Origin: a virus
IMG/VR virus record: IMGVR_UViG_3300034375_013216
Coordinates: 1-50,182 of that record
Strand: one strand, 5' to 3'
DNA: 50,182 bases
Below, piece after piece: positions 1-50,182 of the stretch. The notes beneath the pieces are model-generated. The model was given only the letters and a program-made list of their open reading frames with translations, searched no databases and was not told the DNA's origin. How positions within the stretch are numbered: position 1 is the stretch's first letter; every line of letters begins with the position of its first letter. The position numbers and the translations under genes are program-made.

Positions 1-1
1 G

Positions 2-2341
2 TGCAGGCGTGATGAGAACAAAGATTTTAACTGGATGCCACTCAGCGCACCGCCTGTTTTCTTCCGCACCACCTTGCCCAAGTGCTCAGAGAAAGTGCAT
101 GGCATGGAAGCTGTCGTAGATGATGGTAATAACTCGGAGTTTATAGTTTGTCAGAGATACCAGGGCTTGATGAGGTGGGTGAGGCAAGGTAGACGGATTC
201 CGCATAAATTTTATGGGAACGAAAAACCTCTGAGCCGCATTAAGTTCACAACGGCATTTAAACAAATCGCCGCGTTGGAAGAGGATACGAGCCTTAGTGA
301 GAATGATAAGTGGCAACAACTAGCAGAGATTACTGATACCTCACTCGATGTTATGTTGTCTGCTACCCCAACAACCGGTACGGACCCTAGGCTTAAAGCG
401 CTATTGCAGGCCGCAAACCTCGTTCCCGCCACTGCTTTCGATGGGGCGCAAACAATGCGCAGGGTCGCCAGCGAAGCGTTAAGAAAACGGACGGGGTTAC
501 CCATCGAAACCATCACAGCGTTGATAAGGGAAGACCTGGATCGGGATGGTGTGCTGACACCCGCTACTGCGCAAGCTTTGTTGGGCATCGGCCGCACAGC
601 CGACGTGTTAGTCAACGGTGTGGCCGACGGAGACATCGAGGGAGCGTTGCTTGGCATTGGGCAAACGACTCTCCGTAATGCTCTTTTGTCTCTCGAACCC
701 CGAGCTGCGTCGGTGATGACCGGCCTAATAAGCGGAGGCATCATGGGCGCTGTTGATAGCGCGGTGGCCATTGGCCTAGATCAGCTCCCCCCTGAAGTCA
801 ATAAGTATGTGTCTCCGGTCCTCGGGATAGCGAAGGACCTCTTACTGTCTTCTTACCCTAAATCTCTTGAAAACATCCTCAGCTCAGCCTCCGGCGGAGG
901 CTTACTAGGGGCAATATCTAGTACGGTGAACGGGGCCATCGGGAATAACATCGTGACTCCTCAGCTCCTCTCGACCGTAGCGACCGGATTGACGTCAGGC
1001 GACTTCGGTGATGTCTCGAAGCTTTTCGGATCGTTGGGGAACCTAGACCAGATTGCTAAACTTCCCGCTCCCGCTGACTCCCTGCCTCTCCTCGCCACCA
1101 CTGCCCTCGGAGTAGCCGGGCAAGTTAAGGCGATGAGTGATTTGCTCGGCAAGGGTGGTATCGGCCTAGACAATCTCGATCAGTTGGTGGGTGGCGGATT
1201 CAGCGCGGCTACGACGATTATATCTGGTATGAAGGGACTGGCCGGCCTGTTCGGTGGAGGCAGTTCATTGGGCTGCCCCTGCGATCCGAAGTGCCGGAAG
1301 ACGAAGCATGGGGAGGATAGTGATGGAAATAATCTACTAGAGAAATGCGGAGCTATGAGTATAGGTGCTAACGCTTATAATCAGTCCGGAAATCCTCTAC
1401 TGAATAATACTGGCCCGATTGCCGAAGCTCTAAAAACGTTGCCAACTGGCGTAGGGGAGGATTTGATTCCCAAAAATATTAGAGATTTAAGTAGAATGAT
1501 TTCGTCAAATCCAAGAGTCCGGGATATGGCGGAGACTGTTTTTAGTACTAGATTTGCAGACCAAGTAGACAAAGTTATTGAAGACACATATACCATCGAG
1601 TCTATTGAAAAGACAGCTAAGGTGATAGATAACAACATTACCCGCATCGAGTCGGTGGAGAAGAAATTAATCGATACGGTGTATAACTTCCTAGCCGCCA
1701 TTGCATATGACAAGAAACTGTCGGGCCGGGATCCAGCTATCCTTCCTACCTTGATCCGCGATGTAAGGGAGAATTCTCAAGCTATTAAAGACCTATATCG
1801 GTTTACGGATAAACTGGATAGAGTGAAAGATGGTGGTACGGCTGGGGTAAACGTAACCACCAGCATCGCTAAAGCTTTCCAGAATATTCCTGATCTCCAA
1901 GCGCTGATTCGGCTGAATCGCAAAAAGGCCCTAGAACTCCTAAGAAACGGGATTACGCCAGCGTATAGAGAATGGAAGAGCATGGATCCAGGGTTCGGAT
2001 TGTCCACGAAACTCGGTGCGTATGATCCGCCCATTCCCGATCCCTATGGCTCAGAGAAAACTCTATTTAACAAAGACCGGATCCTCGCAATCAGCATCGA
2101 GTCGAAGGTAGGAGATAATTCACCACCCGAAGATAATACAGCCCTCGATTTGGCTTTATCGTCTGAGCAATTGGATAGGTTGAAATCGGCATCGACGAGG
2201 TCTTTGGGTCTTGGTGAAAGAGAGTTGAATGGTCTGGGAGACGTCTCTCCATCCGATCTCACGTCAGTTAACACTGACTTCGGTGAAAGCACCTTATACG
2301 ACACGATTGTTGGTCGGGAGGGCCAGACCGATTGTGAATAA
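2..2341 (+). CDS. Large structural protein, 5'-truncated by window edge
   Basis: The frame is open from base 2 with no stop before the first ATG at 35, so the gene most likely begins upstream of the window. Visible are an N-terminal mixed region, a Gly/Ala/Leu-rich hydrophobic middle (about residues 180-410) that could form long helices, and a cysteine cluster near residue 415 (GCPCDPKCRK, then LLEKCG) that resembles a small metal-binding or disulfide-linked knot. A charged helical region and a Pro-rich tail follow. It sits directly upstream of the terminase gene on the same strand. I do not recognise the family. A virion or baseplate role is inferred from size, composition and position; a tape-measure-like role is possible for the hydrophobic helical core. 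Confidence 0.75.
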   Translation, partial: CRRDENKDFNWMPLSAPPVFFRTTLPKCSEKVHGMEAVVDDGNNSEFIVCQRYQGLMRWVRQGRRIPHKFYGNEKPLSRIKFTTAFKQIAALEEDTSLSENDKWQQLAEITDTSLDVMLSATPTTGTDPRLKALLQAANLVPATAFDGAQTMRRVASEALRKRTGLPIETITALIREDLDRDGVLTPATAQALLGIGRTADVLVNGVADGDIEGALLGIGQTTLRNALLSLEPRAASVMTGLISGGIMGAVDSAVAIGLDQLPPEVNKYVSPVLGIAKDLLLSSYPKSLENILSSASGGGLLGAISSTVNGAIGNNIVTPQLLSTVATGLTSGDFGDVSKLFGSLGNLDQIAKLPAPADSLPLLATTALGVAGQVKAMSDLLGKGGIGLDNLDQLVGGGFSAATTIISGMKGLAGLFGGGSSLGCPCDPKCRKTKHGEDSDGNNLLEKCGAMSIGANAYNQSGNPLLNNTGPIAEALKTLPTGVGEDLIPKNIRDLSRMISSNPRVRDMAETVFSTRFADQVDKVIEDTYTIESIEKTAKVIDNNITRIESVEKKLIDTVYNFLAAIAYDKKLSGRDPAILPTLIRDVRENSQAIKDLYRFTDKLDRVKDGGTAGVNVTTSIAKAFQNIPDLQALIRLNRKKALELLRNGITPAYREWKSMDPGFGLSTKLGAYDPPIPDPYGSEKTLFNKDRILAISIESKVGDNSPPEDNTALDLALSSEQLDRLKSASTRSLGLGERELNGLGDVSPSDLTSVNTDFGESTLYDTIVGREGQTDCE

Positions 2342-2369
2342 AGCGCAGAGAGATAAGGAGAAACAATTG

Positions 2370-3914
2370 GTGGTTGAAATGTCGAAAGACATTGAAAACC
2401 TTTCTCTTGCTGATAAAAAAGAGCTACTTAGGCTCCGATGTCGTACAGAGTTTATAACTTTTGCCAAGTTTATTACTAGAGAAGTCACTACGAATGGTAT
2501 TTTTGTCCCATACGATGTTCACTCTCTGATATGCGGGTATGTTCAAGGAATATGTGATGGTGATCCGAGGTATAGACGAACTGTAATATCTCTTCCCCCT
2601 AGAACTGGAAAATCTCTACTAATCAGTAAACTTATGCCAGTTTGGCAGTTAGGACGAAGTCCTACCGCACAATTTATTCTTGCCTCGTATGCTTTAAAAT
2701 TATCTCAAGAATGCTCTAGGTCTATCTTAGCTTATACAACCAGCGAAGCATTTCACTGGATATTTCCGGAATGTGAAGTTTTAGAGAAAAACTCTAACCT
2801 GAAAACCATACGGTCCGAGCAAGGCGGTATTATAATGTCAGCATCTACTGGCGGTGGAGTAACTGGTTTTGGCTATGGAGTAATCAGCGAAGATGATTTG
2901 CCTGGCATAGGAATCATGGATGACTTACTTGAGGACGGTAATTCTCCGCAAGTTCTTGAAAGTGCGTGGGCGTGGGCTTCTAGACAATTTTTAACTAGAG
3001 GTTTGCCCAATAATTGTGTGGCGTCTGTAGGAACAAGATTTAATACTGCTGATGTGTCAGGTAAACTTATAGAGTCTGATCCAGATCTCTGGTTACAACT
3101 TAATGTGCCTGCCCTTTGCATGAATGAAGATACGGACCCGCTAGGGAGAAAACTTAATGAGTCTCACTGGCCTGAGTTTTTCCCAACTTCTGCTTTAGAA
3201 AGTATCAAAAAACAGGATCCGAAAACATTTGAGGTCCTGTATCAGGGTCGACCTAGCAATGAAAGTGGCGCAATATTCAAGGACTTCTGGTTTGAGTACC
3301 ATGACAAGAACAAAGAGGATTACGAATACATCTACGCTACGGCGGATACGGCGCTGAAGAAAGGTGAGATGAACGATTCGTCCGTCATCTGCATATTAGG
3401 GGTTGTTAGGAAAACCAGAAAACTTCACTTGCTCCACGTTTTTTCCGACAAACTAGAATTCCCTGAGCTGCTGAAAGCAATGCCGTTGTGGCTTAAGACA
3501 TGGAAAGTTAGAGCTCTGTACATTGAGGCGAGGGCGTCGGGTTTACCACTAATCCAGATGCTTCGCAAAGAGCTGCAGATACCGGTAAAAGAAGTTATCC
3601 CCACGAAAGACAAAGTAGCTCGCGCGAATGAGGCGGCCCCTATTGCTGAGGAAGGCAGGATCTCGATTTACTCCGATATTCCAAACCTTGGGGAATTAAT
3701 GGCCGAGTTGACGGCTTTCCCGTTCACAAAACACGACGATTTTGTTGATAGCTTTGTGTTGGCAATTAAAGTATTTAGGGATGAGATTATGGGGAGTGGC
3801 AAAGCGGCACACGGCGGAAACCGAATACATCTACCTCAGGCGAACTACTCTGGTGGTAATCAACGGCTGACGTCAAGACTGGGCCGTGGTTCATTGAAAA
3901 CCACATATTTGTAA
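2370..3914 (+). CDS. terL: Terminase large subunit (ATPase-nuclease packaging motor)
   Basis: The DNA-packaging motor cuts concatemers and pumps DNA through the portal. Walker A is LPPRTGKS (about residues 75-82) and a Walker-B-like stretch is GIMDDLLED. The C-terminal RNase-H-like nuclease has its acidic ligands in TADTALKKGEMNDSS, YIEARASG and KHDDFVDS, so the nuclease triad looks intact. The order matches Terminase_6-type large subunits. The open frame extends back to an ATG at 2229, but that would overlap the upstream gene by 113 nt. AAGGAG at 2355-2360 favours GTG 2370 (or TTG 2367); ATG 2379 is another option. Bases 2340-3290, the ATPase half, are visibly more AT-rich than the nuclease half. 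Confidence 0.95.
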   Translation: MVEMSKDIENLSLADKKELLRLRCRTEFITFAKFITREVTTNGIFVPYDVHSLICGYVQGICDGDPRYRRTVISLPPRTGKSLLISKLMPVWQLGRSPTAQFILASYALKLSQECSRSILAYTTSEAFHWIFPECEVLEKNSNLKTIRSEQGGIIMSASTGGGVTGFGYGVISEDDLPGIGIMDDLLEDGNSPQVLESAWAWASRQFLTRGLPNNCVASVGTRFNTADVSGKLIESDPDLWLQLNVPALCMNEDTDPLGRKLNESHWPEFFPTSALESIKKQDPKTFEVLYQGRPSNESGAIFKDFWFEYHDKNKEDYEYIYATADTALKKGEMNDSSVICILGVVRKTRKLHLLHVFSDKLEFPELLKAMPLWLKTWKVRALYIEARASGLPLIQMLRKELQIPVKEVIPTKDKVARANEAAPIAEEGRISIYSDIPNLGELMAELTAFPFTKHDDFVDSFVLAIKVFRDEIMGSGKAAHGGNRIHLPQANYSGGNQRLTSRLGRGSLKTTYL

Positions 3915-3925
3915 TACCTTTACGC

Positions 3926-3931
3926 TATAAT
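3926..3931 (+). promoter_or_regulatory. Possible sigma-70-like -10 box
   Basis: TATAAT lies 9 nt before the homing endonuclease ATG, right after the terminase stop. No convincing -35 or TG extension is visible. If used, the transcript would be nearly leaderless. Confidence 0.35.
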
Positions 3932-3940
3932 TTTAATATT

Positions 3941-4807
3941 ATGAACACAGTAGTTTACCAGTGGCTCAGGGAGGATGGAAGTCCTTACTATATTGGGATT
4001 GGTAGTCCTAGAAGGCCTTACACAGGTAAGAGGAACTGTGGTGGTCCTCCCCCTAGAGACAGAATTGTCATTCTATATAGAAATCTTGATTGGGAAGAAG
4101 CTTGTAAAATTGAGAGAGAGCTGATAACTTTTTATGGAAGGAAAGATTTGGGCACAGGAATTCTTCGCAATTTAACCGACGGGGGTGAAGGGGCTCGTGG
4201 AGTAGTTATGTCGGAAGAAACCAAGGCGAAAATTTCTAAGGCGGTGTCTGGTGAGAATCACCCTTTGTATGGTAAGAAGGGAGAAAAAAGTTACTGGCAC
4301 GGTAAAACTCATTCGGAAGAAACTAAGGCAAAAATGTCTAAGGCTAGGTCTGGAGAGAATCACCACATGTATGGTAAAAAGCATACTGAGGAGGCCAAGG
4401 CGAAAATGTCTAGGGCCCATTTAGGCAGAAGGCATTCGGAAGAAACCAGAAAGAAAATGTCTGGAGGGAACCATAACATGTACGGTAAAAAACATACGGA
4501 GGAGACCAAAGCGAAAATATCTAAGGCTCTATCAGGAGAAAATCACCCTATGTACGGTAAAAAACGTACGGAGGAGAGTAGGGCGAAAATTTCTGGAAAA
4601 AATAACCCTCGCTACACACCTAGAGACTGGTATCACCCTATTCACGGAGAAGTTCTACAAAAATCTATATCAGAGCTAGCCGAGATGTTCCCGGAGCAAA
4701 AACTCCTCAGATCGTCTCTTTCTACGGTATGTAGCGGTAAGAGAAATCACCACAAGGGGTGGAAGGTGCTAAGCCCAGCTCCACTAGTATCTCATTCTAT
4801 GTTATAA
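3941..4807 (+). CDS. GIY-YIG homing endonuclease with NUMOD3 repeats
   Basis: A free-standing homing endonuclease of the Seg/I-TevI type. The N-terminus carries a GIY-YIG-like signature (VYQW..DGSPYYIGIG, residues 5-21), with ERELITFYG and NLTDGGEG further on, as in this family. Residues about 90-215 are a chain of NUMOD3 DNA-binding motifs of the form (S/T)EE(T/A)KAK(I/M)S(K/R)A with intervening G(E)NH.MYGKK units. The C-terminus (SISELAEMFPEQ..LRSSLSTVCSGK...GWKV) looks like a small helix-turn-helix module. It is inserted between terL and the thioredoxin-sigma operon and is probably selfish. Such enzymes usually cut at or near their own site in related phages; here the neighbouring terL would be the obvious target, which is inference. 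Confidence 0.9.
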   Translation: MNTVVYQWLREDGSPYYIGIGSPRRPYTGKRNCGGPPPRDRIVILYRNLDWEEACKIERELITFYGRKDLGTGILRNLTDGGEGARGVVMSEETKAKISKAVSGENHPLYGKKGEKSYWHGKTHSEETKAKMSKARSGENHHMYGKKHTEEAKAKMSRAHLGRRHSEETRKKMSGGNHNMYGKKHTEETKAKISKALSGENHPMYGKKRTEESRAKISGKNNPRYTPRDWYHPIHGEVLQKSISELAEMFPEQKLLRSSLSTVCSGKRNHHKGWKVLSPAPLVSHSML

Positions 4808-4808
4808 T
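4800..4808 (+). promoter_or_regulatory. Extended -10 promoter of the thioredoxin-sigma operon
   Basis: TGTTATAAT is an extended -10 (TGn-TATAAT) 28 nt before the thioredoxin ATG. It overlaps the end of the endonuclease gene. No clear -35 is visible, which is acceptable for extended -10 promoters read by host RNA polymerase. The same TGn-TATAAT form occurs at 32327. Confidence 0.5.
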
Positions 4809-4836
4809 ACACCTGTACTAGTCAACAAACCTATCT

Positions 4837-5154
4837 ATGACTGAATTTAAGTACAGAGTCGTACTGTTTCGACAACCGGGCTGCCCCGCCTGCGATGCCA
4901 TGGCGCCCATCTTCGCTCAAGTTGCCGGTGAAGTCGAAGAAGAGTATCCGGAACTTCGTGTGGGCTGGGGAGAATTCAATGTTCTTGACGACAACTGGGA
5001 GTTTTTAGAGTCTCTCGTCCCTGGAGAATCGGGCAACGGTACCCCTGAATTCGCCATCTTCGATGAAGAATGTGACCTCATCGCATTTAATGGGGAGGGA
5101 ATTATGCCCGCCAGCCAACTCAAGGATTTTGTGATCTCTTCGATTCGTAAGTGA
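4837..5154 (+). CDS. Thioredoxin-like protein
   Basis: A 105-residue thioredoxin-fold protein. The N-terminal beta strand leads into GCPACDAM, giving the redox pair C16/C19 (CPAC). A cis-proline motif occurs later (GTPEFAIF). Length matches small thioredoxin or glutaredoxin-like proteins. It probably acts as a cytoplasmic disulfide reductant, for example for phage or host ribonucleotide reductase, or modulates host redox enzymes; the partner is unknown. The sigma factor follows after 4 nt, so the two are likely co-transcribed from the TGTTATAAT promoter. Confidence 0.88.
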   Translation: MTEFKYRVVLFRQPGCPACDAMAPIFAQVAGEVEEEYPELRVGWGEFNVLDDNWEFLESLVPGESGNGTPEFAIFDEECDLIAFNGEGIMPASQLKDFVISSIRK

Positions 5155-5158
5155 ACCT

Positions 5159-5875
5159 ATGGAACTAAATTCCAAGCACCGGGGCAGGAAGCGCACTGAG
5201 TACGAGGTCGTTCGGGACCGGCATATCCGTGAGAATATGTGGAAAGCGGCCCATGTAGCGAGAAAGGTGTCGACGTTTAGCGGTCTCCCCTTCGAAGATC
5301 TCAGATCGGTCGCTCTCGAGGCAATGGTCAAACTCTACGATAAGTGGGATCCGAGCAGGGCGAACTTCAGTACGTGGCTGAATCGATCTCTGACATTCCA
5401 GGTTCTCAACTACCTTCGCGATCATTCTCGGATGATTCGGATGCCGAGGCTATACGCTGATGTGTACATGAAGATTCGGAAGATCATTGGGGCGAATCCG
5501 GACATCGCTGATTGTGAAGTGGCCGAGCAGACCGGCCTCGATGAGATCTTGATTAGGGAGACGAGAAAGGCGTATCTGGTCACTTACACTGAGATCAACG
5601 AGGACACGGAGATGCCTGTCGAGGACGAAGAACTCGACAAAGATACATTGCCCAGGATGCTAGAGGACTACAAGGGTACGCTGGAGCGTTTGGCCGATTT
5701 ACCAGAGGCTGAATACGACTTTCTCATTGACGTGTACGTACACAAACGGGCGTATTCGACCATCGCTCGGAAAAACCCCGGCATCTGTAATGCTGAGAAG
5801 ATACGGGCGAAGACAAACGAAATCATGGAGAAGATTTTGACTGAGGAGGATGATCCGTGGCTAGGAAATATGTAA
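5159..5875 (+). CDS. Phage-encoded sigma-70-family RNA polymerase sigma factor
   Basis: Residues about 43-97 match sigma region 2: LPFEDLRSVALEAMVKLYDK, then FSTWLNRSLTFQVLNYLRDH and SRMIRMPR. These cover core binding, -10 recognition and melting. Residues about 113-140 (NPDIADCEVAEQTGLDEILI) look like region 3. An acidic linker and a weak region-4-like C-terminus follow (YSTIARKNPGICNAEKIRAKTNEIMEKI). At 238 residues it is shorter than primary host sigmas and similar to group 3 or phage sigmas. It should redirect host RNA polymerase to phage promoters; the GTTGAAAGC motif found across this window is the obvious candidate target (inference). The next gene starts inside its 3' end. Confidence 0.88.
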   Translation: MELNSKHRGRKRTEYEVVRDRHIRENMWKAAHVARKVSTFSGLPFEDLRSVALEAMVKLYDKWDPSRANFSTWLNRSLTFQVLNYLRDHSRMIRMPRLYADVYMKIRKIIGANPDIADCEVAEQTGLDEILIRETRKAYLVTYTEINEDTEMPVEDEELDKDTLPRMLEDYKGTLERLADLPEAEYDFLIDVYVHKRAYSTIARKNPGICNAEKIRAKTNEIMEKILTEEDDPWLGNM

Positions 5876-6567
5876 CAGTTCTGGGTACCCAGTACAATAA
5901 GAAGAGGTTTGGTGCTAAGTGGTCGGAGGTTGTTTCGTCCTACGAGGTTGGGTTGACTGTGGGACCGGAAGACTCCGCATTCATCACCGATATTCTACAA
6001 CGCATACCTCGCTTCGCGAAGGTACTGAATCGAGGGAGGCCGGTGTATAGGGTGGTTAACAAGCGGTTTAACGGCAAGGTGGTCAAAGGCATCGTTCTGG
6101 TGACACCGAATTCTGGTTACGAAGTGTGGGTGGGAAAGAAAGTGATCGTAGACGCGATGTTCCCACCAACCAATCTCCCAGACCCTGCCAAGCAGAATCG
6201 CCGCGATGCGTTACGGGCGATGCGAGGTATTATTGAGCCCCAGGTTCAGCAATATCGAAGAAGGTTTGCTGGGAAATCGGTGATTAAGTCGTCGTTGACA
6301 GGCAAGCCAATTCTCGGTCCGTATCACGTCGACCATGTGTACCCGTTTGTAAGGTTGGTCGAGGAGTGGTGCAGGGAGAGGGGGCATGACCTCGAGACGA
6401 TACCGGTTAAGTGTCGAGGGGCTAGTTGCCGATTTGAGTCGGTGGACATGGCCGAGGACTGGTTTGACTATCACGCACTTCAGGCGGAATTCCAGGTCCT
6501 CGATGCGTCTGAGAATACCTCGAAGGGTTCAAGATACTTCGGGAGGAGTAAAGATTCGATCGAATAG
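5857..6567 (+). CDS. HNH-like / DUF3223-like protein
   Basis: A 236-residue protein starting at a GTG behind AGGAGG, overlapping the sigma gene by 19 nt. The C-terminal half has an HNH-like core: SSLTGKPILGPYHVDHVYPF (about residues 147-166), followed by CRGASC. Proteins of the DUF3223 group share this HVDH-P pattern. The N-terminal half (basic, QYNKKRFGAKW) is not assigned. It may be a DNA or RNA nuclease or a structured nucleic-acid-binding protein; co-transcription with the sigma factor hints at a regulatory or host-takeover role. The 3' end overlaps the convergent gene by 39 nt. Confidence 0.7.
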   Translation: MARKYVTVLGTQYNKKRFGAKWSEVVSSYEVGLTVGPEDSAFITDILQRIPRFAKVLNRGRPVYRVVNKRFNGKVVKGIVLVTPNSGYEVWVGKKVIVDAMFPPTNLPDPAKQNRRDALRAMRGIIEPQVQQYRRRFAGKSVIKSSLTGKPILGPYHVDHVYPFVRLVEEWCRERGHDLETIPVKCRGASCRFESVDMAEDWFDYHALQAEFQVLDASENTSKGSRYFGRSKDSIE

Positions 6568-7053
6568 GCGGGCGGCCTCGTCCGCCAAAATTTCGGAGAT
6601 AGTCGGATCATCTCGCAGTGCTGGGCTGAGCCAAGGACGTTCAGAATCCGCAGACCTTGTATACATCGTGTAGATGGGTTGGGGTTTACGCCCAACAACC
6701 GACTCTTCACGCTTCCCGTACTTCTCTTCGAGATACCTGATGACCGGTGAGTCCGGACCCTGCTGCTCGAGTTCGGCCTCGAGATCTTTGAGAGATTTTT
6801 GGAGAGCAGTGTATAACTTTTCGCCGTATCCGTCACTATCGATCTCAACGCTAATCGCTTCGACCGACCGGACATATTGTGAGATATTGTGCGTGACCTC
6901 GGTCGCGTATCCCTCGGCTACGGTACGAAGGAATTCTTGCCTCACACTGTCGGCTACCTGCGACACCGCTTCGCGCTTCAGGATCTGTTTTGCTGAGTCG
7001 TCTATGACGTCGCGTAGGAATAAAGCGAGAAGGGGGCGGAGGAGGGGGGTCAT
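6529..7053 (-). CDS. Hypothetical helical protein downstream of baseplate hub
   Basis: A 174-residue, mostly helical, acidic protein with no recognised motif. Its ATG overlaps the hub gene's TGA as ATGA, implying translational coupling. It is the last gene of the unit 10801-6529. Visible elements are a hydrophobic N-terminus (PLLRPLLALFLRDVIDD), a charged helical middle (YTALQKSLKDLEAELEQQG), and an acidic C-terminus. A small tail or baseplate accessory, or hub chaperone, is the contextual guess. Its 3' end overlaps the opposing HNH-like gene by 39 nt. Confidence 0.7.
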   Translation of the reverse strand: MTPLLRPLLALFLRDVIDDSAKQILKREAVSQVADSVRQEFLRTVAEGYATEVTHNISQYVRSVEAISVEIDSDGYGEKLYTALQKSLKDLEAELEQQGPDSPVIRYLEEKYGKREESVVGRKPQPIYTMYTRSADSERPWLSPALRDDPTISEILADEAARLFDRIFTPPEVS

Positions 7054-10000
7054 GGGTTAATGTTTTGGCAGTCTAACTCTCCAAATACTTGTTTAGCAAA
7101 ATCCCTTCTCTTTTGAATACCTCCTGGACCTCTCTCATAACATTGATTCCAAATATCTGCAGCATCTTCAGGAGTAGCAGCAGAATTGATACGGTCAATC
7201 CAATTATCTCTAAGGCATTGAGGAGATATGTTCCTACCTGTCTTTATCTCTTCAGCAGTATTTTCTAGCTGTTGCTGCAAAGAGCAGGTTTTTCCACATT
7301 TAGCTGCTAATTCATCAGCCCTACTACCACACATTTGAAATAGCCCATAACCGTATTTACCTAATATCCTTGAAGGAGTACTTGCACATCCTTCGAAAGA
7401 AGGGTTTTCATTGTGTACATTAAAATTCAAAGTACTTTCAGCAAGGCCATTTCCTATGACTCCTGCATAGGCTACTTTGGTGTTAATTCCAACAGACCTT
7501 AGCATACCCATGATCTGATTAGCAACTTCTGGTTTAACTCTTCCCCTGCTTGTACATTGTGAGGCAGGAAAGTTAGAGTCTACACTGGGGCCGTTTGTCT
7601 GATCACCTGGCTTCAGGAAATTCCTGAGCTTCTCGGTCTCCTGACATATTTCCTCACAACTGGTCTTACCACTCTTCAGTTTCCAGCATAGGTCACCGAG
7701 AGATCTGATGTACCCATAGTAGTCTTTGGTCTTATCGAGACCGGCCACAGCTAGGTAATCGTCGAACGGGGGGGAATCAGCCTTCGCGACATCGACCCCC
7801 CAGTCAGTAACGCCTGTCAACGATACACGCAGATCGCCCTGATTCCAGTTGTAACTGGCTTGATTCACAATGTATTTCGAAAACCTCCCCGCAATCCACA
7901 CCCCCGGATCGATGTCGGCCGGCTTACCCTTCTCAATCCACTCATCGTAGCGGGTCACGAAAGAAAGGATAGTGCGGCCAGGAGTGATCCGAAGCGCCCT
8001 CGGAACCCCTTTAAACTCCGTCCTAATCTCCGCTCCTCGGACAGCCGGACCGCCACGCACACCGGATCCGAATCTACTTCCAGTACCCACTCTAGTGCCT
8101 GTAACCCCAGAAGTCGACCCATCAGACAAATGCCCAAGAAGTATCTCACCCTTAGGCGTACTAATAACGACGTAGTTACCGTACCCTCCAGGATTATTAC
8201 CTACTTCTGTAACCGTGCCATTCAATAGAGTGATGTATTGGTTCTCAATTCCCGCTCCTGCTATGTCTACACCAGTATGTGGCTTGCTTCTAAAACTTTC
8301 CTGAGCCCCATAACCACTAGTCGTACCCCATTCTGATGGGTTTTTGCCCCCCACCTTAATGATTCCATCTAAATCCGCTGCAGTTATTGCCTTTGCGGGT
8401 TGAAATTCGGCGTGAAGGTGATATCCAGTAGTTCTGCCGGTATTCCCCACCCTTCCAATCGGAGTACCCTCAGCCGACCCAGTCGTCGCAGGAGCTGAGG
8501 GTGTGGATTGCGTCTCAGTCAAACCAATGTCTTTGCGTTCCTGATCACTCAGATCTTCGACGGGGACAGCGTATTTCCAGACAATGGACGGAGACAAAGT
8601 GACTTCACTCGCCCCGGCAAGAAAGAACCTGGTGTGTTCCGGATTCTCAGCCGTCGAGGTACCTAGAGGCTGGTTGAGCCTCACATCGGCCCCAGGCTTG
8701 ATATCCCCTGCGAGCTGAAGATTCCTCGTCTCCTGAACAATAATCCTATTTTGGCACGGGGGCTTATTCCCTTTCTCGCAAAACCTAACAAAGTAGTTCG
8801 TATTGATTCGGACCAGACCTTCTGGGGCTACGGAGACCCGGCCATCCAGAAGCGCGATGGGCTCGGTGCCATTGACATTCAACCCGAACAAATTGATTTT
8901 TCTTTTCCTCACCGTCGTCACTTTCGGCCCGGCCGATTCCCACACATAACCCGAGGTAGACAGATTATCGATGTACCGCTTTGTATAGGTCTCGAACTGG
9001 CCCGGGAAACTCATCAAGGATGTTTTGGCGTTCTTCAACTTCGCCTTTCGTTTCTGCGGATAGATATCACTGATCTCGTATTCGATTTCCTGGAGACCCG
9101 TTCTATCGTATTGATAGCCTAGGCCCATCTCCTCCGCGAACTCGCGGTTCAGATTGTTAAGGGTCTGAGGAACTTGCCCGGTGATTTGATACGACTCGTA
9201 CAGTCCTTTACCCAAATAGAATACCGAACAGCCCTGGTTGATGTTAGCTCGGGTGCAGATGCTGATCTTTTTAGCAAATTCTTGGGTAGGCAAAGAGAGA
9301 TAATTTCCCTTCACGCTCTTGACATATTTGTTAATGATTTCCCCCGCTGTGACCTTCCTTTCCTTAAAGGCCTGAGGCATTATATACTCCTTTGTGTCCG
9401 TTTGCGACGGATCGGTGCAGAAGGAGACCTTATAATCGTATCGCTCTACAATCGACTTCAGATTCTCCTCCAGTGTTTTGTTCTCCTCCATCTGGAAGTT
9501 AACAAGGTTTTGGTTGAAAATCACACTTTGCGGATCTACACCCTGTAGGTTTACGCGTGGAAAAGCCGAACCATGCTCGATGGAGAAACCTTGCAGGCGA
9601 AAATACGATGTAAGGCCGAATCTAGTTCCAGCAACGTCATAGTAGTACTGAATCAGTAGGTGGGCGAAGGATCCGAAGCCTGTTGAGTTGAGATTAGGAT
9701 CGTCGATTTCTTGGTAGTTCCAGCATTTCCCCGAGGCCGGACTCTCACCTTCCGCACAAGCCGGTAACATGATTTTGTTGGCCGCCGCGTTCTGACTAGT
9801 AGTATACGCGGCAGCAGAGTCGAAAAGAGCTGCCCAGGCGATTCCTGTCATATACGGATCAGACAGCGTGACGTTAGCTGTCGAGCCGGTCAACGAATTG
9901 ACAAACTGGCTGAGAGTCGTCTCCGAGTCGAGGTTGGTCGCAACGGAGTTCGGATCCCAGCGCAGGTTGACATTCGCGCTGACAACCTGCCTTTCCGGAA

Positions 10001-10070
10001 ACGTGATAAGCCGGCTACTGGCGTACGGCCGATAGCTTACCGTACACTTGCAGCGGTATAGGCTATGCAC
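7050..10070 (-). CDS. Baseplate hub / tail-tip protein with M23 peptidase and tail-lysozyme domains
   Basis: A 1006-residue tail-tip protein. The N-terminal half includes LGKGLYESYQITGQ, which recalls hub proteins. Residues about 535-660 carry all M23 metallopeptidase motifs but in permuted order: GRVGNTGRTTGYHLHAEF (HLH about 551-553) comes first, then HTGVDIAG (H598, D602), VTEVGNNPGGYGNYVVIS and LLGHL (H647). Residues about 835-1000 match phage tail lysozyme (Phage_lysozyme2): VAYAGVIGNGLAESTLNF (E878), then GYGLFQMCGSRADELAAKCG. It would puncture peptidoglycan at DNA injection. The start is GTG, 9 nt after the upstream stop, with no clear ribosome site. The lysozyme part (7060-7560) is AT-richer than the middle of the gene. 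Confidence 0.88.
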   Translation of the reverse strand: MHSLYRCKCTVSYRPYASSRLITFPERQVVSANVNLRWDPNSVATNLDSETTLSQFVNSLTGSTANVTLSDPYMTGIAWAALFDSAAAYTTSQNAAANKIMLPACAEGESPASGKCWNYQEIDDPNLNSTGFGSFAHLLIQYYYDVAGTRFGLTSYFRLQGFSIEHGSAFPRVNLQGVDPQSVIFNQNLVNFQMEENKTLEENLKSIVERYDYKVSFCTDPSQTDTKEYIMPQAFKERKVTAGEIINKYVKSVKGNYLSLPTQEFAKKISICTRANINQGCSVFYLGKGLYESYQITGQVPQTLNNLNREFAEEMGLGYQYDRTGLQEIEYEISDIYPQKRKAKLKNAKTSLMSFPGQFETYTKRYIDNLSTSGYVWESAGPKVTTVRKRKINLFGLNVNGTEPIALLDGRVSVAPEGLVRINTNYFVRFCEKGNKPPCQNRIIVQETRNLQLAGDIKPGADVRLNQPLGTSTAENPEHTRFFLAGASEVTLSPSIVWKYAVPVEDLSDQERKDIGLTETQSTPSAPATTGSAEGTPIGRVGNTGRTTGYHLHAEFQPAKAITAADLDGIIKVGGKNPSEWGTTSGYGAQESFRSKPHTGVDIAGAGIENQYITLLNGTVTEVGNNPGGYGNYVVISTPKGEILLGHLSDGSTSGVTGTRVGTGSRFGSGVRGGPAVRGAEIRTEFKGVPRALRITPGRTILSFVTRYDEWIEKGKPADIDPGVWIAGRFSKYIVNQASYNWNQGDLRVSLTGVTDWGVDVAKADSPPFDDYLAVAGLDKTKDYYGYIRSLGDLCWKLKSGKTSCEEICQETEKLRNFLKPGDQTNGPSVDSNFPASQCTSRGRVKPEVANQIMGMLRSVGINTKVAYAGVIGNGLAESTLNFNVHNENPSFEGCASTPSRILGKYGYGLFQMCGSRADELAAKCGKTCSLQQQLENTAEEIKTGRNISPQCLRDNWIDRINSAATPEDAADIWNQCYERGPGGIQKRRDFAKQVFGELDCQNINP

Positions 10071-10081
10071 AGTGTGTCAGA

Positions 10082-10801
10082 TTAGCCCACAGTGCCGACG
10101 ATGGCGGTGCCGCCGGATCCAGTACCAGATTCCTGACCAGCCTCGCTCGTGTCGATTTCCAGGCTTACAACATCGCCGACGGCGAAGCCGTCACCACCAT
10201 CGACGATGGCGGTTAGAGCTGTGATCACACCGGCGGCGATGGTAGCCTCCACCGTAGCGGCAGCGTATTGATCCGGATCGGTTTGGTCGCCGAGAGCAAG
10301 GGTTGCTAAAAATACCACACCGGTTTCGTCTTCGTCCGCGCCATCGATGGTGTAACCAGTGCCACCATCATCAAGGGTCAGGGTAAGAATCGGGCCGACG
10401 GGGGTCACGTTATCCAGGATTTCGGCCAGAACAACACTGAGGTCGTAAACGGCGACCATGAAGTGGAAATCGCCCTCGCCTGCGATACCAACGTATCGGG
10501 TTACATTAACGAGCTGGTCGTTGAGGCGGGTAACATAAGCGCTCGGAACATCGGGATTGTTGACCAACGCATCTACGATGAGCTCGAGGGTGCCATAGGC
10601 GAACTTCTTTGCCTCGAAGCCCATTGCGGGGGTGCAAAGGACAAACTGATCTTTGAGCGAGGTGCGAGCGGAGGGGGTGTTGGAGCCTGTGTTATACTCT
10701 AACACCAGTTTGTTGGCCAATGCGTCGGTGAGGAAAGTCTGGAGTTCACGCTTAAACTCGAACTCGATGCCTACGAGGCGCTTTAGTGTTGCTGCGGACA
10801 T
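10082..10801 (-). CDS. Structural protein with C-terminal beta-rich 'GGTGYT' module
   Basis: A 239-residue protein. The frame is open to a GTG at 10810, but ATG 10801, behind AAAGGGTG, fits better. The N-terminal 140 residues are mixed helix/strand with no recognised family. The C-terminal 100 residues have two short repeats (DDGGTGYTIDG and VDGGDGFAVGDVVSLEI) typical of beta-rich adhesion or decoration modules in phage structural proteins. It is the first gene after a GTTGAAAGC motif and has a strong 5' leader stem-loop, suggesting high expression. Head decoration, neck or tail tube are all possible. Confidence 0.75.
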   Translation of the reverse strand: MSAATLKRLVGIEFEFKRELQTFLTDALANKLVLEYNTGSNTPSARTSLKDQFVLCTPAMGFEAKKFAYGTLELIVDALVNNPDVPSAYVTRLNDQLVNVTRYVGIAGEGDFHFMVAVYDLSVVLAEILDNVTPVGPILTLTLDDGGTGYTIDGADEDETGVVFLATLALGDQTDPDQYAAATVEATIAAGVITALTAIVDGGDGFAVGDVVSLEIDTSEAGQESGTGSGGTAIVGTVG

Positions 10802-10819
10802 GGGAATCACCCTTTGTTG

Positions 10820-10837
10820 CTATACGTCTTCGTATAG
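10820..10837 (-). promoter_or_regulatory. Leader stem-loop
   Basis: CTATACG-AAGA-CGTATAG forms a 7-bp stem with a tetraloop in the leader of the 10801 gene, starting within the GTTGAAAGC motif and ending 18 nt before the ATG. It may stabilise the 5' end of the mRNA. No other copy of the motif has this palindrome. Confidence 0.5.
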
Positions 10838-10845
10838 CTTTCAAC
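10829..10845 (-). promoter_or_regulatory. GTTGAAAGC motif (candidate phage promoter) for the 10801 unit
   Basis: GTTGAAAGCTATACGAA. The core ends 35 nt before ATG 10801. The 3' half departs from the TAGGTAG consensus to build the leader hairpin. Confidence 0.6.
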
Positions 10846-10850
10846 GAGAT

Positions 10851-11180
10851 CTAGGATACGCGTACTTTCAGCGTACTCCCGGTTCTGTACATGCCTCCCA
10901 CCGGTACAACTGGATCCGCTGCTGCGGCTGCGGAGTCGTCAGCGAACTCCCTTAAGCCGGTAAAATCGATGCGGGAGTAGGCGATGGGTGTGTTGCCGCT
11001 CACCGTCTTCGCTACACCGTCCAACCCTACATAGTAGAGTTCCTCGTGGACCTCGTTGAGGAACAGCTCGCCCCGCTTCGCGTTAGCGGCATCGGTGTCA
11101 TATAGATCCTGAACGTATTGCTGGCGTTTGGTCGTATCGGCGGTGAACCGGACTCCCCAGCGGGGCATGGGAACAGTCAT
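10851..11180 (-). CDS. Small virion protein (hypothetical)
   Basis: A 109-residue protein beginning MTVPMPRWGVRFTADT. It contains ELFLNEVHEELYYVGLDG and ends PVGGMYRTGSTLKVRVS. The GG.YRTG..LKVR ending is a pattern I associate with small marine-phage structural or fiber-associated proteins. It has its own GTTGAAAGC motif 26 nt upstream of the ATG and is followed by another motif for the next unit, so it is probably transcribed on its own and abundantly. A role in capsid decoration or neck is a guess. Confidence 0.75.
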   Translation of the reverse strand: MTVPMPRWGVRFTADTTKRQQYVQDLYDTDAANAKRGELFLNEVHEELYYVGLDGVAKTVSGNTPIAYSRIDFTGLREFADDSAAAAADPVVPVGGMYRTGSTLKVRVS

Positions 11181-11198
11181 TGCGAAAACTTATCTCTC

Positions 11199-11215
11199 TC
11201 TACCTTGCTTTCAAC
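11199..11215 (-). promoter_or_regulatory. GTTGAAAGC motif for the 11180 gene
   Basis: GTTGAAAGCAAGGTAGA, close to consensus, 26 nt before ATG 11180. Confidence 0.65.
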
Positions 11216-11233
11216 GCCTGGCTGCGCCAGGCG
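11215..11233. repeat. Perfect inverted repeat between divergent genes
   Basis: CGCCTGGC-TGC-GCCAGGCG is an 8-bp perfect stem abutting the minus-strand GTTGAAAGC motif. No T-run follows on either strand, so it is not a standard terminator. It could insulate the divergent units or bind a regulator. Confidence 0.45.
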
Positions 11234-11246
11234 GGTGTGTGGTAAG

Positions 11247-11864
11247 ATGACCGGTAGATATCACCCACATGCCTTGGAAACCATCATCGTCCTCGGAGCC
11301 GACCGGGTCGGCAAGACCACCGCTGTATCCAATACGAGGAGATTGATTGAGGGGTATGGCTCGAATGTCGTGCAGGCTCACTTCGGCCCGGTGTCAGAGA
11401 AAGACCATTATCCTGGTCAGCAGTTCGCTGATCTCATCTACGGAATCGATAACATCGGCACCGATTTCCTCCTTCTCGACCGTTTCACACCCGACACGTT
11501 GTTTTACGAACCCCGCCGGAACGGCTTCCCACGTATACCCTACGAATACGCTAATCACATCGAGTCGATGTATATGTCAGCATCAGGCAGACTCGATCTA
11601 GTGGTAATCCGACACCAGTGGAATACGGACATCGAGAAACGCCACCTCGCCGAGATCGCACAACTCTACCCAAGCCGTACGGCATACTGGGAGAGAATTA
11701 ATCTTCGGGCGAGGGAGGTTGAACATAAGGCGTATTATGAATTTCTCGAAAACTACCTTACATCTCATTCCCTTTTGCCTCCGACCTCGATCCACTACCT
11801 CGATGGGGAGATCTACGACGACGATATTAATCTGTCATATTGTGAGTCCCTGCAACTGCCGTAG
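11247..11864 (+). CDS. P-loop deoxynucleotide kinase-like protein
   Basis: A roughly 205-residue P-loop kinase. The Walker A is GADRVGKTT (residues 17-25). A DR motif follows at residues 78-79 (LLLDRFTPDTLFYEP), as in thymidylate and deoxynucleoside kinases. Basic residues around RRNGFPRIPYEY and IRHQWNTDIEKRH could form the lid. It probably phosphorylates a (deoxy)nucleoside or nucleoside monophosphate to feed phage DNA synthesis; the base specificity cannot be read. The frame extends upstream to 11118, but that would run through the divergent gene. ATG 11247 is chosen; GTG 11235 and TTG 11274 are alternatives. TAAGAT at the start could be a -10, which would favour the later start. Confidence 0.8.
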   Translation: MTGRYHPHALETIIVLGADRVGKTTAVSNTRRLIEGYGSNVVQAHFGPVSEKDHYPGQQFADLIYGIDNIGTDFLLLDRFTPDTLFYEPRRNGFPRIPYEYANHIESMYMSASGRLDLVVIRHQWNTDIEKRHLAEIAQLYPSRTAYWERINLRAREVEHKAYYEFLENYLTSHSLLPPTSIHYLDGEIYDDDINLSYCESLQLP

Positions 11865-11870
11865 GTAGCT

Positions 11871-11887
11871 GTTGAAAGCTAGATAAG
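11871..11887 (+). promoter_or_regulatory. GTTGAAAGC motif upstream of terminator and phoH
   Basis: GTTGAAAGCTAGATAAG lies just after the kinase stop. Unlike all other copies it is about 100 nt from the next start codon, with an intrinsic terminator between. Confidence 0.6.
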
Positions 11888-11965
11888 GGTTGAGGACAAG
11901 CCTTTGACCAAGAGAAACTACTCTTAATCCGGTGTGCGGACACGTTCTCGTGGTCCGCATTTTTT
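11888..11965 (+). ncRNA. Candidate small RNA between kinase gene and phoH
   Basis: If the GTTGAAAGC motif at 11871 is a promoter, its transcript would be only about 65-80 nt long. It would hold a small hairpin (AAGAG-aaacta-CTCTT, 11910-11925) and end in the terminator at 11935-11965. The exact 5' end is unknown. It could be a trans-acting RNA, or an attenuated leader controlling phoH. Confidence 0.35.
11935..11965 (+). terminator. Rho-independent terminator upstream of phoH
   Basis: TGCGGAC-ACG-TTCT-CGT-G-GTCCGCA forms a 10-bp stem with one bulge, followed immediately by six T. It is the only convincing intrinsic terminator seen in the window and lies 15 nt before the phoH ATG. Confidence 0.8.
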
Positions 11966-11980
11966 GTATCTACAGACACA

Positions 11981-12739
11981 ATGCCCAAAGCACGGACGAG
12001 AAAAGAGAAGGTGACAGAAGCCTCTGTCCCCGGATACGATGAAATTGCGTATGGGATTCCAGCGACGCGTGGTGACGGGGTCTGCTCGATCCACCCTCGA
12101 AATGAAAGTCAGCGCGAAGCTATTGAATCTCTTCGATCAAAGACATTGACAATTTTAACCGGTCCACCAGGCACTGCCAAAACTCTCTTGTCAGTCTACG
12201 TTGCCTGTGAAAAATTACAGAAAAGGCAGATTGATAAAATATACTATATAAAACCGATTGTGGATACACCTGGAGAGAAAGGAATCGGATATCTCCCCGG
12301 AGATGAGTCTCAAAAACTCGAGCCACACATCGCCTCGCTTCGAGACGCATTGAGTGTGTTTATGGCGAAGGGCAAGGCCGACTATCTCATCGATAAAAAG
12401 ATCATTGAATTCCTACCCATCGAACACCTACGGGGTCGATCACTACATCGGTGTATGATTATCGCCGACGAGATGCAGAATGCGACGAGCCACAGCGTGC
12501 TTACGATCCTTACTCGCCTTGGCGATCACAGCAGCATCGCGATGCTAGGTGATGTGGTTCAGAGAGACTTGGCGAATCGCTTTGGGAAGGACGGCCTCTC
12601 CGATGCTGCAAGACGCCTAGGATCCGACACTGAGCACATCGGCCATGTAAACTTTGGCTTCGACGATATTGTTCGCTCTGACTTCGTCCGATCGGTCATT
12701 CTCGCTTACTCCGACTTGTACGAGAGCCGGGCGGCGTAG
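11981..12739 (+). CDS. phoH: PhoH-like P-loop ATPase
   Basis: A 252-residue PhoH-family protein. Walker A is GPPGTAKT (residues 61-68), Walker B is MIIADEMQNAT (about 160-169), and the intervening YIKPIVDTPGEKGIGYLPGD and LEPHIASLRDAL segments are typical of the family. PhoH proteins are putative RNA-associated ATPases, common in marine and other phages; their function in infection is unsettled. It lies just after the intrinsic terminator, so it needs read-through or a promoter in the 15-nt gap. Its 3' end overlaps a convergent small gene by 44 nt. Confidence 0.92.
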   Translation: MPKARTRKEKVTEASVPGYDEIAYGIPATRGDGVCSIHPRNESQREAIESLRSKTLTILTGPPGTAKTLLSVYVACEKLQKRQIDKIYYIKPIVDTPGEKGIGYLPGDESQKLEPHIASLRDALSVFMAKGKADYLIDKKIIEFLPIEHLRGRSLHRCMIIADEMQNATSHSVLTILTRLGDHSSIAMLGDVVQRDLANRFGKDGLSDAARRLGSDTEHIGHVNFGFDDIVRSDFVRSVILAYSDLYESRAA

Positions 12740-12917
12740 GTCCCTGAATACTGGAAGGCATGAAAAGGCCCGCCGCGAACATCCAACGGTCTACACACTG
12801 GTTGGGTGAATGCGGGCCTCTCGTCCAGTTTGGTATTTCACACGATGAGATGAAGGCTAGGCAGAATAATACCTCGGCTATTAAAAATGCGGTCCCCTCT
12901 AAGTTAATTCTATTCAT
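12696..12917 (-). CDS. Small candidate lipoprotein (possible outer spanin)
   Basis: A 73-residue frame; the longer open frame starts at 12965 but ATG 12917 follows GAGGGAG. The N-terminus MNR is followed by a hydrophobic stretch (AFLIAEVLFCLAFISSC). ISSC fits a lipobox, giving a mature 48-residue peptide starting at C26 with a Pro/Ser/Arg-rich tail (PSSIQGPTPPGSRTSRS). CVDRWMFAAGLF looks non-random. Small Pro-rich lipoproteins in phages are often Rz1-type outer spanins, but the glutamate inside the hydrophobic stretch weakens this. A GTTGA-type motif variant lies 28 nt upstream, in the same spacing as other units. Convergent overlap with phoH. Confidence 0.5.
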   Translation of the reverse strand: MNRINLEGTAFLIAEVLFCLAFISSCEIPNWTRGPHSPNQCVDRWMFAAGLFMPSSIQGPTPPGSRTSRSKRE

Positions 12918-12937
12918 AGTGAACTTTTTCTCTCCCT

Positions 12938-12954
12938 CTACTATATCTCTCAAC
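12938..12954 (-). promoter_or_regulatory. Variant GTTGAGAG motif for the 12917 gene
   Basis: GTTGAGAGATATAGTAG on the minus strand, with the core 28 nt before ATG 12917. It abuts the plus-strand motif head to head, forming CAACGTTG at the junction. Confidence 0.4.
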
Positions 12955-12971
12955 GTTGAAAGCACTGTAGG
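12955..12971 (+). promoter_or_regulatory. GTTGAAAGC motif for the 12990 gene
   Basis: GTTGAAAGCACTGTAGG, 26 nt before ATG 12990. Its 3' half (ACTGTAGGAATAG) closely matches the copy at 37546-37562 (ACTATAGGAGTAG). Confidence 0.65.
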
Positions 12972-12989
12972 AATAGTAAAACAATCTCT

Positions 12990-15900
12990 ATGGCTACGAA
13001 GGTTAGTGGTGACTTCGGTCTTAGCGGTCAGTCGCTAATCGGTGAGCTAAGGAAACGTGCGCCGAAGTTAGAGGGTCAGGCTAACTTTATCGGTCTTCAG
13101 CGCTCTCTTGCTCTCTCGGATCTCGAAGATCCGACTGAGTCGTTGAACAATGTACTTGATAAAATATCCCTAACTGAATCTGCAGAAAGAAATCAATACG
13201 GCGGACCTTTTAACGCTTTAGACTGGAATGTCACATCGGATTTTGTAGATGAGCAAATTGATAAATCATTTTTGAGTCGACTACAGAATGTTAGTATTGG
13301 CGGTGGATCGCTGGGTAGTTCGGTTTCCACGACACCGAGGATAAGGATTCAAGATAGGCTTAGCTTTCTTAACTCTTTTTATGGTGAGGGTAGTTTTCCA
13401 GGTCTCCACAGTGGTCCGGACGCCATGTTCTACAGGAGTCCAGAGCCAGACCACATCGGATACGTAAAATTTACCTTTAACTCTAGCACAGGATCCGTAA
13501 CAACAACTGAACTAAAAGAACCAGATAAAATCACCAACCTCTCCTTACCGAGTATTTTAGGAACTGAGAGTGCCATAATCCTCGATTTAGTTGAATATGA
13601 GACTGCTGAAGGACTGACTGTTAATTTAAGTGGAACAGGTATTTCCCTGCGTCTCGATTCCCCTAGTACATGGAGTGTAACAGGAACAAGAGCATTGAGT
13701 AGTTTGTCCGGCATCCGGAGCTCGGTGGGAGGACAGGTAACCTTCGCCGCCTTACGTTTCAAGCTGGTCCGACCTTACTCAGTTCTTTACAAACCATCTT
13801 GGTTTACACAGGATCCTGCGGATCCTATTGTTGCTGGAGGAGCCGATGATACTAATCTAACCACCACCAACCGCATTATGCGGAACGATAACGGTACGAT
13901 TAAACCGTACATCGAGAAAGGTTATTGGTATAGCCGCGCATACGTCGAGACACGGTGGACACCAACGGAATATAGTCTTCTCACCAATACCCAAAACAAC
14001 GAAGTCACAGTTGTCGAAGATTCTAATATGAGGTGGCAGCAGCCTCCTTCTCCGATTAGATCAGAAGTATACAACTGGGGTATCCGGTGGGATGGATATT
14101 TGAGAGTCGAGCCGGGCATCTATGCCTTTGAAGTACAAACCAATGCTGCCATCAAAATAGATATGGCAATAGGTTCGGGGGGAGCCTGGGTCGAAGTGTT
14201 TAGTACTGATACGGCTGCCCAAGAGTCAGAGGAAAAATACGTATCAAGTCAATCTTTCAATACCGACAATGTCTCAGGTACATATAAATATATTTTTGGG
14301 ATAAACCCAACATCTGATTGGGTAGCCTATGTTCCTATCACAGTTCGTCTTTACCATGGTGGTCCGGACAAAATAGATGATGAGTTCATTGCCCCTAGTG
14401 AACCTAATCTGTTTATAAAAACAACCTCACTAGCATCAGAGGTCAGTTTTTATAGCGAAAACTACATTATCACTCTGTCTGGTGCCGATGGAAGCTGGAG
14501 CGTAGATAGTAGTGCGTTAGCCGATATAATAACTATTCTTCAAGATACAGACGCGTCGGTATCGTACCGGTTGACGGCAGAGGGGGACGACATCTTTACC
14601 TCTCCAGTCAGCATAGATCTGGCCACTGACAGTACTAATGTTACCAGTACTACGACCGGGCTGTCTGCGGCCACCTATACTTTAACCTTATCCCCCGACC
14701 GCGCAGGGGTAAATTTCAATAACAATCTGACCGCCCTCTGGAAAGGCCGCATCGCATCCCCCAGCCCGATTCACACCGGATACACCGACCTCGCTGATGG
14801 AAGCTATGAACCCAACCTGCAAAAGATACCTTTTGATCTGAGGCCTGAGTGGTGGAAAGTTTCCGAAGGTCACCCGTATAACCTAGATAATCCAGCCAAC
14901 GATGACAACACTCCACTTGATGGGTTTTTAAGGAATGAATTTAAGAGTACACTGAAGTCGGATGTTGAGGGGTTGGGGTTATACGGAGATGGGGGAGAGT
15001 TAAAAAATGGAACTTTTACCATAGAAAATGGTATTATGACAGGAACTGGTACTGAGTTTTTAACTGACTTAGTAATAGGAAGTAAATTTACTATAGAAGA
15101 TACAGAGTTTACAGCTTTAGATATAATTTCTGACTTGGAAGCTAGGGTCTCTCCCGACAACGTGTCAATACCGTCTAGTCTTTCTTTAAGTATCGTCACC
15201 TATAAAGAAGTACCCAACATCATTTTCGGTGAATCGAGGTATTCGGTCAACGATGAGTTAGGGTCCAACTACTGCGGTCTCCGGTTAACACCGAATTTAG
15301 TTGGGGAAGGTGGTAAACTCTCCGTCAGTTCTTTGCCAGTCAATAGCACCGAGTACAACGATGCGACTTTGCTGGGTGAGGACGATCTTGGCGGTTCACC
15401 AAATCACCTTACTGGGGCGAGTGGAAAGGTCTCATCAGAGACAATTAAGCTATTTTTGGCCGATCTAGCCGATACGGCTGATGATAAGTACGATAAATAC
15501 TACACTTTGTTCGTATACACAGATCTAGCTAGTTTTCCGGTATCTGGGGATGTGACGGTGACTTACTTTGATAATACTGACAGTAAGTATTATACTTGGG
15601 ATGGCAGCACATACGTGGAGGATACAACTCCGTCTTCTGATGACCCCACATCATATGGTCTACCAGCATTCTCTGATAACGCCTGGCTATCTCCTATCAC
15701 TGTATCAGTTGTCCAGGCTGGATCTCAGTACTTAACCGCACCTCTGACGATGGTTGTGGAGAGGCTGGAGCTTACCCCTGGGGTATTTTTCCTGCAATTT
15801 TCTACAACCCAGCCTTCTCTTCTCACTGGTGGCGCCGACATCGGTGATTTTAGTGGGGAAGACATTACCTTCTATACCGAATCTAACGTAGCGTTTCAGT

Positions 15901-16421
15901 ATCTCCGTGTAGACAGTGGGGAAGGCATCGCATTTGCCGATGTCCTTAAGTTGACGTACGACGATAGCGATGTATTTCAAGGGGTTTCTAGCGAAGTCCC
16001 TCGGCCCCCCTCCGACCGTGTAACCCCTTTCGGTTTCGATAACCCGCAATATACCGCTGGACTCTGCTATCCCCCTTATAGCATCGCTAACACACTTCTG
16101 TCCGGTATCGCTATTGAAGACGCTGATCTCTACGATGCCAGTACTCCTGTAGGTAATTACGATGTATTTTGGGGAGACCAGAGTAAATCTGATCTGGGCG
16201 GTAAGACTCTTACCGTCACTGAAAAACTAGAATTTCAGCAAGCCGACGACAATGCGGTAGAAGAAATAGTTGGTGGTGTGACCGTAGCTTACGACGATTA
16301 TACGCATCGGCTAAAAATAGATATGCCTTTGTCCGGGTCTTTCGACCCGGATATGCTCGAGCATATTGGTAACCTGGAGAGAGTTAAAGAGTCTTATTAC
16401 GCCTACGTAAAACTGGACTAG
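12990..16421 (+). CDS. Large structural protein with PA14-like domain
   Basis: A 1143-residue structural protein. Residues about 310-400 read as a PA14-type carbohydrate-binding domain: GYWYSRAYVETRW, then WGIRWDGYLRVEPGIYAFEV followed by the NAAIKIDM strand, the usual 'W.G.l.p..G.Y.F....d....l.iD' pattern. The rest is beta-rich with repeated strand/turn segments and few charged clusters. It is transcribed alone from its own GTTGAAAGC motif. A baseplate, fiber-connector or receptor-contact role is likely but unproven. It ends in a stop codon shared as CTAG with the convergent neighbour. Confidence 0.8.
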   Translation: MATKVSGDFGLSGQSLIGELRKRAPKLEGQANFIGLQRSLALSDLEDPTESLNNVLDKISLTESAERNQYGGPFNALDWNVTSDFVDEQIDKSFLSRLQNVSIGGGSLGSSVSTTPRIRIQDRLSFLNSFYGEGSFPGLHSGPDAMFYRSPEPDHIGYVKFTFNSSTGSVTTTELKEPDKITNLSLPSILGTESAIILDLVEYETAEGLTVNLSGTGISLRLDSPSTWSVTGTRALSSLSGIRSSVGGQVTFAALRFKLVRPYSVLYKPSWFTQDPADPIVAGGADDTNLTTTNRIMRNDNGTIKPYIEKGYWYSRAYVETRWTPTEYSLLTNTQNNEVTVVEDSNMRWQQPPSPIRSEVYNWGIRWDGYLRVEPGIYAFEVQTNAAIKIDMAIGSGGAWVEVFSTDTAAQESEEKYVSSQSFNTDNVSGTYKYIFGINPTSDWVAYVPITVRLYHGGPDKIDDEFIAPSEPNLFIKTTSLASEVSFYSENYIITLSGADGSWSVDSSALADIITILQDTDASVSYRLTAEGDDIFTSPVSIDLATDSTNVTSTTTGLSAATYTLTLSPDRAGVNFNNNLTALWKGRIASPSPIHTGYTDLADGSYEPNLQKIPFDLRPEWWKVSEGHPYNLDNPANDDNTPLDGFLRNEFKSTLKSDVEGLGLYGDGGELKNGTFTIENGIMTGTGTEFLTDLVIGSKFTIEDTEFTALDIISDLEARVSPDNVSIPSSLSLSIVTYKEVPNIIFGESRYSVNDELGSNYCGLRLTPNLVGEGGKLSVSSLPVNSTEYNDATLLGEDDLGGSPNHLTGASGKVSSETIKLFLADLADTADDKYDKYYTLFVYTDLASFPVSGDVTVTYFDNTDSKYYTWDGSTYVEDTTPSSDDPTSYGLPAFSDNAWLSPITVSVVQAGSQYLTAPLTMVVERLELTPGVFFLQFSTTQPSLLTGGADIGDFSGEDITFYTESNVAFQYLRVDSGEGIAFADVLKLTYDDSDVFQGVSSEVPRPPSDRVTPFGFDNPQYTAGLCYPPYSIANTLLSGIAIEDADLYDASTPVGNYDVFWGDQSKSDLGGKTLTVTEKLEFQQADDNAVEEIVGGVTVAYDDYTHRLKIDMPLSGSFDPDMLEHIGNLERVKESYYAYVKLD

Positions 16422-18316
16422 ATAGCCAATAGCTTCGCATCTTTAACTTGGGTTCCGTCTTGGTAAGAGAACAGGGGCCAGGCTTTGACAGTATAGGTGG
16501 GCTCTGTCCGTACCGTATCGACGGCAAGCTGGCGATGATAGACAAACCCGCCATTGCTAGACTTACTGGACGAAGATATATTTTGCACTAAAACGGAGAG
16601 TTGTGTGTCAAATCCAATGATATCGCTAACCCCAGGGCTATCAACAGCCGGGTTCAGATACCCCGCACTCACACTGTACTTGTTCTCCCCACTCTCTGCT
16701 AGCTCATCAGTATCGTTTAAACCGTATATCGCGGGGCTCAAGTACTTCTTGCCCTGTTGGCTCATAAACGGTTTGTCATCAGAGCTAAACACTCTCTGGT
16801 ATTTATCTCCAGTCCAGAGCCAGATACCTGGAATATTTTGATTAAATAGACTTGTTTCATATGCATCAGTCAGTTCGCGTAGCTGGAAAAACCCTATCTG
16901 ATACGCAGTAACACTACCAGAAGTCGTTTTACTATCTGTCGCCACCACAGTAAACGTATCAGTGCTTGTAACAGTAATTGTATAAGTACCATCTATTGCT
17001 GTGCCGGTAGTAAAATCGAGGGTTATAATGTCGTCTGTTGATAAACCATGGCCACCACTAATAGTCACAATGATAACATCGTCTGATTGACTATAAGTCC
17101 CATACATATCCTGGTCTAAAACAGAATCCGGATCTCTGAAAACTAACCGATAATTAGAGTTGATATTTCTACCATCAATGATATTGTATTTAGTCCCTAG
17201 GCTATTCTGCTCACTGGTTTCTACTAGGGGCTGCCTTATATTTTGAACGAAGTACTTAAACCCGTCCCGTAGTTCCTCAGCCCGATCAGACAGACTACGT
17301 ATCGTACCACCAATGCTATCCCCCGCCTCGTAGTTCTCATCGTAATCCCAGAACGCCGACCTGCCGTTCAGGTTATATAACTGTACAAGGTTCTCTGAGG
17401 ACAAAATGTCTTGTCTTTTTACCACAAGCGAGGGAGTTTCTACCGCAGCGAATTGCTGTATAGAGTCGTATGCAGACCCCAGGAACACATAGTCTTGATC
17501 TTTGTCATCGTATAGAAAAAACCCGTCTCTGTCCGCAAACCGAACTCTGTACGTATATCTCTCGTTCCGTAACAACGCCCTGGCTGACACCTGACCGTTG
17601 ACGAAATAGGACTGATACAGGGCGTTTCCGGCGTAGTTCAGGCATTTATCTTCAGCCGGATCGTCTTCTGGTCCACATGATGGGATGAGCTCGAGGAGTT
17701 CTTGGTCAATATACCCAGACCCTGCCATTATCACTGTAACACCGGCCGACTGGTCCAGCCTCCCGTCCGCTTTAACTGTAACCTGGACAACAGCGTTGTT
17801 GGCTCCGGATTCTAGACCGATGACACGTACATTAACCGTGGCCGGAAGACTCACGACATCTCCGCTCGAATCTAACACACTGTACTGCTCACCAATCCCT
17901 AACACGGAAACCGCTACCAAAGACCCATTTACAGACACTTTAATCGGTGCGCCTGAGGTCTCAGTTACCGTGCGCTTATCGAGACCGCTAGGGACCTTCT
18001 CAAACCATACAAGATTGTTGTCAGAGAAAGTGTATAAACTCTGTAGTTCACTTTGAGGGCTAGTTTTGCCTAGGGTGACAAATTTAGTCCGAAGGGATAC
18101 GTTACCGAGGGAGTCAGATATCGGCTCGTTGATTAAACCGTAGATCTGGTTATCAGACTCTGTGCTTGGAGAGGATATGACAGACTCCAGTCTGCTCGCA
18201 AAAGCGAATAGTAGCAGATCCTGTTGGACTTGTGGTCCGTATAATTTTTGCACCGCATCGGTTGCATTGAGACCTTGCTCGGACAGATTGAAGCGGGTAT
18301 AGAGACCGGAAGCCAT
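16418..18316 (-). CDS. Structural protein with 'HGL' beta module
   Basis: A 632-residue protein. N-terminal residues (SGLYTRFNLSEQGLNATDAVQKLYGPQ) are helical. A cysteine pair lies near residue 200-220 (LIPSCGPEDDPAEDKCL). Around residues 430-490 is a small beta module, ISGGHGLSTDDIITLDFTTG followed by IDGTYTITVTSTDTFTV, a pattern that recurs in marine phage tail and fiber proteins. Third gene-unit member after the 21968 leucine-rich-repeat gene (7-nt gap). Baseplate wedge or fiber-base role is inferred from context. Confidence 0.75.
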   Translation of the reverse strand: MASGLYTRFNLSEQGLNATDAVQKLYGPQVQQDLLLFAFASRLESVISSPSTESDNQIYGLINEPISDSLGNVSLRTKFVTLGKTSPQSELQSLYTFSDNNLVWFEKVPSGLDKRTVTETSGAPIKVSVNGSLVAVSVLGIGEQYSVLDSSGDVVSLPATVNVRVIGLESGANNAVVQVTVKADGRLDQSAGVTVIMAGSGYIDQELLELIPSCGPEDDPAEDKCLNYAGNALYQSYFVNGQVSARALLRNERYTYRVRFADRDGFFLYDDKDQDYVFLGSAYDSIQQFAAVETPSLVVKRQDILSSENLVQLYNLNGRSAFWDYDENYEAGDSIGGTIRSLSDRAEELRDGFKYFVQNIRQPLVETSEQNSLGTKYNIIDGRNINSNYRLVFRDPDSVLDQDMYGTYSQSDDVIIVTISGGHGLSTDDIITLDFTTGTAIDGTYTITVTSTDTFTVVATDSKTTSGSVTAYQIGFFQLRELTDAYETSLFNQNIPGIWLWTGDKYQRVFSSDDKPFMSQQGKKYLSPAIYGLNDTDELAESGENKYSVSAGYLNPAVDSPGVSDIIGFDTQLSVLVQNISSSSKSSNGGFVYHRQLAVDTVRTEPTYTVKAWPLFSYQDGTQVKDAKLLAI

Positions 18317-18323
18317 GGTAGTA

Positions 18324-21300
18324 TCAGACGATTAGTTTCAGGACCTGTCCTGAGGAGTTTTCCCAGCACGTTCCTGCTCCTACCCCTTGAGGGCAAGATG
18401 TCAGAGCGGTGAGTCCAGACTCAGTGATCGACCCGTTTCGAGTTGTCGGGTTTTCGTAGGTAGTAGAGACAATTGTGGTTCCAGAACTCGGGGAGATGTA
18501 TGTAAATCCTAAATCGATTCTGATTTTTTTCAAATTTTTGTACTTAACAGCCAATTCTGATTCCGTGGTAACCTGAGTCGCGTTTCTTTTTGTTTTGTAG
18601 TAGTCCCCACTGACAAAAGAACCTGGTACTTGCCGAGATTGAGTGGACACCTGAGTGTAGGATGTAGTGGAGTTACCAGTGTCATCGGCTATAGTAATTT
18701 CCTCATATACCTGAAACTGTTCAATGCGATTCAGAGAAGTGACGATACCCGGTCCTGCTGAAACTCCAGTTGGGAATATTTCCTGCTGAGAGTAATTTGA
18801 GTATTTATTGTCTGAGGATAGTTTGTTGCCAGAGAGTTTTACTAAGCAGTTATTAAATCCAGTACTAGACTCTAGATTTGATACCTCTTCGATAATTTTT
18901 GTTATCTCGAGAGAGGGCAAGTTGTTGTTAGACAGGTCTACTGTGATTCTTCTGGTATCACCAAAGAAAATCTTGGACAGACTACCAGATTCATATTCAG
19001 AGATCATGTTGTTGCTTAAGTCAACAGCATTATACGAGGTGTTAACTACCTTATTGAAGCCTGAACGGATATTTAATTTACCAGACAACTTACAATTTCT
19101 TGCTCTGAATTGTGTGAGCTCGGTAAAACTAGTAGCAAACCAGCCGCTAATGTCTATAGTCTTTCGACCGAAATAGAAGTTGGAGCCTGATCCGCTGATA
19201 TTGTTACTGATCACAACCTCGGTGTCTTTCACACTAAGTACCGTAGCTACCTTAGGTCCGCCTGCACTCAACCTGACTTCATCATTGACCTGTACTTTCT
19301 TTTTCATATCAGTCCCCCCAGTCAGCTTATAAATCACATCGGCTTCACTGCTGCTGCTGGAGGGGGTCAGAGCGGTGAGAGACAATCCGCTGATAGTGGT
19401 TTCCGGGTCACTATCCCGCACACATGCCCCACGTAAAGACGCCACAGACCAATCTGACCTATACGTGCTAGGAAGAGATCCGTTCAGATCGACATATCTT
19501 ATTCCAGCCTCAGAACTCCCCTCGAAGTTGGGCAATATAGCTCCGCCTCCCCCGACGTTCATCTTCCAGGCATTTATCGTCCGTACATCTCTAGAAAAGT
19601 TGTCGTTAGTCGGAGTTATAGACAAGCTGGACAAATCATAGAAATCGGACCGGTTGATCTCCAGAGTAATAGACTTAGTCTCTGTTTCTTTAAACTCCTT
19701 TAATGGGAATTTAGGGAACCTCCCGGTTAACCTACTCCCAATACAATAAAATAGCCCGAGGTCGTATAGATACTGGAGATCGTTAGACCGAATGTAGTGA
19801 GCATTGTTATAGTAGTGTACGTAGAAATTTTTTAGTTTATGGTTACTACCAGAACCTCTGTTCGGTGCGAAGTTGACAGGTAAGAGGTAGGGTATGGTAT
19901 TATCGGTTACCGGATCGATGCCATTACAGGATCCAATGTCGATTGTCAACATAGCTGAGGTTTCATCTACTGTCCCTAGAGATGGCATGGGGCCATCGGT
20001 ATTAGATCCGTAGAGACTGAGTGAGACTAGTTTAGGTGTTTTCAACGGCGATGTTTGAAAGCTCGATATTGGTGTATCAAATTTGACACCGCCGGAAAAT
20101 CCGGCGTTAAGCTGCTGGAGCTGCGTCCATTCACCGTTTTGAAGGTCTATCGATACATTCGTACGGTTGATATCGATAGACGTCGTAGCAGCTTTCCAGG
20201 CTGACCAGTCTGAGCTGTCGTCAGGGTTATTGATGAATCCGGAGATTGCGTGTGTTTGCGAGTGACGCCCACCGATATTAAAATACCCCATATTGTACTT
20301 GGACACATACCCGGCATCAGCCACGTCGGTCGATGTTCCTACATCAGTGATGTCTCCTGACGCACCAGAACCATAAATGTTATACGAGGTGAGTTTTCCG
20401 TTGTTGGCTATCTTGGGCAGGTTGTTGAACAAAAACCTGTATAGCCTGTCCTCTACACTGTTCGACCAGTCCAGGGTTTTGAGACCAGGAAATACATCAT
20501 CGAATCTCGGGCTACGACCGTAGAATCGGTCGCCGAGCCTTAAGGTCTCTAGGGCTGAGAATACCCGATAGTCGGTATTCTCAGTGCGGGATTGGTTTAG
20601 CAGATATTTCTCAAATATATCATCCGACCAATCGTCCCCGTCCTCATTAAGGAACACACCGGTCTGAGGTACTGTCAAGTAGCTGACAGCGGTGTAGAGT
20701 GGGGTCTTGTTCGCTATCAAGCTTACCCCAGTGATATTGGTAGTCGTGGCTGAGGGATTCCTAACATCGAACCAGCCCATTGGGCCATTGCGCCACCGGT
20801 CACCTGAAGTAGATAAGTCCAAGGTGCGAAGTTTGGTTCTCAGGGTTTTTAACCACAGGGGTAAAATAGTCATCGAACCACCAGACATCTTGAAAGTCTC
20901 GAGGTTGCTGAATCCTATCAGGCCGAGATCTTTTTGATCGGGGAACTCTTTAACATCGATGCCAGAGAATTCTATTCCTTTAACCTTCAAGGGGTTGACA
21001 TAGATGTATAGGTACAAATCGTAGATGTTCTGGAAACCTGTTGTGGTGATATCGATGTTGGCGGTAAAGTCTGGTACACCTTCTGCCGGATTACTGATTG
21101 TTACGGGCAGAAATTCAATCGGAGTGGTGTTAGGGCGTTGTTGTGCAGGTTGGATTTGCAGTCCGTAGAAGAATCTGTCTGAGTTTGTCGTATTTTCTGT
21201 GAAAGTAAATTTAATAGACCCAGTTGCCATCCGGCAATACACCCGAAGAGGGGTGTTTTTAGTGGCCAGCAGCCTTACCGGCTCTGAGGTGCCGGTATTA

Positions 21301-21968
21301 TTGTCTACATTGAGATTGATTGTATGAGTAGGGAACTCTAGAACCCCGGGTTTGGCCAGAAAACTGGTTTTTGGCAGTAAGATTCGATTAACATGCGAAC
21401 GCCTGCGGACTCTGATGCTTCCTGCATACCTCGCACTTTTGAAATAGCCCGGGTTAGCCGTATCAGCCTCAGCGTTGAATAGGCTGGCACGGGAAGTGGA
21501 CATAGCCACGTTCTGTTTTAAGGCAGACCCGAATATACTGCCTTCTGGATTGATAACATTTTGCCTATAACTCGCACTCTCGCACTGTATCGATCCGTTG
21601 AACAGCACGATGTTGGGTGATTTTACCAGAGGCGAACCACCGCCACCACCCAGAGGGTACTCAGGGTTATAGAAATCTTTGTTGACATATAACTGTGTCG
21701 GAATGCGATCCAGGAATACTTCGCTAAGTTGGTGGAGAGATGGCAGGAGTAGGCGATTGAGCCCCGATGCGGCTCTAAGGTCTTCGCGGGAAATCTCAGC
21801 GTATAAACCATACAGAGAATCCAAAACCTCTGGCTGAATCTGGATATTTCTAAGCGCATTACGCTTATCCGACTCAAAGATCTCGGAAAGGTTAGCGAAG
21901 CTATCAGATGCCAGGCCAATGTCTGGACGTGAAAATTGTCCAAAGCCGGGAAATAACGACTCACTCAT
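18324..21968 (-). CDS. Giant leucine-rich-repeat structural protein
   Basis: A 1214-residue protein. After an N-terminal helical attachment region come degenerate leucine-rich repeats: LRTLDLSTSG, LETLRLGDRF, LKTLDWSNS, VSLSLYGSN, and near the C-terminus VDLSNNMIS, VDLSNNNLPS and LVKLSGNKLS, spanning roughly residues 350-1070. The LxxLxLxxN spacing supports a solenoid suited to protein or glycan binding, so a receptor-binding or tail-associated role is plausible. It heads the unit 21968-16418, with GTTGAAAGC 21 nt upstream. A second, smaller leucine-rich-repeat gene lies at 45518. Confidence 0.8.
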   Translation of the reverse strand: MSESLFPGFGQFSRPDIGLASDSFANLSEIFESDKRNALRNIQIQPEVLDSLYGLYAEISREDLRAASGLNRLLLPSLHQLSEVFLDRIPTQLYVNKDFYNPEYPLGGGGGSPLVKSPNIVLFNGSIQCESASYRQNVINPEGSIFGSALKQNVAMSTSRASLFNAEADTANPGYFKSARYAGSIRVRRRSHVNRILLPKTSFLAKPGVLEFPTHTINLNVDNNTGTSEPVRLLATKNTPLRVYCRMATGSIKFTFTENTTNSDRFFYGLQIQPAQQRPNTTPIEFLPVTISNPAEGVPDFTANIDITTTGFQNIYDLYLYIYVNPLKVKGIEFSGIDVKEFPDQKDLGLIGFSNLETFKMSGGSMTILPLWLKTLRTKLRTLDLSTSGDRWRNGPMGWFDVRNPSATTTNITGVSLIANKTPLYTAVSYLTVPQTGVFLNEDGDDWSDDIFEKYLLNQSRTENTDYRVFSALETLRLGDRFYGRSPRFDDVFPGLKTLDWSNSVEDRLYRFLFNNLPKIANNGKLTSYNIYGSGASGDITDVGTSTDVADAGYVSKYNMGYFNIGGRHSQTHAISGFINNPDDSSDWSAWKAATTSIDINRTNVSIDLQNGEWTQLQQLNAGFSGGVKFDTPISSFQTSPLKTPKLVSLSLYGSNTDGPMPSLGTVDETSAMLTIDIGSCNGIDPVTDNTIPYLLPVNFAPNRGSGSNHKLKNFYVHYYNNAHYIRSNDLQYLYDLGLFYCIGSRLTGRFPKFPLKEFKETETKSITLEINRSDFYDLSSLSITPTNDNFSRDVRTINAWKMNVGGGGAILPNFEGSSEAGIRYVDLNGSLPSTYRSDWSVASLRGACVRDSDPETTISGLSLTALTPSSSSSEADVIYKLTGGTDMKKKVQVNDEVRLSAGGPKVATVLSVKDTEVVISNNISGSGSNFYFGRKTIDISGWFATSFTELTQFRARNCKLSGKLNIRSGFNKVVNTSYNAVDLSNNMISEYESGSLSKIFFGDTRRITVDLSNNNLPSLEITKIIEEVSNLESSTGFNNCLVKLSGNKLSSDNKYSNYSQQEIFPTGVSAGPGIVTSLNRIEQFQVYEEITIADDTGNSTTSYTQVSTQSRQVPGSFVSGDYYKTKRNATQVTTESELAVKYKNLKKIRIDLGFTYISPSSGTTIVSTTYENPTTRNGSITESGLTALTSCPQGVGAGTCWENSSGQVLKLIV

Positions 21969-21981
21969 CCTGTCACTCTAT

Positions 21982-21998
21982 TCTATCTAGCTTTCAAC
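21982..21998 (-). promoter_or_regulatory. GTTGAAAGC motif for the 21968 unit
   Basis: GTTGAAAGCTAGATAGA, 21 nt before ATG 21968, near consensus. Confidence 0.65.
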
Positions 21999-22004
21999 GA
22001 CTTT

Positions 22005-25000
22005 TTACTGCTCGCTGTAGTTCAGGGACATATAGATTTCGTTAGGGTCACCGTCAGCTATATTACTCAACGACCTCGCAATGAAGAAAGTCGCCAAGTT
22101 TCCATCATCTTCGTTGACAATACTTTCCCCAGAAACATTGAACACTGTATTGAGATCGATTTCTGTTGGCGTATTAGCCGACACATAGTAAGTGGCCAAA
22201 GGAGTGCCTTGGTTACTTGTCAACCAGCGCACCGGGTAATCGGAAGGGGTGAAAATTCCCGCCGCATTGACGCCGCCAGCCGACAAGAAGCTACCACACT
22301 TTTTCGGAGAGGTATGGACGGACTTGTAGGTGTCTAGAGGGTCGAGAGATATGGTGGGGGCAGTAGATGTGCCTTGAGGGTCGATGTGGGTGTAGGTCTG
22401 AACAACCTTCAACGCTCCGCTGGGGTGCGATTCGGTCGTACCATCATCGCTTAGCGATACCGTACTTCGGTGTGGGGTAAATGGCTCGACACGGATTCCG
22501 TTGGCCGTCTTCTGCCCGATCCAAACGCCACCCAGTTCTGCCCCCTGACGCCCCTGAAGAAATACTCTTATGAAGGGCAGATTACCCGGTGCGATTTTAG
22601 ACACCAAGATGTTCCGTACCTCTGAGCGTCTATTAATACTAGCAATATACACAATATTGTAGAATACATCGACGGCACCTTCGGAAAGAGTAGGGGGCAA
22701 AGAAGTACCGATGGGCAGTACGTACTGAACGGTGTCGCCGACAGAGATGACTTGACCGCCTGTAGTAGATACGGTGACTGTATTACCACTTTGGACCACG
22801 GTAACACTGAAAGGATCTGCGCCGAGATTAGGCCAGGGAGTCTCGAGGTCGCTAATGTAATATTGGAGAACGCCTTCCCCGTCCTCTTCGGAGATAATAG
22901 TCACATTGTCTCTTAGCTCCCTACCAGCTTTACACAACAATCCTCTGCACAACCCTCCCTCAGTACCGGGGACGCTAAGACGATTGTCGTAGTAGTCAAT
23001 ACCTGTGAAGTAGTAGTTGGGGGATTCACCGACTTCTAGGTTATATGTGTTTACGGCAAGTGTCGGGCTTGTCTCAACGTATAGGGTATTTTCTGGGTGA
23101 TCAAAAGTGAAGTCGTAGGGTAGACCGTCCGTGAAAGTTTCTTCGTCATACGACGCGTTGGCTTCAATGCCCCAATCAAGGTTAGGGGACACTGCGTAAA
23201 TGTCGCTACCAGCATCGGTTGTATCGGGCCAGACAAATCCGACTCTCAACGAGCTAGCCTGGTTAGAGACTACGCTGCCGAGACTGCCTCCTACCCAATA
23301 CACGTAGAACTCATCGCTCAATACATCGATAGCGCTCAGTAGTATCTGGTCGCGCCGGAAATAATCAAACTCGATGTCAGGTGTTACTCCTGCGTAGGTG
23401 AAAGGAAGATAGACGTTGTCTTGTTGTCCTGCAACAGGTTTTCGGCTAGACAAGTAGTAGTTTCCCTCTCCGTCCCTGTAAAGCTTAAGGGCCACAGTAC
23501 CACTTACGCTGAAGTCTTTCTGATTGAAGGGAGAGAGGGAGTAGAGATCTTCTCCTAGTATCCGGACCGTTTGGTCACCTATAACATCCCAGTTAGACGA
23601 TGTTGATGGATTTCTGAAACTACCTGTAGACGCCGAAGTATACGACATCACGGCGGTGTGAGTGGTCGCATCATTCGCTGAGATCCCTAGGGCGCTGAAG
23701 TCGGTCTCGAGGTAAGGGATGACATTAAACTTTCCCTTCAGCCGGCGACCCTCCGGCAACGCACTCCACCTGTAGCCTTCTTGGTGACTATAAGCCCACT
23801 CCGGACAACCCTTTTGCCTGATAATCTTTATCTCGCAGTCTTGCTGGCTGTATACGAAGAAATTTTCAGGAAAGATTTCCTTTTTATTGTAGAGCTCAGT
23901 ACCAAACCGGTTAACTACAAACTGCCTGGGCTTGATACCCATCAACGTCGTCCAATCGATGGCGTTGAGTAGGGTTTTGGACTCTGAGAGGCCGGGGCTA
24001 GGTAAATATCTTACCCTCGATTGTGCGTTCAATGAGAATAGAGTACCCTCATCGTACCCGTCGATATAGTACGACGCACCGAACTTATGTACATATTGGT
24101 CGATACGGATAGCCGAGGAATCGTTGATGCGGAGGCGATATTTGAAGTAGAAGAACGGATCGGCTAGGCACGGACGGCCGAGTTGGTTTTCGATGACCAG
24201 AGTATGAAGAGTTACCCACCTACACTCGTTGTTCTCGACTGGCACGTAAGCATAGAACCTCGCCCCGATAGCGCCGTACCAGCCAAACTCAATCTTGTAC
24301 ATGGTGACCGTGTTGGGATCGAGAATGTATCCGGTTTCCCCCTCGCCACTAAGCGAGTCACCATTCATAATCTTCTGTTCGATTACAGTCTCGTACTGGG
24401 CCTGACCGTTTCGGAAAATGGTACGGGTGTTAGCGGCGTATTCCGCCTCCTGCAAGAAGTTAGTATCTTCGAGAGGGACGGTTGATCTACGGACAATAGA
24501 GAACAACGCACCGTTTGACAGTCTAAACATATATGCGTCGGTGTCGTTCTCAATACCAAACTCAAGGATGGTTCCTGGCCCGGCCCCAACATCGCTGACT
24601 TTAACGCCGTAAGTAAATCCACTGATACGGCCAGGTTGATACCGAAAAGATCGTATCGATTTTAGGGTAATCTCGGAACTTGTGCCCTGAACACCGCCAA
24701 TCCTGTTAGAGTTAGTAGGTAGATCGATCTGGGCCCCGAAGCTTTGGGAGGGCCAGAGGTTAGAGAATACGTTGTTTACAGTGTCGGGCTGGATGGGAGT
24801 ATCTAGAACAAAGTAGGGAAGTTTGAGGTCTTTTTCTAGATCAGTGACACTAGCTGCACTGGAGTGTATGGTGAATTCCCAGCTCTTCAGGTCTGAGCGA
24901 ATCTCGTCCCAATCCAGGCCATGGTATTTCTCCCATATCTCCCTGGTGGGATTAGTTTTTATACGGAAGTGGCCACGATCTTCTGATAGACCGTAGGGGT

Positions 25001-25997
25001 AGTATACACGGGTTGTTGAGAAAAAGAAGCTGTCCCAAGAAGTATTGAGAGTAGCAGGGAGGTTTTGGTCGGCCTCAGTAATAATTACACTACTGCTGCC
25101 CCACAACGACGGATCAGATCGCCACCCGCCAATCTCGGCGTTATTGAAGTTATAAGCTTTGCCGCTAGGGATGATTGGGTAGTTTTGAATGCCACCAAAC
25201 CGGAGCTGTTGGATGTCTAGCCATAGCTTATCCCAATATAACTCGTTGAATGAAAAAGTGCCGTCCCCGTTATCGATGGGCGGATACTTTGACAGGGTCG
25301 GCAACAAATTGTATTGCTCCCATAGGGGTTGAGAGAAGTTCTCAACCATGTACCGGAAAAGATACAGAGCAACAATTGAGTTCAAGTACTGCCCCCAATT
25401 CGTATATCTTTCCGCCCCACCCGGGTTGATCAGTTGATCTTGAATACTAGGACGACCTGGTTTTAGAAAGGGTGTAGGATTGGCGGATAGAACGATGGCA
25501 GAGTTTCTCTCATCTTCGTCGAAGGCGACGGGGTAGTAGTTACCAGTTGAGCTAGGCCTTCTCGTCCACCACCACCCGGTTCCACTATCTCCATACCCTG
25601 ACCCAGAATCGATCCTCCAGTCTTTAGGGTCCAAGCCATATGTCGATACGTTGCCAAATATACCTTGCTGTGTCGTCTCTCTGTTGATGCCTAGCAAAGT
25701 ACTTGAAACTTCACTCTGCTCAGCAAACCTCTCGACGACTGGGAGGGCAGCGGGGTCGCCTTTACTGAAAGCATTTTGCGTACTCGAACCTTCGGTTCGA
25801 TAAGAATCGGAGTCAAGCACGACGCTGGGGGAGTTGTCCGCCCCATACTCACTACGACGATACGCATCCTTCTCTGTGACCAGTGGTGCTCCCTGCTCGG
25901 TTGTCAGGGGAAAACCCCTGATATCAATCATTTGCTTGACGCTACGAGTGCGCCGGGGCGGAGTTTGGTCCGCCCTAATTGATTTTTTACCAGACAT
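22005..25997 (-). CDS. Giant structural/fiber protein, paralogue of the 26001 gene
   Basis: A 1330-residue protein. The N-terminal region has TEQGAPLVTEKDAY and SSTLLGINRETTQQGIFGNV. The central domain (about 445-660) has the sequence FRYQPGRISGFTYGVKVSD, then MYKIEFGWYGAIGARFYAYV, RWVTLHTLVIENQLGRP and KFGASYYIDGYDEGTLFSL. The same blocks in the same order occur in the neighbouring 26001 gene, so these are tandem paralogues. The C-terminus is an unrelated beta-rich region. Distal gene of the 31381 unit. Likely a tail fiber or baseplate-attached adhesin; the exact role is not readable. Confidence 0.8.
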   Translation of the reverse strand: MSGKKSIRADQTPPRRTRSVKQMIDIRGFPLTTEQGAPLVTEKDAYRRSEYGADNSPSVVLDSDSYRTEGSSTQNAFSKGDPAALPVVERFAEQSEVSSTLLGINRETTQQGIFGNVSTYGLDPKDWRIDSGSGYGDSGTGWWWTRRPSSTGNYYPVAFDEDERNSAIVLSANPTPFLKPGRPSIQDQLINPGGAERYTNWGQYLNSIVALYLFRYMVENFSQPLWEQYNLLPTLSKYPPIDNGDGTFSFNELYWDKLWLDIQQLRFGGIQNYPIIPSGKAYNFNNAEIGGWRSDPSLWGSSSVIITEADQNLPATLNTSWDSFFFSTTRVYYPYGLSEDRGHFRIKTNPTREIWEKYHGLDWDEIRSDLKSWEFTIHSSAASVTDLEKDLKLPYFVLDTPIQPDTVNNVFSNLWPSQSFGAQIDLPTNSNRIGGVQGTSSEITLKSIRSFRYQPGRISGFTYGVKVSDVGAGPGTILEFGIENDTDAYMFRLSNGALFSIVRRSTVPLEDTNFLQEAEYAANTRTIFRNGQAQYETVIEQKIMNGDSLSGEGETGYILDPNTVTMYKIEFGWYGAIGARFYAYVPVENNECRWVTLHTLVIENQLGRPCLADPFFYFKYRLRINDSSAIRIDQYVHKFGASYYIDGYDEGTLFSLNAQSRVRYLPSPGLSESKTLLNAIDWTTLMGIKPRQFVVNRFGTELYNKKEIFPENFFVYSQQDCEIKIIRQKGCPEWAYSHQEGYRWSALPEGRRLKGKFNVIPYLETDFSALGISANDATTHTAVMSYTSASTGSFRNPSTSSNWDVIGDQTVRILGEDLYSLSPFNQKDFSVSGTVALKLYRDGEGNYYLSSRKPVAGQQDNVYLPFTYAGVTPDIEFDYFRRDQILLSAIDVLSDEFYVYWVGGSLGSVVSNQASSLRVGFVWPDTTDAGSDIYAVSPNLDWGIEANASYDEETFTDGLPYDFTFDHPENTLYVETSPTLAVNTYNLEVGESPNYYFTGIDYYDNRLSVPGTEGGLCRGLLCKAGRELRDNVTIISEEDGEGVLQYYISDLETPWPNLGADPFSVTVVQSGNTVTVSTTGGQVISVGDTVQYVLPIGTSLPPTLSEGAVDVFYNIVYIASINRRSEVRNILVSKIAPGNLPFIRVFLQGRQGAELGGVWIGQKTANGIRVEPFTPHRSTVSLSDDGTTESHPSGALKVVQTYTHIDPQGTSTAPTISLDPLDTYKSVHTSPKKCGSFLSAGGVNAAGIFTPSDYPVRWLTSNQGTPLATYYVSANTPTEIDLNTVFNVSGESIVNEDDGNLATFFIARSLSNIADGDPNEIYMSLNYSEQ

Positions 25998-26000
25998 CGA

Positions 26001-29000
26001 TCACTGTTCCTCCCAGGTCAGAGAATTGACAACATAGAGCTGAGTGGATGGTTGAGAAGTAGCTGACGTCGAGTCCCACATCGCGTAGGCGCAGAGGATA
26101 TCGACTTCGTTGGTTAGAGGGTAGGAGATGTACTCTTTGTTGTAGGCGAAGTAGTCGGTCAGGTCGTACTGAAAACCCCCGGCATTAGTGTACAACGAGA
26201 AGATGACGCTACCGGTGTTAGCGACGGGGGACAGTCGGAAGTCCTGCGATACCGAAGCGCCTGACAACTGCGCAATAGACTCAAAGCTACCGACTTTGTC
26301 GGTCTCGTTCCACTTCTTCTGGTCCTCATACTTCGTATGAGTGAAGTCGCCTGTGAATTGGGTCATTAGACCATCAGCATCGAAGGTGTACATGCGGACG
26401 GGTAAGAGGTCACCGTACACTGTGAACGGTTCGGATTGAGCGGAGTAGTTCTGAATATAGATAGCCGAACCTTTCTTGAACAGTCGGACGAGGACGGCGG
26501 TCTCGGAAACTGACGGCGAAGCCGGGAACCCTCCGATGGGGATAGACGCCGTAGAGATACCGCGCATATAGCAATGCAGGTAAGAGCCGTCTGAAGAAAG
26601 AAGGGAGCTAAGGGTAGAATAGTTACCTGAGGTGATGTTAGTACCTGACACAATCTCTTGTGGTACTGTGCCAGAACCTAAATCAAAGCCATTAGTGGTT
26701 GCGCCGGAATCAGAATAAATTGGTAAAGAGTAGCTTTGTTGTAGACTGAAATTGTTGAGATTATTAGTGATTAAGAGGGGGTTTTTGAGAAAATTGATTG
26801 TCAGAATGTTACTATTTGCGCTGGGGTCTGTGACACCGATGCCGTATTTGATCGGATAGAGTTGGATCCGGTTACGGATCGGTGTGCCGGTCGTATTACT
26901 GACCTCGTCCTTTGCACGCAAAGCCATCATAGCCCGTTGGCGACGGGGAACGATGATCTCGATAGGTGACCCATTTGACAACGTGTCACCATTTAAATCG
27001 GTTATAGTAGAGACACTCTTGTTAACGTACAGCTTAACATTATTAGCACCATCATTCTCCACCCAAATAACCTGAGTAGTCGTATCAGACTTCAGGTACG
27101 AACCAATTAACTGATCCTTTTGGGATTGTGGGACAGTCGAGCTGAGAATACTGAAGTAGTTAGATGCTGGTGCGGTGGCTACGGAGGTTTTGATGCCACC
27201 ATACGCAACTGACTTAGCGTAGTCAGAGGATTTGGAAAGCAACTTCACTGTGCCTTTATCGCCACCATCGATGTAATACGAGGCACCATACTTAACCAGT
27301 CTGCTCTTATCGTCTACTAGGCCATTATTGAGGCCAGCGTGGGTGAGGTAAGTGATTGGAAGTGTCGCATTACCCAACGACGCTACATCGAGCTGGTTAG
27401 ATGCCCGCATATGGTGGACACGTACCCATCTCGCATCTCCGTTCGCCACTGGAACGTAGCATAAGAACAACGCGCCTACGGCCCCGTACCATGAGAATTC
27501 AATCTTCCACATGGTAACTTTGCTAAAATCTAAATCGTAGACGGAGGTGTCGGTCAAGATTTGGTCGTTGAGGACTACAGGGTCGCCGGGTCGCTTTACA
27601 CCTAGATCGGTAGGATCAACGTTGGCGGTAGACACATCGCTCCAGCGGACGGTGTTGCCAGCCAGACCATTAAGCTGATCATTGCTGAACATGGCACGGA
27701 CGGGTCGCCACTCGTAGACTGTACGGTATTGAGGGGGGACGCAAAGCTTAAACCATTCTTTCAGGGTGACGTTTTTCTGGCCTACTGTTCCGCTTGTGTT
27801 AAGGGTACGGTGAGTGAATGGACTAGGTAGAGTTTTACCATTTATTACCATGGGATCGTTAAACTCAGTATTTGTAATCTGAGTATCGCCCTGAACGGTA
27901 ACAAGAAGATTCCAGACCTTTGCCGAGCTATCAGTTTCACTAGGACTAGGATCATAACCAAACCTTGCGTCGGTTCCAGACACATTGAGTTTTAAGCCCA
28001 GCCCATCTTCGGTCAAATCGATCTGGTCACTGAAGCCAGCCCCGCTTCCACGACACAAGTTAGTTACTAACTCTTGCCACTTGCAGTGAGCGTCTAGGCG
28101 AATGTAGGTAGTTCCATCATCTACTCCGTTGTCTGGCAAAAGGTGTTTGGGATTAACACCATCTTCGTAATCAGAAGGATTAACTCCTTCCTTCTGGTCG
28201 AAGGGGAATTGGAACTGTCGTCCGGCTAAGTGTTCAATGAAGTTATTACTCGCATCGCGATAGGCTAGGCGGACCGCATAGCCCTCATCGTAGGTGTAGT
28301 CGGAAAGAGTGCTAGGTGCAGATTCGATGGCACGGACATCGGCTGGTGCGTAGCAAAGGCTGGGATCGTAGATGGCAGCAGCGACGTAACAAAGGCCGTT
28401 GCGGTAGATGACTGGGTCGACGCCAACAACGCCCCAATTACCCTCTTTGATGTTTGTGGTACCGCTGGGTCCAGTAATGCCGGACCAACGGTCTGGTGTA
28501 GTCTCTACGCCGGTGGGCTCAGAGGGTACGAGAGCTTGGGTCCGCCGAATACACCTGAAGTCGTTTTTATCCCCACCGTTAACAATCTCAAAGTAATACC
28601 CGTCGAACTTATCGAAGATTCCCCACTTCTTGATTGTAGGCGCACCTTTCATCGTATTCTTGGCCTGTACCGGAGCGAGGGGCAGGTTAGAGGATAAATA
28701 CGTAGACCGGGTTCTATTCATCCTCACACCCATCGTCGATGAAGATACACGGCCCGGCTGATACCTGAAGAATCGCTTCGAGGTGAGCACGGTCGTACGG
28801 CCTTCGGCCGCCACGAGTTCCGCTCCGGCTTCTCGTGCGAGGTGATTTACTCCAGTGCCGGTATCCGGTTCGTTCTCAAGGGGGAACTGGGACCATTCGG
28901 AAGGGTTAACATCGTAGGTGTTGACGTCGGCGAAAATGCCTAGAGCTACTTCGGCCCTAGGAATACCCAGCAACGACAGAGCAACCTCCGACTGGATCTT

Positions 29001-29126
29001 ATTTTGTTCTTCGACCGGGATAGGCGGTTGGTCTTCAGCGAAGACAACAGGCAAAGAGTTGACGGCCTTCTGCTGGCCAAGGGGTACAGGAGCGGTTTTG
29101 CCGATGATTGTTTGTTTGTTAGCCAT
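26001..29126 (-). CDS. Large structural/fiber protein, paralogue of the 22005 gene
   Basis: A 1041-residue protein. It shares with the next gene SLLGIPRAEVALGIFADVNT near the N-terminus (aligning with TLLGINRETTQQGIFGNV), FRYQPGRVSSSTMGVRMN, MWKIEFSWYGAVGALFLCYV, RWVRVHHMRASNQLD and KYGASYYIDGGDKGTVKLLS. The two differ in the C-terminal third. It lies 3 nt from each neighbour, in one unit with the beta-helix protein (29129). Duplication and divergence of a fiber gene is the likely origin. Confidence 0.8.
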   Translation of the reverse strand: MANKQTIIGKTAPVPLGQQKAVNSLPVVFAEDQPPIPVEEQNKIQSEVALSLLGIPRAEVALGIFADVNTYDVNPSEWSQFPLENEPDTGTGVNHLAREAGAELVAAEGRTTVLTSKRFFRYQPGRVSSSTMGVRMNRTRSTYLSSNLPLAPVQAKNTMKGAPTIKKWGIFDKFDGYYFEIVNGGDKNDFRCIRRTQALVPSEPTGVETTPDRWSGITGPSGTTNIKEGNWGVVGVDPVIYRNGLCYVAAAIYDPSLCYAPADVRAIESAPSTLSDYTYDEGYAVRLAYRDASNNFIEHLAGRQFQFPFDQKEGVNPSDYEDGVNPKHLLPDNGVDDGTTYIRLDAHCKWQELVTNLCRGSGAGFSDQIDLTEDGLGLKLNVSGTDARFGYDPSPSETDSSAKVWNLLVTVQGDTQITNTEFNDPMVINGKTLPSPFTHRTLNTSGTVGQKNVTLKEWFKLCVPPQYRTVYEWRPVRAMFSNDQLNGLAGNTVRWSDVSTANVDPTDLGVKRPGDPVVLNDQILTDTSVYDLDFSKVTMWKIEFSWYGAVGALFLCYVPVANGDARWVRVHHMRASNQLDVASLGNATLPITYLTHAGLNNGLVDDKSRLVKYGASYYIDGGDKGTVKLLSKSSDYAKSVAYGGIKTSVATAPASNYFSILSSTVPQSQKDQLIGSYLKSDTTTQVIWVENDGANNVKLYVNKSVSTITDLNGDTLSNGSPIEIIVPRRQRAMMALRAKDEVSNTTGTPIRNRIQLYPIKYGIGVTDPSANSNILTINFLKNPLLITNNLNNFSLQQSYSLPIYSDSGATTNGFDLGSGTVPQEIVSGTNITSGNYSTLSSLLSSDGSYLHCYMRGISTASIPIGGFPASPSVSETAVLVRLFKKGSAIYIQNYSAQSEPFTVYGDLLPVRMYTFDADGLMTQFTGDFTHTKYEDQKKWNETDKVGSFESIAQLSGASVSQDFRLSPVANTGSVIFSLYTNAGGFQYDLTDYFAYNKEYISYPLTNEVDILCAYAMWDSTSATSQPSTQLYVVNSLTWEEQ

Positions 29127-29128
29127 GA

Positions 29129-31381
29129 TCAGGAGTGAACGAGGAGGTTGCCGTCAGCGATGAAGTAGTTGGGGCGAAGGATTGACAAAGTGCCGCCCAG
29201 AAACTCTACCGTATCGGTGATAGTGAGACCGGCAATAGTGCCGATAAGTATGGAGTTAGTATCGGTGTTTAGATTGAGAATGGGGTAGGAAGAGTTCTGG
29301 TCCCACCCGGAAAGGTTGGTATTACTAAATCCGGTGATATAGATCCGGTCGTTTTGGGAGACATCGGACTCTGAATAGATCTGGAATCCCAGCATATCGC
29401 TAGAATTTCGAAGTTGGACAGAGAGATATTGGTTACCTCCCACCGTTATTGGGCTGATGGAGAGGGGCCGGAAGCTTCCAATCAGCACCGATCCACTGAC
29501 CTCGTACATGTAGCCAAGAGGATTGGTTAGGTTGCCAGTAGCGAGAATAGTCTTAGCATTCACGGTCTGGTTAGTCGTACCGCCAGGCAAGGTAAGAGAG
29601 AAAATACCCGCCTCGAGCTGATTTGAGGTTTCTAGGACTCTAAGCGACCCTATGGACGTGCCAGTCTTAACACCATCCGCATCGAGATTGTAGATGTCAG
29701 CTTGTACGCTATTCTTCGCGATACCTACCGACTCACCCCCATACGTGACAGTCATGTAGATGGGGTCGAGGGCGAAGCCTTTTCGAACTTCGATGGTCGC
29801 TCTGCTGTATTCATTGTTGTACGTATCGACTGAACGAATCAACGAGTCGTTGTCGCTGTAGGCTAGGTTGCCTTGTGCGTTCCACTGCGATGAGGTCTCT
29901 AGGACGAAACCCTGGTCGCCGCAGGCTCGGATAATATTCCCATTGATCGTGCTGTACTCTGTGCTTATCGCTTTTGGACCAGTGGTAGCGAATTCCATTT
30001 GGTTGCCTTGTACGACAACGTTTTCCCCCGTATCGATCAGTAAAGGTGAAGCTGGTTGTTCGTAGGAGCGACCGGTGCGGAGGATCTTGTTTCCAGTCAG
30101 ACTAACCCCTTTGCTAGTATAAAGAGCGATTCCTCCGCCACCACTATCGAACACTGTGCAGTCGGAAATCACCACATTGTCGGCATTCTTGATCTGAAGG
30201 GTGGTTTCGGAGGTTGATGGGGATACGGTTGAAAATGATTCGGAACGGTTTCCATTGAATGCTATGGACCGGATCCGAATACCAGAGACCCTTGGATCTT
30301 GGGCTTGGCCAGTGAAGTTGAATAGGCCGGGGTAGGAAGGGTTGGAGACCGTAGATGGTAGACGCCTCAGGATCGTGCCGTCTCCCACGCCTCGGATCGA
30401 CAGATTCGAGTAATTCGTTTGAAACGAATTAGCGAAGAACGTATCCCGAATATTATAGATCCCGGCAGGAAAAAATATCTCTTTGATTTGGCCGGACGCT
30501 GCGGTGGCGATGGAGAGTTGGATGTATTTTGTGTCGTCGATGACGAACCTAACCGTATCGCCTGCTACTAAGCCACTGTTGGCGGATAATCCGCTACATT
30601 GGATGTAACTGGTTTGAGAACCAAAAGGCTTAGGAAGAATGGTAAACGTTTCCTTCGCTGTAATCTTTTTGATCAGATCAACTTGAGATCCTCCGACTGA
30701 GAATACGTCGGACAGGAAAGATGGCAGCTCAGGAGCTGACTCCCAGAAGGGGATTTCTGTGTTCCCAAGGTCTAGAAATTCCGTGATGCCTGTTCCAGGG
30801 TAGCCAGCCTTGTTGTTACCTATTACTCCGAGAAAGTTGATGCTGGTGCCCCAGACTCGATAGAGGATTGGCAAGACGTTGCCAGATGTACGGGAAAAAT
30901 TGAGTTTTATATTCTGCTCTGTATTCCAGAGGTCGGGGTTAAGGATTTTCGTACCAACCTGATATATCTCCGTATGGTTTACCATGACCCCTGTCGTGGC
31001 ATTGTATCCAAATACGTAGTAGGTGAGCTGAGCGAGGTTGGGGTTAGTGGCGAGTGAAGTAGAAAAGTCTACATTGCCCGCTTCTTCGTGTCCACTTACG
31101 GTGATTGAGGCGGTATCAGCGGCGCCAGATGAACGATAGCCGAAGACCTGTAGCTCTGCACCTTGCTTAAGAAGGTCGGCATACTGAAAAATCGAACCGC
31201 CCTCTCCATCATCGATGTTGGAAATTGTTACAACGCCTTCGGCATCGATGTCGGTAACGGTGCCAGTAAATTCCAGGTCTCCCCTGCCACTCGCGCCGAT
31301 GTTCCGGACATTGATGTAGGCATTTTTGTCCTCTGGAACTTGGACTATAATGTCCGAAGCCAGACTTGGAATGTACCGCAT
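29129..31381 (-). CDS. Tailspike-like protein with right-handed beta-helix
   Basis: A 750-residue protein. Residues about 300-500 show the repeating pattern of parallel beta-helix proteins: LSIRGVGDGTILRRL, IRIRSIAFNGNRSES, VVISDCTVFDSGGGGIALY, VSLTGNKILRTG, VVVQGNQMEF and INGNIIRACGDQGFVL. This resembles pectate-lyase-like tailspikes that bind or cut surface polysaccharide. No catalytic residues can be assigned. The flanks are beta-rich adhesin modules. First gene after the GTTGAAAGC motif at 31403 (21 nt to ATG), followed closely by two paralogous fiber genes. Confidence 0.85.
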   Translation of the reverse strand: MRYIPSLASDIIVQVPEDKNAYINVRNIGASGRGDLEFTGTVTDIDAEGVVTISNIDDGEGGSIFQYADLLKQGAELQVFGYRSSGAADTASITVSGHEEAGNVDFSTSLATNPNLAQLTYYVFGYNATTGVMVNHTEIYQVGTKILNPDLWNTEQNIKLNFSRTSGNVLPILYRVWGTSINFLGVIGNNKAGYPGTGITEFLDLGNTEIPFWESAPELPSFLSDVFSVGGSQVDLIKKITAKETFTILPKPFGSQTSYIQCSGLSANSGLVAGDTVRFVIDDTKYIQLSIATAASGQIKEIFFPAGIYNIRDTFFANSFQTNYSNLSIRGVGDGTILRRLPSTVSNPSYPGLFNFTGQAQDPRVSGIRIRSIAFNGNRSESFSTVSPSTSETTLQIKNADNVVISDCTVFDSGGGGIALYTSKGVSLTGNKILRTGRSYEQPASPLLIDTGENVVVQGNQMEFATTGPKAISTEYSTINGNIIRACGDQGFVLETSSQWNAQGNLAYSDNDSLIRSVDTYNNEYSRATIEVRKGFALDPIYMTVTYGGESVGIAKNSVQADIYNLDADGVKTGTSIGSLRVLETSNQLEAGIFSLTLPGGTTNQTVNAKTILATGNLTNPLGYMYEVSGSVLIGSFRPLSISPITVGGNQYLSVQLRNSSDMLGFQIYSESDVSQNDRIYITGFSNTNLSGWDQNSSYPILNLNTDTNSILIGTIAGLTITDTVEFLGGTLSILRPNYFIADGNLLVHS

Positions 31382-31394
31382 CGTTTAATATCCT

Positions 31395-31411
31395 CTACCT
31401 TAGCTTTCAAC
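31395..31411 (-). promoter_or_regulatory. GTTGAAAGC motif inside the 3' end of the 31400 gene
   Basis: GTTGAAAGCTAAGGTAG overlaps the last codons (V-E-S-stop) of the 57-residue gene and lies 21 nt before ATG 31381. Confidence 0.65.
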
Positions 31412-31573
31412 AAAAAAGCGGTTGAGGAGCGGATGGGAGCCTAAACCCGCTTCGCGTATTTCGGCTTTAGCTTTCTTGTATTCTTCGGGATCAGAGGCTA
31501 ATTGTTTTAACCGACTCTCGATTTCATGAGGATCGGGGTATTTACCATCCAACCTGTAGATATTTTCTAACAT
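31400..31573 (-). CDS. Small 57-residue protein
   Basis: A short gene that a length filter would miss. It starts 1 nt after the stop of the 31575 gene (TGA-T-ATG), so it is probably translationally coupled. The sequence begins MLENIYRLDGKYPDPHEIES and is a charged helix (KAKAEIREAG) ending NRFFVES. No family is recognised. The coding pattern (no stops, charged amphipathic helix) and position in a tight operon support it. Its last codons and stop are formed by the promoter motif of the next unit. Confidence 0.65.
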   Translation of the reverse strand: MLENIYRLDGKYPDPHEIESRLKQLASDPEEYKKAKAEIREAGLGSHPLLNRFFVES

Positions 31574-31574
31574 A

Positions 31575-31967
31575 TCAGACGTCGTAGGTTGTAAGGGGTC
31601 GGTGCAGGGTGTAGGAGAGGATGGTGTCTAGCGCATTAGCGCTGGTGCTGTCGTGCCAGACATAAAGGATATCACCCTCCTTCAGAGTAAGTTTGTTTCC
31701 ATCAATTACATCGTAGGAGACGTTGGGGGGGAGGTTGAGGCCGTTTAGGAGGTAGGCGGAGGTCACTCCGTTAACCACTTTCGCTGAGACAGCAAGGTTG
31801 ACGCTCGTCTTGTTACACAAGAGCAACGAGGTGACTAAAGCAAAATTCTTCTTCCAGTCATCAGTTTCGCCGCTGGTTGGTACGGTGATAAGACGACCGG
31901 CTTCATCACCCTCGGTGTTAGTGGGAGATGCGAAGCGGTTTGTGGAGACGTTGGAGGGGAGGAACAT
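31575..31967 (-). CDS. Small virion-type protein (hypothetical)
   Basis: A 130-residue beta-rich protein. Visible features are VTSLLLCNKTSVNLAVSAKV, then LNLPPNVSYDVIDGNKLTLK and GDILYVWHDS. This strand/turn layout, an N-terminal adaptor followed by a compact beta fold, is like phage neck, stopper or tail-completion proteins, though I cannot assign one. It is the middle gene of the three-gene unit 32283-31400, all small, 7 nt after its upstream neighbour. Confidence 0.7.
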   Translation of the reverse strand: MFLPSNVSTNRFASPTNTEGDEAGRLITVPTSGETDDWKKNFALVTSLLLCNKTSVNLAVSAKVVNGVTSAYLLNGLNLPPNVSYDVIDGNKLTLKEGDILYVWHDSTSANALDTILSYTLHRPLTTYDV

Positions 31968-31974
31968 GGTTATC

Positions 31975-32283
31975 TCAAGACCAAATCAGGGAGTTAATGA
32001 ACATTGCGGCGTGCATGCCGACCGCGTCAGCGCGGCGTACAACCGAGTATGCGCTGGCGGGGGCAGCTTCGACTTCGATAAGGTTGCGGGAGAGGACGAG
32101 GGGGATTTCGTTGCCCGATCCGTCCTGGAGCCTGCCTTGATCTCTGAGAGCGGTGTTACCGGTGTAGGGGTAAGGCAGGAAGGCGTCGGGGACGCCATCA
32201 GTGTCCGGACTGCCTGTGACAGTTGTGAGGACGACGTTGGAAAACGTGCGACTTATGTCGTAATCTCTAATGTTCTCGGCCAT
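31975..32283 (-). CDS. Small virion-type protein (hypothetical)
   Basis: A 102-residue protein, MAENIRDYDISRTFSNVV at the N-terminus, ending DAVGMHAAMFINSLIWS. It contains a short segment (GVPDAFLPYPYTGNTALRDQ) without recognised homologues. First gene after a consensus GTTGAAAGC motif, so likely abundant. A role in the head-tail connector or as a decoration protein is a contextual guess. Confidence 0.7.
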   Translation of the reverse strand: MAENIRDYDISRTFSNVVLTTVTGSPDTDGVPDAFLPYPYTGNTALRDQGRLQDGSGNEIPLVLSRNLIEVEAAPASAYSVVRRADAVGMHAAMFINSLIWS

Positions 32284-32299
32284 TGAAGCGGATTCTGCT

Positions 32300-32316
32300 G
32301 CTACCTAGCTTTCAAC
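32300..32316 (-). promoter_or_regulatory. GTTGAAAGC motif for the 32283 unit
   Basis: GTTGAAAGCTAGGTAGC, consensus form, 24 nt before ATG 32283. Confidence 0.7.
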
Positions 32317-32326
32317 GCTGCGTGTA

Positions 32327-32335
32327 TGGTATAAT
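32327..32335 (+). promoter_or_regulatory. Extended -10 promoter for 32363-32904
   Basis: TGGTATAAT (TGn-TATAAT), 27 nt before ATG 32363. Same form as the promoter of the thioredoxin-sigma operon. It lies back to back with the minus-strand GTTGAAAGC motif. No clear -35. Confidence 0.5.
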
Positions 32336-32362
32336 TAGAGGTGTGGTAAACCCACCTACCCT

Positions 32363-32545
32363 ATGATCTCTCTACCCACCATGACCAAGAAAGATTTGGC
32401 TACCCTCATTGATGCCTACGCAGACGCGAAGGCTTCGAAAAACCAGCATCTAGTGAACAGCATGGTCGCTCAGCTCGAGCAGGCCCTGGACTCTCTGTTC
32501 CCCCCGGATTCTGGCGAATCGGGTTCTCCGGAAGGGGAATACTGA
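32363..32545 (+). CDS. Small 60-residue protein
   Basis: Begins MISLPTMTKKDLATLIDAYA; ATG 32381 (MTKKD...) is an alternative start. It reads as an N-terminal amphipathic helical hairpin (ASKNQHLVNSMVAQLEQALD) and an acidic Pro/Ser/Gly tail. No family recognised. It sits behind an extended -10 promoter, unlike the surrounding structural units, which suggests early or middle expression and a host-interaction or regulatory role (inference). Confidence 0.6.
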   Translation: MISLPTMTKKDLATLIDAYADAKASKNQHLVNSMVAQLEQALDSLFPPDSGESGSPEGEY

Positions 32546-32559
32546 CGATCTGTACATCC

Positions 32560-32581
32560 GGGCTCCGGCATAGCCGGGCCC
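32560..32581 (+). repeat. GC-rich stem-loop between two small genes
   Basis: GGGC-t-CCGGC-ata-GCCGG-GCCC, a 9-bp stem with one bulge, 30 nt before ATG 32611. No T-run follows, so it is not a standard terminator; it may be an RNA-processing or leader structure. Confidence 0.45.
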
Positions 32582-32610
32582 GGCCCCCACAAGAAACACC
32601 ACACCCCTCT

Positions 32611-32904
32611 ATGCGACCCTCGATCTACATACTCCGCAAAAACACTGATCCGATTCCGGCCCGCCAAGACCTGTCCCCAGGTGATGTGATTATCTTGCCT
32701 AGCGGTGATGTGCTGGTGTATACCGGATCGATGCTGGATTTGCTTCCAGGCAGATACGCTAGCATCGAGGAGCTGAAAGAGTTTATCTCCTACATCTCGT
32801 CAGGCTGGCCAGATGACCCTGAAGTAGCTAGGGCTGATTTGTTTGGAAAGATACCAGAGATTTTCTTAAACCGTATGATGAAAACTATCGAAAACTTGCC
32901 CTAG
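32611..32904 (+). CDS. Small 97-residue protein
   Basis: Starts MRPSIYILRKNTDPIPARQD. An N-terminal SH3-like strand pattern (LSPGDVIILPSGDVLVYTGS) is followed by a helical C-terminus (IEELKEFISYISSGWPDDPE). No family recognised. It is the second gene behind the TGGTATAAT promoter. The stop codon is shared as CTAG with the convergent membrane-protein gene at 32901. Confidence 0.65.
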   Translation: MRPSIYILRKNTDPIPARQDLSPGDVIILPSGDVLVYTGSMLDLLPGRYASIEELKEFISYISSGWPDDPEVARADLFGKIPEIFLNRMMKTIENLP

Positions 32905-33137
32905 CAATGTTCTCGTAACTGCTGGTCTAAATAATTCCGTAATGCTTTGTCTGACTCTGACTTTACAGGTTTTAAATCCAATTCAAATATCCTATCTCGT
33001 AGCTGTTGCTTTCTGGCCTGGCAAAATTGAAGTTTTACTTCCTCGCTTTTGGCATAGCGATTATCTACAGCCAAAGTAGTACCTATTATCGAGGCTATTA
33101 CGGCTATCGCTGTGGATAATATTGGCAGGTGTTTCAT
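32901..33137 (-). CDS. Small membrane-anchored protein
   Basis: A 78-residue protein with one N-terminal membrane segment (LPILSTAIAVIASIIGTTLAV, about residues 4-24), then a charged helical domain (RYAKSEEVKLQFCQARKQQL, later DKALRNYLDQQLREHC). One membrane anchor plus a coiled-coil-like ectodomain is the layout of an inner spanin (Rz-like) or of small holin-associated proteins. No partner is adjacent; the candidate lipoprotein at 12696 is distant. It starts at the TGATG overlap with the large fiber gene and is the last gene of that unit. Confidence 0.65.
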   Translation of the reverse strand: MKHLPILSTAIAVIASIIGTTLAVDNRYAKSEEVKLQFCQARKQQLRDRIFELDLKPVKSESDKALRNYLDQQLREHC

Positions 33138-36100
33138 CAGGAGGTGATAATATAGAAGGTGGCAGGGTCAGGGCTGGCGATAGCATCGTATTCTGCTTGT
33201 GTCAGAGAGACCATATTGGTAACCGGATCAGCTCCTGTGATCCCGGTAACATCGCTCTTAACTGCAGGTGAGCTGTTTGCGCCGATGACAAGATTCGGAA
33301 CACTAACTGTTGCAGTTGAGGAGAAGGTAACATTGCCTAGGTCATCGACACTGCTACCACTAACTCCTGATTGAGATCCCGACCTATTGTATGTCAACTC
33401 CCCACTCGATCCGGCAACTAGGCCAACTGTTCCTGTGGCGTCGGGCAGAGTTATTACTCTGCTGAGAGTAGGTGTTTCAATCTGTAATGTAGTAGTAAAT
33501 ACAGCGTCATCGTTTAAGACGATATTACCATCAATACTAGTATCATTCTCGACAGACAAGGTGCCGGGGATTGTGATGTTACTCTTGTTCTCCCACCGCT
33601 GCGCTGTGGCATTGTAAACCAGTAACTCATTGTCTGCTGTCGTCCCATTCGATTCAACATCGTGGAGGTCGGAAAGACGGCGTCCGGTGTCCCACCGAAC
33701 CATTATGATGCCGTTGTTTTTAACAGACACCACTGCGGCGACAGGGAGTTTGAGGTTGGGCGCTTGTGGTTCGAATTTGGTGAAGCCACCAGGGGTGGCC
33801 GGATCGCACCAGAGAATATCGCCTTCAGCCCACTGTCCATTCACACCACCCTCATCGATGTCGGTATCAAGGCCTTTTACCTCGCCGAACGATCTCACGT
33901 AGCCATCCGCTCCCGCTGCAATGGTCTGTGCGGCTACGCCGAAGAAAACATACCCCGGATACGTGCCGTCCGCGACCATTGGCGCGATGTACAGCCTGCC
34001 GCTATTTCCATCGGTCTGGCCCGTGAACATGACCGCCGTGCCAACCGGTATAGGGCTAGCCGTGCCGTTCCGGCAAAGGGTGATGATATCTTGGCCAAGG
34101 GGGCTTAATACTCCATTAAGCAAACCGACATCTAAGGTGCCTTTATCGATGTTCCAGCCCACTTCCTGAGAAGATGTAGGAACAGCCGCTCCAATGGAGA
34201 TTTTTGTATCGAAAGTGGCGATGCCAGTAACGTCGAGGGTGCCAGGCACATCCACGTTGCTGGTCCATTCAACACCAGTTCCGGCTGCATCGGTCTGGAG
34301 TAGTTGACGAGCAGATCCGTCTGCCAGCTTACTAACTGCTATCTCAGCATTAGCGGATACGTCGGAGTCTACGATAACCCCATCACTTATCGCTGTTGTT
34401 CCAGTGTTGGAGATAGTTATATCTCCGGAGACCTTGTTAAATACGTAGTCGCTTATCCTTGTTGCTAATGCTTTTCGATTTGTACCGTTGCCTCCATCAT
34501 CGACAACAAAAAGATCGACATCAGTCAGTGCTGCACCAATCTCGGTACCGCCATCGATATTAAGAGCACTGATTGAGACTTTGTCGGCTGTAGAGATAGT
34601 ACTCAGTTTTGTGTCGCTAATAGAGCCTGCCAGATCGTCGTTGGTAACAGTACCGCTAGGGATATTCTCACTACTGATCTTAACCGAGCTCGCTAACGAA
34701 GTTGATGTTAAAACATCAACCCCATTGATCTTGTAGCTTTTACCCAAAGCGAGGTTGAAACTTTCGCTAGAATTCCAAGATCCCGTAGCAACAGCCCAGC
34801 TAATTGTCTTATCGCTAGTGCCTTTTAGGGTAATGCCACCTCCTTCTGCAGAAGCATCGGAGGGGGAGTCAGTATCACCGATGACTAGATTCTTATCTTC
34901 GACAACAAGATTTACTGTGTTTATATTAGTAGTGGTACCGTTAACAATAAGGTCACCACTTATGGTCACTGAACTGTCGAATACTGCTGCTCCGGTTACG
35001 TCAAGGGTTCCAGGGATGTCTATATTGCTTGTCCACTCAACAGCAATCCCTAGAGAGTCAGTCTGCAGAAGTTGACGAGGCTCTCCATCGGCTAGCTTGC
35101 TGACGGATATTTCAGCAGCAGAAGAGATATCTGAATTTACAATTGTGCCACTGGCTATCATCGCGCTAGTGACCGAACCGCTGTCTCCTGTGGTTACGAC
35201 TGTTCCTGAGACATCAGGTAAGGTAAGGGTCCTAGATCCAGTAAGGGTCGTTGTTACGATTTCTACTGTATGGCTAGAGGCTCCTCCCAATCTTCCCTTT
35301 ACTCTAATTCCGTCTCCGGTAGAGGTTGTTCTAAAAGTTTGACCAGTACTATTGATAAAACTATTAGAACCTATGAAGTTATTATTAGCTTCCTCGTAGA
35401 CTACAGACCCGCCCGTTTTAAAATCAACAGATGCTGAGTCAGTACCAGTGAAGGTTAGAGTATTGGAGAGAGTGAGGGTTTTATTATCTGCGATGGTTAA
35501 TGTCGCATTGTTTGCAGGCTGAGTTAAGGTAAGCTTGTTTATTGTGGTCGCAGTGGCTTCGCCCAGAGCCGGACTGACGAAAGTGGGTGAATTAGAAAAG
35601 ACCAGACTTCCTGTCCCTGTCTCATCACTAATGACCTGTGCTAGCTCGCTGGAGGTTGTTGGTCCAAATTGGGCTAGACTGGCTGTCGTTGCCAGAGTGC
35701 CTGAGGCGTCAGGAAGGATGAATGTTCGGTTATCTGTTAGAGTGTCGGGTTCGAGGGTGGCAGAGAAGGAGGGTTGACTGAATATAAGTTGGGATTCAGC
35801 TAATGTTAAGTCTGCAGTTAGGGTTAAATTACCAGACTCATCTATAGAACTCGAAGCTAGGCCGGCCTGAGTATTATTCAGGTTGTAGGTTAATTGACCA
35901 GATGAACCGGCTACTAGTGCTACAGTACCGTTGGCATCAGGGAGATCAATTACTCTGGGTGCTGTAGGAGGTACGCATTGGAGTGTAATATCGTAAGAGT
36001 TATCATCCTCTAGACGAATATCTCCGTAGTGGTTAATGTCACCAAATTGGTCGATTTGTGTTCTCTTAATACCTCCGGTAGAGATTGCCAGAGAGTTAGG

Positions 36101-36802
36101 ACCATCTTTAAAGAGGCCGGTATTACCCTCAGAAGTAAAAGAGTAAGCAGGACTGCTTTCCGATCCATCTACTGTTCTAACTTTTCTATTTAAGTCCCAG
36201 GAATTTGAAGAATAAGAGTAACTAATTTCCGCTCCTACTAAATCAACAGTTATACCTGCACCATCTACTTGAGATGGACTTAGAGAACCTTTCCCTAGAA
36301 GTATGTTCTTATCTTCTATCTCTACGGTTGTTGAGTTTACTGTAGTCGTAGTACCGTTTACTTGTAGATCACCAAGAATTGTTACCTTGCCGGTTACATC
36401 GCCATGAGTTGCAGGGTCTATAATAAATTCGCTAGGACCGTATAATATGCCAGTGAGAGTTAAATCGTTCAGGCTGATATCTGTGTCTACTATTGAGTCC
36501 CTAGTACTGACCCACTCACTATCAGATTCTTGCCAAAACTTTAATAGAGGTATATTGCCAGATCGATCAATCCAGAATTCTCCGTCAGATAGACTAGTAT
36601 AATTCGAAGGAGACGGGGCAGAAGAAGATACGAAGGCAGGTCCGGCTTTACGTATTTTCCCAGAACTATCCCTGAGATAAAGACCTATGCTATTAGTTTC
36701 ATAGTTTAGAGCAATTTCTCCCTCGTAGATATCAGAGGGTAGGGGCCTTTTAGAGAAAACGCCGCTTCTTAGGTGCCTGTAAGTGTCTCTTGATAGGGTC
36801 AT
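33137..36802 (-). CDS. Long tail fiber with repeated cassettes
   Basis: A 1221-residue fiber. The N-terminal attachment region (RHLRSGVFSKRPLPSDIYEG and GEIALNYETNSIGLYLRDSS) resembles fiber head domains. The shaft has repeats: VTILGDLQVNGTTTTVNSTT with VEIEDKNILLG recurs later as VTISGDLIVNGTTTNINTVN with LVVEDKNLVIG; a block of the form SKLADG..RQLLQTD followed by VEWTSN(I/V)D(I/V)PGTLDVT is present twice; 'R.itLPDasGTv' strands recur. The end (VSLTQAEYDAIASPDPATFY) is a common C-terminal fiber signature. It likely forms trimeric fibers for host recognition. Confidence 0.85.
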   Translation of the reverse strand: MTLSRDTYRHLRSGVFSKRPLPSDIYEGEIALNYETNSIGLYLRDSSGKIRKAGPAFVSSSAPSPSNYTSLSDGEFWIDRSGNIPLLKFWQESDSEWVSTRDSIVDTDISLNDLTLTGILYGPSEFIIDPATHGDVTGKVTILGDLQVNGTTTTVNSTTVEIEDKNILLGKGSLSPSQVDGAGITVDLVGAEISYSYSSNSWDLNRKVRTVDGSESSPAYSFTSEGNTGLFKDGPNSLAISTGGIKRTQIDQFGDINHYGDIRLEDDNSYDITLQCVPPTAPRVIDLPDANGTVALVAGSSGQLTYNLNNTQAGLASSSIDESGNLTLTADLTLAESQLIFSQPSFSATLEPDTLTDNRTFILPDASGTLATTASLAQFGPTTSSELAQVISDETGTGSLVFSNSPTFVSPALGEATATTINKLTLTQPANNATLTIADNKTLTLSNTLTFTGTDSASVDFKTGGSVVYEEANNNFIGSNSFINSTGQTFRTTSTGDGIRVKGRLGGASSHTVEIVTTTLTGSRTLTLPDVSGTVVTTGDSGSVTSAMIASGTIVNSDISSAAEISVSKLADGEPRQLLQTDSLGIAVEWTSNIDIPGTLDVTGAAVFDSSVTISGDLIVNGTTTNINTVNLVVEDKNLVIGDTDSPSDASAEGGGITLKGTSDKTISWAVATGSWNSSESFNLALGKSYKINGVDVLTSTSLASSVKISSENIPSGTVTNDDLAGSISDTKLSTISTADKVSISALNIDGGTEIGAALTDVDLFVVDDGGNGTNRKALATRISDYVFNKVSGDITISNTGTTAISDGVIVDSDVSANAEIAVSKLADGSARQLLQTDAAGTGVEWTSNVDVPGTLDVTGIATFDTKISIGAAVPTSSQEVGWNIDKGTLDVGLLNGVLSPLGQDIITLCRNGTASPIPVGTAVMFTGQTDGNSGRLYIAPMVADGTYPGYVFFGVAAQTIAAGADGYVRSFGEVKGLDTDIDEGGVNGQWAEGDILWCDPATPGGFTKFEPQAPNLKLPVAAVVSVKNNGIIMVRWDTGRRLSDLHDVESNGTTADNELLVYNATAQRWENKSNITIPGTLSVENDTSIDGNIVLNDDAVFTTTLQIETPTLSRVITLPDATGTVGLVAGSSGELTYNRSGSQSGVSGSSVDDLGNVTFSSTATVSVPNLVIGANSSPAVKSDVTGITGADPVTNMVSLTQAEYDAIASPDPATFYIITS

Positions 36803-36804
36803 GG

Positions 36805-37527
36805 TTAATAGGCTCCGGCGTCTAGGGAGTAAAATGTAGGAGTTTCAGGTCTTAAAATGGATTCGTAAAAGTCTAGTACATATGTCTGTAGGTACTTATA
36901 TGATATAGCATCGAAGATAGAAGCGGGATCGGAGAGGTTAGTGATTCTTTTGCTGTTCACATCTATAGCGATATCTCCGTCGGAGACTAATCTGCCTACT
37001 GAGAGTTTACCTTCCAAAGTAGTGACACCTGAATCGTCTATATAGCCAATAAGATCACCCTCACTATTTAGCCATCTGGTTACAATAGGGTTAACACTTG
37101 ATCCCCTAATCGTCAAGGAAACAGAATCGTTGGAACCAGGATTTATAGTGTTTTCTTCACTAGTTAATGGGACTTTTTTTAATAGAGTCGTAGGATCGAG
37201 ATTGAGGGATGAAATTAAATTATCTACTTCGGTTTTAGAGTAAGTCTCTGATATGGTAGCATAGATTTCAGATGTGTTACTTTCTATTTCCGACTGTAGG
37301 GAGTCTAAACCAGACTGTAAATCTGTAGGCCCTATCTTGGAGACTAAGAGAGAAGATATCGCAGTATCTAGTAGGCTAAATTTTTCGTCCAGGTATGAGC
37401 GATTATATACACTGCTGGTATTGGCCTTGGCATTTAAAAGGCTATTGATCTCAGCTTTAGAGTAACTGTCTCCCGCTACACCTCCTAGGTTAGGTGTACA
37501 AGATTTCCCGTAAGTATTTGTCGCCAT
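36805..37527 (-). CDS. Tail fiber or fiber-associated coiled-coil protein
   Basis: A 240-residue protein. Two YSK(A/T)E(I/V)(N/D)(N/S)L(L/I) motifs (residues about 22-31 and 95-104) mark the fiber shaft repeats seen in many phage fibers; a coiled coil lies between them (LLDTAISSLLVSKI, LQSGLDSLQSEIES). The C-terminus is beta-rich (GDLIGYIDDSGVTTLEGKLS). It lies between the Cys-rich protein and the long fiber. The preceding GTTGAAAGC motif lies within the upstream gene. Confidence 0.8.
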   Translation of the reverse strand: MATNTYGKSCTPNLGGVAGDSYSKAEINSLLNAKANTSSVYNRSYLDEKFSLLDTAISSLLVSKIGPTDLQSGLDSLQSEIESNTSEIYATISETYSKTEVDNLISSLNLDPTTLLKKVPLTSEENTINPGSNDSVSLTIRGSSVNPIVTRWLNSEGDLIGYIDDSGVTTLEGKLSVGRLVSDGDIAIDVNSKRITNLSDPASIFDAISYKYLQTYVLDFYESILRPETPTFYSLDAGAY

Positions 37528-38390
37528 CAGCGTTTAGGCCCTACTCCTATAGTGCTTTCAACTGGCACACAAATTAGGTTTTCTCTTCCCAGATCTACTA
37601 AAGTGCGGTTAGGACCACAGGTTATTTTCTTTTCACATTTGTTTTCTTGCCCATTCTCTACGCAGTATTGGCGTTGCCAGTACTCTGAGATAGGCGGACC
37701 TGCAGGAACACCTTCAGGATTAGCAGGTACGTCCTTTAAAGCCACGTAGACACAAGTATAATCTCCACAAGAACTATCAAAAAGTACGATGTCGTCTTTT
37801 TTATACAAGACGTTCTTTAAAATTACCGCCTCACTCCACTTATCAGAGTTTGGATTTACTAAATTGCTGCTCCAACCAGATAAAAACTCTCCCCACTTAG
37901 TTGAGAGTAGTCTAGTATCGTAGTAGGGATATTTACTTTTTAACTCTGAGATTGTAGGTAATCCTAGGGGTTTAGAGGAAACTACTTGGCATACTTTAGA
38001 CCATAAGGAGGGTACGAAGGGACCAGAGGGAGTGGGGATGTCAGAGATGGCTGAGTAAACTACTAGTTTATATCCGTCATCTTCTGCACGAAGAATCTTA
38101 TCACCTGTTCGATAAGAATAGGTGTCTACATAAGTAGAAGTATCCCACTGCTCATCACTTAATGCGTCCTCGTGGTCCCAGGACCAAGGGATATTACCCC
38201 ACTTCGTATAGATTCCTTTGCCGGGGTCGTAGAGAGGGTAGAGAGAGAGTAACTCGGTCGCGTCACGTCCACACGTATTCAGGTCTCCTGCACTGCAGGA
38301 GGTATCGGATATCGCTACGACGCCCACCGCACTCAAAGCTTCGCTTTGAGCGGGGGTTAACGCACACCCGTCAAACGACCTCGCCGCCAT
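37527..38390 (-). CDS. Cys-rich protein with paired chitin-binding-like modules
   Basis: A 287-residue protein with two similar blocks, YRTGDKILRAEDDGYKLVVY leading to PFVPSLWSKVC, and YKKDDIVLFDSSCGDYTCVY leading to PPISEYWQRQYC. This G/DD..V-Y..P..W spacing resembles CBM5/12 (ChtBD3-like) modules. The C-terminus is Cys-rich (CVENGQENKCEKKITCGPNR). Binding of cell-surface glycan is a reasonable guess. Start and stop overlap both neighbours by TGATG. The 3' coding end (VESTIGVGPKR) contains a GTTGAAAGC motif serving the next gene. Confidence 0.75.
   Translation of the reverse strand: MAARSFDGCALTPAQSEALSAVGVVAISDTSCSAGDLNTCGRDATELLSLYPLYDPGKGIYTKWGNIPWSWDHEDALSDEQWDTSTYVDTYSYRTGDKILRAEDDGYKLVVYSAISDIPTPSGPFVPSLWSKVCQVVSSKPLGLPTISELKSKYPYYDTRLLSTKWGEFLSGWSSNLVNPNSDKWSEAVILKNVLYKKDDIVLFDSSCGDYTCVYVALKDVPANPEGVPAGPPISEYWQRQYCVENGQENKCEKKITCGPNRTLVDLGRENLICVPVESTIGVGPKR
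37546..37562 (-). promoter_or_regulatory. GTTGAAAGC motif inside the 37527-38390 coding sequence
   Basis: GTTGAAAGCACTATAGG encodes V-E-S-T-I near the C-terminus of the upstream gene and lies 26 nt before ATG 37527 of the fiber unit. Confidence 0.6.
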
Positions 38391-38818
38391 CAGTTGAAGG
38401 TGAAGCTGTCGCCGACGAAAGTGAGCTCGATGGTGCTGGGGTTACCACTGGTACGATCAACAACGCCGAAGTTGAGGCTGGTCATTTGGGCGTCGGGCAC
38501 GATAATGGTACGGGTGCCGAGGGGCTGAGGGTCTTCGCCACAGGTGACAGGTGTTACCGTTAGACTCAAAAAGTCGCAGTTAGAGTTTTTCCAAAAATCG
38601 ACCACATCGTAGTGAATGGCGGGGTCGAAGGGTACGGCGAGGGTAAATTCAGCGAGGGTCTTGGGGCCCTTTAGCTGATAGATGCGTTGAGTTTGCCCGT
38701 CGGGATATTGTGCGGTAGCAGCGGTGTCCCGGATACCACTGAACGAGGTGAAATAGTGGGCCCAGGGAGAAGCGGTCACCAAATATTGGCTTTGTGTGGA
38801 CGGCCTGATTTTGATCAT
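38390..38818 (-). CDS. Tail-tube-like or tail-completion protein
   Basis: A 142-residue protein. The C-terminal segment (MTSLNFGVVDRTSGNPSTIE then LTFVGDSFTFN) has the beta-sandwich ending of phage tail-tube-type proteins. The middle reads IYQLKGPKTLAEFTLAVPFD. Length is close to small contractile-tail tube proteins. The portal gene lies just upstream, with its own motif. Alternatives are a tail-tube initiator or a baseplate adaptor. Confidence 0.6.
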   Translation of the reverse strand: MIKIRPSTQSQYLVTASPWAHYFTSFSGIRDTAATAQYPDGQTQRIYQLKGPKTLAEFTLAVPFDPAIHYDVVDFWKNSNCDFLSLTVTPVTCGEDPQPLGTRTIIVPDAQMTSLNFGVVDRTSGNPSTIELTFVGDSFTFN

Positions 38819-38846
38819 GGGTATATGGAGTTGTGGATAGTCTCCG

Positions 38847-38863
38847 TCTACCTAGCTTTCAAC
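38847..38863 (-). promoter_or_regulatory. GTTGAAAGC motif for the 38818 unit
   Basis: GTTGAAAGCTAGGTAGA, consensus form, 36 nt before ATG 38818. Confidence 0.7.
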
Positions 38864-38887
38864 ACTCGACTTCGTAGAGTGGACATA

Positions 38888-40813
38888 CTACATATAGTAA
38901 GGCGCAAAGTATGACCAGTAGCCGGTTGTCTCCGGATCTAGGACAACGCATTCGTTGTGAACGAAGCGGCGGTTGAGGCGATAAGTGAGGGCGTAGGTGT
39001 TAATCAACTGCCCGACTTGTTCGGCTGGTAACTCGTCTCCCCGTAACACAATATTCTCGTATTCCACCAAATCTCTGCGGAGCCTATCGTGCTCGGGCGG
39101 AGTGGTCCGAGGAATCGAGCGTATCTCATCTAGGAGGCGTTTCGCGGTGTAGATGATATCTCCGGGGCTGGTGTACTCATCGATAACCACACGCGAGGTT
39201 TCCGCTTCATTACCACTAATGCCAACCGCGATGCGGTCCCAACCAACCTCGTCCAGGCCTCCTTGCGCAAAGCGCTCAGCGATCTTTTTGGCGACTTTGT
39301 CGCGGGTGGTCTGATCCTTGAGGTCTCCGTCCTCATCGAATTCGGTGAAGTCGAGGTTTTCAGAGGATATGGGTGTCTGGTTAGATAGCATCTGGCCGAT
39401 GGCGCGTTCGCCCAGCACTGGGGTATCACTTTCACCCGACTCGACCGATTGTTGTTCTCCCATCCCTGGCATGCCCGGCATCTCCGACATATCCATTTTC
39501 TCAAGAGAGGGGATGAGTAGCTTATCCCGTAGCCAGTCGAGATCGGTGACTTGATAGCCAACAGCCTGGAGCTGGGTTAGAATCTGGACGGTCTTGACCG
39601 GATCTTCCCCGCGTTGTTCGATGTCGCTGAAGTCGCGATAGATGCGAGGGATGGCAGCGTTGGGGTAATTGAGCTCAACGATCCAGCGGACCAATGTTGA
39701 GTTAATCAATTGGTCTAATTCGTTGGAAAAAGCCTTTGCCTTTCTAATTCTTACTGAATCTGCTACTTGATCTCGGGCAAAACTTCCTACACCAGACCCT
39801 TCCTGACCTACTACGGATTCACCGTTGATCAAATAACTAATTTGCTTATCGATGTATGTGATTAGAGTTTCGTAGAGCTCTGGGCGGCCCTCAGATTTTA
39901 AAAATTCTACGGACATTTCGTCAGGAAGGACTATCGAAGTCTCTTGACCTAAACGTTGTAATGCCGTAAATAGAGATTTTACCTCTTCTTCAGGTGTGCC
40001 TAGGCTAAACTTACCCACAGCCGTAGGCGTGGTGTGCTTATCCGCATACTGGAGCCAGAAGGACATCAAGGTGCGGCGGAATTCTACTAAGCTGTAGATG
40101 ACGCGTCCGAGTCCGGTTCCATAAACATCTGCCAGGTTTTTATAAGCATGGTGTCGATGAATAATCATCGATCTCATTGGTACCGGTAACCCCTCGACCG
40201 GTGAGTTTACAGTAACAAGGCGTGGCGAAACTGATCCATCTTCATTCAATACGAACAAAAATCTTCTGGGGTCTCGAATAAGAAGCTGTGAAGGTACTAC
40301 ATAAGATCCTTGTCTTGCCCAACAAATCTCAGCTATGCTAATCCCTAGGATTAGGGATTCACACATACCTTTGACAAAAGAGTCAAATCCGCTACTGTGG
40401 GCGACAAGCATATCTCTGCCCCGGCTTTGTCTACCACCACTTCCTAGACGGTAAATTGTTTGACGAACAAATTCTGCAATTTCCTCATCTTTATCACTAT
40501 CTGATGCTGGAGCAACAACCCACTCTCTTTGGATAATCTCATCAGCAAACTTATCGAACGCGGATAGAACTTGGCCATCGTTAAAGAGCCTGGTGTATTG
40601 CTCCACCGCCCGAGGACCGCCGCCGCCCTCGGTTGTAAGAATGTCGTCGCGCCTCGTTAGAAGGGTATTACCGGCTACGGTGGGTACGCCGCTAAATTGA
40701 TAAGGATCTCCTACATACCCGGCTAGCTGACCCTGGCTTAACCCAAGTCCGTAAAGACGGTCATTGTAGCCAGTGCGGACTATGCGCTTCTTCTCTGCAG
40801 GTAGATCAGCCAT
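38888..40813 (-). CDS. Portal protein (DUF935 / Mu gp29-like)
   Basis: A 641-residue portal vertex protein through which DNA enters and leaves the head. Matches to the DUF935 family include FNDGQVLSAFDKFADEIIQR, MCESLILGISIAEICWARQG, LLIRDPRRFLFV, MRSMIIHRHHAYKNLADVYG, RVIYSLVEFRRTLMSFWLQY and YIDKQISYLINGESVVGQEG. The C-terminus is Met/Pro-rich then charged. A GTG at 40828 opens the frame further, but ATG 40813 lies 26 nt from the GTTGAAAGC core like other units. About 39720-40560 (the portal core) is more AT-rich than the two ends. Confidence 0.9.
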   Translation of the reverse strand: MADLPAEKKRIVRTGYNDRLYGLGLSQGQLAGYVGDPYQFSGVPTVAGNTLLTRRDDILTTEGGGGPRAVEQYTRLFNDGQVLSAFDKFADEIIQREWVVAPASDSDKDEEIAEFVRQTIYRLGSGGRQSRGRDMLVAHSSGFDSFVKGMCESLILGISIAEICWARQGSYVVPSQLLIRDPRRFLFVLNEDGSVSPRLVTVNSPVEGLPVPMRSMIIHRHHAYKNLADVYGTGLGRVIYSLVEFRRTLMSFWLQYADKHTTPTAVGKFSLGTPEEEVKSLFTALQRLGQETSIVLPDEMSVEFLKSEGRPELYETLITYIDKQISYLINGESVVGQEGSGVGSFARDQVADSVRIRKAKAFSNELDQLINSTLVRWIVELNYPNAAIPRIYRDFSDIEQRGEDPVKTVQILTQLQAVGYQVTDLDWLRDKLLIPSLEKMDMSEMPGMPGMGEQQSVESGESDTPVLGERAIGQMLSNQTPISSENLDFTEFDEDGDLKDQTTRDKVAKKIAERFAQGGLDEVGWDRIAVGISGNEAETSRVVIDEYTSPGDIIYTAKRLLDEIRSIPRTTPPEHDRLRRDLVEYENIVLRGDELPAEQVGQLINTYALTYRLNRRFVHNECVVLDPETTGYWSYFAPYYM

Positions 40814-40831
40814 GTGGCTATAGGTCACTCT

Positions 40832-40848
40832 TCTCCCTAGCTTTCAAC
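40832..40848 (-). promoter_or_regulatory. GTTGAAAGC motif for the portal gene
   Basis: GTTGAAAGCTAGGGAGA, near consensus, 26 nt before ATG 40813. It falls just after the stop of the 40855 gene. Confidence 0.7.
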
Positions 40849-40854
40849 TGAAAT

Positions 40855-41040
40855 TTAACCTGGCGGTAAAATTTCACCCTCCTTACTCTTGTACACAACA
40901 TCGAGGTCGAGAATGGTTGCGTACAGGTCCTCTCTACTGATCTCACCCCTCTCATACATCTCAATGGTTGCCTCAGCGCCGTCTATATACACGCCGAAGT
41001 CCGTATTGGTGAGCACATTCACTCCACGCTCTTTTTCCAT
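40855..41040 (-). CDS. Small acidic protein, or -1 frameshift extension of the 41019 gene
   Basis: The frame opens at 41139, but only the part from ATG 41040 looks like a protein: MEKERGVNVLTNTDFGVYID and IEMYERGEISREDLYATILD. The frame upstream of 41040 is low-complexity and overlaps the 284-residue gene. It is in the -1 frame relative to that gene, and the overlap holds AAA-AAG five codons before the upstream stop, so a -1 slip would fuse ...RAWKK to ERGVNV. A separate start at ATG 41040 has AGAGGG only 2 nt away, a poor spacing. Confidence 0.6.
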   Translation of the reverse strand: MEKERGVNVLTNTDFGVYIDGAEATIEMYERGEISREDLYATILDLDVVYKSKEGEILPPG

Positions 41041-41873
41041 GCCCTCTGAGCCGATCGCATCCTTGTCTCCATTTTGTTTAGTTCTTCTTGCCATTGTCTC
41101 ATGAAGTGTGGTAGATGTTGTTGCCATCTTGAATTCCAACCCTCGGACATGTGTTCGAGGTCAGGAGGTGGAGTTTTTGTAAACTCCCTGCGAAGCAGGT
41201 GGATGGCGGACCTGACAAACTCCTGATTATTCTGATCATAACACTTATCGAAGGTATCTGGGGATATGTAGGGGTAGGATTTAGCGAATTCGACGAAGAG
41301 AGGTGAGCTGGAGAAACTGGCCGATTTAATAACCTCGTATCGTTCAGCCAATTCTTCGAGTTGTTCGGAGACGATTCGGGGGTCCCAGTTCACAAGTGAA
41401 CTGGAGATTAGCTCGACGGAACGATGTGTAGTGCGGACACCATGCTTCTCCGCCGCCTTATCAAACTCTGTCCGTAAGGACAGGGCCGACTTCGTGTCTT
41501 TGGCCTGGGGCCAACGCCCCATCCGCTCACCGCACCAGGAGATGGTGATTAGGAGGGTTAGGAGAGGAATGGGGAGACTGTCCGGATTCTCCAGAGCTTC
41601 CGCTCGCTTCGAGGCAGCTTGGGATACTTTGGCCTTAGCGATCGATCCTATCTCGGCGAGGCCACCCGACGTCTCCGCATTGAAGTCGGCATCGGTGTCA
41701 GCCGATACCGGGCTTCTCTCCTTCACTGTCGCGCTCAGCGCGAGCATCTCCCTTTCGTGCCTGTGCTGTTCCCGTATCCGCCACTTCTCGTGCTCGAGAA
41801 CCTCTCGAACCAGCTCGACGGGTAGGTTTAGCCGACCCAGAGCTAGCAGGTTGTCCAGAAGGTCCTGGTCCAT
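41019..41873 (-). CDS. Helical protein, possible assembly chaperone
   Basis: A 284-residue helical protein starting at ATG 41873 behind AAGGTG. The N-terminus (LLDNLLALGRLNLPVELVRE and EKWRIREQHRHEREML) and middle (LSLRTEFDKAAEKHGVRTTH) are strongly helical; the C-terminus is basic and Trp-rich (RWQQHLPHFMRQWQEELNKM). Not assigned to a family. It overlaps the upstream gene by 176 nt and the downstream frame by 22 nt or more. With a possible frameshift extension, the layout is like paired tail-assembly chaperones (gpG/gpGT), although a head-side chaperone next to the portal is also possible. Confidence 0.7.
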   Translation of the reverse strand: MDQDLLDNLLALGRLNLPVELVREVLEHEKWRIREQHRHEREMLALSATVKERSPVSADTDADFNAETSGGLAEIGSIAKAKVSQAASKRAEALENPDSLPIPLLTLLITISWCGERMGRWPQAKDTKSALSLRTEFDKAAEKHGVRTTHRSVELISSSLVNWDPRIVSEQLEELAERYEVIKSASFSSSPLFVEFAKSYPYISPDTFDKCYDQNNQEFVRSAIHLLRREFTKTPPPDLEHMSEGWNSRWQQHLPHFMRQWQEELNKMETRMRSAQRAWKKSVE

Positions 41874-42291
41874 CCGAGCACCTTAGCACATCCTGCTTGC
41901 AGGTGGCAACGATGTCCCGGTGAGACCAGGAGTGGGTGAGGCGAGTCACCGACTGAGCTGGCATCCGGCCATGATCAACTCCCCGGAAGAGCAAAGCATT
42001 TAGCTCCCTTTCGGCCGATGCGCCCGGCTCATCGTAGAGGGTTATGCGGGTGCTTTCGGAGTCCGTGGACTCCAGGGCGAGGTGAAGGGCTGCGAGGGTT
42101 AGGTGGTCGAGGCCGCAGAACACGAGGTGGTGATAGCCTGCTAGGGAAGGTAGAGAGCCGGGGGTCAAGATAATACTATCGGCTTGGGTGTTCTCGAGTT
42201 CGGCGAGTAGGCCGGACAAATGATCGATCATTTTGCCGAGGTCACGCTCTGACCGGCTTCGTTCGGTGTATAGTAGGGCGATTTTTAGCAT
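41698..42291 (-). CDS. Hypothetical protein with overprinted C-terminus
   Basis: Frame starts at TTG 42321, but ATG 42291 (MLKIALLYTERSRSERDLGK) fits a motif 22 nt upstream. Residues about 1-138 look globular (IILTPGSLPSLAGYHHLVFC, LTLAALHLALESTDSESTRI). The last ~59 residues (GPSGQPASSGSAKPTRRAGS...) are low-complexity and Arg/Ser-rich; they lie wholly within the N-terminal coding of the next gene in another frame, as expected for overprinting. It shares a divergent promoter region with the 42366 gene. No function recognised. Confidence 0.65.
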   Translation of the reverse strand: MLKIALLYTERSRSERDLGKMIDHLSGLLAELENTQADSIILTPGSLPSLAGYHHLVFCGLDHLTLAALHLALESTDSESTRITLYDEPGASAERELNALLFRGVDHGRMPAQSVTRLTHSWSHRDIVATCKQDVLRCSDGPGPSGQPASSGSAKPTRRAGSRGSRAREVADTGTAQARKGDARAERDSEGEKPGIG

Positions 42292-42305
42292 GAGGTATGC
42301 GAGTC

Positions 42306-42322
42306 TATATTTATCTATCAAC
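42306..42322 (-). promoter_or_regulatory. Variant GTTGATAG motif for the 42291 unit
   Basis: GTTGATAGATAAATATA, core 22 nt before ATG 42291, 9 nt from the plus-strand motif in divergent orientation. Weaker match to consensus. Confidence 0.35.
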
Positions 42323-42331
42323 TAAATTTAG

Positions 42332-42348
42332 GTTGAAAGCCAAGTAGA
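42332..42348 (+). promoter_or_regulatory. GTTGAAAGC motif for the 42366 unit
   Basis: GTTGAAAGCCAAGTAGA, 25 nt before GTG 42366. Confidence 0.65.
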
Positions 42349-42365
42349 AGGTAAAGAAAAATCTC

Positions 42366-45300
42366 GTGAGCGCGGCTACGGAACTGGTTCGGGAACACAT
42401 CAAGGTTATTGTAACCCGTGGCCTGGATGAATATGGGAATTTTCCCGTACAAGCGGACGAGGTTCGGTTTTACCGCGTAGCGGTCGACCTCTTACTCGCG
42501 GTAACCGACCGCATTGAGAGAGGTGATGTCGTGTCCCTCGATCCGTTGAAGCCGATGTTGGTGGCCGGAGTCTTCACCTTAAACTTCGATGCCACGCGGT
42601 CGCTAGCGGTCTTCGAGGCCGTAGCGAAGTCGTTGTATAGGGATTTGGAGGAGAACGGTGTAGTCGACCCCGACACGATACGGGAATACCAGAAGTATGA
42701 AAGGCTATTGGCCGAGATCATTAGCGATGCTAGGCAACTGCTTACGCAGAGTACGAGGGAGTATTTAGGCGGTATTGAGCAGTACGGGGTGGCCGAGAGA
42801 GTTGTAGATTTGCCCCTGACCACATCGAGGTTATTGATAAAAAACAGACAACCTATCTCTTCCACCGTCCCTCGGTCGCGTTTACGTGATCGGTATACGG
42901 ACGTCTTTGATAGGGCGATTCAGTCCAGGGCCAAAGCAATCGTCGGTGCGGCAAAGGAGATCAACGAGGTGATTTCGGATTCTCAGATCCCTGAGCCTTT
43001 GGGCTCGGTCGACACCGACCTTCTCGTAGCGACGTTTGCGGGAGAGGGCAAGAAGGTATATGCCGATGCAGAGAGATTATATAACTTCTCCGTTGAATTT
43101 GGGGGGTACGAAGGTTCAGTAGTCGGTGCGGTGGACTATCAGGCCCGGTACTATGAATATCTGATGGCGATGTCGTACGGCAAGGTGTTGCCGCAGGGTG
43201 TGCTAGAGGGTAATTTCGGAGATTTCGAAAGCATCTATGGCTACAGGACTACATCGGAGAGGGTTCAGGGCCTTAAGTTCCTCGAGACGTTGTATACAAC
43301 CCGTTCGGCCAACCAGACAGTCGGACCTGGCAGCCCCGTAGCAGAGAGGTACGGTGTATCCGGCATCCGAGATCGGTATGTGCCACCCGTAGGATCCCCT
43401 GATTTCGTATCCCTCGCTCTCGAGGCGGTGTATGTGTTATGCCTGAAGGCCGGAGATACCATCGCTTCGGTTCGTAAGCAGGGCTTCTCGCTCCAGGCTA
43501 GTGTGTTGGGCAGGGTGTTTCCCGCATCCAACGATGCGGCTGGGCGTACCGGCGGAATGACGGGCGCGGTGGGAGGCTTGCTAAAGGCCCACAGAGCATT
43601 GTTCGCACTGACGGGCTACGAACCCGATCTCGGTGAGTTCGGTGGGCGGTTCAGGGAGTTGGCTAACCTCCTCACTGATTTGACACAGACGCTTCGGACA
43701 GCGGGTTTCAGACCCGGAGGCTACGTACCCTCCCTCGACCTCACCTACTACGAAGCTGATAGAGGTGTGATAGAGGAGAGATTGGCAAATCTCGGGTTTA
43801 GCCGAGCGGAAATCCAAAACATCCTCTCAGCCACCAACTTCACTGAACTTCTGGATAAATTCGCTCCATTGACCGACTCGCAAGATATTATCTCATTCTT
43901 CCGTGCATTCGACCTAACCAAATTGCTGTATGAGTTTGGTGGCCAAGATGCCATAGAGAGGTATATCGATTTCTTATATGGTAACGAGCCAGTGATTCGC
44001 TTGCTCGAGTTGCTAGATGTTAACCGCTCCCTGACAAGCAAGGTAGCAGCGAGTAAGTACTCGAAGCTCATCGGCTATCTGGTGCCGCTAACCTACGCTG
44101 TCGACCCTGATCAACTCATCTCCCTCGACGCCATCTTGCGTCGAAACAACCTCGACTTGTTCGAGTCTATCTCACTCCTGGTTCAGCAAGGGGTACCGAC
44201 TGTAATCAAAGATAAAAACTCCATTTCTATGTTGTCGGGCATGGTGGCGCAGATGGTTGGAGGAACAGACTATGCCCCTCACCAACCGATCTGGAATAAG
44301 CTCATCTCTGAGTCAGCAGGAAACATCGGCCCGGATGTTGGCGGTATTTATGACCGAGCAGAAGGGATCACACCGACCGAATTGTATGCCTATCTCAACG
44401 GGCCTAGCGCGACATCACCCCTCGGTCAGCTCCTGGATGGGGTAAGAGGGGGGAGGATGACCTCGCTACTACGATATTGTAATATCTTTGGGCTACTATA
44501 CACCTTGTCTCCGTATCGGAATTCGGGACAGTTGGTGAATAAATCGGCCGAAGAGTTCGAAGAGATCCTGAACCTAACTGATACTCTCGAGACGTTGTCT
44601 GAGAGGCTATATGTAGCCTATTTAATCTTACAAGACAAAAGCTCATCGATGCAGAGCGAAGTCTCGGTCTACACTGATCCGGCTATCCAAGCCCAGAACA
44701 AAGAATTCGATGCGTTGGTGGAGCTGGTAAGCTCCGGAACCATCGATGCGGATGCCTACAAGATTTCGGAACCCCCGGGCATCGGAAACTCTCGGATACC
44801 CAACGGAATCCGCATCTCTAATTCCCTCCTGCCCGAAGAAGCTGCTCTCGTGTCTACGCGAGGCACTGGGCTAGGTATATTTACTCAGCAGGCGAGTGAG
44901 AGCGAGGAGGGAGGGTACCTTCGCATCGCGGTGTCGAATTTGTTGGCGGCGGGCATTGAGGGTATAGGAGACACACCGGTGCGAGAGGAGACGGGCGGAG
45001 GATCCGGTCCCACCTCTGTCCCCGACTACACCGTATCTTATAGTTTGCCGGTCCCCTCGACCACATCTGCTACGCCATCGGCTTTCGACCCATTGAGATC
45101 TTGCCAGAAGTTCGGCACCACAAGCTGCACTGAGCTGGGATACGATACCAACTCTCTGTGTTCGAAAGGATACAACAAATCTTTGTTTCCGGAGACCGGG
45201 TACGGACAAGACCCTACCTTCTCACTGGGCATCGTGCCCATCGATCGAGCGCTAGGAAGTGGTTTAAGTCAAAGTACATCATATACTACCGTACCCACAA

Positions 45301-45521
45301 ATCACCCCCAGCAACCTTTCACTGTGTCCGGTCTCACCGACCTCTCTCGAACCAGAATCCTAAAGGATTCGGAGATGTTGTGTGCGGGCTTTAAGGACCC
45401 CTTCGAATATGGTGCGTGTATGAACCTACTCAAATGTAAGAGGTTTAAGCCTCCGACCTCTGGCCGCTATTGGCTCCAGTATTGTCCGAGCACACTGCAG
45501 GGTGGGAGGTTGAGACCATGA
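42366..45521 (+). CDS. Large helical virion protein
   Basis: A 1051-residue protein starting at GTG. The N-terminal 700 residues are largely helical (VDLLLAVTDRIERGDVVSLD; LSLTK-like blocks such as LIGYLVPLTYAVDPDQLISL). The C-terminal 130 residues are Cys-rich and Ser/Thr/Pro-rich (CQKFGTTSCTELGYDTNSLC, ... SGRYWLQYCPSTLQ). Helical core plus a Cys-rich end suggests a baseplate wedge, tape-measure or internal virion protein; no family is certain. It heads a two-gene unit; the next gene starts in the ATGA overlap at its stop. Confidence 0.8.
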   Translation: MSAATELVREHIKVIVTRGLDEYGNFPVQADEVRFYRVAVDLLLAVTDRIERGDVVSLDPLKPMLVAGVFTLNFDATRSLAVFEAVAKSLYRDLEENGVVDPDTIREYQKYERLLAEIISDARQLLTQSTREYLGGIEQYGVAERVVDLPLTTSRLLIKNRQPISSTVPRSRLRDRYTDVFDRAIQSRAKAIVGAAKEINEVISDSQIPEPLGSVDTDLLVATFAGEGKKVYADAERLYNFSVEFGGYEGSVVGAVDYQARYYEYLMAMSYGKVLPQGVLEGNFGDFESIYGYRTTSERVQGLKFLETLYTTRSANQTVGPGSPVAERYGVSGIRDRYVPPVGSPDFVSLALEAVYVLCLKAGDTIASVRKQGFSLQASVLGRVFPASNDAAGRTGGMTGAVGGLLKAHRALFALTGYEPDLGEFGGRFRELANLLTDLTQTLRTAGFRPGGYVPSLDLTYYEADRGVIEERLANLGFSRAEIQNILSATNFTELLDKFAPLTDSQDIISFFRAFDLTKLLYEFGGQDAIERYIDFLYGNEPVIRLLELLDVNRSLTSKVAASKYSKLIGYLVPLTYAVDPDQLISLDAILRRNNLDLFESISLLVQQGVPTVIKDKNSISMLSGMVAQMVGGTDYAPHQPIWNKLISESAGNIGPDVGGIYDRAEGITPTELYAYLNGPSATSPLGQLLDGVRGGRMTSLLRYCNIFGLLYTLSPYRNSGQLVNKSAEEFEEILNLTDTLETLSERLYVAYLILQDKSSSMQSEVSVYTDPAIQAQNKEFDALVELVSSGTIDADAYKISEPPGIGNSRIPNGIRISNSLLPEEAALVSTRGTGLGIFTQQASESEEGGYLRIAVSNLLAAGIEGIGDTPVREETGGGSGPTSVPDYTVSYSLPVPSTTSATPSAFDPLRSCQKFGTTSCTELGYDTNSLCSKGYNKSLFPETGYGQDPTFSLGIVPIDRALGSGLSQSTSYTTVPTNHPQQPFTVSGLTDLSRTRILKDSEMLCAGFKDPFEYGACMNLLKCKRFKPPTSGRYWLQYCPSTLQGGRLRP

Positions 45522-46270
45522 AGGCGTACTGTAAGTATGTAGAGAACTCGCCGATACTGGAGTTTGGACCAGGAGTTGAATACTTCAATTATGTATCGGG
45601 AGAGAAACCGATTCTCCATGCAATGATTCGAAAGCAGTTTACCGATTCGATGGAGGTGGAAGTTGAGGCTAATGGCCAAGACATCGAGAACTTCAAACTC
45701 ACCAATCAATCCCTCTTGACATGGGATGATCATTGGGTTGAAAGAGATGCGATGGTGGACCCGAGGATTGCCAGCCTCAACCTTCAACGAAATAGGCTGG
45801 TCTATGTGAATATCAATCTCCCTCGGCCCAGCTTGCAGACTCTCAACCTCGAGGGCAACTCGGGCCTCCAGCACCTTTACATCCACGAGGCCCCTAACCT
45901 CCAACGCCTCGATGTTAGTGGATGTATAGGGCTACAGTACATTTCGCTGGGGCTAAACTACAGTCTCCGCGAGGTTATTGCGAAGGACTGCGGGATGTCC
46001 ACCGAGACGCTCGAACAACTACTGAGGGACTTCCGGCCGGTGTATACGGCTAGCGCGAATGTGAGGGGTATTGGAACATTTCGGAAAAAGTATGAGACGG
46101 TGCTGGATTTGCGAGGTAATAATATCGACTGGGGGAATAGGAAAATTGCCAGTAAACTACGTTTACTCCTCTCAAACAATTGGGTGGTGAGATGGGACGC
46201 TGATCCTCCACCACAGATAGTTCCCCCTTCGTTGTATCGGTTTTTCGTTGAAAGCAAGGTAGAAGTTTGA
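45518..46270 (+). CDS. Leucine-rich-repeat protein
   Basis: A 250-residue protein. ATG 45518 is in the ATGA overlap with the upstream stop, behind GGGAGG; the frame opens at 45470 inside the upstream gene, which is less likely. Residues about 80-150 are leucine-rich repeats (IASLNLQRNRLVYVNIN, LQTLNLEGNSGLQHLYIH, LQRLDVSGCIGLQYISLG), later VLDLRGNNIDWGNRKIASKL. Leucine-rich repeats usually bind proteins. Co-transcribed with the large helical protein. The C-terminus RFFVESKVEV is encoded by the next unit's GTTGAAAGC motif. Confidence 0.8.
   Translation: MKAYCKYVENSPILEFGPGVEYFNYVSGEKPILHAMIRKQFTDSMEVEVEANGQDIENFKLTNQSLLTWDDHWVERDAMVDPRIASLNLQRNRLVYVNINLPRPSLQTLNLEGNSGLQHLYIHEAPNLQRLDVSGCIGLQYISLGLNYSLREVIAKDCGMSTETLEQLLRDFRPVYTASANVRGIGTFRKKYETVLDLRGNNIDWGNRKIASKLRLLLSNNWVVRWDADPPPQIVPPSLYRFFVESKVEV
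46247..46263 (+). promoter_or_regulatory. GTTGAAAGC motif inside the 45518 coding sequence
   Basis: GTTGAAAGCAAGGTAGA encodes V-E-S-K-V plus one further base at the C-terminus of the leucine-rich-repeat protein and lies 28 nt before GTG 46284. Confidence 0.65.
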
Positions 46271-46283
46271 GTCGACCGGCAAA

Positions 46284-47192
46284 GTGGCAGATCTTAGGGC
46301 TAGATTTATTGAGGATTATGCTGGCGGCTTATTGAATGTCGCGAGGCAGGAGTTGTCGAGCACCGGTGAGGTGCTAGCCCAAGACGGGTTCGTTGAGGGG
46401 TTGTCGCTGTTCGTTGAAGACGGTAGGGGGGTCAAGAGTGGCTTGAGGTTAGGTTCGGCGTTAGCGGAATGCATCGATCCGACTACGGAAACCGGGATTC
46501 TCAACGTCCGGAGTGCGGACCGGACCTACGCGAAGATTCGGGATCTCAAGGCGTTCGCCACCGCTTGCGCGTCAGCGCAGGGTGCGTTAAGCGAATCGGT
46601 AGCCGAATCGTTCACAAACCTCGAGGGAGCGTTTGAAAGCCTGGAAGCCGATGTTCAGAGTTACCGGACGCAGCTCAATGAGTTGATTGATACAACGGAT
46701 CTGGGGGTGAGTGGACTCTCTGATCGACTCGATGGTATCGATACGAGGCTTACTCAGATAGATGGTGATACCTCGAGTCTCTCAGCTCGCATAGCGACTC
46801 TCGAGAATACTCTGGCCGCTGTGCAGGTGGTTACTAGTGAGGTGGAGGTAACCCAGACTACGCCCGCGTTAGCCGATGACGCTGTGGGCACGCTGGATAT
46901 CGCTGGCACTCGCTACTACGCGATCTCGAATGTCACTACGACCGTTCCGGCCTGGGTTACCATCTATACATCCGAGGCAGCTAGGTCGGCCGACACTAGG
47001 TCGGAGGGCGATCCGGCTCCGTTGAATAGCGGCATCGTTCTCGATGTGGTCACGACAGGAACGACGTTGTCGCAAGATTTGCTTCCTTTTGCCGTAGGCA
47101 AAAGCATCGATGGGGCGTTTTATGTCCGGGCAGTAAATCGCTCTGGTAGTACCGTATCGGTCAAAGTAAATATCTCTTACATCCCCTTGTAG
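46284..47192 (+). CDS. Coiled-coil structural protein
   Basis: A 302-residue protein starting at GTG. Residues about 100-185 form a coiled coil (FESLEADVQSYRTQLNELID, LSDRLDGIDTRLTQIDGDTS, LSARIATLENTLAAVQVV). The C-terminal domain (PAWVTIYTSEAARSADTRSE then GDPAPLNSGIVLDVVTTG) resembles a beta module I associate with marine phage fibers or tail proteins. Likely a trimeric fiber or adaptor. Its 3' end overlaps the convergent gene by 16 nt. Confidence 0.75.
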   Translation: MADLRARFIEDYAGGLLNVARQELSSTGEVLAQDGFVEGLSLFVEDGRGVKSGLRLGSALAECIDPTTETGILNVRSADRTYAKIRDLKAFATACASAQGALSESVAESFTNLEGAFESLEADVQSYRTQLNELIDTTDLGVSGLSDRLDGIDTRLTQIDGDTSSLSARIATLENTLAAVQVVTSEVEVTQTTPALADDAVGTLDIAGTRYYAISNVTTTVPAWVTIYTSEAARSADTRSEGDPAPLNSGIVLDVVTTGTTLSQDLLPFAVGKSIDGAFYVRAVNRSGSTVSVKVNISYIPL

Positions 47193-47542
47193 GCCTCTAA
47201 CTCAACCAGAACATCTAGGACGGTTTCGTGAGAGAGTCGGACAACGATGGCAGGGCCGACCTTGCGGAGTACGTAGAATAAAATACCCTCGCGTCGCTCA
47301 ATGTCGTCGGTGAATACAGTTCGGAAAGTCTTATCGTGGATGTCTTCGCCACCCAACATCTCATAGACGGTGTCGGGATCGAACACCCACATACAATTAC
47401 TCCGATCCGCCGTAGCAATGTAGAGGGCGAAGGGGGTGTGATGCTCGAGGATATAAGCGAGACACTGGACCACACCCTCGATGTCGCGTGATTCCGAGAG
47501 GGATTGGGCGAGGATTTCCTTTTCGTGCTCGGTGTTAAACAT
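47177..47542 (-). CDS. Hypothetical 121-residue protein
   Basis: Begins MFNTEHEKEILAQSLSESRD. A possible alpha/beta fold (GVVQCLAYILEHHTPFALYI, CMWVFDPDTVYEMLGGED, FYVLRKVGPAIVVRLSHETV). No family recognised. ATG overlaps the upstream stop as TGATG. Last gene of the 47850 unit; its 3' end overlaps the convergent 46284 gene by 16 nt. Confidence 0.7.
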   Translation of the reverse strand: MFNTEHEKEILAQSLSESRDIEGVVQCLAYILEHHTPFALYIATADRSNCMWVFDPDTVYEMLGGEDIHDKTFRTVFTDDIERREGILFYVLRKVGPAIVVRLSHETVLDVLVELEAYKGM

Positions 47543-47850
47543 CAGATCTTCACTGATCTCGACTTCCCTGACAAGCCGAGGTGTTGGGCGATCTCTCTGC
47601 TCATGCGAGATGCTAGCTTCGCATCAGTAGCCGAATAGAGACTAGGCTTAGGCTCACCGGAATCTCCGGCAACTGGAACATCCGCTGACGCGGGGCTGGA
47701 ATCCACTGGTCCGGGGATATTCTTGTCCAACTGCTCTCGGATAATCTCGCTCTCTGAGGTTGGTGTTGGCTCGTTGCTGGTTTCTAAGTCCGGAGTTTCT
47801 CCGGGCCCATTGGTGCCACGAAGCGATTTGTTCTTTGGTGAAATTGGCAT
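47542..47850 (-). CDS. Hypothetical Pro/Ser-rich protein
   Basis: A 102-residue protein. Residues 1-70 are disordered-looking, Pro/Ser/Glu-rich (TNGPGETPDLETSNEPTPTS), and the C-terminus is a short basic helix (ATDAKLASRMSREIAQHLGL). Such a tail-plus-helix layout fits a scaffold, linker or assembly peptide, but none is recognised. First gene after a GTTGAAAGC motif. Confidence 0.65.
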   Translation of the reverse strand: MPISPKNKSLRGTNGPGETPDLETSNEPTPTSESEIIREQLDKNIPGPVDSSPASADVPVAGDSGEPKPSLYSATDAKLASRMSREIAQHLGLSGKSRSVKI

Positions 47851-47868
47851 GAGACATTGTGTGCAACC

Positions 47869-47885
47869 TGTACTATGCTTTCAAC
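47869..47885 (-). promoter_or_regulatory. GTTGAAAGC motif for the 47850 unit
   Basis: GTTGAAAGCATAGTACA, 26 nt before ATG 47850. Confidence 0.6.
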
Positions 47886-47910
47886 GGATTAGGGTTGCCG
47901 ACTAGGAGGG

Positions 47911-50181
47911 TTAGCTGGTTATGTTGACGAGGGCGGAGTCGGGTAGGCGTTGGGGCCAGTAGGTTAGGCGACGTAAATGACCATTGAGGGGACTGTTTAT
48001 ATGAGCATTGCCAATAAAAAGCCGATCTACATTTGGAGGCGTACCGGAGGGGTCAGTTGCCGTGTAGTTACCGTTGGCGACAACAAAAAAATTGTTTAAC
48101 TTTAAGCCTAAAGCACCTTTCCCCGAATCAGGGGAAATCCAGCTATCTAGACCTGTATTAAAATTGAATTGAGTTGATCCTCCTGAAGTCCCAAAACCAG
48201 CAAGTGCTGTTGATGCTGCAACTATTCGATACCTTTCTGTGCTCGTACCATCGGAAAAACCTATAAGAGCACCACGAGTGGATGCCGCATCAGCAAACAC
48301 CGTCCCCTCATCCTGCCGATACCAACTAGAGAAGTTGCTACCACTAATACTGGCCACGTCAGCAGCGCGGGTGACGGTGGAGCTGGTGGTGGGGATGTAG
48401 CTGGTGGGGAAGGAACCGGCTTCTAACTGGGCGCCCCAAATCAAAATGGTGCCAGTGCCGTCGCCTTGGTAAGAGGTGCTTCCGTCCATTATGCGAATGG
48501 AAAAGTTACCAGTATCCGTTGCAGTCGCTGTCGCTGTTGCGATAACTCGCACCCAGCCGTTTGGATACAAAACTGAAGAAGCTGTTACACCTGTTGACGC
48601 TGAGATTAAAGCTCCGGTTGTTAAATTAAAACGAGCATTTAACACAGCACCAAAAACCGCAGAAGTGAATATAAAACCGCCTTCTGTAAGGGTTCCCGCT
48701 TTCATCCAACATGAGAAGGTATAAGTTGTCCCAGACGTCCATCCTGTATAAGATTCAACAATTGCGTGAGGGGTAGGGCCTCCATCGACAGTATCCTTCA
48801 ATTCCCACGCGGTATTGGTTCCGTCAGGGGCCGTACCGGATGCTGCGGTTATACTACTACTTGACTCTGTCCACGTTGTATCAAACCCATTGCTTTGCAG
48901 CAACAAATTCGTCCTACTTTCCTCCACCAACAACCCCAAGCTCTCCGTGGAAAGTGAGGTTTCTGGTCCAGAGACAGTGGGGACGTAAGACCCTACACTC
49001 TCAGAAGCCTCCAACTGCGCCCCCCACAAATACACACCGCTGGTGTTGTCTCCAAGGTACGTAGTTACTGTCCCATCTGATAATCCAGCAATGAACAGTA
49101 CTGTGTTGTCATTGGAAGTGATAGTTCCACCTACCCTATACCATCCATCAGGATAGGGTATGATAAACGGATCAACAAAACCTCCAGTACTCGTAATAGC
49201 TTGTGTCTGGAGATCAAAAAACAACGATCTTCTGGTGCCACCGGAGTCATCGCTGCTCAAGTAGAATCTGCGAGTACCTGAAGAGTTTTTAACGAAAATA
49301 CTTAATGTGTGTGTGCGGGTATCGAGGGATAAGGTATCGAATAAACGATGTGCGGAATTGTCCTGTGTTTCTGTAAATAATGACGCAGTAGCTCCGTTTA
49401 GTGGGGCGACGATGCTCGTAGCTACTGCAGGAGTTATGCCATCGACATTCCAGTAGGAAGGGCTAAATTCCTCGGAATTTGGTAGTAAGTTGGAGGAGAT
49501 TATGGGTTTATGGTCGAAGCGAGGCGCACTGTTGATCGTGCTGGTGGTTTTGACGTATTCACCCACAGTATCGGATTGTTCTAGTTGGGCTCCCCAGAGG
49601 TAGATACCGGAAGTGCCGTCGCCGGTGTAAATCGTACTTGCATTAATCAAAACAATTCTACACTTTAAGTCGTTGACTGAAGCGGTACTTGGAATGCCAG
49701 TAACGGATAATCTGAACCATCCATTCCCTATTGAAGTAATGGATGAGCCTATCGCAGACCCTGTGCCCCCGTCAGTCGCTTGCGTAAAAAGAGTATCTAA
49801 GTTAAATTGCCCATTAATGTTGTCAGCGTAACCATTTGCGTATAAAGTTAGCCAAACGACTCTTGGATTATTAATTCTTTTTACATAAGCGGAATATGTC
49901 CAGGTGTTATTGCTTGCTTGCCCCGTATTGCGCTCTATGTAATGCCCCCCTGTTGTTGCTGTTTCTCTCATTTCATCGGCAAACGTGCCGGAAAATGGAC
50001 CGCTAGATGTATCCGACGGCATTGGCGACTGCACTCCCGCCTTAATCGAGAATGCATTTTGCATATTCTCGCTATCCGTAAAATAATTCGTCACCGCCGT
50101 CTTGATCAGCCCATCGCTGCCCACATACGTCCCACTACTGGCGCGGGTGAAGTCAACAAGGTTCGACCCAGTAGTGGCGTC
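47911..50181 (-). CDS. Tail fiber with triplicate WGAQLE modules, 5'-truncated
   Basis: The frame stays open to the window end beyond the GTG at 50124. The residues before that GTG include NLVDFTRASSGTYVGSDGLI, a well-known fiber motif, so the true start is outside the window. Three repeats carry the pattern (G/P)(N/D)GW(F/Y/V)R.. followed by Y.GD.(S/T)G(I/V/T)(Y/L)(L/I)WGAQLE and a Y(V/I).T ending; examples are GTSGIYLWGAQLEQSDTVGE, TSGVYLWGAQLEASESVGSY and GTILIWGAQLEAGSFPTSYI. These beta-sandwich modules probably bind surface glycans. The C-terminal domain (VASISGSNFSSWYRQDEGTV) resembles a lectin/LamG-type fold. Confidence 0.85.
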   Translation of the reverse strand, partial: DATTGSNLVDFTRASSGTYVGSDGLIKTAVTNYFTDSENMQNAFSIKAGVQSPMPSDTSSGPFSGTFADEMRETATTGGHYIERNTGQASNNTWTYSAYVKRINNPRVVWLTLYANGYADNINGQFNLDTLFTQATDGGTGSAIGSSITSIGNGWFRLSVTGIPSTASVNDLKCRIVLINASTIYTGDGTSGIYLWGAQLEQSDTVGEYVKTTSTINSAPRFDHKPIISSNLLPNSEEFSPSYWNVDGITPAVATSIVAPLNGATASLFTETQDNSAHRLFDTLSLDTRTHTLSIFVKNSSGTRRFYLSSDDSGGTRRSLFFDLQTQAITSTGGFVDPFIIPYPDGWYRVGGTITSNDNTVLFIAGLSDGTVTTYLGDNTSGVYLWGAQLEASESVGSYVPTVSGPETSLSTESLGLLVEESRTNLLLQSNGFDTTWTESSSSITAASGTAPDGTNTAWELKDTVDGGPTPHAIVESYTGWTSGTTYTFSCWMKAGTLTEGGFIFTSAVFGAVLNARFNLTTGALISASTGVTASSVLYPNGWVRVIATATATATDTGNFSIRIMDGSTSYQGDGTGTILIWGAQLEAGSFPTSYIPTTSSTVTRAADVASISGSNFSSWYRQDEGTVFADAASTRGALIGFSDGTSTERYRIVAASTALAGFGTSGGSTQFNFNTGLDSWISPDSGKGALGLKLNNFFVVANGNYTATDPSGTPPNVDRLFIGNAHINSPLNGHLRRLTYWPQRLPDSALVNITS

Positions 50182-50182
50182 A

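Follow-up and report, generated by a model that had tools for sequence, protein, structure and literature searches.

A circularly permuted M23 peptidase domain and a lysozyme domain in one virion protein of an S-TIM5-like phage

The locus and the domains of its 1006-residue protein

The window analyzed here spans the 50,182 bases of virus record IMGVR_UViG_3300034375_013216. The gene neighborhood includes a terminase, a sigma factor, PhoH, and a portal protein, surroundings that fit a tailed phage akin to cyanophage S-TIM5. We investigated the multidomain protein encoded by the open reading frame (ORF) described in Table 1. Full-length orthologues, 28 to 29% identical, are found in S-TIM5 and three related isolates, in gene surroundings similar to those in the window. 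The S-TIM5 orthologue (AEZ65701/H6WFX6; 29% identity), which has SigF, PhoH, and TerL among its neighbors, has the same permuted M23 and lysozyme domains; however, it is annotated only as a virion structural protein, and its record is silent on permutation. Elsewhere in the window, five long ORFs without any Pfam match (632 to 1330 aa; positions 12990 to 29126) probably encode structural proteins, and a 288-aa ORF adjoining the terminase gene (positions 3941 to 4807, plus strand) carries five NUMOD3 motifs and is probably a homing endonuclease relative.

Table 1. Features of the ORF and its product (positions are those of the window)
Feature	Residues	Positions	Strand	Remarks
Whole ORF	1006 aa	7050..10070	(-)	GTG start; virion protein combining hub-like, pseudo-M23, permuted M23, and lysozyme regions
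Tail-tube-like N-terminal hub region (tentative)	1-344	9039..10070	(-)	T5 chain matches
Pseudo-M23, normal order, without catalytic residues	345-501	8568..9038	(-)	Lysostaphin/LytM, Z about 8 over 344..501
C-terminal part of normal M23, placed first	534-557	8400..8471	(-)	GRVGNTGRTTGYHLHAEF; H551, H553; profile positions 85-108
Linker joining normal C and N termini	558-582	8325..8399	(-)	Between both profile segments in all relatives
N-terminal part of normal M23, placed second	583-667	8070..8324	(-)	H598, D602, GGYGN, H647; profile positions 6-89; core pLDDT 90-97
Hub-like fold, second part (tentative)	680-765	7776..8033	(-)	Tube-like matches reach 763
Tail lysozyme	829-1001	7068..7586	(-)	Phage_lysozyme2; E878 probable catalytic Glu

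Chains of the T5 tail tip and tail tube matched the model over residues 3 to 763 with Z scores of 8 to 9, at an rmsd above 5 Å and with low pLDDT in that region, so that the double barrel of the baseplate hub/tail-tube superfamily is a tentative assignment here. Residues 680 to 765 are the most conserved stretch of the family. The first-pass annotation, made from the sequence alone, had called the product a tail-tip protein, a designation that weak tube/hub fold similarity, the virion annotation in S-TIM5, and the lysozyme domain suggest rather than establish. Its prediction of a C-terminal lysozyme domain containing E878 was borne out: Phage_lysozyme2 (PF18013) matched residues 849 to 997 (1.5e-14 for the whole protein; 54.8 bits against a cut-off of 28.2), the best structural match was phi29 gp13 (3csq_D; Z 15.1, 3.6 Å over 148 residues), and E878 is nearly invariant in a 12-member alignment. 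A GMP_PDE_delta match was set aside (E 0.16).

Adjoining the permuted domain upstream is an M23-like fold that had been overlooked in the first reading and that is kept throughout the S-TIM5-like family. Profile-profile support for it in the window is weak (67%, 19 columns), and S-TIM5 matches Pfam M23 at the same position. No HxxxD, GHL, or HxH was found at its aligned positions in any family member. A second complete M23 copy had been named as evidence against a permutation; a second M23-like fold does exist (residues 345 to 501), but since it lacks the catalytic residues, it cannot supply a missing half.

Motif order and profile continuity of the M23 domain

The M23 motifs of the ORF occur in the order HxH, HxxxD, GHL, whereas in canonical M23 the order is HxxxD, GHL, HxH. 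The two halves are rotated, such that GxxGxTG..HLH (residues 534 to 557) comes first, followed by the linker and then by TSxYG, HxGxD, and GHL (residues 583 to 667). All six residues to which the earlier reading had drawn attention (H551, H553, H598, D602, H647, and E878) are in place, and it was correct that every M23 motif is present (H598/D602, H647, and H551/H553). The normal order is nevertheless not that of this protein, and membership is therefore claimed as a circular permutant of M23 (PF01551) rather than as a standard member.

Pfam M23 (PF01551) aligned residues 597 to 669 to positions 2 to 71 of its 96 and matched a second stretch as well, for a score of 40 bits in two stretches (curated cut-off, 28.7). 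We built a canonical M23 profile of 119 positions independently from 23 canonical domains of bacterial and phage loci. This profile matched the protein twice, in reversed order: residues 534 to 557 aligned to positions 85 to 108 (16.9 bits), and residues 584 to 667 aligned to positions 6 to 89 (21.4 bits). The canonical alignment was then written twice to give a doubled profile, which a rotated domain can match across the join while the viral sequence is left unaltered. A single match resulted, residues 534 to 667 to positions 85 to 208, and it carries the summed score, 39.2 bits; the maximum among 2000 shuffled copies of the protein was 10.0 bits. Profile-profile alignment likewise gave two pieces against the single profile (98.1% and 97.6%) and one piece against the doubled profile (99.5%, E 3e-23). 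The 21 other proteins tested, from the family and from Acinetobacter and Moraxella phages, also span the join, some only partly. The permutation cut lies at profile positions 85 to 89, so the protein has one M23 domain, which is complete and rotated.

Could the order be an accident of assembly, or could two tandem M23 copies each have lost one half, leaving pieces that form no domain? The M23-like copy upstream makes tandem-pair remnants conceivable. However, that copy forms a fold of its own, the two segments between them account for the whole M23 profile exactly once, and the rotated order is common to all complete IMG/VR relatives, to four isolated cyanophage genomes, and to Acinetobacter and Moraxella phages. 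Because the order is shared with isolated S-TIM5-like cyanophages at 29% identity, it is not an assembly error, and we regard this explanation as having almost no chance of being right. The permuted order first read from the sequence is thus upheld by the reversed two-piece match, the single doubled-profile match, and its conservation in relatives.

Within the 12-member alignment H551, H598, D602, and H647 are invariant. H553 is His, or Asp in two contigs (L003 and L004), where it occupies the third zinc-ligand position. Asp also fills this position in the majority of the wider family, which makes enzyme activity in that branch uncertain.

The M23 blocks of contigs L003 and L006 differ despite near-identical flanks, as do those of S-TIM61 and S-TIM66. 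Swaps of the M23 block and of the C-terminal lysozyme block were each seen between proteins with near-identical flanks (L003 versus L006; L003/L006 versus L004/L005; L011 versus L012), and both blocks behave as if they were exchangeable cassettes. An extra block of ~220 residues separates the pseudo-M23 from the permuted M23 in L003 to L006 and L022. It has no Pfam match; its motifs (AGHAD... and EIHND) are reminiscent of a zinc amidase, which would make it a third wall-cutting domain.

Predicted structure and candidate active site

An AlphaFold2 model of the M23 domain, computed with 24 related sequences, is one compact domain (mean pLDDT 84.3, core 90 to 97, pTM 0.78). The suggestion that the domain could fold as a circular permutant agrees with this prediction, and no predicted fold separating the two M23 segments was seen. 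Superposition on canonical M23 structures, which the first-pass annotation had proposed, succeeded in part. Such structures superpose only on the second segment (about model residues 44 to 139), where lysostaphin 4qpb aligned to model residues 47 to 138 with Z 5.8 and 2.6 Å over 84 residues; the LytM/lysostaphin-like fold was thus recovered for that segment with a sequential aligner, while the HLH segment was left unmatched, as a rotated domain and a sequential aligner would lead one to expect. A Foldseek search of the PDB with the domain model gave no match below E 1, which is likewise expected of a sequential aligner given a rotated domain. Whole-domain superposition was obtained with predicted structures, namely S-TIM5 H6WFX6 (the best, TM 0.67) and a tape measure protein of an uncultured phage. 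When the permuted profile was searched against PDB sequences, no match spanned both segments in one stretch. The cyanophage A4 pre-ejectosome (9k2v) aligned structurally across the whole domain, suggesting a solved permuted M23, but was rejected, as its 1058-aa protein, which matches ORF28 of Anabaena phage A-4L, has the normal order.

In the permuted fold, the linker of ~25 residues would join the normal N and C termini, and the new ends would fall in the loop that lies between the strands of GHL and GxxGxTG. Folding would bring together H553, H598, and D602 as putative zinc ligands, and H551 and H647 would be the catalytic histidines.

Hub proteins are oligomers, and the active site might accordingly be completed between subunits, with the HLH of one protomer placed on the HxGxD and GHL of its neighbor; the domain would then be swapped rather than permuted. 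The monomer prediction is, however, compact and confident, the linker has only about 25 residues, and the same order recurs in very different architectures (tape measure proteins and a 248-aa S-EIVl protein). We consider such an arrangement very unlikely.

A more serious rival, though still an improbable one, is that the permuted domain has the M23 fold and is no enzyme, serving instead in a structural role or in wall binding, as the M23-like domain upstream might. That upstream copy has indeed lost its catalytic residues, and HLH is replaced by HLD in many permuted relatives. Against this, the four other active-site residues are invariant or nearly so in a domain that has diverged to about 25 to 45% identity, and this constancy points to catalysis under selection.

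We therefore favor, at a probability of about 0.8, a tail hub that cuts peptidoglycan at DNA injection and whose zinc M23 endopeptidase is a true circular permutant. Most likely the hub brings the zinc endopeptidase and the lysozyme to the wall during entry; the M23 domain would cut peptide cross-links, and the C-terminal lysozyme would cut glycan strands. With its new ends close together, the domain could be accommodated as an insertion within a hub or a tape measure protein. The circularly permuted character of the M23 domain, its conserved order, and its folding as one domain by prediction are supported.

Spread and origin among phages and significance

Acinetobacter and Moraxella phages have permuted M23 domains in tape measure proteins, and Synechococcus phage S-EIVl has one in a 248-aa protein annotated as peptidase M23. 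In genome searches, a permuted domain gives one full-span match, and a canonical domain gives two reversed matches or one half. Full-span permuted matches were found in 8 of 199 Moraxellaceae genomes, where every one fell in an ORF longer than 1000 aa, and in 1 of 274 gammaproteobacterial genomes drawn evenly (an Acinetobacter centre genome, E 1e-10).

The profile search for other permuted M23 domains that had been proposed at the outset was productive. Three DNA-pattern scans of viral contigs yielded at least 277 readable loci, among which at least 245 permuted domains in 14 clusters (50% identity linkage) were recognized by profile; the scan pattern demanded the permuted order and certain codons, and these counts are a lower bound, not a frequency. 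The figure of 245 is the 246 obtained by rule minus locus L287, which is canonical on inspection, and the domains lie in viral loci L086 to L165 and L208 to L404. Most are inside tape measure or hub-type tail proteins; several cluster representatives are tape measure proteins, and in others the permuted M23 is accompanied by a lysozyme or a glucosaminidase domain. In normal M23 the second His of HLH is a zinc ligand. Among these permuted domains Asp replaces it in 181, against 63 with HLH (counts inflated by near-identical prophages), while the other active-site residues are kept.

The tape measure gene of Acinetobacter phage Ab105-2phi (L036, positions 1967 to 4399 and 4479 to 5531) is annotated as several shorter ORFs, the first of which stops just after the permuted M23; in the relative YMC11/11/R3177 the tape measure is one ORF of 1436 aa.

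Once both blocks had been arranged in a common order, a tree of 55 permuted and 23 canonical rows separated the two groups without exception at one branch (support 99/96, or 79/100 without the junction columns), with at least four changes between HLH and HLD. A single origin of permuted M23 is tentatively favored by this unrooted tree of few columns, whose permuted rows were recruited by similarity. On balance we lean toward one old permutation that would have founded a phage M23 branch and spread as an exchangeable insert in tape measures, hubs, and tail lysins, often with a His-to-Asp change at the third zinc ligand.

A lysozyme and an M23 endopeptidase on one tail protein are already known from the tail-knob protein gp13 of phi29 (PDB 3csq), to whose lysozyme residues 829 to 1001 correspond. 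In gp13, however, the lysozyme precedes the M23, the M23 is in normal order, and there is neither a hub part nor a pseudo-M23. The tape measure proteins of Acinetobacter Vieuvirus and Moraxella phages Mcat18-23 share the rotated order but have HLD in most cases, embed the domain in a tape measure protein (PF20155), and have no lysozyme domain that we could find. M23B enzymes (LytM, lysostaphin, EnvC, and ShyA) share motifs and core fold and differ in their normal motif order, with about 100 residues from HxxxD to HxH. Circular permutation is known in the NlpC/P60 superfamily, which includes wall hydrolases, in its LRAT-like and YaeF/G6R branches (PMC6403190); these are unrelated to M23 and have another fold and cysteine chemistry. 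We found no permuted M23/LytM in the open-access papers searched, the PDB, or the family libraries searched, an earlier description elsewhere being possible, and the text of an M23 review (PMC9662197) does not contain "permut". A circularly permuted M23 thus seems to be a previously undescribed form.

Few families of wall-cutting peptidases have been studied as well as M23, yet its family profiles presuppose one motif order. Pfam either halves the permuted form or scores it below the cut-off, and many phage tail lysins are therefore under-annotated. The natural permutants, with HLH and with HLD, are a ready set for testing what the zinc site requires. The permuted form further suggests that the M23 fold accepts new termini in the loop that follows GHL, a tolerance that would explain how the domain can be inserted in mid-chain in tape measure and hub proteins.

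Follow-up and report, generated by a model that had tools for sequence, protein, structure and literature searches.

A single-block motif as the probable late promoter of S-TIM5-like cyanophages

Motif sites and the sigma operon in the window

The DNA examined here (the window) is a record of 50,182 bases, a fragment from an uncultured relative of cyanophage S-TIM5, an isolate whose genome is complete. The window's portal protein is 55-56% identical, and its sigma factor about 43% identical, to those of S-TIM5 and its near relatives. Three features make up the sigma locus:

4800-4808, plus strand: host-type extended −10 box, TGTTATAAT, 28 nt ahead of the operon formed by the 4837 gene and the sigma gene
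4837-5154, plus strand: gene for a 105-aa protein of unassigned family (no PHROG), first in the sigma operon and also preceding sigma in relatives
5159-5875, plus strand: phage sigma factor, tentatively assigned to a SigF-like group 3 type (Sigma70_r2, E = 5.9e-10), predicted reader of the motif described below

The 4837 gene and the sigma gene look like a two-gene operon, and orthologues of the former in seven long genomes are 45-82% identical to it. Of 35 rows of related loci, among which a few genomes appear twice, 34 have a TGNTA-type extended −10 box ahead of this pair, and 22 have the exact sequence TGNTATAAT. Boxes of this type are not unusual in the window by count, so the evidence for a host-type promoter here is the conserved position of the box. 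The initial annotation was correct that the sigma operon lacks the motif found at other units, which is explained by the conserved host-type promoter in front of it. In many relatives the sigma strand does carry a motif copy some 9.2-9.5 kb further upstream (e.g. at 522-530 in contig L002, where sigma starts at 10001), a position that falls outside the 50,182 bases of the window. Late read-through into sigma is therefore possible in these relatives. That the late motif heads a longer, sigma-containing unit in some of them is an observation we counted against our preferred interpretation.

The motif itself, GTTGAAAGC, occurs 13 times in exact form, each copy at the position and on the strand first annotated, compared with a mean of 0.34 in dinucleotide shuffles and a maximum of three in any of 100. 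The two reported variants are likewise present (GTTGAGAGA at 12946 and GTTGATAGA at 42314). The predicted late promoters are listed with the distance that separates the 9-mer's end from the start codon:

10830-10845, minus strand: promoter of unit 10082-10810; 26 nt to start; orthologous site in 7/7 relatives
11200-11215, minus strand: promoter of unit 10851-11180; 26 nt; site in 7/7 relatives
11871-11886, plus strand: promoter of a short RNA that is terminated upstream of phoH; 101 nt before the phoH start
12939-12954, minus strand: variant promoter GTTGAGAGA; 28 nt; abuts the divergent site at 12955
12955-12970, plus strand: promoter of 12990-16421 (1143 aa); 26 nt
21983-21998, minus strand: promoter of 18324-21968 (1214 aa); 21 nt
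31396-31411, minus strand: promoter of 29129-31381; 21 nt
32301-32316, minus strand: promoter of 31975-32283; 24 nt; site in 7/7 relatives
37547-37562, minus strand: promoter of 36805-37527; 26 nt
38848-38863, minus strand: promoter of the tail tube gene, 38390-38818; 36 nt; 7/7 relatives
40833-40848, minus strand: promoter of the portal gene, 38888-40828; 26 nt
42307-42322, minus strand: variant promoter GTTGATAGA of 41698-42321; 22 nt
42332-42347, plus strand: promoter of 42366-45521 (1051 aa); 25 nt
46247-46262, plus strand: promoter of 46284-47192; 28 nt
47870-47885, minus strand: promoter of 47542-47850; 26 nt

As had been claimed, a start codon follows in the direction of the gene after 21-36 nt at 14 of the 15 positions, the exception being the site at 11871. 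When sites were scored as promoter-placed if they lay 8-60 nt upstream of a same-strand start among automatically called genes, 11 of the 13 exact copies qualified, compared with 3.5% of random positions. At the position of the 42307-42322 variant, relatives carry GTTGAAAG, GGTGAAAG or GTTTAAAG, with contig G001 as the exception.

The site at 11871 is followed by a further predicted feature:

11885-11966, plus strand: predicted RNA of about 80 nt ending in a terminator (hairpin at 11934-11960 plus a T run)

The phoH start (11981) lies just past this RNA, which has a fold z of −2.6. A hairpin and six T occur about 80 nt past the site in nine aligned sequences, weakly so in L026; the hairpin sequence changes while the fold is kept in most rows. 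RNAalifold on a MAFFT alignment returned no consensus pairs, most rows folding singly to the terminator, and an Rfam search with the RNA gave no match. The conserved terminator between the site and phoH suggests that transcription from this site probably yields a short RNA.

For 28 of 236 sites, the opposite strand carries a copy no more than 30 nt upstream, and in 15 of these there is no gap between the two. Two polymerases could hardly bind abutting sites at once, so such divergent units are probably transcribed alternately.

Conservation of the motif among relatives

We collected relatives from viral contigs, among which they are common, through their portal and sigma sequences. The analysis covered the whole of six long contigs (G001-G006) and of the S-TIM5, T4 and S-CBWM1 genomes, together with the first 100 kb of Cr-LKS4, a Cylindrospermopsis phage with a remoter sigma. 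A set of 237 non-redundant sites in relatives gave the consensus c-GTTGAAAGC-N4-TAG-purines, in which the TAG follows the 9-mer at a fixed spacing of 4 nt (T in 76%, A in 84% and G in 70% of sites). No other position from −60 to +50 is strongly conserved, and both a −35 element and a SigF-type −32 element were sought around the sites and were absent. A downstream block had been proposed, as (T/A)AGGTAG in most sites; the block is real, but this wording was too strong, exact AGGTAG being present in only 5 of 15. A 22-base pattern, GTTGAAAGC-N6-TAGGTAG, was rejected, as it gave one weak match and its six-base gap is the wrong spacing.

A T and two purines a few nt past a 9-bp block resemble, at the sequence level, a −10 element with its start site. 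The start nucleotide would then be the A or the G of TAG. If it is the A, the block would occupy −14 to −6, the register of the T4 8-bp box; if it is the G, the first A of the AAA would sit at −11.

We also searched each genome blindly, ranking words enriched 8-70 nt upstream of same-strand gene starts. The top word in T4 was TATAAATA, indicating that the method recovers a known late promoter. The same search returned GTTGAAAGC as the top word in the window, GTTGAAAG(C) or overlapping words in G001-G003, GTTTAAA(G) in G004-G006, GTTTAAAG in S-TIM5 (with TGATATAAT lower in the list) and GGGTAAA(A) in S-CBWM1, where the motif is GGGTAAAA. Over its first 100 kb, Cr-LKS4 yielded ribosome-binding and host-like words and no single-block motif. 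Across eight genomes, the share of exact copies that were promoter-placed ranged from 62% to 86%, compared with 3.5-5.9% of random positions.

The sites are also conserved gene by gene. Orthologues of 10082, 10851, 31975 and the tail tube gene have a site in all seven relatives, at a protein identity of just 41-78%; the site is GTTGAAAG, or once GGTGAAAG, in G001-G003 and GTTTAAAG or GTTTAAAT in G004-G006 and S-TIM5. The portal gene has a site in nearly all relatives, and several other motif-headed genes of the window keep theirs in some relatives only. Window genes without the motif mostly lack it in relatives too. In S-TIM5, annotation assigns 19 of the 30 motif-headed genes to the virion or to packaging (Fisher p = 6e-8) but only one of the 14 genes with an upstream host-type TGnTATAAT, and the metabolic stretch at 9-39 kb has a single promoter-placed GTTTAAA copy, at 21.8 kb.

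Two genomes mix motif types. An eight-gene block of G005 (73.0-91.8 kb) shows 53-76% identity to the window's clade, against 26-47%, while the rest of the genome belongs to the S-TIM5 clade and its sole sigma is S-TIM5-type. Three promoters in this block are still GTTGAAAG. An independent contig of the S-TIM5 clade, L067, has the same GTTGAAAG mixture at two genes, making an assembly error unlikely. Either the S-TIM5-type sigma may tolerate G at position 4 or the genes of the G005 block may be poorly expressed; the combination of such promoters with this sole sigma suggests that G and T at position 4 are not strictly discriminated.

The predicted reader and alternative explanations

The named models nearest to the window's sigma are SigBFG (E = 1.8e-9) and SigF (E = 1.9e-8), with scores far below the curated cut-offs of both. 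A SigF-type group 3 sigma would have regions 2, 3 and 4 and lack region 1. The predicted fold of the window's sigma contains sigma2, sigma3 and sigma4-like parts (mean pLDDT 77), the relative arrangement of which is unreliable given a pTM of 0.37, and along its length the protein aligns with SigA, RpoS, RpsD and sigma-28 chains. Retention of a sigma4-like domain despite the absence of a −35 or −32 block is a second observation that we counted against our preferred interpretation. Bacterial genomes searched for relatives of this sigma gave none that was confirmed.

Each of seven relatives, including S-TIM5, has exactly one sigma-70 region 2 gene. A search of the phage genomes for a multisubunit RNA polymerase found none, with a positive control; a search for a T7-type polymerase gave no match, a weak result, as no control genome scored either.

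Across about 100 loci, many of them redundant, the type of region 2.4 helix co-segregates with the type of motif: LNRS.TFQ occurs with GTTGAAAG, VNR[CN]LQFHM with GTTTAAAG, and S-CBWM1 has a further helix type, paired with GGGTAAAA. The tree has one split between the GTTGAAAG and GTTTAAAG types, with L206 and L223 at the base of the S-TIM5 clade, so this co-change is a single event and is confounded by phylogeny. Repeated independent co-changes were considered and rejected, the one split being replicated solely by the distant S-CBWM1 clade.

The initial annotation had proposed a phage sigma with a new class of promoter. The fixed geometry, the lone conserved block, the conservation at orthologous genes, the virion bias in S-TIM5, the single sigma per genome without a multisubunit polymerase, and the co-segregation of helix and motif strongly support a promoter role for the motif at structural units and the 5159 sigma as its reader, the latter by a link that is correlative. 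On these sequence comparisons, S-TIM5-like cyanophages very probably use the motif as their late promoter, with a SigF-like phage sigma and the host core reading it in a cascade started by SigA. Host SigA would first express the sigma operon from the extended −10 box at 4800-4808. The phage sigma (5159-5875) would then direct the host core RNA polymerase to the single −10-type block GTTGAAAGC, and transcripts would start some six nt past the block, with either the A or the G of TAG, so that mRNA leaders would measure roughly 15-30 nt. The presumed order during infection would be host sigma, phage sigma and then virion genes.

Alternatively, a MotA-like phage activator might bind the motif and recruit the host sigma-70 polymerase, with the 5159 sigma doing something else. 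T4 middle promoters, at which the activator MotA recruits this polymerase, set a precedent, and phage proteins such as the 105-aa 4837 neighbour could be activators. Such a mechanism predicts a host −10 conserved at a fixed distance, yet none exists in the 237 sites; TAGRRR differs from TATAAT, and host-type boxes mark other genes. We therefore regard an activator as unlikely.

Still less probable is that a host sigma (SigF or a group 2 factor) reads the motif and the phage sigma is a helper or unrelated. The phage sigma is SigF-like and host SigF reads GGTAA at −12, but the motif changes between phage clades along with the phage sigma, and the TAGGC that host SigF promoters carry at −32 is missing.

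That the motif acts in RNA (in ribosome binding, leader stability or processing) is scarcely credible: start codons are close by in most cases, but their spacing varies with a peak at 20-30 nt, a greater distance than a Shine-Dalgarno sequence would allow, RNA structure is absent around the sites (mean z about 0), a terminator separates one conserved site from any long gene, and in S-CBWM1 the motif precedes three tRNA genes.

Comparison with known promoter systems

The literature searched contained no report of S-TIM5-like late promoters and no phage paper with GTTGAAAGC. With the motif and its likely sigma in hand, late units can be called in environmental contigs of this lineage, and three natural sigma/motif pairs together with a natural swap make −10-only reading by a sigma testable.

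Among cyanobacterial phages with timed gene classes, the freshwater cyanophage Ma-LMM01 lacks a sigma of its own and relies on SigA-like promoters with two blocks for all classes (PMC5780444).

In the Bacillus phage SPO1, the host sigma expresses a phage sigma (gp28 and gp33/34) that turns on a later class of genes, and the middle and late promoters have two blocks (−35 and −10). The cascade proposed here has the same order, from host sigma to phage sigma to later genes, but uses one block.

Among the group 3 factors of cyanobacteria, SigF alone has region 3, and it recognises TAGGC at −32 together with GGTAA at −12 (PMC2758279). The phage sigma may be of this kind, SigB/F/G and SigF being its nearest named models, although below cut-offs. 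The GGTAA recurs only in GGGTAAAA of S-CBWM1, whose sigma has the highest SigF-model score of three tested and is only distantly related to the S-TIM5-like sigmas; its place is taken by TTGAA in the window's clade and by TTTAA in the S-TIM5 clade. Upstream TAGGC is absent in all three phage groups (exact in 1/73 sites).

The T4 late promoter is a single block in the −10 position without a −35; its box of 8 bp, which has a T at −13, precedes the start by about one turn of the helix (PMC2988020). The motif had initially been set apart from it; this holds for sequence (TATAAATA in T4, GTTGAAAGC in the window and GTTTAAAG in S-TIM5) but not for layout, as the 237 sites also have one block and no −35, at −10 if the start-site register is right. 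Both systems place a single block of 8-9 bp, with AAA in its middle, on both strands near the start codons of virion genes, and both have a small phage-encoded sigma-70-family reader (predicted here). The conserved downstream TAG is a difference from T4. T4 gp55 resembles sigma-70 in domain 2 only, whereas the window's sigma has predicted sigma3 and sigma4-like parts, and a profile of this sigma found no significant match among T4 proteins. The T4-type clamp (PF02916, gp45) was detected in the T4 control and is absent from S-TIM5 and six relatives. Thus, the system works like a T4 late promoter but departs from it in three defining features, namely sequence, gp55 and the clamp.

One tentative origin, to which we give slightly less than even credence, is that a SigF-type sigma captured by a lineage of cyanophages became a late switch, losing the −32 contact while the −12 sequence drifted with region 2.4. 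Under this scenario the drift might have run from GGTAA (S-CBWM1) through TTTAA (S-TIM5) to TTGAA (the window's clade), and the result would be a second, independently evolved single-block system that uses neither gp55 nor a T4 clamp and in which natural mosaic phages test specificity. The motif and its likely sigma also suggest that late promoters of the single-block kind may have more than one evolutionary origin.

Genes around the sigma operon

3941-4807, plus strand: homing endonuclease gene, between the terminase gene and the sigma operon
4837-5154, plus strand: 105-aa gene, family unassigned, directly upstream of sigma

The 3' end of the homing endonuclease gene overlaps the host-type box (extended -10) of the sigma operon, and among the seven long relatives, four lack a counterpart of this gene. 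The 105-aa gene is conserved in all seven, and its product is possibly a sigma partner or an anti-sigma factor.

Probable late promoters in pairs and ahead of phoH

12946-12963 and 42314-42340, both strands: divergent late promoters, back to back, found in relatives too
32327-32335, plus strand: host-type TGGTATAAT, rightward, adjoining a leftward late motif (32308-32316, minus strand)
11885-11966, plus strand: stretch of ~80 nt just upstream of phoH, with a late promoter at its head and a hairpin and T run at its end

The gap between divergent late promoters in the window and its relatives is mostly 0, 1 or 9 bp, and such back-to-back promoters often form an 18-bp palindrome. The host-type TGGTATAAT precedes two small plus-strand ORFs (32363-32545 and 32611-32904) lying within the minus-strand structural block; S-TIM5 has a back-to-back pair of the same kind (host-type box and late motif) at 104.6 kb.

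The stretch ahead of phoH is retained in relatives, among which the hairpin sequence varies and TTTTTTGTATCTA, 3' of the hairpin, is almost unchanged. This stretch is a candidate small RNA or attenuator.

Probable late promoters across lineages

G005, 73.0-91.8 kb (L171-L172): eight-gene exchanged block; the viral contig L067 shows the exchange for two genes

These eight genes have been swapped, together with their promoters, between two clades of S-TIM5-like phages; in both G005 (a long relative) and L067 the genomic background has the sigma and promoter type of the other clade.

In S-CBWM1 (MG450654.1; L193-L199), a phage with a distantly related sigma, GGGTAAAA ranks first among upstream words; it is promoter-placed in 30 of 56 copies in contigs with a related sigma (L244-L252). 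GGGTAAAA is likely a late promoter of the S-CBWM1 lineage, and it contains the GGTAA of host SigF promoters.
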